Shown: positions 1-37,406 of the stretch, piece after piece
Layout: every line of letters starts with the position of its first letter
Numbering within the stretch: position 1 is the first letter of the stretch
IMG/VR virus record: IMGVR_UViG_3300047481_001126
Location: 1-37,406 of that record
Length of the DNA stretch: 37,406 nt
Strand: one strand, 5' to 3'
DNA from: a virus
Translations under genes and position numbers: made by a program
Notes under the pieces: generated by a model
What the model was told of the DNA's origin: nothing
Seen by the model: the letters and a program-made list of their open reading frames with translations, nothing else
The model's database searches: none

Positions 1-725
1 TTATACCCTGAAATTTTGTTTTTGAATTTACCTAAGTTAAAGTCAAAAACATCTAATATAAGTGATTTTATTTTTTCTTTTTTATATATTGAATTTGAAA
101 TTATGTCGATATTATAATCATCATTTGAATCTTTATTAATTGAACATTTAAAGCTAATTTCATCACACATTAACATTGTAAACAAATGATTACAAATATA
201 CTCTGAATAATAGTAAAAATTTCTACCCATGTTAAAACTATGACCGTAAGGGAATTCAGAAGTTATGTTTAATGGTGAGTACGTAAAAACCCCCAAACCT
301 TCTGTGGTATTCTCAGAAAAATCTAATTCAATACTGTTATTATTTATTTTTTGGTATTTTAAATTTGTGGAAGTTAAATCTATTGTTTTTCTGCTATATA
401 CAGGTCTTTCTGTATCATAGTAAGTAAACCAAAATTCATTTTTTTTAGATAATTCATTACCGTATATTATAAGGTCAATTACATTTAATTCTTCATAACC
501 TAGTAAGGTCATCAAATCTTCATATTCTTTTTTAAATTTAACAGTAACTTCAGACAAATTAATTACATCTTTTCTTGAGGTCATTCCATTAACGACAAAA
601 AATCTACCAAAATCAGAGACCTCAATTATTGTGTCGTATTTTTCATTTTCATTAATTTCTAATAGAATAAAATCCGCCAATAAATTAACCAACCCTCTAT
701 TAGATTTTAAATTTATAAAATTCAT
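1..725 (-). CDS. Hypothetical protein, 3' end cut by window edge
   Basis: An open frame runs on the minus strand from ATG at 725 to the window edge with no stop, giving at least 241 residues. It starts MNFINLKSNRGLVNLLADF. I do not recognise a family. The sequence is mixed alpha/beta, with no clear signal peptide or membrane segment. A TATTTATA box lies 40 nt upstream (766-773), directly after the terminator of the preceding minus-strand gene, so it probably forms its own late transcript. It lacks the N-terminal tag found on many late proteins of this window. The true C-terminus cannot be judged. Confidence 0.7.
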   Translation of the reverse strand, partial: MNFINLKSNRGLVNLLADFILLEINENEKYDTIIEVSDFGRFFVVNGMTSRKDVINLSEVTVKFKKEYEDLMTLLGYEELNVIDLIIYGNELSKKNEFWFTYYDTERPVYSRKTIDLTSTNLKYQKINNNSIELDFSENTTEGLGVFTYSPLNITSEFPYGHSFNMGRNFYYYSEYICNHLFTMLMCDEISFKCSINKDSNDDYNIDIISNSIYKKEKIKSLILDVFDFNLGKFKNKISGY

Positions 726-765
726 AAAGTTATTTTTTATTAAGGATAATAAAAAAAATTAAATG

Positions 766-773
766 TATAAATA
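766..773 (-). promoter_or_regulatory. TATTTATA late-type promoter box
   Basis: On the minus strand this reads TATTTATA and precedes the ATG at 725 by 40 nt. It overlaps the T-tract end of the terminator at 775-796, so one transcript would end where the next begins. Confidence 0.45.
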
Positions 774-774
774 G

Positions 775-796
775 AAAAAGGGGCGTAAAGCCCCTT
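775..796 (-). terminator. Rho-independent terminator after the 56-aa gene
   Basis: A perfect stem AAGGGGC / GCCCCTT with a 5-nt loop is followed on the minus strand by TTTTTCTATTT. It lies about 24 nt after the stop of the minus-strand gene at 820-990. Confidence 0.75.
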
Positions 797-819
797 CAAT
801 ACGATAAAATCACCAAGTA

Positions 820-990
820 TTATTTTTTATTGTAATACTTTTCAACAACCTTACGAATTGATTCTTGAATCGAAGCGTTCTGTGTTTGTTGAGCTTGAAC
901 TTGAGACAAGGTTTGATTTTGACTTGGTTGTTGTGATGATACACTTTGTTGAGTGTTATTTGATTTGTTTTTGCATCCGCATCCGCCCAT
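820..990 (-). CDS. Small Gly/Cys/Gln-rich peptide (56 aa)
   Basis: This 56-residue minus-strand ORF begins MGGCGCKNK, continues with a low-complexity Gln/Ser/Asn stretch (about residues 10-40), and ends in a short amphipathic helix (IQESIRKVVEKYYNKK). The MGGCGC start with basic residues following could bind metal or be modified, but no signal peptide is present. It is followed by a good terminator and preceded by the homing endonuclease gene 17 nt upstream, so the two may share a transcript. I believe similar short Cys-start, Gln-rich peptides occur in other large phages, but I cannot name a family. Function unknown. Confidence 0.65.
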   Translation of the reverse strand: MGGCGCKNKSNNTQQSVSSQQPSQNQTLSQVQAQQTQNASIQESIRKVVEKYYNKK

Positions 991-1007
991 AATTTTTAAT
1001 TTTTAAT

Positions 1008-1598
1008 TTAGTTTATTATATTGAATTTATGTTTATAACAAGTTTTTCTTATGGTACCCTTATGACCGTTGTTAACTTTTTTATTGCGTAATGAAGCTGA
1101 TAATTTCATCCTAATATTTCTTTCGATACCTTTGGCAAAACCGTTGTTAATTAAGTATCTCGCACCCTCAATTAAATTGTCAAATATAAATATATTACCT
1201 GATTCAATATTTGTTAATGAAAATTGTTTAAAGTTGTTATTTTTATTTTGATTATAAGTCGATAATTTTAATTTAACCTCGTCATTATATGTGTTTCTTC
1301 TGAATTCATTAACTTTAGCTAGATTATATCCGTATTTTGGGTTATTTGATTGGTACAAATCAATATAGTGATTTTCTTTAATTATTAAGTCATCATAACT
1401 GCACAATTCGGCAACTTCAAAAATAAACGAATCCCTACCATATTTGTCATATGATTGTTGTAAATAATGATTATCGTGAATACCTGTTTTTAACATCCAA
1501 AAATGTTTATATTCTCGTGACGAAATATTAACAGAACTACCAACATATATTTTGTTGTTAGTTATGTTTTTGATAATGTAAATACCTGATTCCATCAT
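1008..1598 (-). CDS. GIY-YIG homing endonuclease
   Basis: The N-terminal ~90 residues carry the GIY-YIG nuclease core: GIYIIKN, then KIYVGSS about ten residues later, an Arg in SSREYKH, and a downstream acidic position in IIKENHYIDLY typical of the catalytic Glu. The C-terminal part (from about residue 125, FKQFSLTNIESG...) resembles the DNA-binding repeat modules (NUMOD/IENR type) of phage homing enzymes. ATG at 1598 or 1595 is chosen rather than an upstream TTG. A TATTTATT box touches the start (1600-1607). Such enzymes cut recipient DNA to spread their own gene. It is free-standing; no intron or intein is visible around it. Confidence 0.85.
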   Translation of the reverse strand: MMESGIYIIKNITNNKIYVGSSVNISSREYKHFWMLKTGIHDNHYLQQSYDKYGRDSFIFEVAELCSYDDLIIKENHYIDLYQSNNPKYGYNLAKVNEFRRNTYNDEVKLKLSTYNQNKNNNFKQFSLTNIESGNIFIFDNLIEGARYLINNGFAKGIERNIRMKLSASLRNKKVNNGHKGTIRKTCYKHKFNIIN

Positions 1599-1599
1599 C

Positions 1600-1607
1600 A
1601 ATAAATA
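1600..1607 (-). promoter_or_regulatory. TATTTATT late-type box of homing endonuclease
   Basis: Minus-strand TATTTATT ends 1 nt before ATG 1598 (4 nt before ATG 1595). The spacing favours a leaderless message, or the second ATG. Confidence 0.35.
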
Positions 1608-1661
1608 TTACCAATATTTGTTTATTTGTAAATCAAACATAATATTTATTTTATATAATAG

Positions 1662-1669
1662 TATTTATA
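1662..1669 (+). promoter_or_regulatory. TATTTATA late-type promoter box
   Basis: TATTTATA ends 3 nt before the ATG at 1673. A second copy, TATTTATT, lies at 1643-1650. The intergenic stretch therefore holds boxes for both divergent genes. Confidence 0.5.
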
Positions 1670-1672
1670 AGA

Positions 1673-3013
1673 ATGAGAAAACTTGAACGTTTATTAGAAC
1701 AATCATTACCCGAGGAATCTTACTATAAGATATCACCTGAAGAATATGTGGAATTAATGAAACTATCGGGTTACCACGGTAAAGGTATTAGTAAACTACC
1801 TAGATTTGAAGGTAAACCTTTATGGATAACAGGTAATTTAGATTTATCAAACACACCAACAGATTCATTAGGTAATATTGGATACATTCAAGGTAATCTA
1901 TCAATTGGTAGAACTAAAATTTCCGATTTAGGTAATACTCAAGTTAAAGGGTATGTTTCTGATTATGGTAGCCCTGTTGAAACCAAAAGAATTGCTGCTA
2001 GACAAAGAGCTAAATCAAATGAAATGGATGAGTACAGAGAATCTGATGATTGGAATTTAAACAATCCTGATATAGATGATTTAGGTCTTAAAGCAAATGC
2101 CCTTTTTGAGTATTTGGTTGGTGATGGGACTTTAGAATCGTTAAGTGAAGATGAAAAAGAAAAAATAAGTCAAAATAGAAGTGAAATCGAAAGATTAGAA
2201 ACTGAAAAAGATAGTCTTAGTATGGACGATGAAGACTGGAATGAAAAAGATGATGAACTTCAGGAACAGATTGATAATTTACAGGAAGAAATTGATGATT
2301 TGATTAGTGACAAAAGTGATGTTTATGTTTTATATCCTGCAGGTGAACACTATGGTTTACAAAGATTTGAAAATTTACTTAGTAGAGATGAAGAATATAC
2401 TGTTGGGACTGAAACTGAAATGGATGATGCTGTTTTAGAATACGCTGAAAATTACATTGACGATGTTGGTATTGAAGGTTTTAATCAAAGTTTTATAGAA
2501 AATTATATAGATGAAGATTATTTAAAAGATTATTTTGAGGACTGGTGGAGAGATGATATATATCAAAATCCTGATGTTTATTTTAATGATGATGATTTTG
2601 AATTAACTCCTGAACAAGAACAAAGAATATCTGAAATTGAAGTTGAAATCGAAGATTACGAAAGAGAACAAAACGAATTAGACCCTGATGACGAAAATTA
2701 CGACAATTATTATGAGGATTTTCAAAACCTAATAGACAAACTTGAATCTGAGAAAGAAGAAATTGTACCTAGTACAGAACCTACCGACGAAATGATTGAA
2801 GAAGTCCTTGAAGATAAACTGTACGATGTAGAACGCAACCCAATGTTTTATATTAAAGAATATGGGTTAAATATTAAAGATTTTGTTGATGAAGACGAAT
2901 TAGCTAAAGGTTTAGCGGATGAAGAAGGTTACGGATTAATGAATTCTTATGACGGTAATTACGACACTATTAATATTAATGGGGAAGATTATTACATAAT
3001 GAGAATTAATTAA
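1673..3013 (+). CDS. Acidic coiled-coil late protein with N-terminal tag
   Basis: This 446-residue protein begins MRKLERLLEQSLPEE, which fits the shared N-terminal tag (here LLE|Q is the [I/L]xE site). Residues about 45-95 form short leucine-rich-like turns (GNLDLSNT, GNLSIGRT) of a kind I recall from phage proteins. The rest is strongly acidic, with two predicted coiled coils (about residues 160-205 and 320-365) separated by Asp/Glu/Tyr-rich helices. No enzyme motif is seen. A TATTTATA box directly precedes the ATG. A virion or capsid-interior protein is the likeliest role, by inference from tag and promoter only. Confidence 0.75.
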   Translation: MRKLERLLEQSLPEESYYKISPEEYVELMKLSGYHGKGISKLPRFEGKPLWITGNLDLSNTPTDSLGNIGYIQGNLSIGRTKISDLGNTQVKGYVSDYGSPVETKRIAARQRAKSNEMDEYRESDDWNLNNPDIDDLGLKANALFEYLVGDGTLESLSEDEKEKISQNRSEIERLETEKDSLSMDDEDWNEKDDELQEQIDNLQEEIDDLISDKSDVYVLYPAGEHYGLQRFENLLSRDEEYTVGTETEMDDAVLEYAENYIDDVGIEGFNQSFIENYIDEDYLKDYFEDWWRDDIYQNPDVYFNDDDFELTPEQEQRISEIEVEIEDYEREQNELDPDDENYDNYYEDFQNLIDKLESEKEEIVPSTEPTDEMIEEVLEDKLYDVERNPMFYIKEYGLNIKDFVDEDELAKGLADEEGYGLMNSYDGNYDTININGEDYYIMRIN

Positions 3014-3055
3014 AGTATTCATTTATGAATAATTCTCTTCTATATTTAAAATAAA

Positions 3056-3838
3056 ATGAAAGCAAGAAGAGGTCATAAAAAAGTCGAGTTCATAATGGAT
3101 ACTGATTGGATATTCCAAGGTATTTTAGATGCGGAGCAAAAACAATATGTACTTTTAGACTATTTTCAAAAACTTAATAAACATTTGGAAAACATGGAAG
3201 TTTACCCAATGTTTATTGAACTATCCCTACATTTAGGTAATATACAAACATTAATTAATCAGAATAAAATATTATATACTCATAAAAAATTTTTAACAAA
3301 TGATGATGAGTTATTAATAACTGATTTAAAAACAAAAGATATCCCTGTTTTATCGGAAGAAGAGATTGTTGAATATCATCAGATATTGAGTAATAGTCAA
3401 CCACAACTGTATGATTACTTTGGTTTTGCAAAGTCTATATGGTCTGTTGTGTATGATTCTGTTGAGGTGGTTATTAAAAAAAATAAAAACAATATTAAAA
3501 GCAAAAACGGATTTTTCTACTTCAAAACAGGTGATGATATATACGTTTGGAAGTACACAATAAAAAGAGTTTATAAAACTAAAGGTCAAACTAAAACAAC
3601 GACCAAATTAATATATTTCGGACCTCAAAAAGATTTGACTATTACAGATATTTTATCTAATTTTTCTAAAAGTTACGAAACTGATAACGAAAGTTTGTAC
3701 CCTTTATTTGAGATTGAGTCCAAAGACATCTTCCCAATAGAAGAAACTCTATTACCAATTTCAAAAAGAAAAATATCTTCTTTTATAAATCAGCAACGTA
3801 ACGTCAGAAATATAAGTAATAAAAAGTTATTGGCGTAG
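3056..3838 (+). CDS. Hypothetical protein (260 aa)
   Basis: The 260-residue protein starts MKARRGHKKVEF. It looks alpha-helical in the first half and beta-rich in residues 155-200, with the basic segment YKTKGQTKTTTKLIYFG. I do not recognise a family. It starts a run of four closely spaced or overlapping ORFs (3056-4424) ahead of glutamine synthetase and is likely co-transcribed with them. A weak TATATTTA element sits about 8 nt upstream of the ATG; neither of the two clear promoter boxes is present. Confidence 0.7.
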   Translation: MKARRGHKKVEFIMDTDWIFQGILDAEQKQYVLLDYFQKLNKHLENMEVYPMFIELSLHLGNIQTLINQNKILYTHKKFLTNDDELLITDLKTKDIPVLSEEEIVEYHQILSNSQPQLYDYFGFAKSIWSVVYDSVEVVIKKNKNNIKSKNGFFYFKTGDDIYVWKYTIKRVYKTKGQTKTTTKLIYFGPQKDLTITDILSNFSKSYETDNESLYPLFEIESKDIFPIEETLLPISKRKISSFINQQRNVRNISNKKLLA

Positions 3839-3840
3839 AT

Positions 3841-4047
3841 ATGGGTTTTAATAAAAGATATGTGAGTCAAAAAATGGTTGAAGAGTATATCTCAAATGAA
3901 AAATCTTTGGATAAATTATTTAGTGCCGACGCTTTTATATTCACAGATACTATTTCTAATGAAGTTTATAAATGGTATTGTGATGGGTTAGATATTAGTG
4001 AAATTAAAACCAAGTTAAAAGAATATCATGAATCAAAAACAATATAA
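3841..4047 (+). CDS. Hypothetical small protein (68 aa)
   Basis: Starts MGFNKRYVSQKMVEEYI two bases after the preceding stop. It is helical and charged, without membrane segment or signal peptide. Its 3' end overlaps the next ORF by 20 nt, which suggests coupled translation. Function unknown. Confidence 0.6.
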   Translation: MGFNKRYVSQKMVEEYISNEKSLDKLFSADAFIFTDTISNEVYKWYCDGLDISEIKTKLKEYHESKTI

Positions 4048-4216
4048 ATTATTAATCTCAAAATTAAGATTACCTGTTCACATATCTTACATAAGTAACT
4101 ATATTTTGAGAGTATCTGAAGAAGAAACACAAAAAATTTTAGACCAGTTAATAGTTGAAGGTGAAATCGAAGAAAGTCAAATATCAAAAGGGTACTACGT
4201 TGTTAAAAACAAATAG
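4028..4216 (+). CDS. Small winged-helix-like protein (62 aa)
   Basis: The pattern of three short helices followed by a two-stranded hairpin (KILDQLIVEGEIEESQ... KGYYVV) resembles a minimal winged-helix fold, as in small DNA-binding regulators. This rests on the pattern alone. It overlaps the preceding ORF by 20 nt and the following one by about 60 nt if that ORF uses its ATG. Confidence 0.55.
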   Translation: MNQKQYKLLISKLRLPVHISYISNYILRVSEEETQKILDQLIVEGEIEESQISKGYYVVKNK

Positions 4217-4424
4217 GTATGTTGTTGACGGACACGGAAAACAATATATTGTGACTTTTTTGAAATATCGTTTATCAATTGGTATTAACGATTATGACTT
4301 TTATGTTAGGTTCGGTGAAAAAGAAATAGGTTTTCATATTACTAAAAAACCTTCTTTTTCTATTAGGGATGGGTATAAAAAAAGTTTTAAAATTTGCAAG
4401 TATTACATAACGAAAATAAATTAA
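4155..4424 (+). CDS. Hypothetical small protein, start uncertain
   Basis: The frame is open from ATG 4155 to the stop at 4424 (89 aa). The first ~15 codons overlap the previous gene and are Lys-rich in a way that suggests a shadow reading, so the real start may be TTG 4200, giving about 74 residues beginning LLKTNRYVVDGHGKQYIV. The remainder alternates beta-prone and aromatic residues (KYRLSIGINDYDFYVRFGEKE). It ends two bases before the glutamine synthetase ATG. Function unknown. Confidence 0.45.
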   Translation: MKVKSKKVKYQKGTTLLKTNRYVVDGHGKQYIVTFLKYRLSIGINDYDFYVRFGEKEIGFHITKKPSFSIRDGYKKSFKICKYYITKIN

Positions 4425-4426
4425 AT

Positions 4427-5668
4427 ATGAAACAAGTAATTGAATATGTTTGGTTAGATGGTTATTTACCTGAACCAAACTTAAGAAGTAAAATTAAAAT
4501 TTTAAGTCATCCACCACTATCATTAGAAGAAATTCCTGAATGGAATTTTGATGGTTCATCAACCAAACAAGCTGAGGGGTCAAAATCAGATTGTATTTTA
4601 AAACCTGTTAGACTATATAGAGAAAACGATAAAAAAGTTTATGTATTTTGTGAAGTGATGAATCCTGATGGAACACCACATGAATCAAATCACAGGGCGC
4701 TAATTGAGGATGATAATAACTTTTGGTTTGGATTTGAACAGGAATATTTTATTAGAGAAGGTAAGTACCGACCTGTTTTAGGTCATAACCCAATAAAACA
4801 CCCAAATCTTGGATTAGAACCTCAAGGTAAATATTATTGCGGAGTTGGGGGTAATGTAGTTGGTAGGGATTTGGTTGAGGAACACATGATGTTTTGTATT
4901 AATGTTGGTATTGATATTACTGGTGTTAACGCTGAAGTCGCACTAGGTCAATGGGAGTATCAGGTGTTTGGTAAAGGTAAATTAAAGGCCTGTGATGATT
5001 TGTGGATGTCAAGGTATTTTATGGAAAAAATTTCTGAAAAATATGGCTACTATATTGAATATCACCCAAAACCATTAGGTAATCAAGATTGGAATGGTTC
5101 AGGATTACACACAAATTTCTCAAACAAACGAATGAGGGAAGAAGGTGGTGAAGACTACTTTAATTCAATATTTAAGGCTTTTGATAGTAGAAAAAATAAA
5201 CACATTGAGGTTTATGGTACTGACAATTACATGAGACTTACTGGTAAACACGAAACACAATCTATTGATAAATTTACTTACGGTGTTAGTGATAGAGGGG
5301 CTTCAATTAGAATACCAAAACAAACTTATGATGGTTGGAAAGGATATTTGGAAGATAGAAGACCAGCTTCTAACGCAAATCCATACCAAATTGTACAGGT
5401 AATTTCAGAAAGTATGAAAATGGCTGAAGAATTACACAATACTTTAAATAACATGTATAGTAATGTAGGTATGAAAAACATCGAAGAAATCATAAAGAAA
5501 TATAACGGAACTATTAAAAACGACGATTTACTTGATGAATATCAAAACGATGAAGACTACGTTGTTGACATGGAAACTATGAACTCTAAAGCTAATGTTT
5601 CGTCAAAAGAAATTCAATTTAATTTTAATAACGTTCAAAGAAGAAACGGTTCAATATTTAACGACTGA
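4427..5668 (+). CDS. glnA: Glutamine synthetase, GSII (eukaryote-like) type
   Basis: ATP-dependent amidation of glutamate to glutamine. The start at 4427 (MKQVIEYVWLDGYLPEP) matches the family better than an in-frame ATG 33 nt upstream. GSII landmarks appear in order: LPEPNLRSKIKIL, EIPEWNFDGSST, FGFEQEYF, YYCGVGGNVVGRD, GVNAEVALGQWEYQ, NWNGSGLHTNFS, RLTGKHET, RGASIRIP and YLEDRRPASNANPY, so metal, glutamate and ATP sites look intact. At 413 residues it is longer than the usual ~340-370; the extra ~70 C-terminal residues are charged and unlike the family. GSII occurs in eukaryotes and some bacteria, including Bacteroidetes, so host acquisition is plausible. It may raise glutamine for nucleotide synthesis during infection; that role is inferred. 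Confidence 0.92.
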   Translation: MKQVIEYVWLDGYLPEPNLRSKIKILSHPPLSLEEIPEWNFDGSSTKQAEGSKSDCILKPVRLYRENDKKVYVFCEVMNPDGTPHESNHRALIEDDNNFWFGFEQEYFIREGKYRPVLGHNPIKHPNLGLEPQGKYYCGVGGNVVGRDLVEEHMMFCINVGIDITGVNAEVALGQWEYQVFGKGKLKACDDLWMSRYFMEKISEKYGYYIEYHPKPLGNQDWNGSGLHTNFSNKRMREEGGEDYFNSIFKAFDSRKNKHIEVYGTDNYMRLTGKHETQSIDKFTYGVSDRGASIRIPKQTYDGWKGYLEDRRPASNANPYQIVQVISESMKMAEELHNTLNNMYSNVGMKNIEEIIKKYNGTIKNDDLLDEYQNDEDYVVDMETMNSKANVSSKEIQFNFNNVQRRNGSIFND

Positions 5669-5673
5669 TTATT

Positions 5674-5901
5674 ATGGGAGAAATGATTAACCACCCCAAT
5701 CATTATGGGGGTGAAAATAATGTTTATGAAGCGATAAAAGTAATTGATGCTTGGGGATTAGGGTTTAGTTTGGGTAATACTGTTAAATACATCTCAAGGG
5801 CGGGTAAGAAAGACCCTAAAAAAGAATTAGAAGACCTTAAAAAGGCTCTTTGGTACTTGGAACATCATATTAAAAAACTTGAAAACAATGGAGTGGAATA
5901 G
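5674..5901 (+). CDS. DUF3310 family protein
   Basis: The 75-residue protein carries the DUF3310 pattern common in phages: HPNHYGG near the start, then YEAIKVIDAW, GNTVKYISRAGKK and DLKKALWYLEHHI. Members are often labelled nucleotide-kinase-like or SaV-like, with no proven reaction. It follows glutamine synthetase by 5 nt, so the two are probably one operon. The last 14 nt overlap the small membrane-peptide gene. Confidence 0.88.
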   Translation: MGEMINHPNHYGGENNVYEAIKVIDAWGLGFSLGNTVKYISRAGKKDPKKELEDLKKALWYLEHHIKKLENNGVE

Positions 5902-6034
5902 AGACGAATGGCAAGGCAGAACTAAAAAACAAGTTGAAAGAAATTATAAAACTTTTGACTTGTTTATTAAATTAGTTTTCATTACTATTATCGTAACATT
6001 ACTAATTTTTGGGGTAATGTTTATCTTAAAATAA
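5888..6034 (+). CDS. Small single-pass membrane peptide (48 aa)
   Basis: This short ORF starts at ATG 5888 inside the end of the DUF3310 gene and stops at 6034, six bases before the methyltransferase ATG. It has a charged N-terminus (MEWNRDEWQGRTKKQVERN) followed by one hydrophobic segment (about residues 25-47, FIKLVFITIIVTLLIFGVMF). The placement, overlap and clean membrane helix argue that it is a real gene. Role unknown; small phage membrane peptides can act in lysis or membrane takeover, but nothing here shows that. Confidence 0.65.
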   Translation: MEWNRDEWQGRTKKQVERNYKTFDLFIKLVFITIIVTLLIFGVMFILK

Positions 6035-6040
6035 AATACA

Positions 6041-6892
6041 ATGATTGAAACAGGAAAAATTATAAATGGGGATTGTACTGAAGTAATGAAAACACTACCT
6101 GAAGGTTGTGTTGATTTAATTGTTACATCACCACCATACGGAGTTGGTATTGAATATGACGTTCATGATGATGACATGTTGGTTGATGAATACTTTAAGT
6201 TTACCGAAAGATGGATGACTGAGGCTTTTAGAGTTTTAAAAGATGATGGTCGTATCGCAATAAACATTCCTTATGAAATTAATAGGCAAGACAAGGGTGG
6301 CCGTGTTTTTATGGTAAGTGAAGTTTGGCAAATAATGAAAAAAATTGGTTATAAATTTTTTGGAGTTGTTGATTTACAAGAGGATTCTCCACACAGGAGC
6401 CGAACAACCGCTTGGGGTTCTTGGATGAGCCCATCAGCACCGTACATCTATAACCCTAAAGAGTGTGTAATTTTAGCTTATAAAAAACATCACATTAAAA
6501 AAATTAAAGGAGTTCCTGAATGGGTTGGTAACATACAAGAAGTTGAAGATAAAAACGGTAATTTAAGAAACAAAACTTTTTATACCGACGCTCAAAAAAG
6601 AGAATTTATTGATTTAGTGTTTGGACAATGGAACTATTTTGCGGACACTAAAAGTTTAACTAAAGCAACATTCTCTATGGATATACCAACAAGAGCCATT
6701 AAAATATTAACATACAAAAATGATGTTGTTTTAGACCCTTTCAACGGAAGTGGAACTACCTGTGTAGCTGCTGAGATTTTAGATAGAAGATGGTTAGGTA
6801 TTGAATTATCACCCAATTATTGTCAAATAGCTCGAGATAGAGTCCAACATTTTGTTGACGAAAAGAAACAAGTTAAATTAGAATTACATTAA
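6041..6892 (+). CDS. DNA methyltransferase, beta class (N4-C/N6-A type)
   Basis: The 283-residue protein has the catalytic TSPPY motif IV at residues 29-33, near the N-terminus, and the SAM-binding DPFNGSGTT motif I at about 232-240, near the C-terminus. This order defines the beta class (PF01555). SPPY rather than DPPY is common in N4-cytosine enzymes, but N6-adenine activity is possible. LGIELSPNYCQIARDR follows motif I as usual. No restriction endonuclease or specificity gene lies beside it, so it is an orphan enzyme, probably protecting phage DNA from host restriction. A terminator follows at once. Confidence 0.92.
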   Translation: MIETGKIINGDCTEVMKTLPEGCVDLIVTSPPYGVGIEYDVHDDDMLVDEYFKFTERWMTEAFRVLKDDGRIAINIPYEINRQDKGGRVFMVSEVWQIMKKIGYKFFGVVDLQEDSPHRSRTTAWGSWMSPSAPYIYNPKECVILAYKKHHIKKIKGVPEWVGNIQEVEDKNGNLRNKTFYTDAQKREFIDLVFGQWNYFADTKSLTKATFSMDIPTRAIKILTYKNDVVLDPFNGSGTTCVAAEILDRRWLGIELSPNYCQIARDRVQHFVDEKKQVKLELH

Positions 6893-6894
6893 TC

Positions 6895-6919
6895 GAGGAC
6901 TTTAAGTCCTCTTTTTTAT
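6895..6919 (+). terminator. Terminator after DNA methyltransferase
   Basis: Stem GAGGAC / GTCCTC with a 5-nt loop, followed by TTTTTTATTTTT, three bases after the methyltransferase stop. Confidence 0.8.
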
Positions 6920-6927
6920 TTTTATGA

Positions 6928-6935
6928 TATTTATA
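6928..6935 (+). promoter_or_regulatory. TATTTATA late-type promoter box
   Basis: TATTTATA lies 14 nt before the ATG at 6950, directly after the methyltransferase terminator, so a new transcript is expected to begin here. Confidence 0.55.
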
Positions 6936-6949
6936 GTAAAAAATATCAT

Positions 6950-8059
6950 ATGCCTAAAATAGTTACAGAATCCGAATTAAAAGATAGAATATTTGAGATA
7001 TATCAAGAAGAATTCCATAAAATTCTTAATGAAAAATGGAATAAATTATCTAACAAAGACAAAAGAATTGTTGTTGAAATGTTAAAAGTGGTTTATCCCG
7101 AAAAAAAACCACTTCTTAAAGAAGATAAATGGTATAATACTGTTGGTGATATTGTTGGTATTTTTGACCCGACAGGGATTGTTGATTTGGTTAATGGTAT
7201 AAGTTATTGGAGACAAGGTGATAAACTTTTTGCTATATTATCATGGGTTTCAGTATTACCATTCTTAGGAGACGCTATCGCCAAACCTGTTATTGGTGTT
7301 TTAAAAGTTGGAGGTTCCGCAACCAAAGCGTTTAGAGCGGCGGTTGTTGCTAAAGATGCTGCTAAAATAGCGTCTACCGCTAAAAAGGCTGGTGGACCAA
7401 TTGCAAAAATGGTTGAAAAGGCTCCGACATGGGGAACAAAATTAGTTGAATTGTTACGAAACTCAGTTGGTAGAGTACCAGGTCTTGGTAAAGGGTTGGT
7501 TAATGCCGTTGAAGAATATGTTCAAATATTTTCAAAAGCGAGTCGTAGTGGTGCAACACTTAAAGCTGAAAAGGCTTTAGGCGCTGCAGAAAAAGAAGAA
7601 TTATTAAAACAAATCGCCAAACAAGAAGGTAAAGTTTTTAGTGGTTATAAAGACATGAAAAATTCTTGGTGGAAGTATATGAAATCAGATGCTAAATTAG
7701 GCCAAAAACTATATGCTGGAGTCCCAAGAATATTCGGTGGAAATCCAGCAACTAGGTCATTAATGAGAAGAACCAAAACCTATTTAGGATTTTTAGATTG
7801 GTTAGGTGTTGCTAATTTTGTGGGACCTGAAGAGTTGGAACAAACTATTCCTAACGCGGAACAAAGATGGGAAGAGTATTCTCAAACACCACAAGCACAA
7901 CAAACATGGAGTTCTGAGATGGGATTGGGTCAAGCACCGCCACCACCTCCACTACCATCTCAAACATCATCAACACCAGCATCTTCACTTGGAAAAGGTG
8001 GTGATATACTATCAACAATAATCGGTGGATTACTTGGCGGACCCGCAAAACTTGTATAA
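6950..8059 (+). CDS. Tagged late protein with hydrophobic Gly/Ala core
   Basis: This 369-residue protein starts MPKIVTESELKDRI, matching the shared N-terminal tag (VTE|S). Residues about 60-120 hold a long hydrophobic stretch with the pattern GDIVGIFDPTGIVDL, NGISYWRQGDKLF and LPFLGDAI, recalling the helical pre-toxin or membrane-active segments of large secreted proteins. After an Ala/Lys-rich helical region comes a Pro/Gln/Ser-rich tail (about residues 325-350, with APPPPPLPSQ) and a Gly-rich end. Its stop overlaps the next tagged gene (TAATG). A structural or ejected internal protein is a reasonable guess; no enzyme motif is visible. Confidence 0.75.
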   Translation: MPKIVTESELKDRIFEIYQEEFHKILNEKWNKLSNKDKRIVVEMLKVVYPEKKPLLKEDKWYNTVGDIVGIFDPTGIVDLVNGISYWRQGDKLFAILSWVSVLPFLGDAIAKPVIGVLKVGGSATKAFRAAVVAKDAAKIASTAKKAGGPIAKMVEKAPTWGTKLVELLRNSVGRVPGLGKGLVNAVEEYVQIFSKASRSGATLKAEKALGAAEKEELLKQIAKQEGKVFSGYKDMKNSWWKYMKSDAKLGQKLYAGVPRIFGGNPATRSLMRRTKTYLGFLDWLGVANFVGPEELEQTIPNAEQRWEEYSQTPQAQQTWSSEMGLGQAPPPPPLPSQTSSTPASSLGKGGDILSTIIGGLLGGPAKLV

Positions 8060-9465
8060 TGAAAAAATTAATTAAAGAGAGCGGACTTAGAGATATAAAT
8101 AAGTTGGCTAAAAGATACCCAAAGGCTGAAATATATTTTCACCAAGATTTGGATGGTGTAACCACAGCTTTAGCAATGAAAAAATATCTAGAAAACAATG
8201 GTATTAAAGTTGTTGATGCTCACGTAATTCAATATGGCGATAAAGAGTTTGCGGTTAAAAAGAATGACGCTCAGGGCGATACAATGCCTGTTTTAGTTGA
8301 TTTTGCACACGGTAAACCAATGTTTGTTATTCACACGGACCATCATGATAGACAGGCTGGGGCTGAAGATACAAAGTCAACCTCATTCAGAGCTTCTCGC
8401 TCAAACGTAGAAACCATATCTCAAGTAGTATCACCAAAAGATGTTTTTACGCCTGAAGATATACAATTAATATCAATGGTTGACTCAGCCAACTATGCGT
8501 CAAACGAAGTTAGTGTTGATGAAGTAATTTCTTATTTATTTAAATTAGATAAAGACGAATCTTTAGCTAAAAATAAAAGAGCACTTGGTTTAGTCGCTAA
8601 CAAATTACTTTTAGCTTTTAAAAACAAACCAGGGTTTCTTGAGGAACTTGTCTTAAAATCATCACCATCTTTACTTAATTTGGTTATGAACATAAAACGA
8701 ATTATGAAAGAAAAAGGTTATGTTGGTGTTGAAGAGTTAGAAAAAAACAAATTAGCGTATATAGAACAAATGAAAACAAGCCCTAACGTAAATGTTATGG
8801 ATAATATTATTGTTCAATATGGTGGTGGTATAATGACCAAACCTGGTTCTTATGATAGATATACACCATTCAAAAATAATCCAGAAGCCGACTTCTTGGT
8901 TATCGCATGGCCTTTAGGATTGGTTCAAGCTTCATGTAACCCTTTCAAAAAAGAGAGAGAATTAAAAGGTGTTAATTTAGGTGAAATTGCTCAAGAGGTG
9001 TTATCAAAATGGGAATCACAACTAAAAGATAGACAAATACCTTTATCAACTATTAAATGGATATCCGAATCATCTAAAGATTTTGGTGGTGAGTCAGTAG
9101 GTTTTACATTTAGAGATTTTGTTGCACTTTATGGAGATAGTTTTAAAACTATGGATAGTGGAAAAGAAATTCTAACTTATATTGGTAAGATAATGGAAAA
9201 ACCATTTACAGAATTAAGCGATGAAGAAATGAGTGTTTTAGACAAAGTAACTATAAATGCTTGGGATTTAATACAGTCGAATAGTGGTGGTCACAAATGT
9301 ATTACCAACATTTCAGGTTTAAATTATTTAGGTAGGTCAAATAGACCACCACAAGGTAAATACAAATACAACCCTGAGTCTGATGATGCACCTTACGTTA
9401 AGTTCACCAAGATGATACAAAATGAATTTGTTAAGGTTTTACAAGAAAAGATTAACTCTAAATAA
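8059..9465 (+). CDS. Tagged DHH/DHHA1-family phosphoesterase
   Basis: The 468-residue protein starts with the shared tag MKKLIKESGLRD and then shows DHH-superfamily motifs: FHQDLDG (DxDG, residues 30-33), a central HTDHHD (92-97) and a C-terminal SGGHK (GGH at 410-412) of the DHHA1 substrate-binding half. DHH enzymes are Mn-dependent phosphodiesterases or exonucleases (RecJ, NrnA and cyclic-dinucleotide hydrolases). The spacing between halves is longer than in NrnA. Start and upstream stop share one base (TAATG), so it is translated with the preceding tagged gene from the late-type box at 6928. The combination suggests an enzyme packaged in the virion; substrate unknown. Confidence 0.82.
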   Translation: MKKLIKESGLRDINKLAKRYPKAEIYFHQDLDGVTTALAMKKYLENNGIKVVDAHVIQYGDKEFAVKKNDAQGDTMPVLVDFAHGKPMFVIHTDHHDRQAGAEDTKSTSFRASRSNVETISQVVSPKDVFTPEDIQLISMVDSANYASNEVSVDEVISYLFKLDKDESLAKNKRALGLVANKLLLAFKNKPGFLEELVLKSSPSLLNLVMNIKRIMKEKGYVGVEELEKNKLAYIEQMKTSPNVNVMDNIIVQYGGGIMTKPGSYDRYTPFKNNPEADFLVIAWPLGLVQASCNPFKKERELKGVNLGEIAQEVLSKWESQLKDRQIPLSTIKWISESSKDFGGESVGFTFRDFVALYGDSFKTMDSGKEILTYIGKIMEKPFTELSDEEMSVLDKVTINAWDLIQSNSGGHKCITNISGLNYLGRSNRPPQGKYKYNPESDDAPYVKFTKMIQNEFVKVLQEKINSK

Positions 9466-9802
9466 ATCTTAAGGTATCACCACTTTCAATGGAGTACTTT
9501 TTACAAGTACCACCATCAACTTCTAATACTAAGTCACCTTCACCACAATAATTTTCACAATTTTCAGAATTACAAGGTTTACAATTGTGGTGTATTTTTG
9601 TTATCGTATTGTTTTTTATGAAAATTATATCTAAATCAATAATACAATTTTTCATCCAAAAACAATGTTGACCTGGCTCCATAATAAATAACATACCATC
9701 AAAAGATGAATCAAATTTTCTACCCATCATTCCTTTTGATATATCTTTTCCAGTAAAAACAGATTTTACTTTAAAAGTTTTACTATTTATATTTATTAAC
9801 AT
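9458..9802 (-). CDS. DUF192 family protein
   Basis: The 114-residue sequence matches DUF192: SKGMMGRKFDSSFDGMLFI, CFWMKNCIIDLDIIFI and a late EVDGGTC. Unlike typical bacterial members it has no signal peptide, and it carries an added Cys cluster (CKPCNSENCENYC) in the middle that could bind metal. It converges on the DHH gene with an 8-nt overlap of coding ends. A TATTTATC box lies 3 nt before its ATG. DUF192 has no established biochemical role. Confidence 0.85.
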   Translation of the reverse strand: MLININSKTFKVKSVFTGKDISKGMMGRKFDSSFDGMLFIMEPGQHCFWMKNCIIDLDIIFIKNNTITKIHHNCKPCNSENCENYCGEGDLVLEVDGGTCKKYSIESGDTLRFI

Positions 9803-9805
9803 ATT

Positions 9806-9813
9806 GATAAATA
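9806..9813 (-). promoter_or_regulatory. TATTTATC late-type box of DUF192 gene
   Basis: Minus-strand TATTTATC ends 3 nt before the ATG at 9802, the same short spacing as at 1673, 24756 and 30787. Confidence 0.45.
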
Positions 9814-9822
9814 TCGATTCAA

Positions 9823-10248
9823 ATGGAAATAGTTAAAAGGTACTCTGGTGTTTTAGTTAAACATGACGATAAAGTTCTGTTATGTAAAAGAAATAATGAA
9901 GGTTCATTACCTGGCGCGTGGTCAATACCCGCGGGTAAAATTAATAATGGTGAGTCACCTTATGATGGTGCTATTCGTGAATTTTACGAAGAAACTAATA
10001 TCAAACCTGAAACTAAATTAAAACTTGTTGGGTTTATAAATAGAACTAATAGAGACGGCTCTAAAAACAAAGGGTTAATGTATGTTTTTTTAATGGAGGT
10101 TGATGAAAAAATTAATCCTGACTTAAAAAACGCTATTGACGGTGATGAACACACCGAGTGTGGTTATTTTGATGTTAATAATATACCTATAGAAGACAAA
10201 AATGACCAACTATATAAATTAATTTTAAAAATTTTAACAAAAGATTAA
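9823..10248 (+). CDS. Nudix hydrolase
   Basis: The Nudix box is complete: G38 x5 E44 x7 R52 E53 xx E56 E57 (GKINNGE...REFYEET). Flanking strands LLCKRNNEG and GAWSIPAG are typical of the MutT-like fold. At 141 residues it has normal length. Nudix enzymes hydrolyse nucleoside diphosphate-linked compounds; which one is not readable here (nucleotide pool cleaning or mRNA decapping are both known in phages). It is divergent from the DUF192 gene with a 20-bp gap. TATTTAT copies at 9784-9797 inside that gene could drive it. A strong terminator follows about 70 nt downstream. Confidence 0.92.
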   Translation: MEIVKRYSGVLVKHDDKVLLCKRNNEGSLPGAWSIPAGKINNGESPYDGAIREFYEETNIKPETKLKLVGFINRTNRDGSKNKGLMYVFLMEVDEKINPDLKNAIDGDEHTECGYFDVNNIPIEDKNDQLYKLILKILTKD

Positions 10249-10267
10249 ACTTTTTAAAAAATTGTGA

Positions 10268-10275
10268 TATTTATG
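10268..10275 (+). promoter_or_regulatory. Orphan TATTTATG late-type box
   Basis: TATTTATG lies 20 nt after the Nudix stop and about 43 nt before a strong terminator, with no convincing gene between. If active it would give a short RNA of about 75 nt. Confidence 0.3.
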
Positions 10276-10317
10276 TGATACACAGCCAAACCCCTTTCTT
10301 TAATGGTTGAAATACTT

Positions 10318-10359
10318 AAAACCCCAAAAGTGTAAAAACTTTTTGGGGTTTTTTATTTT
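10318..10359 (+). terminator. Strong terminator before smpB
   Basis: A perfect 12-bp stem AAAACCCCAAAA / TTTTGGGGTTTT with an 11-nt loop, followed by TATTTTTTTT. It separates the Nudix unit from SmpB. Confidence 0.85.
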
Positions 10360-10365
10360 TTTTAC

Positions 10366-10373
10366 TATCTTTG
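10366..10373 (+). promoter_or_regulatory. TATCTTTG host-type promoter of smpB
   Basis: TATCTTTG fits the Bacteroidetes -7 consensus TAnnTTTG. It ends 5 nt before the ATG at 10379, so the start of transcription should fall on or beside the start codon. Confidence 0.6.
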
Positions 10374-10378
10374 TTGTT

Positions 10379-10816
10379 ATGAAGTCATCAGTCAACATAG
10401 TTAATAAAAAAGTTAGTCACGAATATTTCTTCGTAGATACTTTTGTTGTTGGTATAAAACTGATGGGTTCTGAAGTTAAATCAATACGTGATGGTAAAGT
10501 TTCACTTGTGGACGCTTATTGTTATTTTAATCAAGGTGAATTGTTTATTCGGGGTATGAATATACCTGAATATAAACAATCATACACTCACGAACCATTG
10601 AGAGAACGCAAACTTCTTCTTAAGAAAAAAGAACTTGTAAAGTTACAAAAAGAACTTATTAAGGGGTTAACTTTGGTTCCTTATAAAATTTTTACAAATG
10701 ATAGAGGTTTGTTAAAGGTTGAAATAGTTTTAGGTAAAGGTAAAAAGTTATACGACAAGAGAGAAAGTATAAAAGAAAAAGACATTAATAGGGATTTAAT
10801 GAGGCAAATTAAATAA
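10379..10816 (+). CDS. smpB: SmpB, tmRNA-binding protein
   Basis: The 145-residue protein aligns along nearly the whole family: NKKVSHEYF, GIKLMGSEVKSIRDGK, a central HEPLRERKLLLKKKEL, GLTLVPYK and the signature GKGKKLYDKRESIKEKD. SmpB binds tmRNA and brings it to stalled ribosomes. ATG 10379 is preferred over an in-frame ATG 72 nt upstream because that codon lies before the terminator stem. The C-terminal tail after the DKR motif (EKDINRDLMRQIK) is of roughly normal length. No tmRNA is seen in the window, so it would use host tmRNA or one elsewhere in the phage. Confidence 0.95.
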   Translation: MKSSVNIVNKKVSHEYFFVDTFVVGIKLMGSEVKSIRDGKVSLVDAYCYFNQGELFIRGMNIPEYKQSYTHEPLRERKLLLKKKELVKLQKELIKGLTLVPYKIFTNDRGLLKVEIVLGKGKKLYDKRESIKEKDINRDLMRQIK

Positions 10817-10823
10817 TTTGTTG

Positions 10824-10831
10824 TATATTTG
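10824..10831 (+). promoter_or_regulatory. TATATTTG host-type promoter box
   Basis: TATATTTG (TAnnTTTG) lies 20 nt before ATG 10852, between the smpB stop and the next gene. Confidence 0.5.
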
Positions 10832-10851
10832 TATTAACAAAGACCTAAACA

Positions 10852-11586
10852 ATGACCAATAGTAAATTAACCAAAGAACAATACTTAAAATCGTATAGAA
10901 ATGCTAAAGCTCGTGTTATGGATGGCGTTAACAGAAGGTCCAAAGAACACAGAGACAGAGAATCGGCCTTTCAAAAATACTTCGATGAAATGTTAAAGAT
11001 TTCACCTGATTTTGAATTAATTAAGGATGAAAGGGTTGATGAATTTCCCATTTTTGTAGATGGATTCCCTGTTGAGAGAATTCCTTTGAAATACTTTGAT
11101 TTAACTATTAAGTATGTTGGTAAGTTACCTGAGGAACATTTTAGAAACCGTATTTGTATTGAAGTTTGTGAACATCATGTAAGTCATAGAGGTTCTTGGA
11201 GGTCTACAAATGAAGGATACAAAGTTAGAACTAACATTGATTATAACGAAAGTCCTTATTACAAGTCAGGAAGAACTGTGGCTAAAAAAATTATCGAACA
11301 CGTTGAAACTCTATTTCGTCAGGAAAACTTAAAAAAAGAACGAGAAGATATTAATAAACGAGCCTATAAAGAACTTTCCGATAAGTTTCCATATAAATTT
11401 ATTAGAACCAATTCTAGAAGTTTACAACCTAGTACATTTGTTGTGGAGAATGCCAACCAAACACACATTACTTTATCATACAATTATAGTCCAGTTGAAG
11501 ATGTAATTACCTTTAAAGTTATTAAAGTTGAGGTTCCTAATAACATTGGGTTAGAAAATTTGGTAGAATCATTAGGTAAAGTCTAA
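10852..11586 (+). CDS. Hypothetical protein (244 aa)
   Basis: The protein starts MTNSKLTKEQYLKSYRNAKARV. The first ~50 residues are helical and basic. The middle has a His-containing stretch (EVCEHHVSHRGSWRS, about residues 104-118) and residues 150-185 are a charged helix. I do not recognise a family. Its own TATATTTG promoter and a host-type box before the next gene place it among the early-type genes. Confidence 0.7.
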   Translation: MTNSKLTKEQYLKSYRNAKARVMDGVNRRSKEHRDRESAFQKYFDEMLKISPDFELIKDERVDEFPIFVDGFPVERIPLKYFDLTIKYVGKLPEEHFRNRICIEVCEHHVSHRGSWRSTNEGYKVRTNIDYNESPYYKSGRTVAKKIIEHVETLFRQENLKKEREDINKRAYKELSDKFPYKFIRTNSRSLQPSTFVVENANQTHITLSYNYSPVEDVITFKVIKVEVPNNIGLENLVESLGKV

Positions 11587-11595
11587 AATTTTATT

Positions 11596-11603
11596 TATCT
11601 TTG
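11596..11603 (+). promoter_or_regulatory. TATCTTTG host-type promoter box
   Basis: TATCTTTG lies 19 nt before ATG 11623. Confidence 0.55.
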
Positions 11604-11622
11604 TATAACAATTAAGTCAGAT

Positions 11623-11898
11623 ATGAACACAGTAGTATATAAAATCAGAATCGAAAACGAAAAATTCGGAACCCTTTTGAATGAAACATTTGTGGATGGA
11701 ACACAGTTCAAACTGTTCCTAAAAATGGTTCAAGGATGTTTGGAACTCAAGGAAAATCTAACGTTCTTCAACGGAACTGATTTTCTAATCAACATACCAT
11801 TCCGTTTTTTAGAAGACTCTATCGTTGTTACTACAACCAATGAGTACGAACTTGCGGACCACATGAGAAGTAAAATTGAGGCTTTGGTGACTAAATAA
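11623..11898 (+). CDS. Hypothetical small protein (91 aa)
   Basis: Starts MNTVVYKIRIENEKFGTLL. Predicted alpha/beta, with a mid helix (FKLFLKMVQGCLELKENL). No known motif. It has its own TATCTTTG promoter and is followed 10 nt later by the MGTNYY-type gene, likely on the same transcript. Codon choice is slightly more C-rich than in its neighbours (for example ttc and aac). Confidence 0.65.
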   Translation: MNTVVYKIRIENEKFGTLLNETFVDGTQFKLFLKMVQGCLELKENLTFFNGTDFLINIPFRFLEDSIVVTTTNEYELADHMRSKIEALVTK

Positions 11899-11908
11899 AA
11901 TATATATT

Positions 11909-12400
11909 ATGGGAACTAATTATTATAGGGTACCTAAAGTAGACGAAGTAAACTCTCGTTTTCAAAAATTGCATATTCGATTACAGGAGATGGATAGGTG
12001 GTGTCCTGGTGAAATTCAAAGAGGGTATCGCTCAATCACAAATCCTGAATCTCAATGGGAAAATTTAAATCCTTGGGAAGAACTTACCGAAGGTATGTCA
12101 GTTCATTTAGGTAAAAGAAGCGGTGGATGGAAATTCTCTTGGAACTTCCATAAAAACAAATACTATTCAAATAAAGAAGAACTTTTAAAATTTATTAGAA
12201 GTGGTAGAGTTGTTGATGAATACGGTGTTGAACAACCAGTTGAAGAGTTCATTGAGATGGCTTTAAATTGGTGTGTTGATGGTTGGGATGTTAAAACCTA
12301 TTATGAAAGAAACCCAACAACTCACTATGTTGATTACACCAAGTACCATGACACATATGTGGATGGTTTAAGGGTTTCGTCATCCACTGAGTTTAGTTAA
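11909..12400 (+). CDS. MGTNYY-type phage protein (163 aa)
   Basis: The start MGTNYYRVPK and the later SVHLGKRSGGWKFSWNFH match a small family seen in many phages and some bacteria, in which MGTNYY opens the protein and HIGKSSGGW-like residues follow a zinc-ribbon Cys cluster. Here that Cys cluster is missing: only two cysteines are present (CPG and NWCVDGW), so the metal site has probably been lost. Function is not established for the family. It shares a transcript with the preceding 91-aa gene and ends just upstream of a run of hairpins. Confidence 0.75.
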   Translation: MGTNYYRVPKVDEVNSRFQKLHIRLQEMDRWCPGEIQRGYRSITNPESQWENLNPWEELTEGMSVHLGKRSGGWKFSWNFHKNKYYSNKEELLKFIRSGRVVDEYGVEQPVEEFIEMALNWCVDGWDVKTYYERNPTTHYVDYTKYHDTYVDGLRVSSSTEFS

Positions 12401-12490
12401 TCGTGTTTCCTTATTTAGAAAAATAAGGTGGTGGAACCGTCGACTAATCTGGTCGGCCCCAAATCAGGAGACTTCGGTCTCCTTTTTTTG
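12401..12490 (+). ncRNA. Possible structured RNA of three hairpins with terminator
   Basis: Three hairpins follow one another: CCTTATTT-agaa-AAATAAGG (12409-12428), GTCGAC-taatctg-GTCGGC (12439-12457, with a 7-nt loop) and AGGAGAC-ttcg-GTCTCCT (12466-12483), the last followed by seven T. The 3' hairpin is a good terminator. The other two could be a structured 3' UTR of the preceding gene or a separate small RNA. No T-arm or CCA end is seen, so it is not a normal tRNA. Confidence 0.35.
12466..12490 (+). terminator. Terminator with UUCG loop
   Basis: A 7-bp stem AGGAGAC / GTCTCCT closed by a TTCG tetraloop and followed by TTTTTT. It ends the 11623-12400 transcript. Confidence 0.85.
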
Positions 12491-12498
12491 TTTTCAGA

Positions 12499-12506
12499 TA
12501 TTTATT
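12499..12506 (+). promoter_or_regulatory. TATTTATT late-type promoter box
   Basis: TATTTATT lies 14 nt before ATG 12521, the same spacing as at 6950 and 14849. Confidence 0.5.
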
Positions 12507-12520
12507 AATAAACTATTAAA

Positions 12521-12838
12521 ATGGGTAAAGATATTATATTAACCGAAAAACAACTTGAAAAGTTAATTAACGGTGTTAAAGATGGTAGAATTGTTGAGAA
12601 TCATGAAGAAGGTTCTTACATGGCTAAAAAACAATTATTCACTATAGCTATTATGGCTTACAAAATGTGGGAAGAAATGGAAGATGGTGAGCAGTTAGAA
12701 GATTGGATGGAATCTAAGATTGCCCAAGCTGAACAAAGTATTACATCAGTTGTTAAAACATTTATGTATGATGAACTAGTTGATGATAGTGGTGGTATGG
12801 GTAAATTAAACTACGATGAGATTGTTATAGGTAAATAA
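12521..12838 (+). CDS. Tagged virion-type protein (105 aa)
   Basis: Starts MGKDIILTEKQLEKLING, the shared tag with LTE|K. After a short link comes a helical domain (MAKKQLFTIAIMAYKMWEE...LEDWMESKIAQAEQSI) that resembles a helical module I recall from marine-phage virion proteins, where AKxQL...MxDxxQLEDWxxSKI recurs. The protein is acidic and ends DEIVIGK. Its late-type box and tag support packaging in the virion; this is inference. Confidence 0.75.
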   Translation: MGKDIILTEKQLEKLINGVKDGRIVENHEEGSYMAKKQLFTIAIMAYKMWEEMEDGEQLEDWMESKIAQAEQSITSVVKTFMYDELVDDSGGMGKLNYDEIVIGK

Positions 12839-12860
12839 TTTATCATAATATTTTACAATT

Positions 12861-12900
12861 AAAAACCTTTGTATTATAATTTATACGAAGGTTTTTTTTT
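12861..12900 (+). terminator. Terminator abutting the next start codon
   Basis: A 14-bp stem AAAAACCTTTGTAT / ATACGAAGGTTTTT (one T-G pair) is followed by T's that run directly into ATG 12901. A TTTACA (12852-12857) and TATAAT (12875-12880) pair, 17 nt apart, lies within or beside the stem and could serve the next gene. Confidence 0.7.
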
Positions 12901-13824
12901 ATGAGTAAAATTATTGTAACTGGCGGTTTGGGGTTTATAGGTTCACACTTTATTAATTATGTGAATGAAAACCAAGATGATGAAATTATATTGATTGATA
13001 AAATCACATACGCCGCAAATCCTAATAATATTAGAAAAAGTGTAAAATTTTTACAAAAAGATATTTGTGATGTAACATCAGAAGAACTTGGTGAATATGA
13101 TTATATTGTTAATTTTGCGGCTGAATCTCACGTGGATAACTCAATTAGTAACGGATTACCATTTGTAAGAACAAATGTTGAAGGCACTTTTAATTTAATT
13201 GAAGTTGCTAGAAAAAATAAAAACCTAAAAAAATTTATTCAGATATCTACGGATGAAGTTTATGGTGACATGGATGATTATCCTGGATATAAAATTGCTA
13301 ATGAAGAATCACCCTTAATTGGTAGTTCATATTATTCGGCAACTAAATTGTCTTCAGATATGTTAGTGATGGCTGCGGGTAGAACATACAAGTTACCGTA
13401 CTTAATTACTAGAACTTGTAATAACTACGGTGAAAACCAACATAAAGAAAAATTTGTACCAAAAATTATCAATTCAATTAAAAACGGAATCGAGGTTCCT
13501 GTTTATGGTGACGGAAATCAAATTAGAGAATGGATTCATGCCGATGATAATGCTAAGGCAATTTATAAATTACTTAAATCTGATTACGTAAATAAAATTT
13601 TTAATATTGGAACTGGTGAGCGATATACCAATAACGAAATAGTGTCAATGATTAGTGAGTCTTTAGGTAAAGATGTTAAATTTAAGTATGTTGAAGATAG
13701 GTTAGGTCATGATAGGAGATATAGCCTAGATAGTGGTAAGTACATGAATATTTTTGGTGATATTCAGAATATAACATTCAAAGAATGGATAAAAGAAACG
13801 ATAAATAAAATTAAAAATAAATAA
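12901..13824 (+). CDS. rmlB: dTDP-glucose 4,6-dehydratase-like (RmlB)
   Basis: An extended short-chain dehydrogenase: NAD-binding GGLGFIGS at residues 8-15, NFAAESHVDNSI, ISTDEVYGD with the family's Asp-Glu pair, and the catalytic YSATK (Tyr145, Lys149). REWIHADDNAKAI and FNIGTGERYTNNEIV are also typical of RmlB. The enzyme makes dTDP-4-keto-6-deoxyglucose, the first committed step to rhamnose and related sugars. At 307 residues it is somewhat shorter than the usual ~340. With RmlC downstream it could modify host or virion surface sugar; RmlA and RmlD are not in the window. The start codon touches a terminator T-tract. Confidence 0.9.
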   Translation: MSKIIVTGGLGFIGSHFINYVNENQDDEIILIDKITYAANPNNIRKSVKFLQKDICDVTSEELGEYDYIVNFAAESHVDNSISNGLPFVRTNVEGTFNLIEVARKNKNLKKFIQISTDEVYGDMDDYPGYKIANEESPLIGSSYYSATKLSSDMLVMAAGRTYKLPYLITRTCNNYGENQHKEKFVPKIINSIKNGIEVPVYGDGNQIREWIHADDNAKAIYKLLKSDYVNKIFNIGTGERYTNNEIVSMISESLGKDVKFKYVEDRLGHDRRYSLDSGKYMNIFGDIQNITFKEWIKETINKIKNK

Positions 13825-13825
13825 A

Positions 13826-14047
13826 ATGGAATCAAAACAAAACAGATTAAGTGCTGCATTGTCAGCTAAGTATCATGCGGAAATGATGGACGCAATTGCT
13901 AGACTTGAAGTCTACATTAATAATCCTGTTGCTATAGGTGAACACCCACAATTCACTGAAGAAATGGATAAAATTGTGGAACAATATACCAACGCAAGAG
14001 ATAAAGCTGAAGCCTTAATGGTTATGATGGCTGAAATTAATTCATAA
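13826..14047 (+). CDS. Small helical protein between rmlB and rmlC (73 aa)
   Basis: Starts MESKQNRLSAALSAKYHAEMM, one base after the rmlB stop, and ends two bases before the rmlC start. It is almost entirely helical (a likely two-helix hairpin), with no membrane segment. Not recognised. Its position inside the sugar operon may be chance, since genes here are packed regardless of function. Confidence 0.7.
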   Translation: MESKQNRLSAALSAKYHAEMMDAIARLEVYINNPVAIGEHPQFTEEMDKIVEQYTNARDKAEALMVMMAEINS

Positions 14048-14049
14048 TT

Positions 14050-14556
14050 ATGGAACAGGGTTTTAAAATAAAAAATAACGTATTTGTTGACCACAGAGGT
14101 ACCTTTGCACCTCTATCTTTATATTCTTTAGATAAAGATTGGATTCAAAGTAATGTTAGTTTTAACCCTAAAAAAGGTACTTTTAGAGGGTTGCACTTTC
14201 AATTAGGTGATTTTGCTCAGGCAAAACTTATTAAGGTAATTACAGGAATGATTATTGACTTTATTGTTGATATTAGAATTGATTCACCACATTATTTAAA
14301 AGTTTATGAATTTATTGTAACCCCTGGCGAAGAATTATATGTCCCTAGAGGATATGCTCATGGGTTTTTAACTACCGAGGATAACACGGTTGTTCAATAT
14401 TTGGTGGACAATATTTATAGTCCCGAAAACGAAGGTTCTATTTATTGGAAAGAATTCCCTGAAATAGTTGACACAATAAAAGAATACCAAGATGGTGTTT
14501 TAAATGAGGGTGAACTTATCATATCTGAAAAAGATTTAGTTACAAAAAATTTTTAA
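14050..14556 (+). CDS. rmlC: dTDP-4-dehydrorhamnose 3,5-epimerase-like (RmlC)
   Basis: A 168-residue cupin with RmlC signatures: FVDHRGTF, FNPKKGTFRGLHFQ (likely catalytic His49), LIKVITG, FIVDIR, YVPRGYAHGF and a late YSPENEGSIYWKE. The family epimerises carbons 3 and 5 of dTDP-4-keto-6-deoxyglucose. Length is close to the usual ~180. Together with RmlB it gives dTDP-4-keto-L-rhamnose; the final reductase would have to come from the host or another phage gene. A related sugar epimerase activity cannot be excluded. Confidence 0.88.
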   Translation: MEQGFKIKNNVFVDHRGTFAPLSLYSLDKDWIQSNVSFNPKKGTFRGLHFQLGDFAQAKLIKVITGMIIDFIVDIRIDSPHYLKVYEFIVTPGEELYVPRGYAHGFLTTEDNTVVQYLVDNIYSPENEGSIYWKEFPEIVDTIKEYQDGVLNEGELIISEKDLVTKNF

Positions 14557-14559
14557 TTA

Positions 14560-14826
14560 GTGTTAGAGAAATTATTTAAAGTTAATGAAGGTAAAAACAT
14601 ACTAATTACCATACCAAACCAAAAGGAAAAATTAAATATAAGTTTGGTTGGAAATACTATTGAAAAAAATGGACTAACAATAGTAACCGTTAAAGTCAAT
14701 AATAGAGATGAATTTAAACAGTTAACTGATAATATAATTAAACACTACATAGATAAAGAAATGAAATACCACCTTAAACTGTATTCGATTGATAATCTTG
14801 AATTAATATATTTTGAAATTACATAA
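14560..14826 (+). CDS. Hypothetical small protein (88 aa), GTG start
   Basis: The frame opens at GTG 14560, three bases after the rmlC stop, and no ATG gives a better start. The protein alternates beta-prone stretches (NILITIPNQKEKLNISLV, LTIVTVKV) and a helix (DEFKQLTDNIIKHYIDKEM), ending LELIYFEIT. No family recognised. The late-type box for the next gene begins at the base after its stop. Confidence 0.6.
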   Translation: MLEKLFKVNEGKNILITIPNQKEKLNISLVGNTIEKNGLTIVTVKVNNRDEFKQLTDNIIKHYIDKEMKYHLKLYSIDNLELIYFEIT

Positions 14827-14834
14827 TATTTATA
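14827..14834 (+). promoter_or_regulatory. TATTTATA late-type promoter box
   Basis: TATTTATA begins at the base after the preceding stop and lies 14 nt before ATG 14849. Confidence 0.55.
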
Positions 14835-14848
14835 GATAAAATATTAAG

Positions 14849-15295
14849 ATGGATAAAATCATATTAAAGGAAAAATTATTTGAAGCTGTAAAACAAAAAG
14901 GACTAATTGTTGAACAGAACAATGGTGGTAAAAAAGACTTTACTGAAATGATGTCTTTGTTATTACATTCAAAAACACAATCACATACATTTCATTTACA
15001 ATGTAAATCATACGCTGAGCACATGGCGTTAAACGGTTATTATACTAGCATAGATGAATTAACGGATGGTCTAATCGAGTCTTACCAAGGTAAATACACA
15101 ATATTAAAAGGTTATAAACAATATCCTATTGAAGATTATAAAGATACTACGTCAACAATAAATTACTTCAAAGAGTTATGTGATAAAGTGACGGATTTAA
15201 GAGACTGTTGTAAAGATACTTGGATTCAAAATCAAATTGATAATGTTTGTGAATTAATAAATTCGACATTATATAAGTTGAGATATTTGAAGTGA
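14849..15295 (+). CDS. Tagged ferritin-like helical protein (DUF5856-like)
   Basis: Starts MDKIILKEKLFEAVKQKG with the shared tag (LKE|K, and a second possible site at VE|Q near residue 23). The rest is a helical bundle with the pattern MMSLLLHSKTQSHTFHLQ, KSYAEHMALNGYY and LTDGLIESYQGKY, which I associate with the DUF5856 phage family and with Dps/ferritin-like four-helix proteins (helix-borne His and Glu residues). Whether a metal site is complete cannot be said by eye. The late-type box and tag suggest virion packaging. A terminator follows. Confidence 0.72.
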   Translation: MDKIILKEKLFEAVKQKGLIVEQNNGGKKDFTEMMSLLLHSKTQSHTFHLQCKSYAEHMALNGYYTSIDELTDGLIESYQGKYTILKGYKQYPIEDYKDTTSTINYFKELCDKVTDLRDCCKDTWIQNQIDNVCELINSTLYKLRYLK

Positions 15296-15320
15296 TTAGT
15301 TATTAATGTTAATATAGAGA

Positions 15321-15349
15321 ATCCTCACAGAGATGTGGGGATTTTTTCT
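15321..15349 (+). terminator. Terminator after the ferritin-like gene
   Basis: A 9-bp stem ATCCTCACA / TGTGGGGAT (one T-G pair) with loop GAGA, followed by TTTTTCTTTT. Confidence 0.8.
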
Positions 15350-15358
15350 TTTATTGGA

Positions 15359-15366
15359 TATTTATA
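15359..15366 (+). promoter_or_regulatory. TATTTATA late-type promoter box
   Basis: TATTTATA ends 4 nt before ATG 15371, just after the preceding terminator. A leaderless message is expected. Confidence 0.55.
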
Positions 15367-15370
15367 ACTG

Positions 15371-16318
15371 ATGAAAAAATTAATCAAACGTATAATCAAA
15401 GAACAATTAGAAGGTCAAGGTGATAATCCTTTATCTGAAAAAGAAATTCGTTTGTTTAAGTACTTGAATAAGAATAAAGAAAACTATCCTACCCAATCAA
15501 AATTATTGGCATTTGTTAAAACTATGATGCCGTTCATAGGTAGACCTGAGTCTGATGCTAGATTCTATTATGAAGTTTATACCGCTAACTATAGACCTGA
15601 AGGTGATTATGAAAACATAAATAAATTAACTTTTAGAGATTTTAGAAGTTTCAAACAGAGACGAACACCAAACAACACCGCTTATGAATATAGTAGTGCA
15701 AAAATACCATTCAAAGGTTCTAATCTTGAAGGATATTGGGATGTAAATAATAATAATGAATGGTATTATGTTGTTAAATCTTATGGTTGGTATCCAATTT
15801 ATCTATTCATAAATAATAATTGGTATCGAGTTAGTAATAGTTATTCCAGCTCAACAGCAAAACATCTTTCAGGTTCAAATCCTGTTAGATACAATTCTGG
15901 TTTAAAGGCTGATACATATTTGGTAACTCAAGATGAGATTAGTAGTCTAATGAGAGGTGTTTCATTAGATGAAATTAGAAGAAAAAGAGTAACTAATTTC
16001 TCAAGTAAATTTGCCAAATCTTTAATAGGTACAAAAAGAACAATATCTATTGGTTGGTATGAAAATAGAAAAAAAGTTAATTTTACTATATCAAACATTA
16101 AAGAGGAGGATGGTAAGATTAAAATTTATGTTACAATCAATAAAGCTGGGAAAGTTGAAGGTGCTAACAAAATGGTTGTAGACCCTGAAGGATATATCGT
16201 ACCAAGTCCATTCTCAGAAGATATTGAAAATGGTATTAAAGAAAGAGTAATTAGAGATAATAGTGATTACTTAAATGGTGATAACACTGAATTTGTGTTT
16301 GAACATCCCACAAATTAA
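15371..16318 (+). CDS. Tagged late protein (315 aa)
   Basis: Begins MKKLIKRIIKEQLEGQGD, the shared tag, with IKE|Q as the [I/L]xE site. The body is rich in Tyr, Asn and Trp (WDVNNNNEWYYVVKSYGWYP around residues 120-140) and looks mostly beta-structured, with a helical N-terminal third. No enzyme motif recognised. A late-type box lies 4 nt upstream, and a host-type promoter region follows the gene. Probably a virion component, by tag and promoter. Confidence 0.72.
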   Translation: MKKLIKRIIKEQLEGQGDNPLSEKEIRLFKYLNKNKENYPTQSKLLAFVKTMMPFIGRPESDARFYYEVYTANYRPEGDYENINKLTFRDFRSFKQRRTPNNTAYEYSSAKIPFKGSNLEGYWDVNNNNEWYYVVKSYGWYPIYLFINNNWYRVSNSYSSSTAKHLSGSNPVRYNSGLKADTYLVTQDEISSLMRGVSLDEIRRKRVTNFSSKFAKSLIGTKRTISIGWYENRKKVNFTISNIKEEDGKIKIYVTINKAGKVEGANKMVVDPEGYIVPSPFSEDIENGIKERVIRDNSDYLNGDNTEFVFEHPTN

Positions 16319-16352
16319 TTAAATTTTTTTTTGGTTTTCTGATAATTTGTTG

Positions 16353-16360
16353 TATCTTTG
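16353..16360 (+). promoter_or_regulatory. TATCTTTG host-type promoter box
   Basis: TATCTTTG lies 21 nt before ATG 16382. A TTGG at 16331-16334 sits 18 nt upstream, consistent with the Bacteroidetes -33 TTG element. Confidence 0.65.
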
Positions 16361-16381
16361 TATTCACAAAACGATACAAAT

Positions 16382-17122
16382 ATGACAACCACCAACACCA
16401 CCACCAAAGTTCGTAACTACCAAGGCACTAACCCTTTCATTCTCAAAATGAAGGACGTGATTAACAAATGGGGTCGATTGACCGACAAACAAGCCGAGGC
16501 TGTAGAGAAAGCTTTGAGTGGTGGTGTGAAGCAGGTGAATGTTGATGAACTTCCTGAGGATATGAAACGTATTGCCAAATACGAAGGTGAGAACACTTTT
16601 GTTAATGACCTTAAAGGTAAGTTGATGACTTATGGTACTTTGACCTACAAACAAATTGAAGCTGCTAACAAACAGATTCAGGGCGAGGAAGACAAGAAGA
16701 ATACCCGTAAGTTGAATATCCCAACTGTTGGTGAAACCGTTAAAGTAGGTCGTTCTATTGGTCAGAAGATGAAAGAAACTTACGGTCTTCAATTCAACCC
16801 AATTCTCTTGGACATTACCAAAGTATTGGCAGTATCACCAAAGGCGGTTAAGTTCTCAGGAAAGATGACTGTAAAACGTGGTGATGTGTGTGTATGTTGT
16901 GCTAAAACTCTTACCGATGAGTTCTCTATGTTGACTAAAATGGGTAAGACTTGTGCTAAACACATGGGTGTTGAATACATCACCGACTCAAGTCAAGCAG
17001 AACGTTTCCGTAACGAATACTTGGCAAAAGTTGAAGAAATTGGAGAGATGCAATTTTGGGTTCCTAAATCTCGAATCATCAAATGGGATGGTAAGACCGA
17101 AGTCATCTTAAAGATGATTTAA
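16382..17122 (+). CDS. Zinc-motif protein with 30-residue repeats (246 aa)
   Basis: The start is ATG 16382, not an upstream TTG. Two related segments (NPFILKMKDVINKWGRLTDK, about residues 18-45, and NTFVNDLKGKLMTYGTLTYK, about 70-97) form an internal repeat of a kind seen in phage proteins that share F-x-L-K...GxLTxKQ. Near residues 170-200 is a zinc-binding pattern, CVCC...GKTCAKHMG (CxxC then CxxxH). Codons are richer in C and G than in neighbouring genes (acc, aac, cgt), which suggests strong expression or a different origin. With its host-type promoter it is likely an early nucleic-acid-binding protein; function not known. Confidence 0.75.
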   Translation: MTTTNTTTKVRNYQGTNPFILKMKDVINKWGRLTDKQAEAVEKALSGGVKQVNVDELPEDMKRIAKYEGENTFVNDLKGKLMTYGTLTYKQIEAANKQIQGEEDKKNTRKLNIPTVGETVKVGRSIGQKMKETYGLQFNPILLDITKVLAVSPKAVKFSGKMTVKRGDVCVCCAKTLTDEFSMLTKMGKTCAKHMGVEYITDSSQAERFRNEYLAKVEEIGEMQFWVPKSRIIKWDGKTEVILKMI

Positions 17123-17126
17123 TTAG

Positions 17127-17155
17127 AAAAGGGAGTTTGACTCCCTTTTTAATTT
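17127..17155 (+). terminator. Terminator after zinc-motif protein
   Basis: Stem AAAAGGGAG / CTCCCTTTTT with a 5-nt loop and a T-rich tail, directly after the stop at 17122. Confidence 0.8.
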
Positions 17156-17171
17156 TTACTATTTTTAATTT

Positions 17172-17499
17172 ATGTCTGTGTACCCAAAAAAGAGTTGAGA
17201 CGTTCTTAAAGGAAGTTTATGAAAAACACCCTAAGATGAGAAGACATCCTGATTATAGGATGTTTTACCTTTACACGTCATATCCTAAAGTTCAGGAAAG
17301 TATTATTTTAATGTCAAATCAATGGATACCTGAAGACGATATGTCTAGTTACATCCAAACTATTGGTAATATGTTGGGGTTTGAGGTGATGGCGATGAGG
17401 TGGGACGTATTCAACGAACAGTTAAGAGACCAGTTAGAAAAAGAAATTGCGGAACGAAGAGGTAGTGAATATCGATTGTTATTTTATGAGATATGGTAA
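17172..17499 (+). CDS. Hypothetical protein (~108 aa), possible frameshift near start
   Basis: The frame that codes VETFLKEVYEKHPKMRRHPDY... and ends at 17499 has no good start: the nearest upstream start in frame (TTG 17137) lies in the terminator stem of the previous gene. ATG 17172 begins MSVYPKK in another frame and stops after AAAAAAGAGTTGA. Skipping one A in the six-A run (17185-17190) joins it to the downstream frame as MSVYPKRVETFL, giving about 108 residues. This could be a sequence error, a programmed shift or a damaged gene. The body is helical with an acidic end. Not recognised. Confidence 0.55.
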
Positions 17500-17529
17500 T
17501 TGACTTTTTTATTTTATATCTTATAATTG
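17500..17529 (+). promoter_or_regulatory. Possible promoter TTGACT ... TATAATTG
   Basis: TTGACT (17500-17505) and TATAATTG (17522-17529) are spaced 16 nt apart, 23 nt before ATG 17553. It looks like a mix of sigma-70 and Bacteroidetes-type elements. Confidence 0.4.
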
Positions 17530-17552
17530 TATAGAAGTTAAAAACAAGTATA

Positions 17553-17993
17553 ATGAATATTAAACAAGCTCTTAAATTGAAAAACAAACTCGTTAAAGAA
17601 AATAACGAGGTGTTCATTAAGTTGTCCCAATACAACTCAGTTGAGGAAGGAAGCGTTCGTCCTTACGCACCTAAAGAAATGTTGGCAAAGTGGAACGAAG
17701 GAACTAAACAGTTGGTTGATTTGAAAACCAAAATTCATAGAGCAAATGCTCCCGTCTATGATAAAATTTTCAAATTGGCTGAGTTAAAGTCTATGGTTTC
17801 TAAATTAAATGGGATGAACTGTAGTGAAGGTAAACAACCGTCAAGAGGAAGATGGGGAGAACCAGGAGAATCAGCCGTACTAACTGCGGAAATTGGGATT
17901 GTTCAAAGAGACGAAATGGTTAAAACATTAGAAACTCAAATTGAACAACTTCAAGACGAGTTGGATGTACATAACTCCAACACGGAAATTTAA
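17553..17993 (+). CDS. Coiled-coil hypothetical protein (146 aa)
   Basis: Starts MNIKQALKLKNKLVKENNEV. Helical throughout, with a Gly/Pro-rich hinge (QPSRGRWGEPGESAV, about residues 95-110) between two coiled-coil arms, ending in QIEQLQDELDVHNSN. I recall similar proteins as uncharacterised ORFs in bacteria and phages, but cannot name a family. It is followed by a ~190-nt stretch without ORF and a strong terminator. Confidence 0.7.
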   Translation: MNIKQALKLKNKLVKENNEVFIKLSQYNSVEEGSVRPYAPKEMLAKWNEGTKQLVDLKTKIHRANAPVYDKIFKLAELKSMVSKLNGMNCSEGKQPSRGRWGEPGESAVLTAEIGIVQRDEMVKTLETQIEQLQDELDVHNSNTEI

Positions 17994-18206
17994 GCCTGTC
18001 TAGGTGAAAGATGAGTATTAACGGTTATCCGTTGAACAATTCTAAGATACGACACACTTGCAGTCATTGATGATACGATTTTGATGTAGAACAGTCCTTT
18101 AGTCAAAATTTGCCAAATTCAAAATTCGCAAATCAAACTACAAAACTCTCTTACAAATAATTCATCTATTAGCCAGACAGTAAACCCCTCTTCGGAGGGG
18201 TTTTTT
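17994..18206 (+). ncRNA. Candidate structured RNA with terminator
   Basis: About 190 nt after the stop hold no ORF. The two ends can pair over a long range: CTGTCT (17996-18001) with AGACAG (18175-18180). A hairpin AACGG-TTAT-CCGTT (18020-18033) lies inside, and the element ends in the strong terminator at 18182-18206. This fits a small RNA or a long structured 3' UTR. It has no tmRNA tag reading frame and no tRNA-like ends. Confidence 0.45.
18182..18206 (+). terminator. Terminator with UUCG loop
   Basis: A 9-bp stem AAACCCCTC / GAGGGGTTT with TTCG loop and TTT tail, one base before the end of the convergent minus-strand gene. Confidence 0.9.
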
Positions 18207-18207
18207 G

Positions 18208-18879
18208 TTAAAACTTAATTTGAAAATCTATATCACGTTCTTCATTTTCTTCCGTGTTTTCTTCAAATTCTAAATAAATTATTTTGTCTTCATATTCAAA
18301 AATAAATCTACCTTGAGAACCTTCATTAATTTCCCACCCACCATAAAATGATTCTAACCAGGCATACAATAAATTTTCAATATTTCTATCAACATCCACA
18401 CCATTACTAGTTCTTGACTCAATATCACCCGAATCACCACCACCATAAAAGGCAACTTCAAAAGTTGGTGAGTCACTTTCCTCAAACATTTTTTCTAAAG
18501 AAGTTATCATAGACTTATCTAATTCATCAAATTCTTTACTATCTGACATTTCGTTAGAACCACGAACAGTTTCAGATAATTCAATCTCTAAAGTTTTTTC
18601 AATGCAGTCTATATTTATTCTTGCCACAGCATAATTTTCACAATCGTCCAAATAATTAAAAATTTCATTTCTTTCCAAAATATTTGTTATAACTTCTTCT
18701 ATTGCGGCATACATTTCCGCTCTACCACCATCATCACCATATAATTCACTAATCCAATCTATTCCACACTCTTGTATACTAACCTCAATGTGTCCCGATT
18801 TTATACCATTTGATTGTGCATAATATGAAAATAATTTAAGTGATTTTAATTCTTCTTCTGTAACTATAGGTTTTTTCAT
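18208..18879 (-). CDS. Tagged acidic late protein (223 aa)
   Basis: Begins MKKPIVTEEELKSLKLF, matching the shared tag (VTE|E). The body is strongly acidic, with Glu-rich helices and a Gly/Ser stretch (FYGGGDSGDIESRTSNG, about residues 145-160). No enzyme motif recognised. A minus-strand TATTTATA box lies 11 nt upstream. The gene converges on the candidate RNA at 17994-18206. Confidence 0.72.
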   Translation of the reverse strand: MKKPIVTEEELKSLKLFSYYAQSNGIKSGHIEVSIQECGIDWISELYGDDGGRAEMYAAIEEVITNILERNEIFNYLDDCENYAVARINIDCIEKTLEIELSETVRGSNEMSDSKEFDELDKSMITSLEKMFEESDSPTFEVAFYGGGDSGDIESRTSNGVDVDRNIENLLYAWLESFYGGWEINEGSQGRFIFEYEDKIIYLEFEENTEENEERDIDFQIKF

Positions 18880-18890
18880 AGACTTTTTAA

Positions 18891-18898
18891 TATAAATA
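18891..18898 (-). promoter_or_regulatory. TATTTATA late-type promoter box
   Basis: Minus-strand TATTTATA, 11 nt before the ATG at 18879, in the short gap after the upstream minus gene. Confidence 0.5.
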
Positions 18899-18900
18899 TA

Positions 18901-19251
18901 TTAATCAACGTTAATTTCTAACGTTCTCATCATCCACATAGGTCTTTCTTTAGATTCTAAAGCTTGTAACCATTCTTTAGCTGAAGGTATATGATTATAA
19001 CAATCTTCTTTAACATGTTGCTCACCAACATATCGAGTATAAACGGTTTTCCCTTCACTATTTATAAAAGACATACCGAATATCTTTTCCATCTCAAATA
19101 TCCCCTCTGAGTGATGTCTCCATACTCTATGATTTGAGTGTCCATACCAAGCTTTGGTTTCATCAAACCAGTTGTGAATGTGAATGTATTCCTCCCAAGT
19201 CCCACCAAACTTTTTAGCGGATGATTTCGCATGAATTATTGGATGCGCCAT
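18901..19251 (-). CDS. His-rich conserved protein (DUF6915-like)
   Basis: The 116-residue protein starts MAHPIIHAKSSAKKFGGTWE and has EYIHIHNWFDETKAW, NHRVWRHHSEGIF and YVGEQHVKEDC. This matches a small conserved family found in bacteria and phages (pattern MAHP..HAxSSAxKFGG, HNWFDxSK, HHSxGIF), which I believe is DUF6915. The many conserved His suggest metal binding. It ends just before the tagged gene at 18879. Neither clear promoter box is seen upstream, only an AT-rich TATATTTAA. Confidence 0.75.
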   Translation of the reverse strand: MAHPIIHAKSSAKKFGGTWEEYIHIHNWFDETKAWYGHSNHRVWRHHSEGIFEMEKIFGMSFINSEGKTVYTRYVGEQHVKEDCYNHIPSAKEWLQALESKERPMWMMRTLEINVD

Positions 19252-19308
19252 AACTTTTTATTTAAATATAAAAACAAAGTCTAACTTGATAAATGGTTTT
19301 TATTTTTT

Positions 19309-19316
19309 TATCTTTG
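19309..19316 (+). promoter_or_regulatory. TATCTTTG host-type promoter of AAA+ gene
   Basis: TATCTTTG lies 17 nt before ATG 19334, with a TTG at 19286-19288 about 20 nt upstream. Confidence 0.6.
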
Positions 19317-19333
19317 TATTAAACTTTGTTATT

Positions 19334-20290
19334 ATGGATATGGAAAATATTGCGATTGAAGAAAGTATACCACAAATTGAGGGTTATTTTGAGGACGATT
19401 CTTACGATAAAAAGTACGAAACAGATGTTCCAAGTTGTTGGAATAAACTAAAAGACGATGAATATTTACCATCTTATGTTACAACACCCAAAGTACCAAC
19501 AGGTGTTTATGAAATCGTATGGAGTCATACCCATCAGACCTATACACTTAAGAAACAACCGTTTAAAACTGACGAGTTATATCATTTACCATCACCTGAG
19601 ATTAAAGATATTATTGAAGATATTAATAGTTTTTGGAATCGTGTTGATGTTTATAAAAAATATAACTTCGTGCATAAGAGAGGTATTCTAATGTATGGTG
19701 AACCAGGGTGTGGTAAGTCTGGTATTATTCAGCTTTTATCCAAATTAATTATGGATAAAGACGGTATTGTTATAAACGTTAAAGATGAGGATGACGTTGA
19801 ATCATTCACTAAATTTATACCAACTTTCCGTAAGATTGAACCTAAAAGACCTTTGGTTGTAATACTAGAAGACATTGATTCAATTGCTGGTGAAAATAGA
19901 AATCAAGTTAGTCGATTGTTAAATATATTAGATGGGGTTAAACAAATTGAAAATGTTGTTTATATTGCAACCACTAACTATCCTGAAAAATTACAGGAAC
20001 GAATAACCAACAGACCATCAAGATTTGATAGACGATATAAAGTTGAGTTACCAAACGAAGAAATTCGTGAAGCGTATATCAGACACAAATTAAATGAGGA
20101 AGATTTAAATAAGATAAACATGACCGAATGGGTTGAAAGAACAAAGGGTATGTCGTTATCACACTTAAAAGAAGTTGTAATTTCAACAATAGTCATGGGT
20201 CGTAGTTTTGAAGAAACTATGGAAAATTTAGAGGGAATGAAAAGAACCCCAAGTGCGAAAGGTGAGAGTAATATTGGTTTTGGAAAATGA
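19334..20290 (+). CDS. AAA+ ATPase, BCS1/FtsH-like core
   Basis: A single AAA+ domain with Walker A GEPGCGKS (about residues 122-129), Walker B VVILEDID (Glu179, Asp180), sensor-1 ATTNYPE and the Arg-finger region NRPSRFDRRYKVELP. The ~110-residue N-terminal part is acidic and not recognised, and could bind a partner or substrate. The start at 19334 (MDMENIA) lies after the promoter; an in-frame upstream ATG does not. No protease or helicase domain follows. The next gene starts within its stop (ATGA), so the two are tightly coupled. Confidence 0.88.
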   Translation: MDMENIAIEESIPQIEGYFEDDSYDKKYETDVPSCWNKLKDDEYLPSYVTTPKVPTGVYEIVWSHTHQTYTLKKQPFKTDELYHLPSPEIKDIIEDINSFWNRVDVYKKYNFVHKRGILMYGEPGCGKSGIIQLLSKLIMDKDGIVINVKDEDDVESFTKFIPTFRKIEPKRPLVVILEDIDSIAGENRNQVSRLLNILDGVKQIENVVYIATTNYPEKLQERITNRPSRFDRRYKVELPNEEIREAYIRHKLNEEDLNKINMTEWVERTKGMSLSHLKEVVISTIVMGRSFEETMENLEGMKRTPSAKGESNIGFGK

Positions 20291-20679
20291 AGTACAGTTT
20301 AGAAAACGGGGATAAATCTAGAAATGGGAATAGTCTTGAAGGTTATTTCACTGAGCAAACTGGTTTAAAAAAATTTGGTAAAAAACAAAAACCTTCGTTT
20401 GTTAATTCACATGGTAAGAAACAAATTATTGATTTTGACTTCCACAAGAATGTTGATGGTGTTGATATCTACATGGACTTAACTACGACTTATAGAAGTG
20501 ATAGATTAAAACAAAAAGCGTATAACGCTTTAATGTATAAAAACAATTTTAAAACTCCTTGTAAGTTTTACATGGTTGTTGGTAAGCTTGTTGAACATGG
20601 TAAAAAGAAAAAGCCTGTTTTAATTGAAGGAATTGATGGTGTTATACTAGTTGAAGATGCGATAAATATGATTAAATGA
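20287..20679 (+). CDS. Possible PD-(D/E)xK nuclease-like protein (130 aa)
   Basis: Overlaps the AAA+ gene by four bases (ATGA). The segment IIDFDFHKNVDGVDIYMDLT followed by a basic helix (RSDRLKQKAYNALMYK) resembles the D...(D/E)x(T/K) layout of small restriction-fold nucleases, and the late strand FYMVVGKLVE fits the fold. The usual catalytic Lys is not clear (DLT in place of ExK), so activity is uncertain. Coupling to an AAA+ ATPase suggests a two-component DNA- or RNA-processing unit. This is inference from pattern and position. Confidence 0.55.
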   Translation: MKYSLENGDKSRNGNSLEGYFTEQTGLKKFGKKQKPSFVNSHGKKQIIDFDFHKNVDGVDIYMDLTTTYRSDRLKQKAYNALMYKNNFKTPCKFYMVVGKLVEHGKKKKPVLIEGIDGVILVEDAINMIK

Positions 20680-20681
20680 TA

Positions 20682-20689
20682 TATTTACC
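20682..20689 (+). promoter_or_regulatory. Weak late-type box TATTTACC
   Basis: TATTTACC differs at two positions from TATTTATA but sits 3 nt before ATG 20693, like the box of the gene downstream of it (24756). Confidence 0.3.
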
Positions 20690-20692
20690 AGT

Positions 20693-23600
20693 ATGAGAAA
20701 TTTAAGTTTGTTTTTATTTTTATTTTTCACAAAATTATTGTGGTCACAACCAAGTCAATGTCCGAATGCCGATTTCTCAATGAACGGGTTTCAGAACTGG
20801 ATTGGAGGAATTGGAAATTGTTGCCCAATTGTAATTACGAACCCCAATACAATACAAAATGGTCGTCATACTATTATGACACCTGGTTTAGACCCTATTG
20901 TACCCGCTTTAACAAGAACTCCTCCAGGAATACCTCAATCAGCTCGGTTAGGAAACAGTCAGGTGGGTGCGCAGGCTGAAAGTTTAACATACTCTTTTAC
21001 AGTATCTAATCAAAATGCTTTATTCGTTTATCGTTATGCTGTGGTATTAGAAGACCCTGGACACCCACCAATTGCTCAACCCCGTTTTGAAATGCAGGTT
21101 AGAAATCAGAATGGAGGAATTATTCCTTGTACCTTTTATCAAGTGGCGGCGGGTAATAATGTACCTGGATTCATAAACTATCAAAACGTGAGATGGAGAG
21201 ATTGGACTACTACTGGTGTTAATCTACTTAACTATGTTGGTCAGGTAGTTACTATTGAAGCTCGTACTGGAGATTGTGATTACTCAGGTCATTTCGGATA
21301 CGCGTATTTGGCTGCAGAGTGCCGTCCTCTTCAAATTGATATTACATATTGCGTAGGTGATACTGTAGCAACCCTTGTTGCTCCTCCAGGTTTTGTTGGA
21401 TACCAATGGTCCAATGGAGCAACTACTCAACAAATATCTATTATCAATCCGACATGGGGTCAAAATGTATATCAGGTTACCCTAACTTCTGCTACTGGTT
21501 GTACAGCTCAATTGTCTGCAAACATCAATCCTGTACTTCCTACAGCCCATTTTAACTGGCAAAGTTTATGTAATGGTCAAATACAATTTACGGACTCCAC
21601 CATTATCCCAGGAGTTCAACCCGCAGTTTGGAATTGGTCATTTGGTGATGGAGGTCAGTCATCATTTCCTAATCCAATTCATACCTATCAAAATCCAGGA
21701 CCATACAATGTAACTTTAATTTCATCAGCTCAAGTTGGTTGTGAAGATACAGTGACTCTACCTATTGTTGTGCCTCCTATTCCAAATGCTGATTTTGCTG
21801 TAGATACTTTATGTGGTTTGGCTAAAGCATTCTCAGACCAATCTACAATAGCCAATCCTGGAGGAATTGCTTCTTGGTTTTGGGATTTCGGTGATGGAAC
21901 TACAGACACCAATCAAAACACAATTCATACATACAACACCCCAGGTAATTTCAATGTCACTCTTATTGTTCAAGACAGTGTAGGATGTAGCGATACAATA
22001 ACTAAACCAATAGTCGTAAACGCAATACCAGTTGCTAGTTTTGCAACTCAAAATGTTTGTGCTGGCCAGAATATGCCTTTTCAAAACACCTCTAATATAT
22101 TTGGTGGTGGATTAATGCAACACGCTTGGAGTTTTGGTAACGGAGCTACTTCAGTACAAACCTCTCCTTGGTATCAATATCCAAACCCAGGTACTTACAC
22201 TGTTACTTTGATTGTTACGGGACCTGGTGGTTGTAAAGATACTACAGTTCAACAAGTTACCGTTAATCCTTTACCAGTAGCGGCCTTTACATTACCAAAT
22301 ACATGCGGACTGAGTGATACGATTACCAATACATCAACTGTTATTCCTCCTGCACAAATCACTTCCTATCAGTGGAATTTTGGGAATGGACAGACCTCAA
22401 ATCAGCAGAATCCGATTTACAATTATGCTAACCCAGGTGTATATAATGTAACATTAACAGTTACATCAACTGGTGGCTGTACTGATTCAGAAGTTCAGCC
22501 TATAACTATTAATGCAATACCAGTAGCCTCCTTTACAGCTCCACAAACTTGTCATGGTAATGCTGTACCTTTTACGAATACCTCAAATGTTTTAGGTAAT
22601 GCCAACTTGAACTATCAATGGACATTTGGAAATGGAAATACATCAAACCAAACCAATCCAACTCAAATGTACGCTAATCCTGGTCAATACCTAGCCACCT
22701 TAATAGTTATAGGTCCTGGATTATGCTCTGATACAGCTACGCAAATTGTTAATGTTCCTCCTACTCCAATAGCTAATTTTACTATTCCAGATTCTTGCGG
22801 ATTATCAGGTCAAATATCAAGTACATCCATAATCGCTCCTCCTGGATTTATTACTTCATATCAGTGGAATTTTGGTAACGGTCAAACATCTAATCAACCA
22901 AATACTAATTATTCCTACAATGCTCCTGGTATTTATAATGTAGCTCTAATTGTTAATTCTAACCAAGGATGCTCTGATACGATTACTCAACCAGTAACAA
23001 TCTGGTCTATCCCAACTGCTCAATTTACACATACTCCAACTTGCTATGGTATTCCATTTACATTCACCGACCAATCTACAATTACAAACTCTCAAATTAT
23101 AGGATGGAATTGGTCATTAGGTAATGGTCAAACCTCGAACCAACAGAACCCAACTCATTTCTATAACACAAATGGTCAATACCCAGTTACCTTAATTGTC
23201 ACTGGCCAAGGCGGTTGTACTGATACTATTTCAGATTTGATAACAGTATATCCTAAACCTACTGCTGCTTTTGTATTACCTGATTCGTGTGGTATGATTG
23301 CTCCATTTACCGATTTAAGTTTATTTAACATAGCTTTATGGTCTTGGGATTTCGGAGATGGAAACACTTCCAATCAAACTAGTCCTACTCATACCTATCA
23401 AACAAATGGAATTTATCAAGTTCAGTTAATTGTACAAAATACAGATGGATGTTTAGATACTTTAGTTCAAGAATATAGAAACTATCAAATACCAGTTGCA
23501 GGTATTACTCCAAACAATAACTGTTTAACCTATCCAACCTTACTATCAGACAACTCAATTGGCCAAATTGCATCTTGGAATTGGTCAACAAATAATACTT

Positions 23601-24736
23601 TACAAAATAGTCAAAACTTTAATTATACATTTAATTCTCCTGGAGTATATCCTGTACAGTTAATTGTTCAATCAGTAGATGGTTGCATTGATACAGCTTA
23701 TAGTCAATTTGAAATTTATCCACTACCATTTGTTAGTTTTATATCACCAAATGAATGTGCGGGTGACTCGGTAACATTCACAAACTTATCTAGTGGTGCT
23801 GCTGTATATCAATGGTATTTGAACGGTAATTTATTTTCAACATCAACCAACCCAAAACAAGTTTATCCATGGGGTCAATACCAAATACAACTAATTGGTA
23901 CCAATCAATATGGTTGTCAAGATAGTTTACTACAAACTCTAGAAGTTTATCCTAGACCTATACCTAATTTTGGTGGTCAATTTGAAGGTTGTGTTCCATT
24001 ACAAGTATTTTTAGATAATCAAACTACAATAGCCTCTGGAGGAATTGTAAATTCTTATATATGGGATATAGGATTGAATACTTACTACACAGAGGACATA
24101 AATTTAACATATACTACAGTAGGTAATTATTCTGTTACTTTAACTGCTATATCAGATAAAGGATGTGACTCAACAATTACATTTACTGATGTAATTAAAA
24201 CCTACCCATTACCAGTGGCTGAGTTTGCCTACTCACCTGAAAATCCTAACACGGCAAATACTAAAATAGAATTTACTAACTTATCACAAGGTAATTTATA
24301 TAATACATGGGAAATAATGTTTCAAACGTTTACCGAAACTCATCTATCATATACATTCCCCGCTGACACAGGTCGTTATTTAATATATTTACATGTTGAA
24401 AATGAATATGGGTGTACCGACTCAATATACCATCCTTTGTTTATAAACTCTAATTTTACATTTTTTAAACCAAATTCATTTACCCCGACCAAAGACGGTT
24501 TAAATGATACATTTAAAATTCATGGAACAGGTATTGTAGAAGCGGAAATGTTAATATTTAACCGTTGGGGGGAATTACTAGCATCATATAAGAATCTAGA
24601 ACCTATGACTAAAGGTTGGGATGGTAAATATAATGGTGTTTATGTTAAACAAGATGTGTATGTGTATTTAATTAAAGTTAGGGACTTTACTGGTGAGTGG
24701 CACATAATAAAAGGTCATATTAATTTAATTAAATAA
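20693..24736 (+). CDS. Secreted PKD-repeat protein with T9SS type B sorting domain (1347 aa)
   Basis: An N-terminal Sec signal peptide (LSLFLFLFFTKLLWSQ) is followed by a ~200-residue beta-rich domain and about twelve PKD-like repeats of ~80-88 residues. Eight have the PKD hallmark WxFG[D/N]G (such as WFWDFGDG, YQWNFGNG) with NVTLIV and GC(x)DT, and about four near the C-terminus are degenerate. The last ~90 residues, with PNSFTPTKDGLNDTF, IFNRWGELL and KGWDGKYNG, are the gliding-motility-type (CHU_C/TIGR04131) signal for the type IX secretion system. Such proteins are surface adhesins of Bacteroidetes. In a phage it could alter the infected host's surface or act as an adhesin. Codon and base use in the repeat region looks less AT-rich than the neighbours, suggesting host origin. 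Confidence 0.9.
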   Translation: MRNLSLFLFLFFTKLLWSQPSQCPNADFSMNGFQNWIGGIGNCCPIVITNPNTIQNGRHTIMTPGLDPIVPALTRTPPGIPQSARLGNSQVGAQAESLTYSFTVSNQNALFVYRYAVVLEDPGHPPIAQPRFEMQVRNQNGGIIPCTFYQVAAGNNVPGFINYQNVRWRDWTTTGVNLLNYVGQVVTIEARTGDCDYSGHFGYAYLAAECRPLQIDITYCVGDTVATLVAPPGFVGYQWSNGATTQQISIINPTWGQNVYQVTLTSATGCTAQLSANINPVLPTAHFNWQSLCNGQIQFTDSTIIPGVQPAVWNWSFGDGGQSSFPNPIHTYQNPGPYNVTLISSAQVGCEDTVTLPIVVPPIPNADFAVDTLCGLAKAFSDQSTIANPGGIASWFWDFGDGTTDTNQNTIHTYNTPGNFNVTLIVQDSVGCSDTITKPIVVNAIPVASFATQNVCAGQNMPFQNTSNIFGGGLMQHAWSFGNGATSVQTSPWYQYPNPGTYTVTLIVTGPGGCKDTTVQQVTVNPLPVAAFTLPNTCGLSDTITNTSTVIPPAQITSYQWNFGNGQTSNQQNPIYNYANPGVYNVTLTVTSTGGCTDSEVQPITINAIPVASFTAPQTCHGNAVPFTNTSNVLGNANLNYQWTFGNGNTSNQTNPTQMYANPGQYLATLIVIGPGLCSDTATQIVNVPPTPIANFTIPDSCGLSGQISSTSIIAPPGFITSYQWNFGNGQTSNQPNTNYSYNAPGIYNVALIVNSNQGCSDTITQPVTIWSIPTAQFTHTPTCYGIPFTFTDQSTITNSQIIGWNWSLGNGQTSNQQNPTHFYNTNGQYPVTLIVTGQGGCTDTISDLITVYPKPTAAFVLPDSCGMIAPFTDLSLFNIALWSWDFGDGNTSNQTSPTHTYQTNGIYQVQLIVQNTDGCLDTLVQEYRNYQIPVAGITPNNNCLTYPTLLSDNSIGQIASWNWSTNNTLQNSQNFNYTFNSPGVYPVQLIVQSVDGCIDTAYSQFEIYPLPFVSFISPNECAGDSVTFTNLSSGAAVYQWYLNGNLFSTSTNPKQVYPWGQYQIQLIGTNQYGCQDSLLQTLEVYPRPIPNFGGQFEGCVPLQVFLDNQTTIASGGIVNSYIWDIGLNTYYTEDINLTYTTVGNYSVTLTAISDKGCDSTITFTDVIKTYPLPVAEFAYSPENPNTANTKIEFTNLSQGNLYNTWEIMFQTFTETHLSYTFPADTGRYLIYLHVENEYGCTDSIYHPLFINSNFTFFKPNSFTPTKDGLNDTFKIHGTGIVEAEMLIFNRWGELLASYKNLEPMTKGWDGKYNGVYVKQDVYVYLIKVRDFTGEWHIIKGHINLIK
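21600..23400 (+). repeat. Tandem PKD-coding repeats
   Basis: Units of about 240-265 bp repeat within the PKD gene. Near-identical DNA such as tatcagtggaattttgg occurs at about 22367 and 22859, so some copies arose by recent duplication. Repeat-driven copy-number change is likely. Confidence 0.75.
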
Positions 24737-24744
24737 TTTTAATA

Positions 24745-24752
24745 TATTTATT
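24745..24752 (+). promoter_or_regulatory. TATTTATT late-type promoter box
   Basis: TATTTATT ends 3 nt before ATG 24756. Confidence 0.5.
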
Positions 24753-24755
24753 AGT

Positions 24756-25313
24756 ATGAAAATAATACTGACCGAAAATCAAATGTCAGCACTGATGTCC
24801 CTTAAAAAGGCGTTTTTTAAGTATTGGGATAAATTTGGTGGTGAAATAAATGATGACTTGCTTAAATTATTTAGTTCACAAAATCATAGAATTGATATTT
24901 TTACTGTCAGAGGATTTTTAAGACAATGGTTAGGTAACGAAGATGCTCACAGATTAGCGAAAGAAATTATAGAAAAAAACCCACATAAAATAGGTGAAGA
25001 TAATTTTATGTGTGGTGGGTATAATTTTGATTTTGATTTAAAAATAGCAAAAGAGATAAATGATGGACGTGAAGAGTTAGGTGTTAGTGAAATTTACGTC
25101 AACGCATATGTTGATGCAAAAAATCCAAATGCTAGTGTTAGTTTAATTATGATTGGAGGGGAAGAACATCAACTTGAAGACGCATTAAAAAATGAAGATT
25201 ATGGCTGGGAAGTTGAGAATGAGATTCAAGAATGTATTTTGGATTATATTGAAAACGAAATAACCAATAAAACAGGTGTTCCTGTGACAATATATAAATT
25301 AGATATTAAATAA
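24756..25313 (+). CDS. Tagged late protein (185 aa)
   Basis: Begins MKIILTENQMSALMSLKKAF, one of the clearest copies of the shared tag (LTE|N). The body is helical in the first half (about residues 10-75), then beta-rich around ISEIYVNAYVDAKNPNASVSLIMIGGEE, and acidic overall. No known motif. A late-type box sits 3 nt upstream. It appears to head a + strand unit with the following three ORFs. Confidence 0.72.
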   Translation: MKIILTENQMSALMSLKKAFFKYWDKFGGEINDDLLKLFSSQNHRIDIFTVRGFLRQWLGNEDAHRLAKEIIEKNPHKIGEDNFMCGGYNFDFDLKIAKEINDGREELGVSEIYVNAYVDAKNPNASVSLIMIGGEEHQLEDALKNEDYGWEVENEIQECILDYIENEITNKTGVPVTIYKLDIK

Positions 25314-25314
25314 T

Positions 25315-25365
25315 ATGGAAGACGAATACGATAGCTGGGGAGACCACTCAATAGGTAGTTTTTAA
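25315..25365 (+). CDS. Tiny acidic ORF (16 aa)
   Basis: ATG 25315, one base after the previous stop, opens MEDEYDSWGDHSIGSF and stops at 25365, seven bases before the next gene. It could be a translated leader or chance. Only its tight placement speaks for it. Confidence 0.2.
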   Translation: MEDEYDSWGDHSIGSF

Positions 25366-25372
25366 AAATACT

Positions 25373-26107
25373 ATGAACAATTCAATATATACCGAAAGAG
25401 TAAAAGAAATTATGTCTAAACTTTTACCTAAGTTTATTGAGAGATATGAATCTCAACATAATTTTCAATTGCCCAATATAAATATATTGGATGTTATGGG
25501 TTCTGTTTCAAACATTTGGAGAGTTTTAGAGGATAGTGAATCACCAAGATTTAACTATTTAGGTGTAAAAGTCGAGGTTGATGTTAAGGATGGTAGAATA
25601 GGTAGAGTTAAAAAATTAATATCAAATACTCTTGAAAAAACGTTAGATAGTTTAGGTTATGAATATTCAGAAACTTATATTGAGTTTATTAAAACTTCTG
25701 ACCTTAATAAAGAAAAAATTGAAAAGATTGAAAATTTAATTTTTAAATTAATATATAAAGTTGACGAACATAAAGGATGGTACGTATTACCATACTCAAC
25801 TTCTGATGAAGAAGGTGTTGATTGGATAGTAAAACATATGGTTAAAGACGTTAAAGTTGAGCCAATTAAATCAAAACCTAAAAATATGGAAGAATATTGT
25901 GTTTACGAAGCTGAGGTTACTTTAGTTGTTAAAAAAATATTAATTGGTAGTGAATCTGAAGATGAGTGGGAAAAAATGTACAGAATACATGATTTACCTG
26001 AACATAGTTGGGATAAAATATCGGAAGAAATTGAATCACTAATCACTAAAATGTTACCCGAAGTTTGTGAAGTCGGAGTTAAATATGAGTTTGATGTTAA
26101 GTACTAA
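25373..26107 (+). CDS. Hypothetical protein (244 aa)
   Basis: Starts MNNSIYTERVKEIMSKLLPK. It has alternating helices and strands, including VKVEVDVKDGRIGRVKKLIS and YCVYEAEVTLVVKKIL, and ends EVGVKYEFDVKY. Residues about 30-60 and 160-200 share a loose strand-helix pattern, so an internal duplication is possible. No recognised family or signal peptide. Its stop and the next start share a base (TAATG). It probably belongs to the transcript that begins at 24756. Confidence 0.68.
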   Translation: MNNSIYTERVKEIMSKLLPKFIERYESQHNFQLPNINILDVMGSVSNIWRVLEDSESPRFNYLGVKVEVDVKDGRIGRVKKLISNTLEKTLDSLGYEYSETYIEFIKTSDLNKEKIEKIENLIFKLIYKVDEHKGWYVLPYSTSDEEGVDWIVKHMVKDVKVEPIKSKPKNMEEYCVYEAEVTLVVKKILIGSESEDEWEKMYRIHDLPEHSWDKISEEIESLITKMLPEVCEVGVKYEFDVKY

Positions 26108-26640
26108 TGAAAGACGTTACTAAAAATAAATTAATTGATTATTTAAATAACAATGGGTTATATGAAACGTCAAAGTTAGTTGGATTACCAACTTACGAAA
26201 TTGTTAGAATGTTAAACATAAAATTAGATGTAGTTACATCTAACATGGTTTTATCGGATATGTTAAGTGACAATAAATTACCTAAACTTAATATTGTTGA
26301 TGATATGTACATTGATGGGTTTAGTGGTGTTTGGTATATAAAAACAAAACACAACATAAATGATGAGTTTTATGGTATATTAATAACAATGGCAACACCT
26401 TTTTACGATGGTAGTGAAATTGTACCTGTAGATTCTGATAATTTTACAGTCTATAGAAAGAAAGACAATAAAGAAGTAATTTCTATTGAAGAGTATGAAT
26501 ATACTGGATATGATGTAGATGGTAATTTTGAGAATATTAAAGAATTGTTAAAATGGTATAAAAATTTTTATATACCAATGGTTAGTGATGCTATTAACAA
26601 ACATGCAGAAATTAATATAAGAAGATTTTTAACTGATTAA
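26107..26640 (+). CDS. Hypothetical protein (177 aa)
   Basis: Starts MKDVTKNKLIDYLNNNGLYE; the first ~55 residues look like a helix-turn-helix (TSKLVGLPTYEIVRMLNIK), in the manner of small DNA-binding modules, followed by a beta-rich part (MYIDGFSGVWYIKTKHNI). Start overlaps the upstream stop by one base. The stop overlaps the stop of the convergent minus-strand gene (shared TTAA). Function unknown. Confidence 0.65.
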   Translation: MKDVTKNKLIDYLNNNGLYETSKLVGLPTYEIVRMLNIKLDVVTSNMVLSDMLSDNKLPKLNIVDDMYIDGFSGVWYIKTKHNINDEFYGILITMATPFYDGSEIVPVDSDNFTVYRKKDNKEVISIEEYEYTGYDVDGNFENIKELLKWYKNFYIPMVSDAINKHAEINIRRFLTD

Positions 26641-27527
26641 TTAAACTTTAAAATGTTTCCACTACTGAAGAATATGTTAGGTTCTTCGTCAATATAATTA
26701 AGAGACATATCACCGTCTTCATAATCACCGTAAAAGTCATCAACAATATCCTCAATTACTGAAAGATTAATTGTTAATTTATCATTTTCTATTTGTTCAA
26801 ACAATTCCTGACTTATTTTTCTTTCCTCAAAGTCTAACAAAATATCTTTTAATTTAGTACTAATACTTAAAAATGAATAAACATCAACTCTATTATAACC
26901 CGTTTGTTCAACTTCCCCTTCACCATCACATTCGGTACACTCTTCGTTCCCACTACCACCGCAATTACCACAATTTAAATCTCCATCGCCACCACACCAA
27001 TCACAATTTTCACTACCTCTACCACGACATTCAGTACAGTTAACATATCCATCACCATCACATTCTGAACAACTTCCACCTTCTTCATCCTCACCAGTTC
27101 CATCGCAAGTGTCACAATCAACTCTCCCCTCACCATCACAAGTGTCGCAACTTTTTTCACCAGTACCATCACATTCGTCACATTCTTTTGTTCCTCCTCC
27201 GTAACAAGAATCACATTCTATTTCACCTGTACCACTACAAGAATCGCACTCAACATTAGGGTCTGACTCTAGTATTACCGAGACATTAAATCCGAAAGTA
27301 AAATTTTGTAATAGATTTAAAATCGAATCTCCCGTTTTACCTTGATTAAGAAGGTATATCATAAAAATTAGGTAAAATAAGTCAAGACCTGATAATTTAC
27401 CATCTCTCAATAGTGGTGATATGAACATGTCATTTTTTAGGTTTAAATAAATCTCAGTTGGATTATTATAACCTTTATAACGTTCTTTTAATTTAGATGC
27501 TAATATTCCAATTCTATATATTTCCAT
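26637..27527 (-). CDS. Protein with ten DnaJ-type CxxCxGxG zinc motifs
   Basis: Residues 94-204 hold ten CxxCxGxG-like motifs at an exact 11-residue pitch (Cys at 94, 105, 116, 127, 138, then 153, 164, 175, 186, 197), in two blocks of five split by a 4-residue insert. DnaJ has four such motifs, binding two zincs; ten could bind five. There is no J domain (no HPD) and no DnaJ C-terminal substrate domain. The ~90-residue N-terminal part has a hydrophobic helix (LFYLIFMIYLL), and the ~90-residue C-terminal part is acidic. It is coupled to the upstream gene (stop and start share a base). A disulfide-related or folding-aid role is possible. Confidence 0.85.
   Translation of the reverse strand: MEIYRIGILASKLKERYKGYNNPTEIYLNLKNDMFISPLLRDGKLSGLDLFYLIFMIYLLNQGKTGDSILNLLQNFTFGFNVSVILESDPNVECDSCSGTGEIECDSCYGGGTKECDECDGTGEKSCDTCDGEGRVDCDTCDGTGEDEEGGSCSECDGDGYVNCTECRGRGSENCDWCGGDGDLNCGNCGGSGNEECTECDGEGEVEQTGYNRVDVYSFLSISTKLKDILLDFEERKISQELFEQIENDKLTINLSVIEDIVDDFYGDYEDGDMSLNYIDEEPNIFFSSGNILKFN
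26916..27248 (-). repeat. Ten 33-bp units coding CxxCxGxG
   Basis: DNA units of 33 bp repeat with one 12-bp insertion between units 5 and 6. Several units are nearly identical, consistent with expansion by slippage or unequal recombination. Confidence 0.75.
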
Positions 27528-28024
27528 TACTTAATTTTTCTAACAGAACTCCTATCAAAATTAACATCGGTGGTCTCACCATCGTAATAATCAGTATCAG
27601 TTTCTTGACCCTCATAATATTCAAAAACACCCTCATCCTCCATACCCCGAATCATTGGTTGTATTAATTCAGGTAAATACGATTCCACTTCATGTTTGTA
27701 TGTTCTTCTAACGTACTCATTTCTATGTTCATCAATATCAAATGAATACAAACCAACTGAAGGTCTTACTAAAGTTCCTTCAGGTTTTTTGGTGGTATAA
27801 TCAAAATTTTTATTTAATAACAAAACGGCTAATAAATAATTATAGTCTATGAAGTCTAAACCTGTAATACCAACTATTGAACTTGCGTTATCACAGTCAC
27901 TCCTAAATGAAGAATATTCTATGTCGCTATAATCAAATCTACTACTAGAGGTATTTTCCACAATAAATTTTAGAGTAAAAAATAACTGTGTATTTCCGAT
28001 ATTTTCAAATTTAGACTTCTCCAT
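27527..28024 (-). CDS. Hypothetical protein upstream of the zinc-motif gene (165 aa)
   Basis: Starts MEKSKFENIGNTQLFFTLKF. Mixed alpha/beta with an acidic, Tyr-rich C-terminal part (EYYEGQETDTDYYDGETTD). No recognised family. It lies 20 nt after a minus-strand TATTTATA box and its stop overlaps the start of the zinc-motif gene, so the two form an operon and may work together. Confidence 0.68.
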   Translation of the reverse strand: MEKSKFENIGNTQLFFTLKFIVENTSSSRFDYSDIEYSSFRSDCDNASSIVGITGLDFIDYNYLLAVLLLNKNFDYTTKKPEGTLVRPSVGLYSFDIDEHRNEYVRRTYKHEVESYLPELIQPMIRGMEDEGVFEYYEGQETDTDYYDGETTDVNFDRSSVRKIK

Positions 28025-28044
28025 TAATTTTTCTTTGTTTATAT

Positions 28045-28052
28045 TATAAATA
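28045..28052 (-). promoter_or_regulatory. TATTTATA late-type promoter box
   Basis: Minus-strand TATTTATA, 20 nt before ATG 28024. It would drive both minus-strand genes to 26637. Confidence 0.45.
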
Positions 28053-28064
28053 TATTATTTTTTG

Positions 28065-28072
28065 TATTTATG
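28065..28072 (+). promoter_or_regulatory. TATTTATG late-type box
   Basis: TATTTATG, 65 nt before ATG 28138, giving a longer leader than most late-type genes here. Confidence 0.3.
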
Positions 28073-28137
28073 TAAAAGGGTGTAACCTTTTATATCTGTC
28101 TATCGTTCATTAATAAACTTTTTATTATTTTTTTACT

Positions 28138-30363
28138 ATGAGAACTTTGGTTTTCTTTTTTTTGTTGCTTAGCAACTTTTCGTTTTCTCAGTATTGCCCT
28201 TTTTTAGGTCCTGACCAATATCTTCCTTGCGGAGTTAATACAACAACACTTACGGCTGATTTAAGCCAATGTACCCAAGGTACTAATCCTAATCAGACAA
28301 ACACTTATTCTGTATCTCAGATACAATATGTTAACCAAACTAATAATGGTACTCAATTGTTTATGAGTGACGACTCTCAACAAGGGCCATTTAATATTGG
28401 GTTTAACTTTTGTTTTTTTGGGCAAACATACACACAATTTTGGGTTGGTAGTAATGGATGGGTTTCTTTTTCCGCAGGACAACCAACTACATTCACCTCA
28501 ACACCCATACCTTCAGTTGCTGGTAGTGTACCAAAAAACTGTATTATGGGTCCATGGCAAGATTGGCATCCTGGTGTTGGAGGTCAAATAAGATATCAAG
28601 TTCAGGGGACTCAACCGTGCAGAAAGTTGATTGTTAGTTGGATTAATGTACCTATGTTTCAATGTACAAATGTTCAAGGTACATTTCACATAGTGATTCA
28701 TGAGTCAACCAACTATGTTGAAAATTATATACAAATTAAACCAAACTGTTTAACTTGGGCGGGTGGAACCGCAGTACAAGGAATACATAATCAGGCGGGT
28801 ACTGTCGCCTTTACAACACCAGGTAGAAACTCTACAGCTTGGACAGCACTTAACGATGCCTATAGATGGACCCCTTCAGGTACACCTGTATTACCAACAC
28901 TAACTTGGTATCAGGTTGGAAACCCAATACCACTAGGTACTGGACCAACATTAACTGTTACACCACCATCACAAGGTGCGTACTATACTTGTCAATTTGT
29001 TTACCCAACCTGTAATGCAGGATGGAATAGTTGTAATCAACAAGTTGGTTTTGGACCTGACACTGTATTTGTTTTACCTGGCCCACCAAACCTAACTGCA
29101 CCCGCAGTTTTAATAACAGAACCAACGTGTAATAATTTTTGTGATGGTCAAGTATTAGTAACACCTAGTAGTGGTATTGGACCTTTTACTATTACTTGGA
29201 CGGGTGGTTTAAACGGGTTTAACCCAACTGGATTATGTCCTGGAACTTACAACTATATATTAACAGACAACAATGGGTGTGATTATACATCTTTTGTTGT
29301 TTTATTAAATCCTCCACCTGTAGTCATTGATACCATTTTTGGTAATGATACATTATGTGTTAATTCAATAACAAACCAGTTCTCGGTTGTTAACGGTAAT
29401 CCAAATTTAAATTATGTTTGGTCTTCAAATGCGGGACAAATAACTAATGGTCAAGGAACCAATCAAATAAATTTAGACATAACAGGTTTAAGTGGTGGGT
29501 ATTATCCAAATATCATATCTGTTTACGGACAGGATTCAAGTGGATGTAATAGTCAAGTTGAGACGTTTAGTGTTTATGTTTTAGACATACCAATAACTAT
29601 AACACCAATAGGGCCTTTTTGTGTGTACGACAACTGTGTTCAATTAAATGCAACACCCTTTGGCGGACAATTTTGGAGTAACAATGTTGTCAATAATCAA
29701 TATTGTCCAAATTTAAATTTATATGGTCTTGACACTGTTTATTATACCTATAGTCAAAATGGTTGTGTGTTCATGTCAAATACATCAGTAGTTGTTTATC
29801 CTATACCCACAATTCAACCAATAACTAATGGTGTTATTGGTGATAACAGTCAATATCATATGTTATGTTTAGGGGAACAAGACATAGATACTTTTGCGGT
29901 GTTATCCAGTAATTTGATAGGTGACAATGTGTGGTATTATATGAATGATATTATACAAACTGAAGTTTTAGAAATTACTTGGAGTAGTGAAGGAACGTAT
30001 CAATTCTATGTTATACGAGAAGAAAATGGTTGTTTTTCATCACCAACATATTTTAATGTTTCGGTAGAATATTGTCCAGAAGATTTAATTTTTATCCCTA
30101 ATTCTTTTACCCCTGATGGTAATCAACTAAATAATATTTGGAAACCAGAATATAACTCAGCGTTTAATTATAATTTTAAACTTGAAGTTTTTAACAGATG
30201 GGGTGAACTAATATGGGTTTCCAAAAGTACTGACGATGGTTGGGATGGTAGACATAATAATAAACTAGTACCGATTGGTGTTTACGTTTGGAAATTAAGT
30301 TATGGTAACTTTGACGGTTATTACAAATATGAAATGATTGGTCACGTAAATGTGTTAAGATGA
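28138..30363 (+). CDS. Secreted protein with SprB-like repeat and T9SS sorting domain (741 aa)
   Basis: It has a Sec signal peptide (LVFFFLLLSNFSFSQ), then a ~230-residue beta domain (FNIGFNFCFFGQ, VGSNGWVSFS, YVENYIQIKP) typical of Bacteroidetes surface proteins. Around residues 325-400 is a SprB-like repeat: PTCNNFCDGQVLVTPSSG, FTITWTGG, CPGTYNYILTDNNGC. Ig/PKD-like domains follow. The last ~90 residues (FIPNSFTPDGNQLNNIW, FNRWGELIW, DGWDGRHNN) are the T9SS type B (TIGR04131) domain. SprB is the gliding adhesin of flavobacteria. This is the second such protein in 10 kb, which argues against chance. Codons look closer to the phage average than in the PKD gene. Confidence 0.88.
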   Translation: MRTLVFFFLLLSNFSFSQYCPFLGPDQYLPCGVNTTTLTADLSQCTQGTNPNQTNTYSVSQIQYVNQTNNGTQLFMSDDSQQGPFNIGFNFCFFGQTYTQFWVGSNGWVSFSAGQPTTFTSTPIPSVAGSVPKNCIMGPWQDWHPGVGGQIRYQVQGTQPCRKLIVSWINVPMFQCTNVQGTFHIVIHESTNYVENYIQIKPNCLTWAGGTAVQGIHNQAGTVAFTTPGRNSTAWTALNDAYRWTPSGTPVLPTLTWYQVGNPIPLGTGPTLTVTPPSQGAYYTCQFVYPTCNAGWNSCNQQVGFGPDTVFVLPGPPNLTAPAVLITEPTCNNFCDGQVLVTPSSGIGPFTITWTGGLNGFNPTGLCPGTYNYILTDNNGCDYTSFVVLLNPPPVVIDTIFGNDTLCVNSITNQFSVVNGNPNLNYVWSSNAGQITNGQGTNQINLDITGLSGGYYPNIISVYGQDSSGCNSQVETFSVYVLDIPITITPIGPFCVYDNCVQLNATPFGGQFWSNNVVNNQYCPNLNLYGLDTVYYTYSQNGCVFMSNTSVVVYPIPTIQPITNGVIGDNSQYHMLCLGEQDIDTFAVLSSNLIGDNVWYYMNDIIQTEVLEITWSSEGTYQFYVIREENGCFSSPTYFNVSVEYCPEDLIFIPNSFTPDGNQLNNIWKPEYNSAFNYNFKLEVFNRWGELIWVSKSTDDGWDGRHNNKLVPIGVYVWKLSYGNFDGYYKYEMIGHVNVLR

Positions 30364-30750
30364 TTAATTAGGTTCTAAATGAACCGCATCTAAACCAAAT
30401 TTTTGGTTTAACCATTCTCTAACATATTTTTTAACCATTTCTTCCGTAAATAGATTGGATAAAGGTGTGTATACGTAGTTTGTATCTAATTCAATTAATG
30501 GAAATACATGAGGAGGATAGTAATCCTCAACACCTGTAATATCTTCATATGATTGAGGGTCTCTATAATAAGTAAATACATGGTCATAATCAGGGTCAAT
30601 ATCTTCACCCCAACTAACTTCTTGAAAATACTCCTTTGCGTCGACAGGATAACCTGTTCTATGTTCACTAACATCTTTAAACAAAGGAGAGTCATCTAAA
30701 TAATTGAATATTGAGTCTCTTACTTTAGATTCGGTTAAAAATATTTTCAT
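30364..30750 (-). CDS. Tagged late protein (128 aa)
   Basis: Begins MKIFLTESKVRDSIFNYLDD, a clear copy of the shared tag (LTE|S). The body is acidic and aromatic (DPDYDHVFTYYRDPQ), ends in a short helix, and shows no known motif. It abuts the stop of the preceding + gene with no gap. Its minus-strand box TATTTATC lies 5 nt upstream, in a 36-bp gap shared with the divergent tagged gene at 30787. Confidence 0.72.
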   Translation of the reverse strand: MKIFLTESKVRDSIFNYLDDSPLFKDVSEHRTGYPVDAKEYFQEVSWGEDIDPDYDHVFTYYRDPQSYEDITGVEDYYPPHVFPLIELDTNYVYTPLSNLFTEEMVKKYVREWLNQKFGLDAVHLEPN

Positions 30751-30755
30751 ATGTT

Positions 30756-30763
30756 GATAAATA
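30756..30763 (-). promoter_or_regulatory. TATTTATC late-type box, minus strand
   Basis: Ends 5 nt before ATG 30750. It faces the plus-strand box at 30776-30783 across 12 bp. Confidence 0.5.
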
Positions 30764-30775
30764 TACTTTTTAGGG

Positions 30776-30783
30776 TATTTATT
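30776..30783 (+). promoter_or_regulatory. TATTTATT late-type box, plus strand
   Basis: Ends 3 nt before ATG 30787. A second overlapping TATTTATA at 30780-30787 is less likely because it runs into the start codon. Confidence 0.5.
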
Positions 30784-30786
30784 TAT

Positions 30787-31842
30787 ATGTCAAAAGAAAT
30801 AATTAAAAAAATGATAAACGAAGTTTTAGGTGTTCCTGAAAATTTAACAAAAACAGCTAGAATAGTTTATGATGAAGTGTACAACGCGATACCTGATGAT
30901 ATAGATTTTGACGACATTGACGGATTTAATAAAACAATTTATGGTGACTTTGAAATTGCCGATTACAGATTCAATGAAATTAATTTTTCAATGAAAATCA
31001 AAGAACACAGCGACTTTGAATTAATTGGGATGGCCACAGGTGAGGAAAGTAAATTAACTAAAAAATTTAAACTTAAGAGTCGTGTTAAGAATAATTTTGG
31101 TTTAGAGTTTAGGTTTGTTGGACCCAAAGAAATCACAGGCGCTGATATTAAAAACTTAATGAAAAGTAAAAGAGCTGAATTTATTGGTTCAATTGGACAC
31201 GAACTAAAACATAGATACGATTCTTCTAAAAAAAGAAAATCACCATTAGCGTCAAGAGTTAAGTATCAATCAACTTCAGGTAGAGGTTTTGGTGATATAA
31301 CACCAATAAATAAATTTATACATTTCATGTATTATGCTCACATTACTGAAAGTTTAGTTAGACCAAGTGAATTAGCATCTATTATTGATGATGGACAAAT
31401 TACAAAAAAAGAATTTTATAATTTTATAACAAGTACAAGAACTTACAAAACTTTAACTGATTTAAAAAACTTTAATTACGATACCTTTAAAACCGAAATT
31501 AAAGAAGAGATTCCAAAAATAAAACAACTATTCGATTATAATGATGTTGATTATGATGGACTCTCTGATGACCAAATAGTTGAAAAGACCTTAGAACTTG
31601 CATTTAAAAATATTATTTCATGGCAAGGTCAAAACATGGTTTCATTTTTATCTCAACACCCTTTAGAGGCGATTTTTGGGTTCAGAGGTGAAAAACAAAT
31701 ATTCTTCGATAATTTTATAAAACATTTAGAAAGATTTGGAGATAACTATGAAAAGTTTTATAATTATGAAATAAAACTATTCAACCAAGTTGGTGAAAAA
31801 ATGATTCGTAAGATTATCAAACTTTACGATTTATCAAAATAA
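30787..31842 (+). CDS. Tagged protein with HExxH metallopeptidase motif
   Basis: ATG 30787 is chosen over an upstream in-frame ATG because the late-type box lies just before it. The start MSKEIIKKMINEVLG fits the tag (INE|V). Residues 138-142 are HELKH, a zinc-protease HExxH motif within a helix (FIGSIGHELKHRYDS), and an ITESLVRPSE segment with Glu188 about 50 residues later could give the third ligand and a gluzincin-like site. The rest is helical and not recognised. At 351 residues it has room for one peptidase domain. If active, it would be a virion-packaged or late peptidase, such as a cell-wall or scaffold enzyme; substrate unknown. Confidence 0.72.
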   Translation: MSKEIIKKMINEVLGVPENLTKTARIVYDEVYNAIPDDIDFDDIDGFNKTIYGDFEIADYRFNEINFSMKIKEHSDFELIGMATGEESKLTKKFKLKSRVKNNFGLEFRFVGPKEITGADIKNLMKSKRAEFIGSIGHELKHRYDSSKKRKSPLASRVKYQSTSGRGFGDITPINKFIHFMYYAHITESLVRPSELASIIDDGQITKKEFYNFITSTRTYKTLTDLKNFNYDTFKTEIKEEIPKIKQLFDYNDVDYDGLSDDQIVEKTLELAFKNIISWQGQNMVSFLSQHPLEAIFGFRGEKQIFFDNFIKHLERFGDNYEKFYNYEIKLFNQVGEKMIRKIIKLYDLSK

Positions 31843-31866
31843 TTTTCTTATTTAATTTTTTTTCCG

Positions 31867-31874
31867 TATCTTTG
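31867..31874 (+). promoter_or_regulatory. TATCTTTG host-type promoter box
   Basis: Ends 4 nt before ATG 31879, so the message is probably leaderless. Confidence 0.6.
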
Positions 31875-31878
31875 TTCT

Positions 31879-32472
31879 ATGTTAACAGAGATAGGATATA
31901 AACCATTATTGGATAACGAGACAATTGCTCGCTCTGAATTTTTTTACCCTCACGGTCAGGATAAAAGAACTACACACCTTAATCAGATACTAAGAAAAAT
32001 TGTATCATCTGATATGGACAAAACAACTCGTGAAAAGGTTACTTACTCTTTTAATTGTGAGATACCAAATGTAAAGTATAATTTTACAATTTCAGTACCT
32101 AATAGGTACAATAACTCTGAAATACTTTGGGAGGCTGTTTATCATTTAGTTGAGAATGTTTTGGTTTGGTATGACTTATCAGAAATTAATAACTTTGAAA
32201 TTAAAGTTGATGAAGGTTCTTTCATAACTAAGTGTACATATTATGATTTGGCGTTTTGGGGGTTAAATCGTAGTTCAGTATTTGGACACAAGCCTACTTA
32301 TAGTGAAGATAAATATAAAAGGATTATTGATTGGCGTAACGCTAAATTTAATAGAGAGAGATACGAATGGGAGATGATGAACACCCCAAAAAATTATAAC
32401 ACAACAGAAGAACCAAAAAGATTTAAAAAGTTAATAAATAAAATAAAAGAATATGCAAACATTAGTTTTTAA
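31879..32472 (+). CDS. Hypothetical protein (197 aa)
   Basis: Starts MLTEIGYKPLLDNETIARSEFFYPHGQ. Mixed alpha/beta, with FNCEIPNVKYNFTISVPNRY in the middle and a basic, helical C-terminus (KRFKKLINKIKEYAN). No family recognised. It is transcribed from a TATCTTTG box and overlaps the next small gene by 20 nt. Confidence 0.7.
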   Translation: MLTEIGYKPLLDNETIARSEFFYPHGQDKRTTHLNQILRKIVSSDMDKTTREKVTYSFNCEIPNVKYNFTISVPNRYNNSEILWEAVYHLVENVLVWYDLSEINNFEIKVDEGSFITKCTYYDLAFWGLNRSSVFGHKPTYSEDKYKRIIDWRNAKFNRERYEWEMMNTPKNYNTTEEPKRFKKLINKIKEYANISF

Positions 32473-32662
32473 AACAGAAGAAAAAATTACAGAATTATTT
32501 TCAGGTAATCCAGGTGGGTCGTCATGTATTTATCAATTCATTAACACACCAACGGTTAAAGTTAATGATGGTTATTACGAAGTCATGATGAAAACTAATA
32601 GCGGTGTAGTGCCAGTATTACGAGTACCTATTTCAAATACCAATATGTTAATTCAAAAATAA
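32453..32662 (+). CDS. Hypothetical small protein (69 aa)
   Basis: Starts MQTLVFKTEEKITELFSGN, with its first codons overlapping the end of the previous ORF by 20 nt. Predicted beta-rich (YYEVMMKTNSGVVPVLRVPI). Unrecognised. A new promoter follows 5 nt after its stop. Confidence 0.6.
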   Translation: MQTLVFKTEEKITELFSGNPGGSSCIYQFINTPTVKVNDGYYEVMMKTNSGVVPVLRVPISNTNMLIQK

Positions 32663-32666
32663 TTCT

Positions 32667-32674
32667 TATCTTTG
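32667..32674 (+). promoter_or_regulatory. TATCTTTG host-type promoter box
   Basis: Ends 4 nt before ATG 32679, as at 31879. Confidence 0.6.
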
Positions 32675-32678
32675 TATT

Positions 32679-33422
32679 ATGTTTAACTTTTTTGAAGTTG
32701 GTGGTTGCGTCAGAGACGAAATTCTTGGTTTAAAGTCCAAGGACATTGACTATGTTGCCGTCCCTAATGAAAATCTTTTAGACAAATATAAAGATGCTTA
32801 CGAAATGTTTGTTATCTTGGAAACGTATCTTAGTTCTGAAAAGTTTGAAATTTTCTTGTCAACACCTGAGTGTTTTACAATCAGAGCTAAGTTCCCAAAG
32901 GGACACAAATACCAAGGTGTTGCTGACTTCGTAATGGCTCGTAAGGAGATTGGATATGTTGAGGGCACAAGACAACCCATTATCGTCCCTGGTACTCTAT
33001 ACGATGATTTAATTCGTAGGGATTTCACTTTGAACGCTCTCGCTAAAGATGAAGATGGTAATATTATTGACTACTTTGACGGTATGTGGGCATTAGAGGC
33101 AAGAATGTTAATAACACCTTTGGATTCTCGTATAACCATGTTAGATGACCCACTTAGACTTTTGAGAGCTTTTAGGTTTTCAATTACAAAAGAGTTTGTT
33201 ATTTCACCAAGAGTTTGGGAAACCTGTTTAATGGATAGTGTTGTTAACAAACTTGAAGAGGTTGTCTCACAAGAAAGAATTCGTGAAGAAGTCTTTAAAA
33301 TGATGAAACACGATACAATTAAATCTTTAGACTTATTTTATGACATAAACCGCATAAATCCAAAACTTATTCAGATTATGTTTGGTAGAGGAATGTGGTT
33401 AAAACCAACAATGGAACTATGA
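32679..33422 (+). CDS. CCA-adding-enzyme-like tRNA nucleotidyltransferase
   Basis: Class II nucleotidyltransferase / poly(A) polymerase head domain: VGGCVRDEILG at residues 7-17, the metal-binding DID (22-24), RRDFTLNALA (about residue 112) and DPLRLLRAFRF (about 155). These are the family's diagnostic motifs. At 247 residues it is much shorter than the usual ~400, lacking most of the body and tail that hold tRNA. It could therefore act on a different or smaller RNA, or repair CCA ends with reduced selectivity. The next gene starts within its stop (ATGA). Confidence 0.88.
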   Translation: MFNFFEVGGCVRDEILGLKSKDIDYVAVPNENLLDKYKDAYEMFVILETYLSSEKFEIFLSTPECFTIRAKFPKGHKYQGVADFVMARKEIGYVEGTRQPIIVPGTLYDDLIRRDFTLNALAKDEDGNIIDYFDGMWALEARMLITPLDSRITMLDDPLRLLRAFRFSITKEFVISPRVWETCLMDSVVNKLEEVVSQERIREEVFKMMKHDTIKSLDLFYDINRINPKLIQIMFGRGMWLKPTMEL

Positions 33423-34081
33423 TTGACAATATAGAAATAATTAAACCTCTTTTGAATTTTGAAAATAAAGGTGACTTTTATATGTTATATGTTTTCAAAA
33501 GGAAGAAAGACCAACCTGAAGGTGAACGAGACAATCATCAGTCAGTTCGCACTATAAAAACATATTGTGTAGAAAGTATCGAATATCTCGATAAACGATA
33601 CGATGAGATTAAACAGTTATGTGAAATCTTTAAGGCTCGTGCGTATATACATATTCAAAAACAAAATCACAAGGATGTTGCAATGAATATGATAACCGAG
33701 ATTGTACATAGAATCCAAAGTGGACAGATAAACCAACAACACGTTTTTGATTCAGTTGTTGGACAAATTAAAACATTGGAAAAACGATGGATTGTTGATA
33801 TTGATAGTAATGATATAAATCATTTAACTGAGGTTATAAATTATATCAATGAAGAATGTCCACCGTTTGTTAATAGAAGCGAGATTCACACACATACTTC
33901 ATCTGGTGTTGTAATCACATATGAAAGAGCCCCTAAATGGCTTATGACAATACCAACTAAAAATGGATTTCACATTATCACTGAAAAATTCGATGTCATG
34001 GAATTTAAAAAAAGATACCCTGAAATTGATATTCAAAAGAAAAATCCCACACTATTATATCTTCCTAATAGTTTGGATTAA
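33419..34081 (+). CDS. Possible primase-polymerase-like protein (220 aa)
   Basis: Start ATG 33419 overlaps the nucleotidyltransferase stop (ATGA); an upstream GTG is less likely. WIVDID (a DxD near residue 123) followed after about 60 residues by TKNGFHIIT resembles motifs I and II (DxD, then sGxH) of the archaeo-eukaryotic primase fold. A downstream hD motif is not certain (FDVMEF is possible). The first half is helical (QLCEIFKARAYIHIQKQNH). The resemblance is partial. Coupling to the nucleotidyltransferase suggests a shared nucleic-acid role. Confidence 0.55.
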   Translation: MIDNIEIIKPLLNFENKGDFYMLYVFKRKKDQPEGERDNHQSVRTIKTYCVESIEYLDKRYDEIKQLCEIFKARAYIHIQKQNHKDVAMNMITEIVHRIQSGQINQQHVFDSVVGQIKTLEKRWIVDIDSNDINHLTEVINYINEECPPFVNRSEIHTHTSSGVVITYERAPKWLMTIPTKNGFHIITEKFDVMEFKKRYPEIDIQKKNPTLLYLPNSLD

Positions 34082-34095
34082 TTAAATAAATTTAT

Positions 34096-34103
34096 TAAAT
34101 TTG
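34096..34103 (+). promoter_or_regulatory. TAAATTTG host-type promoter box
   Basis: TAAATTTG fits TAnnTTTG and lies 12 nt before ATG 34116. Confidence 0.4.
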
Positions 34104-34115
34104 AAAATAAAAACT

Positions 34116-34325
34116 ATGACAAATAATTTTATATCCGTAACTCAGACAGATGAAAAAATTGTATATTTAAATGCTACTTTTATTGAAGGTATTGACCAAA
34201 GAAGTGACCATACTTTGATAACAATGGCTTTTGGTTCCCAAAATTACTATAGAGTTATTGAAACTCCTGAACAGATTATTAAAAAGATTGAAAAGACAGG
34301 TTTTATAACGACAATAATTAAATAA
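34116..34325 (+). CDS. Hypothetical small protein (69 aa)
   Basis: ATG 34116 (MTNNFISVTQTDEKIVYLN) is used rather than a TTG 15 nt upstream. It is beta-rich, with the pattern YLNATFIEGI and SQNYYRVIETPEQI, as in small conserved phage proteins of unknown role. One base separates it from the next ORF. Confidence 0.62.
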   Translation: MTNNFISVTQTDEKIVYLNATFIEGIDQRSDHTLITMAFGSQNYYRVIETPEQIIKKIEKTGFITTIIK

Positions 34326-34326
34326 A

Positions 34327-34548
34327 ATGAATAATAAAAGTAATCACTATATGGATGTTAAAAGTTGGGTTGAAAAAGTAATTGACTCTTGTATTACCTA
34401 TCCCCAAACAATTGTTGCGTCAAAATTAATTAACAATTTTTACGAACAGATGAAAAATAATAATGTTGATATTATAATAAGAAGTGAAATTAAGTCAGAA
34501 TTAAAATACCGACTATTGTTAATTCAACATGAACTAATCCATAATTAA
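34327..34548 (+). CDS. Hypothetical small helical protein (73 aa)
   Basis: Starts MNNKSNHYMDVKSWVEKVID. Helical, with a basic C-terminal half (IRSEIKSELKYRLLLIQHEL). No motif known. It is followed by a good terminator at 34561. Confidence 0.62.
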   Translation: MNNKSNHYMDVKSWVEKVIDSCITYPQTIVASKLINNFYEQMKNNNVDIIIRSEIKSELKYRLLLIQHELIHN

Positions 34549-34560
34549 ACCGATAAACTT

Positions 34561-34588
34561 AAAACCCCTACTTAGTTAGGGGTTTTTT
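34561..34588 (+). terminator. Terminator
   Basis: A perfect 10-bp stem AAAACCCCTA / TAGGGGTTTT with a 6-nt loop and T tail. It ends the transcript from the nucleotidyltransferase region. Confidence 0.85.
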
Positions 34589-34599
34589 ATTTATCAATA

Positions 34600-34607
34600 T
34601 ATTTATC
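34600..34607 (+). promoter_or_regulatory. TATTTATC late-type box
   Basis: Lies 15 nt before ATG 34623, directly after the terminator. Confidence 0.45.
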
Positions 34608-34622
34608 TTATATTGATTACTA

Positions 34623-35645
34623 ATGAGTAGAGAATCGGCTTTAAATATGTTAGAAACCTTACACGATGGTGGGTGGGATGAAATTAAACCTTTTTTTGGT
34701 AGTTTTGATAATTTTTATAAATACTTAAAAAAAAATGGTTTAGAAAGTGAGTTAACTTTAAAAAACATACCTGACGAACAATATAATAATTTTGCTTTCA
34801 CACTACTCCAAGAAAACCCTGAAAAAGTTATTGATTATATTGTAGACAACACTTTAACTGATATCCATAAAAAGAGTGATGGTTATTATTTAAGATTACG
34901 TGATAGAGAAGAGATTTCTGAGTTTTTTAAAGAAACTAGATATGAAAATACCAGAGATTTGGTAAAGAATATTATGGGTGAAGATTGGTGGGAGCCATAT
35001 TATGATACCACTGATGATGTTTATAGAGATGTTATTGAAGAGTTAACCCCTGATAATTTAAAATATTTTAAAGAAAGAGTTCTAAATGAATTAAAAAATA
35101 TATCAATTGAACTTAATAGTAAGGCGTCTGAAGAAATGGAGTTGATTGCGTCAGAACAAGGACACGATGACCATTTTTTTGTTACATCTGAAAATATTGA
35201 TAGAGTTGTTGATGACGAGGAAACTATGAAATATCTACTCAAATATGAGTTAGATACGATTAATTCCGAGTTATACGGTTTACACGGTAATGCTTATAAT
35301 ACCGCATATACTGATGAAGTATGGAAAGATGTTATGGATGAGATATCAACATACTTTGAACCCAAATTCCATACTGAAACCGTTAAAGTTGGTGAAAAAA
35401 CAAGATATGATGAATACATAAAAATCAAAGATTTACACCAAATTATTTATGATTATTTAGAAACCTACAAAGATAGTCATTACAACGATGATTTAATGGA
35501 ATATCATGGTAGTTTTACAGGTATACTAACAAAAATGATGGACGAAATGAGTGGGTATGATTTTTTAGACTTTAGGATTCCTGATTATCCTGACTCAAGG
35601 TTAGTGGATAGATATATTAACGAAATGTTCGGAGATTATTTATAA
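34623..35645 (+). CDS. Acidic late protein without the tag (340 aa)
   Basis: Starts MSRESALNMLETLHDGGWDE. Strongly acidic and helical, with a Glu-rich coiled-coil-like centre (ERVLNELKNISIELNSKASEE) and a metal-like His/Asp patch (EQGHDDHFF, about residue 178). It resembles the tagged proteins in composition but lacks the tag, so it may be a late protein targeted in another way. A bidirectional terminator follows. Confidence 0.7.
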   Translation: MSRESALNMLETLHDGGWDEIKPFFGSFDNFYKYLKKNGLESELTLKNIPDEQYNNFAFTLLQENPEKVIDYIVDNTLTDIHKKSDGYYLRLRDREEISEFFKETRYENTRDLVKNIMGEDWWEPYYDTTDDVYRDVIEELTPDNLKYFKERVLNELKNISIELNSKASEEMELIASEQGHDDHFFVTSENIDRVVDDEETMKYLLKYELDTINSELYGLHGNAYNTAYTDEVWKDVMDEISTYFEPKFHTETVKVGEKTRYDEYIKIKDLHQIIYDYLETYKDSHYNDDLMEYHGSFTGILTKMMDEMSGYDFLDFRIPDYPDSRLVDRYINEMFGDYL

Positions 35646-35648
35646 ACA

Positions 35649-35673
35649 AAAAGGGGTTTAAAACCCCTTTTTT
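35649..35673. terminator. Bidirectional terminator between convergent genes
   Basis: Stem AAAAAGGGG / CCCCTTTTT with T runs on both strands, placed between the + gene ending at 35645 and the - gene ending at 35672. Confidence 0.85.
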
Positions 35674-35923
35674 AATTTAAGTCCTTTTGTTTTACTTTGT
35701 ATTGTAAAGTATCAATGTGGTCAAGCTTAAGTTCACCTGTAGTATCAATCATAGACATTACGTCCCAATGATGAGGATAAATTAAAACTTGAGATTGACC
35801 GTTTTTGTAGTTAACCATATACTTAGTGTAATAAGTTTTAGGCTTACCAATAAAAGTGGTCTTGCAAGAACTTAACAACCATACGATTAGTAATGCGAGT
35901 AATATATATAATGACTTTCTCAT
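35672..35923 (-). CDS. Small lipoprotein (83 aa)
   Basis: An N-terminal signal (MRKSLYILLALLIVWLLSSC) ends in a lipobox LSSC, so the Cys at residue 20 would be lipid-linked and the protein held at the membrane. The mature ~63 residues are basic and beta-rich (YYTKYMVNYKNGQSQVLIYP). Transcription is from a TATCTTTG host-type box 21 nt upstream, which suggests early expression. Phage lipoproteins often block superinfection or protect the envelope; that role is inference here. Confidence 0.75.
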   Translation of the reverse strand: MRKSLYILLALLIVWLLSSCKTTFIGKPKTYYTKYMVNYKNGQSQVLIYPHHWDVMSMIDTTGELKLDHIDTLQYKVKQKDLN

Positions 35924-35944
35924 ATCTTTAACTATTTTGTATTA

Positions 35945-35952
35945 CAAAGATA
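35945..35952 (-). promoter_or_regulatory. TATCTTTG host-type promoter of lipoprotein
   Basis: Minus-strand TATCTTTG, 21 nt before ATG 35923. It lies 24 bp from the plus-strand late-type box at 35977-35984, so two promoter classes sit back to back. Confidence 0.55.
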
Positions 35953-35976
35953 GGTAAATAAACTGAATCCACAAAG

Positions 35977-35984
35977 TATTTATA
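35977..35984 (+). promoter_or_regulatory. TATTTATA late-type promoter box
   Basis: TATTTATA lies 12 nt before ATG 35997. Confidence 0.55.
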
Positions 35985-35996
35985 ATAAAAATTTGA

Positions 35997-37190
35997 ATGA
36001 ACATTAAGAAGTTTTTGATAACTGAATCAGAAAAGAAGGATATACTCAAACAATACGGTATTTTATCTGAACAAGCGACAGATAACACCCAACCAAGTAA
36101 AACGTTGGAAGTTGATGTTAGAGTTACATTCAAAGGAGGTTATTATAGTGAAACATATGCGGATTTTAAAAATACTTTAGACCCTGAACTAGCTAAGGTA
36201 ACTGAATTTTTAAAAAATGGTCAAGGAAAGGCTTACATGGTTAGCGTTATGTTAGGGGGAGGAGAATCAAGAATCCCAAATACTGATAATGAAAAGGGTG
36301 GTACTAGAGTTGAACCTGGAACTTTATCCAAGAAAAGAACAGCAACAATTCAAAATTACATTACAAAACAACTACAGTCATATGTCAATCAAAAGTTATT
36401 GTTAACATTACCATCATTCAAAGTAGTTAACCCTCAAGGTGATGTCGGTGGTCCTAAATGGATTGGACAACCTTTTTGTCCTTCAAATAAAATACCTGCT
36501 GATGACAAACAAGGTTATGTATGTTTATCAAAAACTTTTGACCCAGGTAATGGAATTAAAAATTGGTTTAATGGAAAACAAACTGATTATGCGACACAGC
36601 TTAATGAATATATTAACGCTCAATACCTACGAGTTAAACTTAAGTTAGAGGAGTTAACCACAATTAAAGAATGTTTAGATAACATGGTTATTGAAATTAA
36701 TTATACGGACTTAAGCAAAGGTCATAAATGTAATAGTTCTGTATATGAGATAACATTAAATGATGTTCCACTAACAAGAGATGACGGTAAAAAATATGCC
36801 AGTTTAAATAACGCTAAAAGAAAAGATGGTACTCCTGACCCATATGATAACAATCCTGGTACTTGTACAGGTAGTGGTAATACCGATAAAACCTGTATGA
36901 GGTATAATAAATTTATTGTTAGTCCTGATTTAGCCAACAAAATATTATCCGCAACAATACCTAATACAAAACCTGGTCAGACACCTAAATTTAGAATCGG
37001 AGCAACTTGTAGAAATTATAATAATGAAAGTCACCACAAATGGGGTAATGGATGTCATGAAGGGGCTGGTGATATTAAAGTTACAAATGGTAAAGGTCAA
37101 GTATTCAATTATCAAGCATCAACCCCAACAGGAAAAGACCAAACAGCATATATGAAAGACATAAACGCTTGTGGTAAAGAAACTAAATAA
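35997..37190 (+). CDS. Tagged late protein (397 aa), possible OmpA-like segment
   Basis: Starts MNIKKFLITESEKKDILKQY and continues GILSEQ, the longest copy of the tag, with ITE|S and a second LSE|Q near residue 26. Residues about 95-135 (IPNTDNEKGGTRVEPGTLSK, then RTATIQNYITKQL) recall an OmpA-like peptidoglycan-binding stretch, but only in part. The C-terminal third has an even set of cysteines (CTGSGNTDKTCMRY, CRNYNNESHHKWGNGC) that may form disulfides or bind metal. The late-type box is 12 nt upstream. Probably a virion protein; exact role unknown. Confidence 0.72.
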   Translation: MNIKKFLITESEKKDILKQYGILSEQATDNTQPSKTLEVDVRVTFKGGYYSETYADFKNTLDPELAKVTEFLKNGQGKAYMVSVMLGGGESRIPNTDNEKGGTRVEPGTLSKKRTATIQNYITKQLQSYVNQKLLLTLPSFKVVNPQGDVGGPKWIGQPFCPSNKIPADDKQGYVCLSKTFDPGNGIKNWFNGKQTDYATQLNEYINAQYLRVKLKLEELTTIKECLDNMVIEINYTDLSKGHKCNSSVYEITLNDVPLTRDDGKKYASLNNAKRKDGTPDPYDNNPGTCTGSGNTDKTCMRYNKFIVSPDLANKILSATIPNTKPGQTPKFRIGATCRNYNNESHHKWGNGCHEGAGDIKVTNGKGQVFNYQASTPTGKDQTAYMKDINACGKETK

Positions 37191-37192
37191 TT

Positions 37193-37406
37193 ATGAATCC
37201 AAGATTACTGTCAATATTTTATGATAAATTTTTAAGTCGTGAAAAAAAAGACTTTCACGGTTTAGAATACTCAACAATTTTAAATGAAGACGGTATTGTT
37301 ATTTTAAATTTTGAAAACCCAAAAAAATTGTCAGTAAATTTGCAAGTTATTAAAGGTGTTAAAGATGATTTAATACACGACTTTCTTAAATTTATCCCCT
37401 CAAAAA
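37193..37406 (+). CDS. Hypothetical protein, 3' end cut by window edge
   Basis: ATG 37193 follows the previous stop by two bases and the frame stays open to the edge (71 codons). It starts MNPRLLSIFYDKFLSREKKD; alternating strands and helices, no motif. Probably co-transcribed with the tagged protein upstream. Confidence 0.55.
   Translation, partial: MNPRLLSIFYDKFLSREKKDFHGLEYSTILNEDGIVILNFENPKKLSVNLQVIKGVKDDLIHDFLKFIPSK

Follow-up and report, generated by a model that had tools for sequence, protein, structure and literature searches.

Giant T4-like phages appear to carry one swappable N-terminal leader, resembling T4 capsid targeting sequences, on many unrelated proteins

Tagged genes of the window

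The window, the whole 37,406 nt stretch of viral DNA analysed here, represents part of a genome from a lineage of giant T4-like phages. A preliminary description had assigned to eleven of its proteins a similar basic and hydrophobic N-terminal peptide ending in [I/L/V]-x-E at residues 7-12, followed by unrelated bodies. All eleven N-termini are present in the window sequence, and no pair among the eleven matches at E<1. The shared tag is real in 9-10 of the 11, that of 18879(-) being doubtful, and the placement at residues 7-12 holds for most, with a probable second site in 12521, 14849 and 35997. Genes are named here by their start positions, and a slash marks the predicted cut.

A 446-aa acidic protein has the short tag MRKLERLLE/QSLPEE (1673..1699, +), with the putative cut after LLE, and its homologues have other tag types, e.g. 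MANKVRLTEQGLQQLIKRIVEE... and MKHFLRKILKE/Q, before the same ..YYKISPEEY body. The tag MPKIVTE/SELKDRIFEIYQEE (6950..6970, +; 369 aa) shows conservation of [TNK]E[SN] among the listed homologues. MKKLIKE/SG (8059..8079, +) precedes a DHH phosphoesterase-like protein of 468 aa; its glutamate (E7) is invariant in 16/16 aligned window-lineage homologues and in a distant one of 45% identity, and in a ~634-kb relative the DHH body is preceded by MISKYNQFINE/EVG instead. When the PDB was searched with a profile of the DHH protein, only chance matches came up. Its AlphaFold model is mediocre (65.6) with the first 11 residues among the lowest scoring (~32), which would be compatible with, and is not proof of, a detached leader. 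Homologues of the 315-aa protein tagged MKKLIKRIIKE/QLEGQG (15371..15403, +) carry MKNLITKILKE/S and MKNLIKLIVE/Q, and those of the 185-aa protein tagged MKIILTE/NQ (24756..24776, +) carry MKLIITE/SRY and MKIIITE/SRY, with a linker of variable kind before the conserved body. A 128-aa protein begins with MKIFLTE/SKV (30730..30750, -) and a HExxH protein (HELKH) with MSKEIIKKMINE/VLGVPE (30787..30822, +), homologues of the latter having MKIKITETQYKNLDE/AVGVPE. Since the leader of homologues finishes in NLDE/AVGVP at the place of MINE/VLGVP in the window, the E lies immediately before the body.

Long tags are found on a 105-aa protein (MGKDIILTEKQLEKLINGVKDGRIVE/NHEEG, 12521..12598, +; ending RIVE/N), on a helical DUF5856/phrog_858 protein (MDKIILKEKLFEAVKQKGLIVE/QNNGG, 14849..14914, +) and, in bipartite form, on a 397-aa protein (MNIKKFLITESEKKDILKQYGILSE/QATDN, 35997..36071, +; ending ILSE/Q). 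Their processing site is probably the second [I/L/V]-x-E, at residues 22-26; homologues of 14849 often have D in place of the first E (LKE) and conserve the later [IL]xE/Q. An AlphaFold model of the DUF5856 protein alone was unusable (mean pLDDT 40). Several first E residues of the window dialect vary among homologues. The tag MKKPIVTE of a DUF6878 protein (18856..18879, -) is doubtful because its homologues read VTPEQL or LTPEEL, with the E replaced by P or D, and it is probably a helix cap within the folded body.

Upstream motifs

The late-promoter-like heptamer TATTTAT lies in the 50 nt that precede 10/11 tagged as opposed to 5/36 untagged window genes (Fisher p=5.6e-6). On the plus strand it is found at 1662..1668 (upstream of 1673), 6928..6934 (6950), 12499..12505 (12521), 14827..14833 (14849), 15359..15365 (15371), 24745..24751 (24756), 30776..30782 (30787) and 35977..35983 (35997), and on the minus strand at 18892..18898 (18879) and 30757..30763 (30750). 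The sole tagged window gene without its own copy, 8059, begins 0 bp after tagged 6950 and thus lies behind the same motif. This link, overlooked in the preliminary description, supports the tag set. The association is less strong or missing in some contigs of the window lineage (G028, p=0.04; G003, p=1).

A different motif, TAATATATA, precedes 46/67 tagged and 65/375 untagged lead genes of the giant relative LR745206 (p=1.5e-16), and the same link recurs in LR756502 (56/83 as against 66/380; p=1.2e-18). Tagged genes of LR745206 also avoid the promoter TAnnTTTG (1/67 vs 72/375). We infer that TAATATATA and TATTTAT are late promoters.

Enrichment of the tag over chance

The bare pattern [ILV]-x-E ending at residues 7-12 occurs in 13/43 window genes as compared to 22/168 internal Met sites (13%; binomial p=3e-4), and a looser version in the 635-kb relative gives 31.8% vs 21.3%. 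This enrichment is only modest, and the bare pattern was dropped as a test of the tag since it discriminates too weakly; it is the anchored basic and hydrophobic tag that is strongly enriched. A fuller, start-anchored tag (basic and hydrophobic residues, then [TKNQL]E[SNEAKQDGV]), a pattern composed once the tags had been seen, is found in 10/43 window genes and at 1/168 internal Met sites. The upstream TATTTAT, the conservation of E in DHH homologues and the cross-matching of bodies are checks not picked by eye. Start-anchored enrichment is found in the window, LR745206, LR756502 and G036, with leaders that span 7-26 residues, and the anchored profiles stand ~25-60 fold above internal-Met controls.

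Dialects and head genes of the relatives

Tagged proteins number 157/905 in LR745206, and when the profile and pattern trained on that genome were applied to the held-out LR756502, 178/949 proteins were tagged as compared to 0.74% of internal Met sites. The dialect of these two 635-642 kb relatives, MKYLKxFNE/S and MIKKYNQFINE/x, is unlike that of the window. A few LR745206 tag calls are false positives, e.g. 498323, 265283 and the AsnRS 336643. A tag just as frequent among early proteins would have told against a virion role, but this is not the case: in LR745206 EF-G, DNA ligase, Hsp70, gyrase A and B, thymidylate synthase, an AAA ATPase, a helicase and a tRNA synthetase are all untagged.

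No head genes lie on the window contig or on a near-identical 95.9-kb sister contig, and DHH-carrying contigs searched with PF03420 or with single LR745206 protease or major capsid protein (MCP) sequences gave no matches; the head genes of the lineage were located only by walking through thymidylate synthase. The window-lineage sister contig G028 carries together a portal, a gp21-type prohead protease and a gp23-type MCP. The protease that the packaging proposal calls for, although absent from the window fragment, is thus found in its lineage (phrog_207, E=6e-44), as well as in LR745206, LR756502 and LR756501, and is annotated in the Flavobacterium phage immuto. The G028 MCP has a predicted T4-like maturation site, SFLINE/ATGEGSNGSF, and a G028 protein (100220), called scaffold by position and composition alone, has predicted LVKE/S and LTE/Q sites. 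In LR745206 the predicted MCP site is SINE/NAYANASNVSGMGAV (SINE/NAYAN), and the protease carries many fused SEY[LI]AE/N repeats. The N-terminus of the mature capsid protein is repeated right behind the E in two tagged proteins: the G028 cargo MNKNNKIQIKE/ATGESGTRGSF copies the mature MCP start, and an 84-aa LR745206 protein reads FIE/NADGSSTSGMGAV.

Cargo and swapping of the tag

Comparison of homologous bodies across lineages bears out the proposal that the tag is modular and moves between bodies. DHH, HAD-like and Acb1-like bodies bear the local dialect in each lineage, the Acb1-like protein being found with three dialects in three lineages, and CCA transferase, kinase and Nudix bodies are found both with and without the tag. 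The Acb1-like cargo is a predicted anti-CBASS 2H phosphoesterase; PF23474 (Acb1) scores above cut-off in G004, G036, G058 and LR756502, and below it in LR745206 and G060. Enzymes found behind the tag include a Nudix protein, RNA ligase 1, a poly(A)/CCA polymerase, a 2H phosphoesterase plus exonuclease and a DHH protein. The 151 tagged LR745206 bodies form ~137 clusters, a number that is too high since some of the bodies belong to one loose group of paralogues (ELxDxG motif). Scanned with PADLOC, the tagged proteins yielded scattered weak or generic matches only.

Proposed function of the leaders

The tag, its dialects, their swapping and the promoter association, together with the protease and the predicted capsid-protein sites of the relatives, all read from sequence, support the capsid-packaging proposal of the preliminary description. 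It thus appears that giant uncultured viruses of Bacteroidota-type bacteria place one swappable leader on many unrelated proteins, and the tags are very likely capsid-targeting propeptides of the T4 internal protein kind in a greatly expanded system. The cargo protein would be transcribed late with an amphipathic leader of 7-26 residues, which would bind the scaffold core of the prohead and be lost when the gp21-type protease cuts behind [I/L/V/F]-x-E; the capsid protein and the scaffold would be expected to be cut at the same type of site. The mature cargo would remain in the head and probably be injected along with the DNA, and some of the injected proteins are likely to disarm bacterial defences. 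The leader dialect is lineage-specific, presumably having co-evolved with scaffold and protease, and is put on unrelated bodies. Points that count against this reading are the variable first E residues of the window dialect, the likeness of its [ST]-x-E-x-Q/L to an ordinary helix cap, the lack of head genes on the window contig and its near-identical sister, and the uneven promoter association within the window lineage.

The tag might instead be a peptide that docks or localises proteins to some different late structure or compartment, e.g. the replication factory, a phage nucleus-like shell, the membrane, or the tail or baseplate, uncut by the prohead protease. Any trans-acting receptor would also suit lineage-specific dialects, many late structures are compatible with late promoters, the E is sometimes replaced in the window dialect, and the cleavage itself is a prediction. 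However, the leaders end at [ILVF]-x-E, as do the sites seen in MCP and scaffold-like proteins from these genomes, two tagged proteins continue as the mature capsid protein does, and one dialect closely resembles a T4 leader for which targeting and cleavage are proven (PMC9026906), so that docking appears unlikely.

Chance or start-codon context is a very improbable source of the tags, even in AT-rich genomes with many MK-rich starts in which [ILV]xE is common. Bare [ILV]xE is merely 1.5-2.3 times the internal-Met level, and 18879 is probably such a case; but the fold enrichment of the anchored profiles, the invariant E7 and the separate promoter association contradict this explanation for most tags, and it was rejected. 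That the tagged proteins are diverged paralogues retaining an old N-terminal domain would be in line with the ELxDxG group, yet it is contradicted by the number of clusters and the diversity of enzymes among the cargo, and by homologous bodies that are untagged or under another dialect; shared ancestry was rejected as extremely improbable.

If the leaders are capsid-targeting propeptides, the tag is a sequence-readable label of proteins that the phage likely injects, and hundreds of unannotated giant-phage genes become ranked candidate virion-delivered effectors and counter-defence proteins. There is perhaps an even chance that in giant Bacteroidota T4-like phages a universal code, specific to each lineage, pre-loads the heads with well over 100 proteins as an entire injected counter-defence and takeover proteome (anti-CBASS, RNA repair, nucleotide-cleansing) that acts before phage gene expression. 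Co-variation of dialect, scaffold and protease would make a prohead-loading recognition code testable by comparison, and may offer new leader/protease pairs for cargo loading into phage heads.

Comparison with T4 and other phages

T4 and these phages have in common a gp21/gp22/gp23-type head module, and the tagged genes would, like their T4 counterparts, be late. In T4, IPI-IPIII, Alt and gp24 likewise have an N-terminal leader before unrelated bodies that is cut by gp21; its hydrophobic core ends in [L/I]-x-E as do the tags here, and the residue after the cut is often A or S in both. As a positive control, the patterns built here recover the T4 gp21 substrates IPII, IPIII, Alt, gp24 and gp67. 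The T4 criteria are a leader of ~7-19 residues with YxxFIxE, i.e. aromatic or hydrophobic residues at 4, 7 and 8 and E at 10. The G036 leader has F84/Y16, F88, I/V/L and E100 at these positions, the MIKKYNQFINE class of LR745206 has the same spacing, and the window dialect retains hydrophobic-x-E and follows the YxxFIxE spacing only loosely. One dialect, MKHIKLFEEFVNE/A, nearly equals the proven T4 leader MKTYQEFIAE/A (PMC9026906).

The three IPs and Alt of T4, and the at least 10 Ips of related phages (PMC12373910), compare with ~150-180 tagged proteins per 635-642 kb genome here, in several dialects that include long leaders of 20-26 residues ending [IL]xE/Q. Acb1/57B, RnlA and NudE are untagged in T4, but their homologues are among the tagged cargo; Acb1, RNA ligase 1 and Nudix are thus predicted to arrive ready-made, whereas T4 makes them inside the cell. 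Other giant phages also load many head proteins, ejection proteins among them, and trim them by means of prohead proteases: in phiKZ and 201phi2-1 at least 19 head proteins are cleaved, and the SPN3US protease has nine substrates, the propeptides being mostly long (PMC10052503); these phages, unlike the tagged ones, have no short common leader dialect. In the literature covered by our search this tag was not reported in huge phages. The isolated Flavobacterium phage vB_FspM_immuto (Immutovirus) has gp20/gp21/gp23-type genes and some twelve or more leaders of a similar kind, among them MENFDLKKFLVENKLTTNSKILKE/N and MKKQILSEQFKRMQFLAGIITE/S. Its genome is 160 kb, with far fewer tagged proteins than the 635-642 kb genomes; it has a cultured host, Flavobacterium sp. 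LMO8, and is therefore usable as a test system.

Leader peptides on unrelated proteins

Short N-terminal leaders ending in [I/L/V]-x-E had been described for eleven proteins of the window (starting at 1673, 6950, 8059, 12521, 14849, 15371, 18879 on the minus strand, 24756, 30750 on the minus strand, 30787 and 35997), and all eleven N-termini are present in the sequence, gene calls throughout being simple reading frames that start at ATG. Taken as a bare [ILV]-x-E at residues 7-12, the proposed pattern discriminates poorly (13 of 43 window genes versus 22 of 168 internal methionines), whereas requiring a start-anchored leader, basic and hydrophobic, ahead of the E discriminates strongly (10 of 43 versus 1 of 168), in a form composed after the tags had been inspected. 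No matches were found between the eleven bodies, and the only recognised families are DHH (8059), DUF5856/phrog_858 (14849) and DUF6878 (18879).

The DHH leader MKKLIKE/SG (the slash marks the predicted prohead protease cut, directly after E) keeps its E in every aligned relative. The assignment is doubtful for 18879, since its homologues have P or D for E (VTPEQL, LTPEEL), which argues that this "tag" is probably a helix cap belonging to the body. Homologues of 14849 often have D for the first E and conserve a later LIVE/Q-like site; the long leader of 35997 ends in ILSE/Q, with RIVE/N at 12521, and bipartite long leaders also occur in sister contigs and in Flavobacterium phage vB_FspM_immuto (e.g. 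MSKKLLITEEEKNNIKSLYNINE/Q, MKKQILSEQFKRMQFLAGIITE/S). The body YYKISPEEY of 1673 bears short or long leaders depending on the phage, and homologues of the HExxH protein 30787 have another leader, MKIKITETQYKNLDE, its E directly adjoining the common body AVGVP or VLGVP. On larger, incomplete contigs of the window lineage about 9-14% of genes are tagged versus a background of 2-4%.

Related phages and probable host

The window is an entire IMG/VR virus record, a fragment of a genome, and no head genes were found in its 37,406 bases. The same region is near-unchanged in a 95.9-kb contig, G001, and the closest named records are the uncultured huge phages LR745206 (634,780 bp) and LR756502 (642,428 bp), whose DHH proteins are 45% and 41% identical to that of the window. 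Two large secreted-looking proteins with signal peptides (20693-24736 and 28138-30363, both plus strand), the former with PKD-like repeats, have C-terminal ends resembling a CHU_C / T9SS type B sorting domain (NSFTPDGNQLNN...WDGRHN...GVYVWKL); similar proteins with a signal peptide are present in LR745206. Such sorting-domain proteins are atypical for a phage and point to a Bacteroidota host. Host-like metabolic genes were assigned by eye at 4394-5668, 10307-10816, 12901-13824, 14050-14556 and 32679-33422, the types being glutamine synthetase-like, SmpB-like, RmlB- and RmlC-like sugar genes and CCA nucleotidyltransferase-like.

Predicted cleavage sites shared with head proteins

A walk through thymidylate synthase led to the head genes of the window lineage. 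Contig G028, which has the leader dialect of the window and a near-identical homologue of window protein 33395, encodes in T4 order a portal (phrog_213, 5e-68), a gp21-type protease, which the preliminary description had proposed to look for (phrog_207, 6e-44), and a gp23-type capsid protein (phrog_138, 6.5e-67). This capsid protein has SFLINE/ATGEGSNGSFETV at the place of SFLTE/AEIGG in T4 gp23; an acidic protein between the protease and capsid genes, a gp22-like position, contains DLVKE/SLTE/Q; and a tagged HExxH protein near the head genes (MNKNNKIQIKE/ATGESGTRGSF) repeats the predicted mature capsid-protein start after its E. LR745206 has the equivalent in its own dialect (MCP SINE/NAYANASNVSGMGAV; tagged 84-residue protein KKFIE/NADGSSTSGMGAV), and its gp21-type protease (198546-200669) is a fusion with about ten SEY[LIV]AE/N repeats; these plausibly make up a scaffold that is cleavable once per repeat and joined to the protease in a single chain. 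Of the sequence evidence, the sites common to leaders, capsid and scaffold-like proteins argue most strongly that the leaders would be prohead protease substrates.

Abundance and exchange of leaders

An iterated start-anchored profile detects 127 proteins in LR745206, against 8 of 2,822 internal methionines, and a further 30 come from a second pattern (5 of 2,974 internally). This makes 157 tagged among 905 reading frames, including a few false hits. Trained on LR745206 and applied without change to LR756502, the search tags 178 of 949 versus 0.74% internally. In a third lineage, contig G036, the 25 leaders are nearly uniform, MKHIKLFEEFVNE/A (versus 2 of 899 internal methionines), and the T4 leader MKTYQEFIAE/A is close to this form. 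Run as a control on T4, over most of its genome, the same search patterns retrieve IPII, IPIII, Alt, gp24 and gp67 among the matches in 209 frames; the IPs, Alt and gp67 are known gp21 substrates (PMC9026906), and gp24 is one according to a database record note. About a tenth of the tagged LR745206 proteins have an ELxDxG motif in common and may be paralogues. The longer motif DIxxELxDxGFxVxI marks a loosely paralogous group of small tagged proteins, with many genes in LR745206 and LR756502.

The Acb1-like 2H phosphoesterase begins MKLKKYKQFIKE/S in LR745206, MIKKYLEFMKE/S in LR756502, MKKIKLFEEFLNE/K in G036 and MNLNEELSKMKSIMGINE/N in the window-lineage contig G004; a HAD-like body (..YYAFDWDDN) has MIKKFNQFLE/N in LR745206 versus MLKNKITE/G in G004, and the leader of the DHH body likewise differs between lineages. 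Tags are present in LR745206 on a CCA/poly(A) nucleotidyltransferase, a P-loop kinase and a Nudix protein, whose window-lineage counterparts (window 32679, G004 117210 and window 9823) have nothing ahead of the domain. These same bodies with differing dialects, or with no tag, show that tags are gained, lost and exchanged, the bodies adopting the local dialect. An untagged window protein rich in CxxCxGxG zinc-finger (DnaJ-like) repeats (26637-27527, minus strand) has homologous bodies in LR745206 (60030, 90898) that are tagged.

Putative promoters of tagged genes

Of the 11 tagged window genes, 10 have TATTTAT in the 50 nt upstream, versus 5 of 36 other genes (p=5.6e-6), and the eleventh starts 0 bp behind another tagged gene. 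The sister contigs differ: the association reaches significance in G004 (p=0.004), is marginal in G028 (p=0.04) and is not seen in G003. TAnnTTTG, a promoter motif of Bacteroidota type, precedes none of the 11. It forms a second, host-type promoter-like class upstream of window 10379, 11623, 19334, 31879, 32679 and others; the SmpB-like and CCA-transferase-like genes are among the untagged genes that it precedes. The late-like element TAATATATA precedes 46 of 67 tagged lead genes of LR745206 versus 65 of 375 untagged (p=1.5e-16), and TAnnTTTG 1 of 67 versus 72 of 375; the corresponding figures for LR756502 are 56 of 83 versus 66 of 380 (p=1.2e-18) and 1 of 83 versus 64 of 380. As TAATATATA also accompanies the portal, the protease and many large tail-like genes of LR745206, and TAnnTTTG its DNA ligase, we infer a late-promoter role for TAATATATA and TATTTAT.

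Predicted cargo and comparison with known systems

The tagged proteins of LR745206 include RNA ligase 1, poly(A)/CCA polymerase, a Nudix hydrolase and a fusion of an Acb1-like domain with a DnaQ-like exonuclease, together with a weak Toprim match. Acb1-like proteins (PF23474) with a packaging-type leader are encoded at G004 178348, LR745206 448257, LR756502 473869 and G036 2454, and in two other contigs, G058 and G060 (L370, L371); T4 Acb1 (gene 57B), RnlA and NudE, in contrast, are without a leader. The tag is not equally common in early-type proteins, the translation, replication and nucleotide-metabolism cores of LR745206 being untagged. The cargo may be pre-loaded counter-defence, an attractive reading because T4 Ip1-3, once injected, block GmrSD enzymes (PMC12373910).

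Residues 4 and 7 of the 10-residue T4 leader direct packaging and residues 8 and 10 processing, gp21 cleaves after L/I-x-E, and foreign proteins bearing the leader are packaged and delivered (PMC9026906). By analogy, the leaders of these phages would most likely bind the prohead core and leave upon protease cleavage after E, the cargo remaining in the head to be injected. It is already known that unrelated internal proteins of T4-like phages share one leader, and its occurrence in T-even relatives has been mined (PMC12373910, PMC9026906). As far as the literature searched goes, the lineage dialects, the bipartite long leader, the promoter link, the enzyme cargo and the scale are new: about 150-180 tagged proteins are predicted in the 635-642 kb genomes here, whereas phiKZ has at least 19 head proteins that are cleaved (PMC10052503).

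Follow-up and report, generated by a model that had tools for sequence, protein, structure and literature searches.

Phage-encoded candidate type B substrates of the Bacteroidota type IX secretion system, and a split form with C-terminal tags

Introduction

Phage proteins that carry a sorting domain of the type IX secretion system (T9SS) were described in 2020 in Nat Commun for Cryophage, in which type A domains are found on a highly variable cargo of an endoglucanase, GH39 and a PA14 protein (PMC7468147). Like the proteins that we report here, these are thought to hijack host secretion, and superinfection exclusion was suggested as their role. Phage-encoded T9SS cargo as such is therefore not new. 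On the bacterial side, the type B substrates of F. johnsoniae need PorP/SprF-like shuttles, with three orphan substrates sharing one of these (PMC12618676), and PorP-like proteins seem also to anchor type B proteins (PMC9143113). The phage proteins have in common with SprB/SprF and the PorP-anchored proteins a Sec signal and a TIGR04131-type C-terminal domain (CTD), and one of them has an SprB-like repeat. With GhpA, the grappling-hook protein of Aureispira (PDB 9flp, 9flw, 9fly), they share a chain of Ig-like domains, as seen in a fold search, and a match to the CTD profile, but GhpA is a bacterial protein of 5898 aa, whereas the phage proteins are 741–1347 aa long.

We describe here two genes, P0001 and P0002, in a window of 37,406 nucleotides (the whole stretch analysed, positions 1 to 37,406 of IMG/VR record IMGVR_UViG_3300047481_001126). 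Their products differ from the Cryophage cargo in that they are of type B and PKD/Ig adhesin-like; one family among them is conserved and occurs at a tail-gene locus, and there is a split form whose proteins bear C-terminal tags. We found no report of a phage type B cargo or of a conserved family of this kind, and none of the split form, the tag or the location in a tail operon, although this is weak evidence because most subscription papers and bioRxiv preprints lay outside the search.

Results

Two candidate type B cargo proteins

P0001 is built like a T9SS type B substrate, with the following parts.

20693..24736, plus strand: P0001, a 1347-aa T9SS type B cargo with signal peptide, jelly-roll N-domain, PKD array and CTD
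20693..20749, plus strand: predicted Sec signal peptide of P0001, MRNLSLFLFLFFTKLLWSQ, with a hydrophobic helix at 2-16 in the model
20759..21550, plus strand: N-terminal jelly-roll and first Ig-like domain of P0001, a conserved phage family (42 IMG/VR loci in the N-domain search; model pLDDT 87.8)
21551..24442, plus strand: PKD array of P0001, 10 Pfam PKD_4 stretches
24449..24736, plus strand: T9SS type B C-terminal domain of P0001 (TIGR04131, CHU_C)

The Sec signal and the gliding-motility-type sorting domain that the initial annotation had recognized are both borne out. The N-terminus is predicted to be a typical Bacteroidota Sec signal (the signal peptides of P0001, P0002 and their relatives were called from sequence, by eye and hydrophobicity), and TIGR04131 matches at 24470-24730 with 60.9 bits in the genome search, where the cut-off is 35, and with 56.1 bits in NCBIfam; there were zero matches to this model in 14 control genomes. 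Pfam places the CHU_C type IX signal at 1260-1332 of P0001 (4.6e-13), and in both P0001 and P0002 the type B CTD (TIGR04131/CHU_C) extends to the last residues. A PKD array is present as annotated, but the count of about twelve repeats becomes ten by Pfam, plus further degenerate ones (PKD_4, 10 stretches, E 2.3e-141; PKD, 9 stretches, 7.8e-81). The fold of the N-domain model (pLDDT 88) resembles MAM-Ig and CBM61/CBM modules at modest TM-scores, so sugar or protein binding is plausible, the resemblance leaving unspecified which. The proposed adhesin-like role is thus plausible to the extent that a predicted jelly-roll resembling MAM/CBM domains can make it so. PHROGs holds no family for P0001 or P0002.

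The second type B cargo of the window, P0002, was absent from the initial annotation.

28138..30363, plus strand: P0002, the 741-aa second T9SS type B cargo, of a conserved phage family
28138..28191, plus strand: Sec signal peptide of P0002, predicted from sequence, with a start conserved among the 44 homologues listed
29341..29826, plus strand: module of P0002 homologous to the free-standing split 'subunit 2' (residues 402-563; split-ORF HMM E 2.8e-41)
29812..29832, plus strand: junction segment IQPITNG of P0002, aligned with the split subunit 2 C-terminal tag SPIQHN (strand 559-563 in the model)
29833..30363, plus strand: module of P0002 homologous to the free-standing 'subunit 3' carrier, Ig and type B CTD (residues 566-741; split-ORF HMM E 1e-45; TIGR04131 at 30094-30345)

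Its domains are a predicted signal peptide, an SprB repeat, PKD_6 and CHU_C, and TIGR04131 scores 50.1 bits (genome search, cut-off 35). Searching IMG/VR with P0002 gave 141 loci, and the best 80 of the 141, excluding the window's own twin at 100%, are 44-59% identical and nearly all full length. A tree built on the P0002 N-domain gathers the 37 phage rows into a single clade (SH-aLRT 96), which lies beside one made up of Bacteroidota MAG genes; this suggests that the family was captured once and then retained for a long time in phages. The AlphaFold model of P0002 (pLDDT 79, pTM 0.38) is good for the domains and not for their mutual arrangement, and the nearest solved structures in a fold search with it are pieces of GhpA. 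Within the window, P0002 has no adjacent tail genes.

Phage origin of the DNA

Another metagenome yielded a second contig, IMGVR_UViG_3300042197_001803, of 95,857 bp. It was compared with window 10693-34733 and has 99.988% identity to it across 24,041 bases; it includes P0001 with the same junctions, and extends from there to baseplate wedge (phrog_261, phrog_43), primase, SbcC/SbcD-like, RuvC-like and sigma-factor genes. The T4-type structural genes of the P0001/P0002 contig are thus the baseplate wedge genes of this twin. No gp23 match was found on the twin-contig fragment, though the wedge genes are present there, and the gp23-type major capsid is matched above the cut-off in 26 of the 33 related records searched. 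In a diverged contig (L129) the gene order is kept on both sides of the P0001 site, but the space between the AAA gene and the c42 gene is taken by another ORF, of 146 aa; P0001 is therefore accessory at that site, whereas P0002 is conserved in place. Elsewhere, a protein 95% identical to part of the P0001 N-domain lies directly downstream of a split cassette (L368), and a DNA match of 86% to the 3' half of the P0001 gene ends just past the gene (L004). A chimera joining host DNA at P0001, or a piece of host chromosome, is rejected as far as sequence allows, both because the twin continues into phage structural and replication genes and because of the synteny in L129, and on these grounds the window DNA is phage, as is P0001, in agreement with the initial annotation.

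Distribution in other phages

The initial annotation had proposed a search for TIGR04131 and PKD proteins in other large Bacteroidota phages, and relatives are found in large and huge phages alike. Searching IMG/VR with the CTD alignment gave 266 loci. Thirty contigs of at least 100 kb, picked for having hits, carry 1-3 TIGR04131 matches each, typically in an ORF of ~750 aa or ~190 aa, and the huge phage genomes LR756502 (642 kb) and LR745206 (635 kb) have three and four respectively, one match in these genomes falling in a P0002 orthologue. BFVD contains 187-aa 'gliding motility-associated C-terminal domain' proteins and 185-aa 'PKD-like' proteins of uncultured Caudovirales, which match subunits 3 and 2 of the split form in size and type. 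What might have seemed an isolated curiosity is better described as a widespread phage strategy, in which many T4-like and huge Bacteroidota phages encode T9SS cargo, from a single protein to a few, frequently placed among tail genes.

We also note that two proteins of the huge phages, of 116 aa (L032:1486-1836, minus strand, LR756502) and 126 aa (L033:1363-1743, plus strand, LR745206), consist of little beyond a signal peptide and a type B CTD; it is possible that they are decoys of the T9SS or of its shuttle.

The tail locus and the split cassette

The tail tube gene lies directly upstream in 30 of the 68 distinct fused P0002-type proteins, with c3 and/or the baseplate hub next in 29 of these 30. 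In 13 other contigs this place is taken instead by a split trio, sitting three genes after that same tail tube gene and followed in most by c3/hub, each ORF with its own predicted signal peptide. Subunit 1 (mostly ~197 aa) is a variable adhesin-like protein. The other two are ~187 aa each: subunit 2 is an adaptor of two Ig-like domains, and subunit 3, which has Ig and CTD, is a small carrier with the sorting domain. A CTD ORF directly follows split subunit 2 in 69/69 cases, subunit 2 ORFs at a contig edge being left out. The fused P0002 and the split trio are locus equivalents, occupying the same slot and with the subunit 2 and 3 HMMs matching P0002, and by the Rosetta-stone argument this equivalence suggests, from sequence comparison, that the split proteins assemble into one complex.

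Stop-codon read-through joining subunits 2 and 3 is unlikely, since each ORF has its own signal peptide and the spacing between them varies. Subunit 2 as a separate ORF was not found in 396 Bacteroidota genomes (up to 8 candidates scored per genome), where its profile occurs only inside ORFs of at least 646 aa, and we have therefore rejected the split cassette as a bacterial invention.

A C-terminal tag on proteins that have no CTD

Split subunits 1 and 2 have no CTD, and the C-terminal end of each is mostly IxHN. An HN or HD ending is present on 68 of 171 signal-peptide proteins in cassette loci, a count that leaves out CTD proteins and subunit 2, as against 2/1425 proteins without a signal peptide, and on 1/97 in loci without the cassette; these, like the other tag statistics, describe related sequences and not independent events. 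The last two residues are common to subunits 1 and 2 in 62/70 pairs (permutation mean 51.5, maximum 58), and because most tags are the same HN this pairing test leans on nine non-HN pairs. The non-HN endings mostly depart in both partners, as in TN/TN, HD/HD, HF/HF, HF/HY and DN/QN. Tagged subunit 1 proteins fall into six BLAST clusters, the largest joining several lengths, and the matching is also seen in the c49 family, whose members finish with YTN or FTN where the genome's subunit 2 is of the TN/TD type, and with QHN in L085, where subunit 2 ends in SHN. In the P0001 N-domain family all 32 complete members have one or the other device, with a CTD of their own in 5, a tag without a CTD in 27 and neither in 0.

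The junction of the fused family reads like ..SITPYN.., and in two members ..ITPHN.., at the position where split subunit 2 ends in SPIQHN. In the AlphaFold model of P0002 the junction 559-563 is a short strand, the model not showing which sheet it joins. We infer that the tag is a strand that docks on the Ig domain of the next protein. An isopeptide (SpyTag-like) linkage through a terminal Asn or Asp is not supported, since tags ending in HF, HY and KQ exist.

The shuttle

No PorP (TIGR03519) match was found in the 12 phage records searched; the four Bacteroidota genomes that served as a positive control have 10-23 copies apiece. This is unlike F. johnsoniae, in which shuttle and cargo genes are often linked. 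The phages seem to have no shuttle of their own and so would use the PorP/SprF-like shuttle of the host; as type B CTDs are shuttle-specific, export by any given host is not assured.

Discussion

The model that best accounts for these observations is that P0001 and P0002 are phage-encoded substrates of the host T9SS, and we assign to it a rough probability of 0.6 as a whole, including display at the cell surface and the tag-docked complex of the split phages. The analysis shows the gene anatomy, the phage origin, the conservation of the family, the equivalence of fused and split forms at the locus, the tag statistics and the lack of PorP in the records searched, whereas the export, docking, surface location and purpose of these proteins are what we infer from the sequences. 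P0001 and P0002 would be made during infection, pass to the periplasm by way of Sec, and cross the outer membrane by virtue of their type B CTDs, using the T9SS of the host together with a host PorP/SprF-like shuttle. P0001 would then stand at the surface as a stalk of PKD domains with a jelly-roll tip that is probably sugar-binding, and P0002 would form a shorter protein at the surface, produced late if the frequent tail-operon place of its relatives is a guide. In the split phages the variable tip and the Ig adaptor would ride out on the CTD of the small carrier through docking of their tags.

This last step could amount to a possible new T9SS export route, in which secreted proteins without a CTD carry a genome-matched C-terminal tag (IxHN and its relatives) and dock chain-wise on the Ig domains of an adaptor and a small CTD carrier, and a single carrier can export, as a complex, tips that are interchangeable. 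We hold this tentatively, at slightly less than even odds. If true, the tag would act as an export signal of another kind than the type A and type B CTDs, and if it works as proposed the T9SS can move partners that lack a CTD and complexes without covalent links, a point that matters for the way in which the translocon deals with assemblies; tag and carrier together would then be a two-part handle ready for testing.

As to purpose, our best guess is surface masking against superinfection or re-adsorption. The likeliest benefit, although we would not put it higher than a reasonable conjecture, is a coating of the infected cell or its debris that prevents adsorption there by other phages or by progeny of the phage itself. 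Llp of phage T5, a small lipoprotein that blocks FhuA, is likewise a phage protein that is sited at the outer membrane of the host and excludes phages, and the analogy is one of purpose only. Superinfection and adsorption control in Bacteroidota become testable questions in this light. The same export route could also serve adhesins that stick the infected cell to particles or to other hosts, so that progeny are freed near new victims, receptor masking being then incidental or not taking place. Such an adhesin might have the form of a PKD stalk that ends in a jelly-roll/MAM/CBM-like tip, or of variable tips on a constant adaptor and carrier, and the GhpA pieces nearest to P0002 in structure come from a protein whose C-terminus also matches the phage CTD profile. 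However, no ligand is known, and the frequent tail-operon place suits the time of release better than a gathering before lysis, and we consider this use somewhat unlikely.

The tail genes themselves invite a reading in which the proteins, either exported or released by lysis, bind finished tails as an extra receptor-binding sheath, and it is in keeping with this that in 30 of 68 cases the P0002-type gene immediately follows the tail tube gene, and that phage tails commonly carry Ig-like domains. Against this, a signal peptide stands at the start among the homologues listed, the CTD is specific for outer-membrane export, and the virions of T4-like phages are assembled in the cytoplasm; we think it improbable. 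For P0001, building into the virion, which the initial annotation had offered as an alternative to display on the infected cell, is not supported, since its signal peptide directs it away from the site of assembly. We give very little credence to the view that these are host genes captured by assembly or accident and with no phage role. PKD/CTD proteins are abundant in Bacteroidota, the P0002 N-domain has bacterial relatives and P0001 is missing from the syntenic site in L129, but a second assembly has the same junctions, and there are a phage-only clade, recurring loci, tail-operon synteny and a split form that was not found in the bacteria searched. For P0002 this reading is largely refuted by the conserved family.

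Several other genes of the window and its twin deserve mention beside the proposed T9SS substrates. On the twin contig, the baseplate genes are followed by large ORFs (76602-82309), one of them SprB-repeat-like and with no evident signal peptide; these ORFs are perhaps tail fibres drawn from the same domain stock as host gliding adhesins. Within the window, genes related to translation include a protein at 10379-10816 that reads like SmpB (matching phrog_6791, function unknown) and a tRNA nucleotidyltransferase at 32679-33422 (phrog_24229), and a tRNA-Leu(taa) predicted with ARAGORN at 17077-17155 overlaps the 3' end of the ORF at 16382-17122. The glutamine synthetase-like protein at 4427-5668 matches over part of the catalytic domain only. 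An epimerase/dehydratase at 12901-13824 is followed by a gene at 14050-14556 that reads like RmlC, and we presume that the two are dTDP-sugar genes. Finally, the N-termini of ORFs at 6950, 8059, 12521, 14849, 15371, 24756, 30750 (minus strand) and 35997 bear a short motif such as KIILTEN, KLIKES or FLITES, which to our eye recalls the sequences that target T4 internal proteins to the capsid, and the proteins that have it may be packaged or injected. A strict pattern for this motif matches 10 of the 105 ORFs of the window and twin contig, where shuffled sequences give a mean of 2.2 and a maximum of 7.
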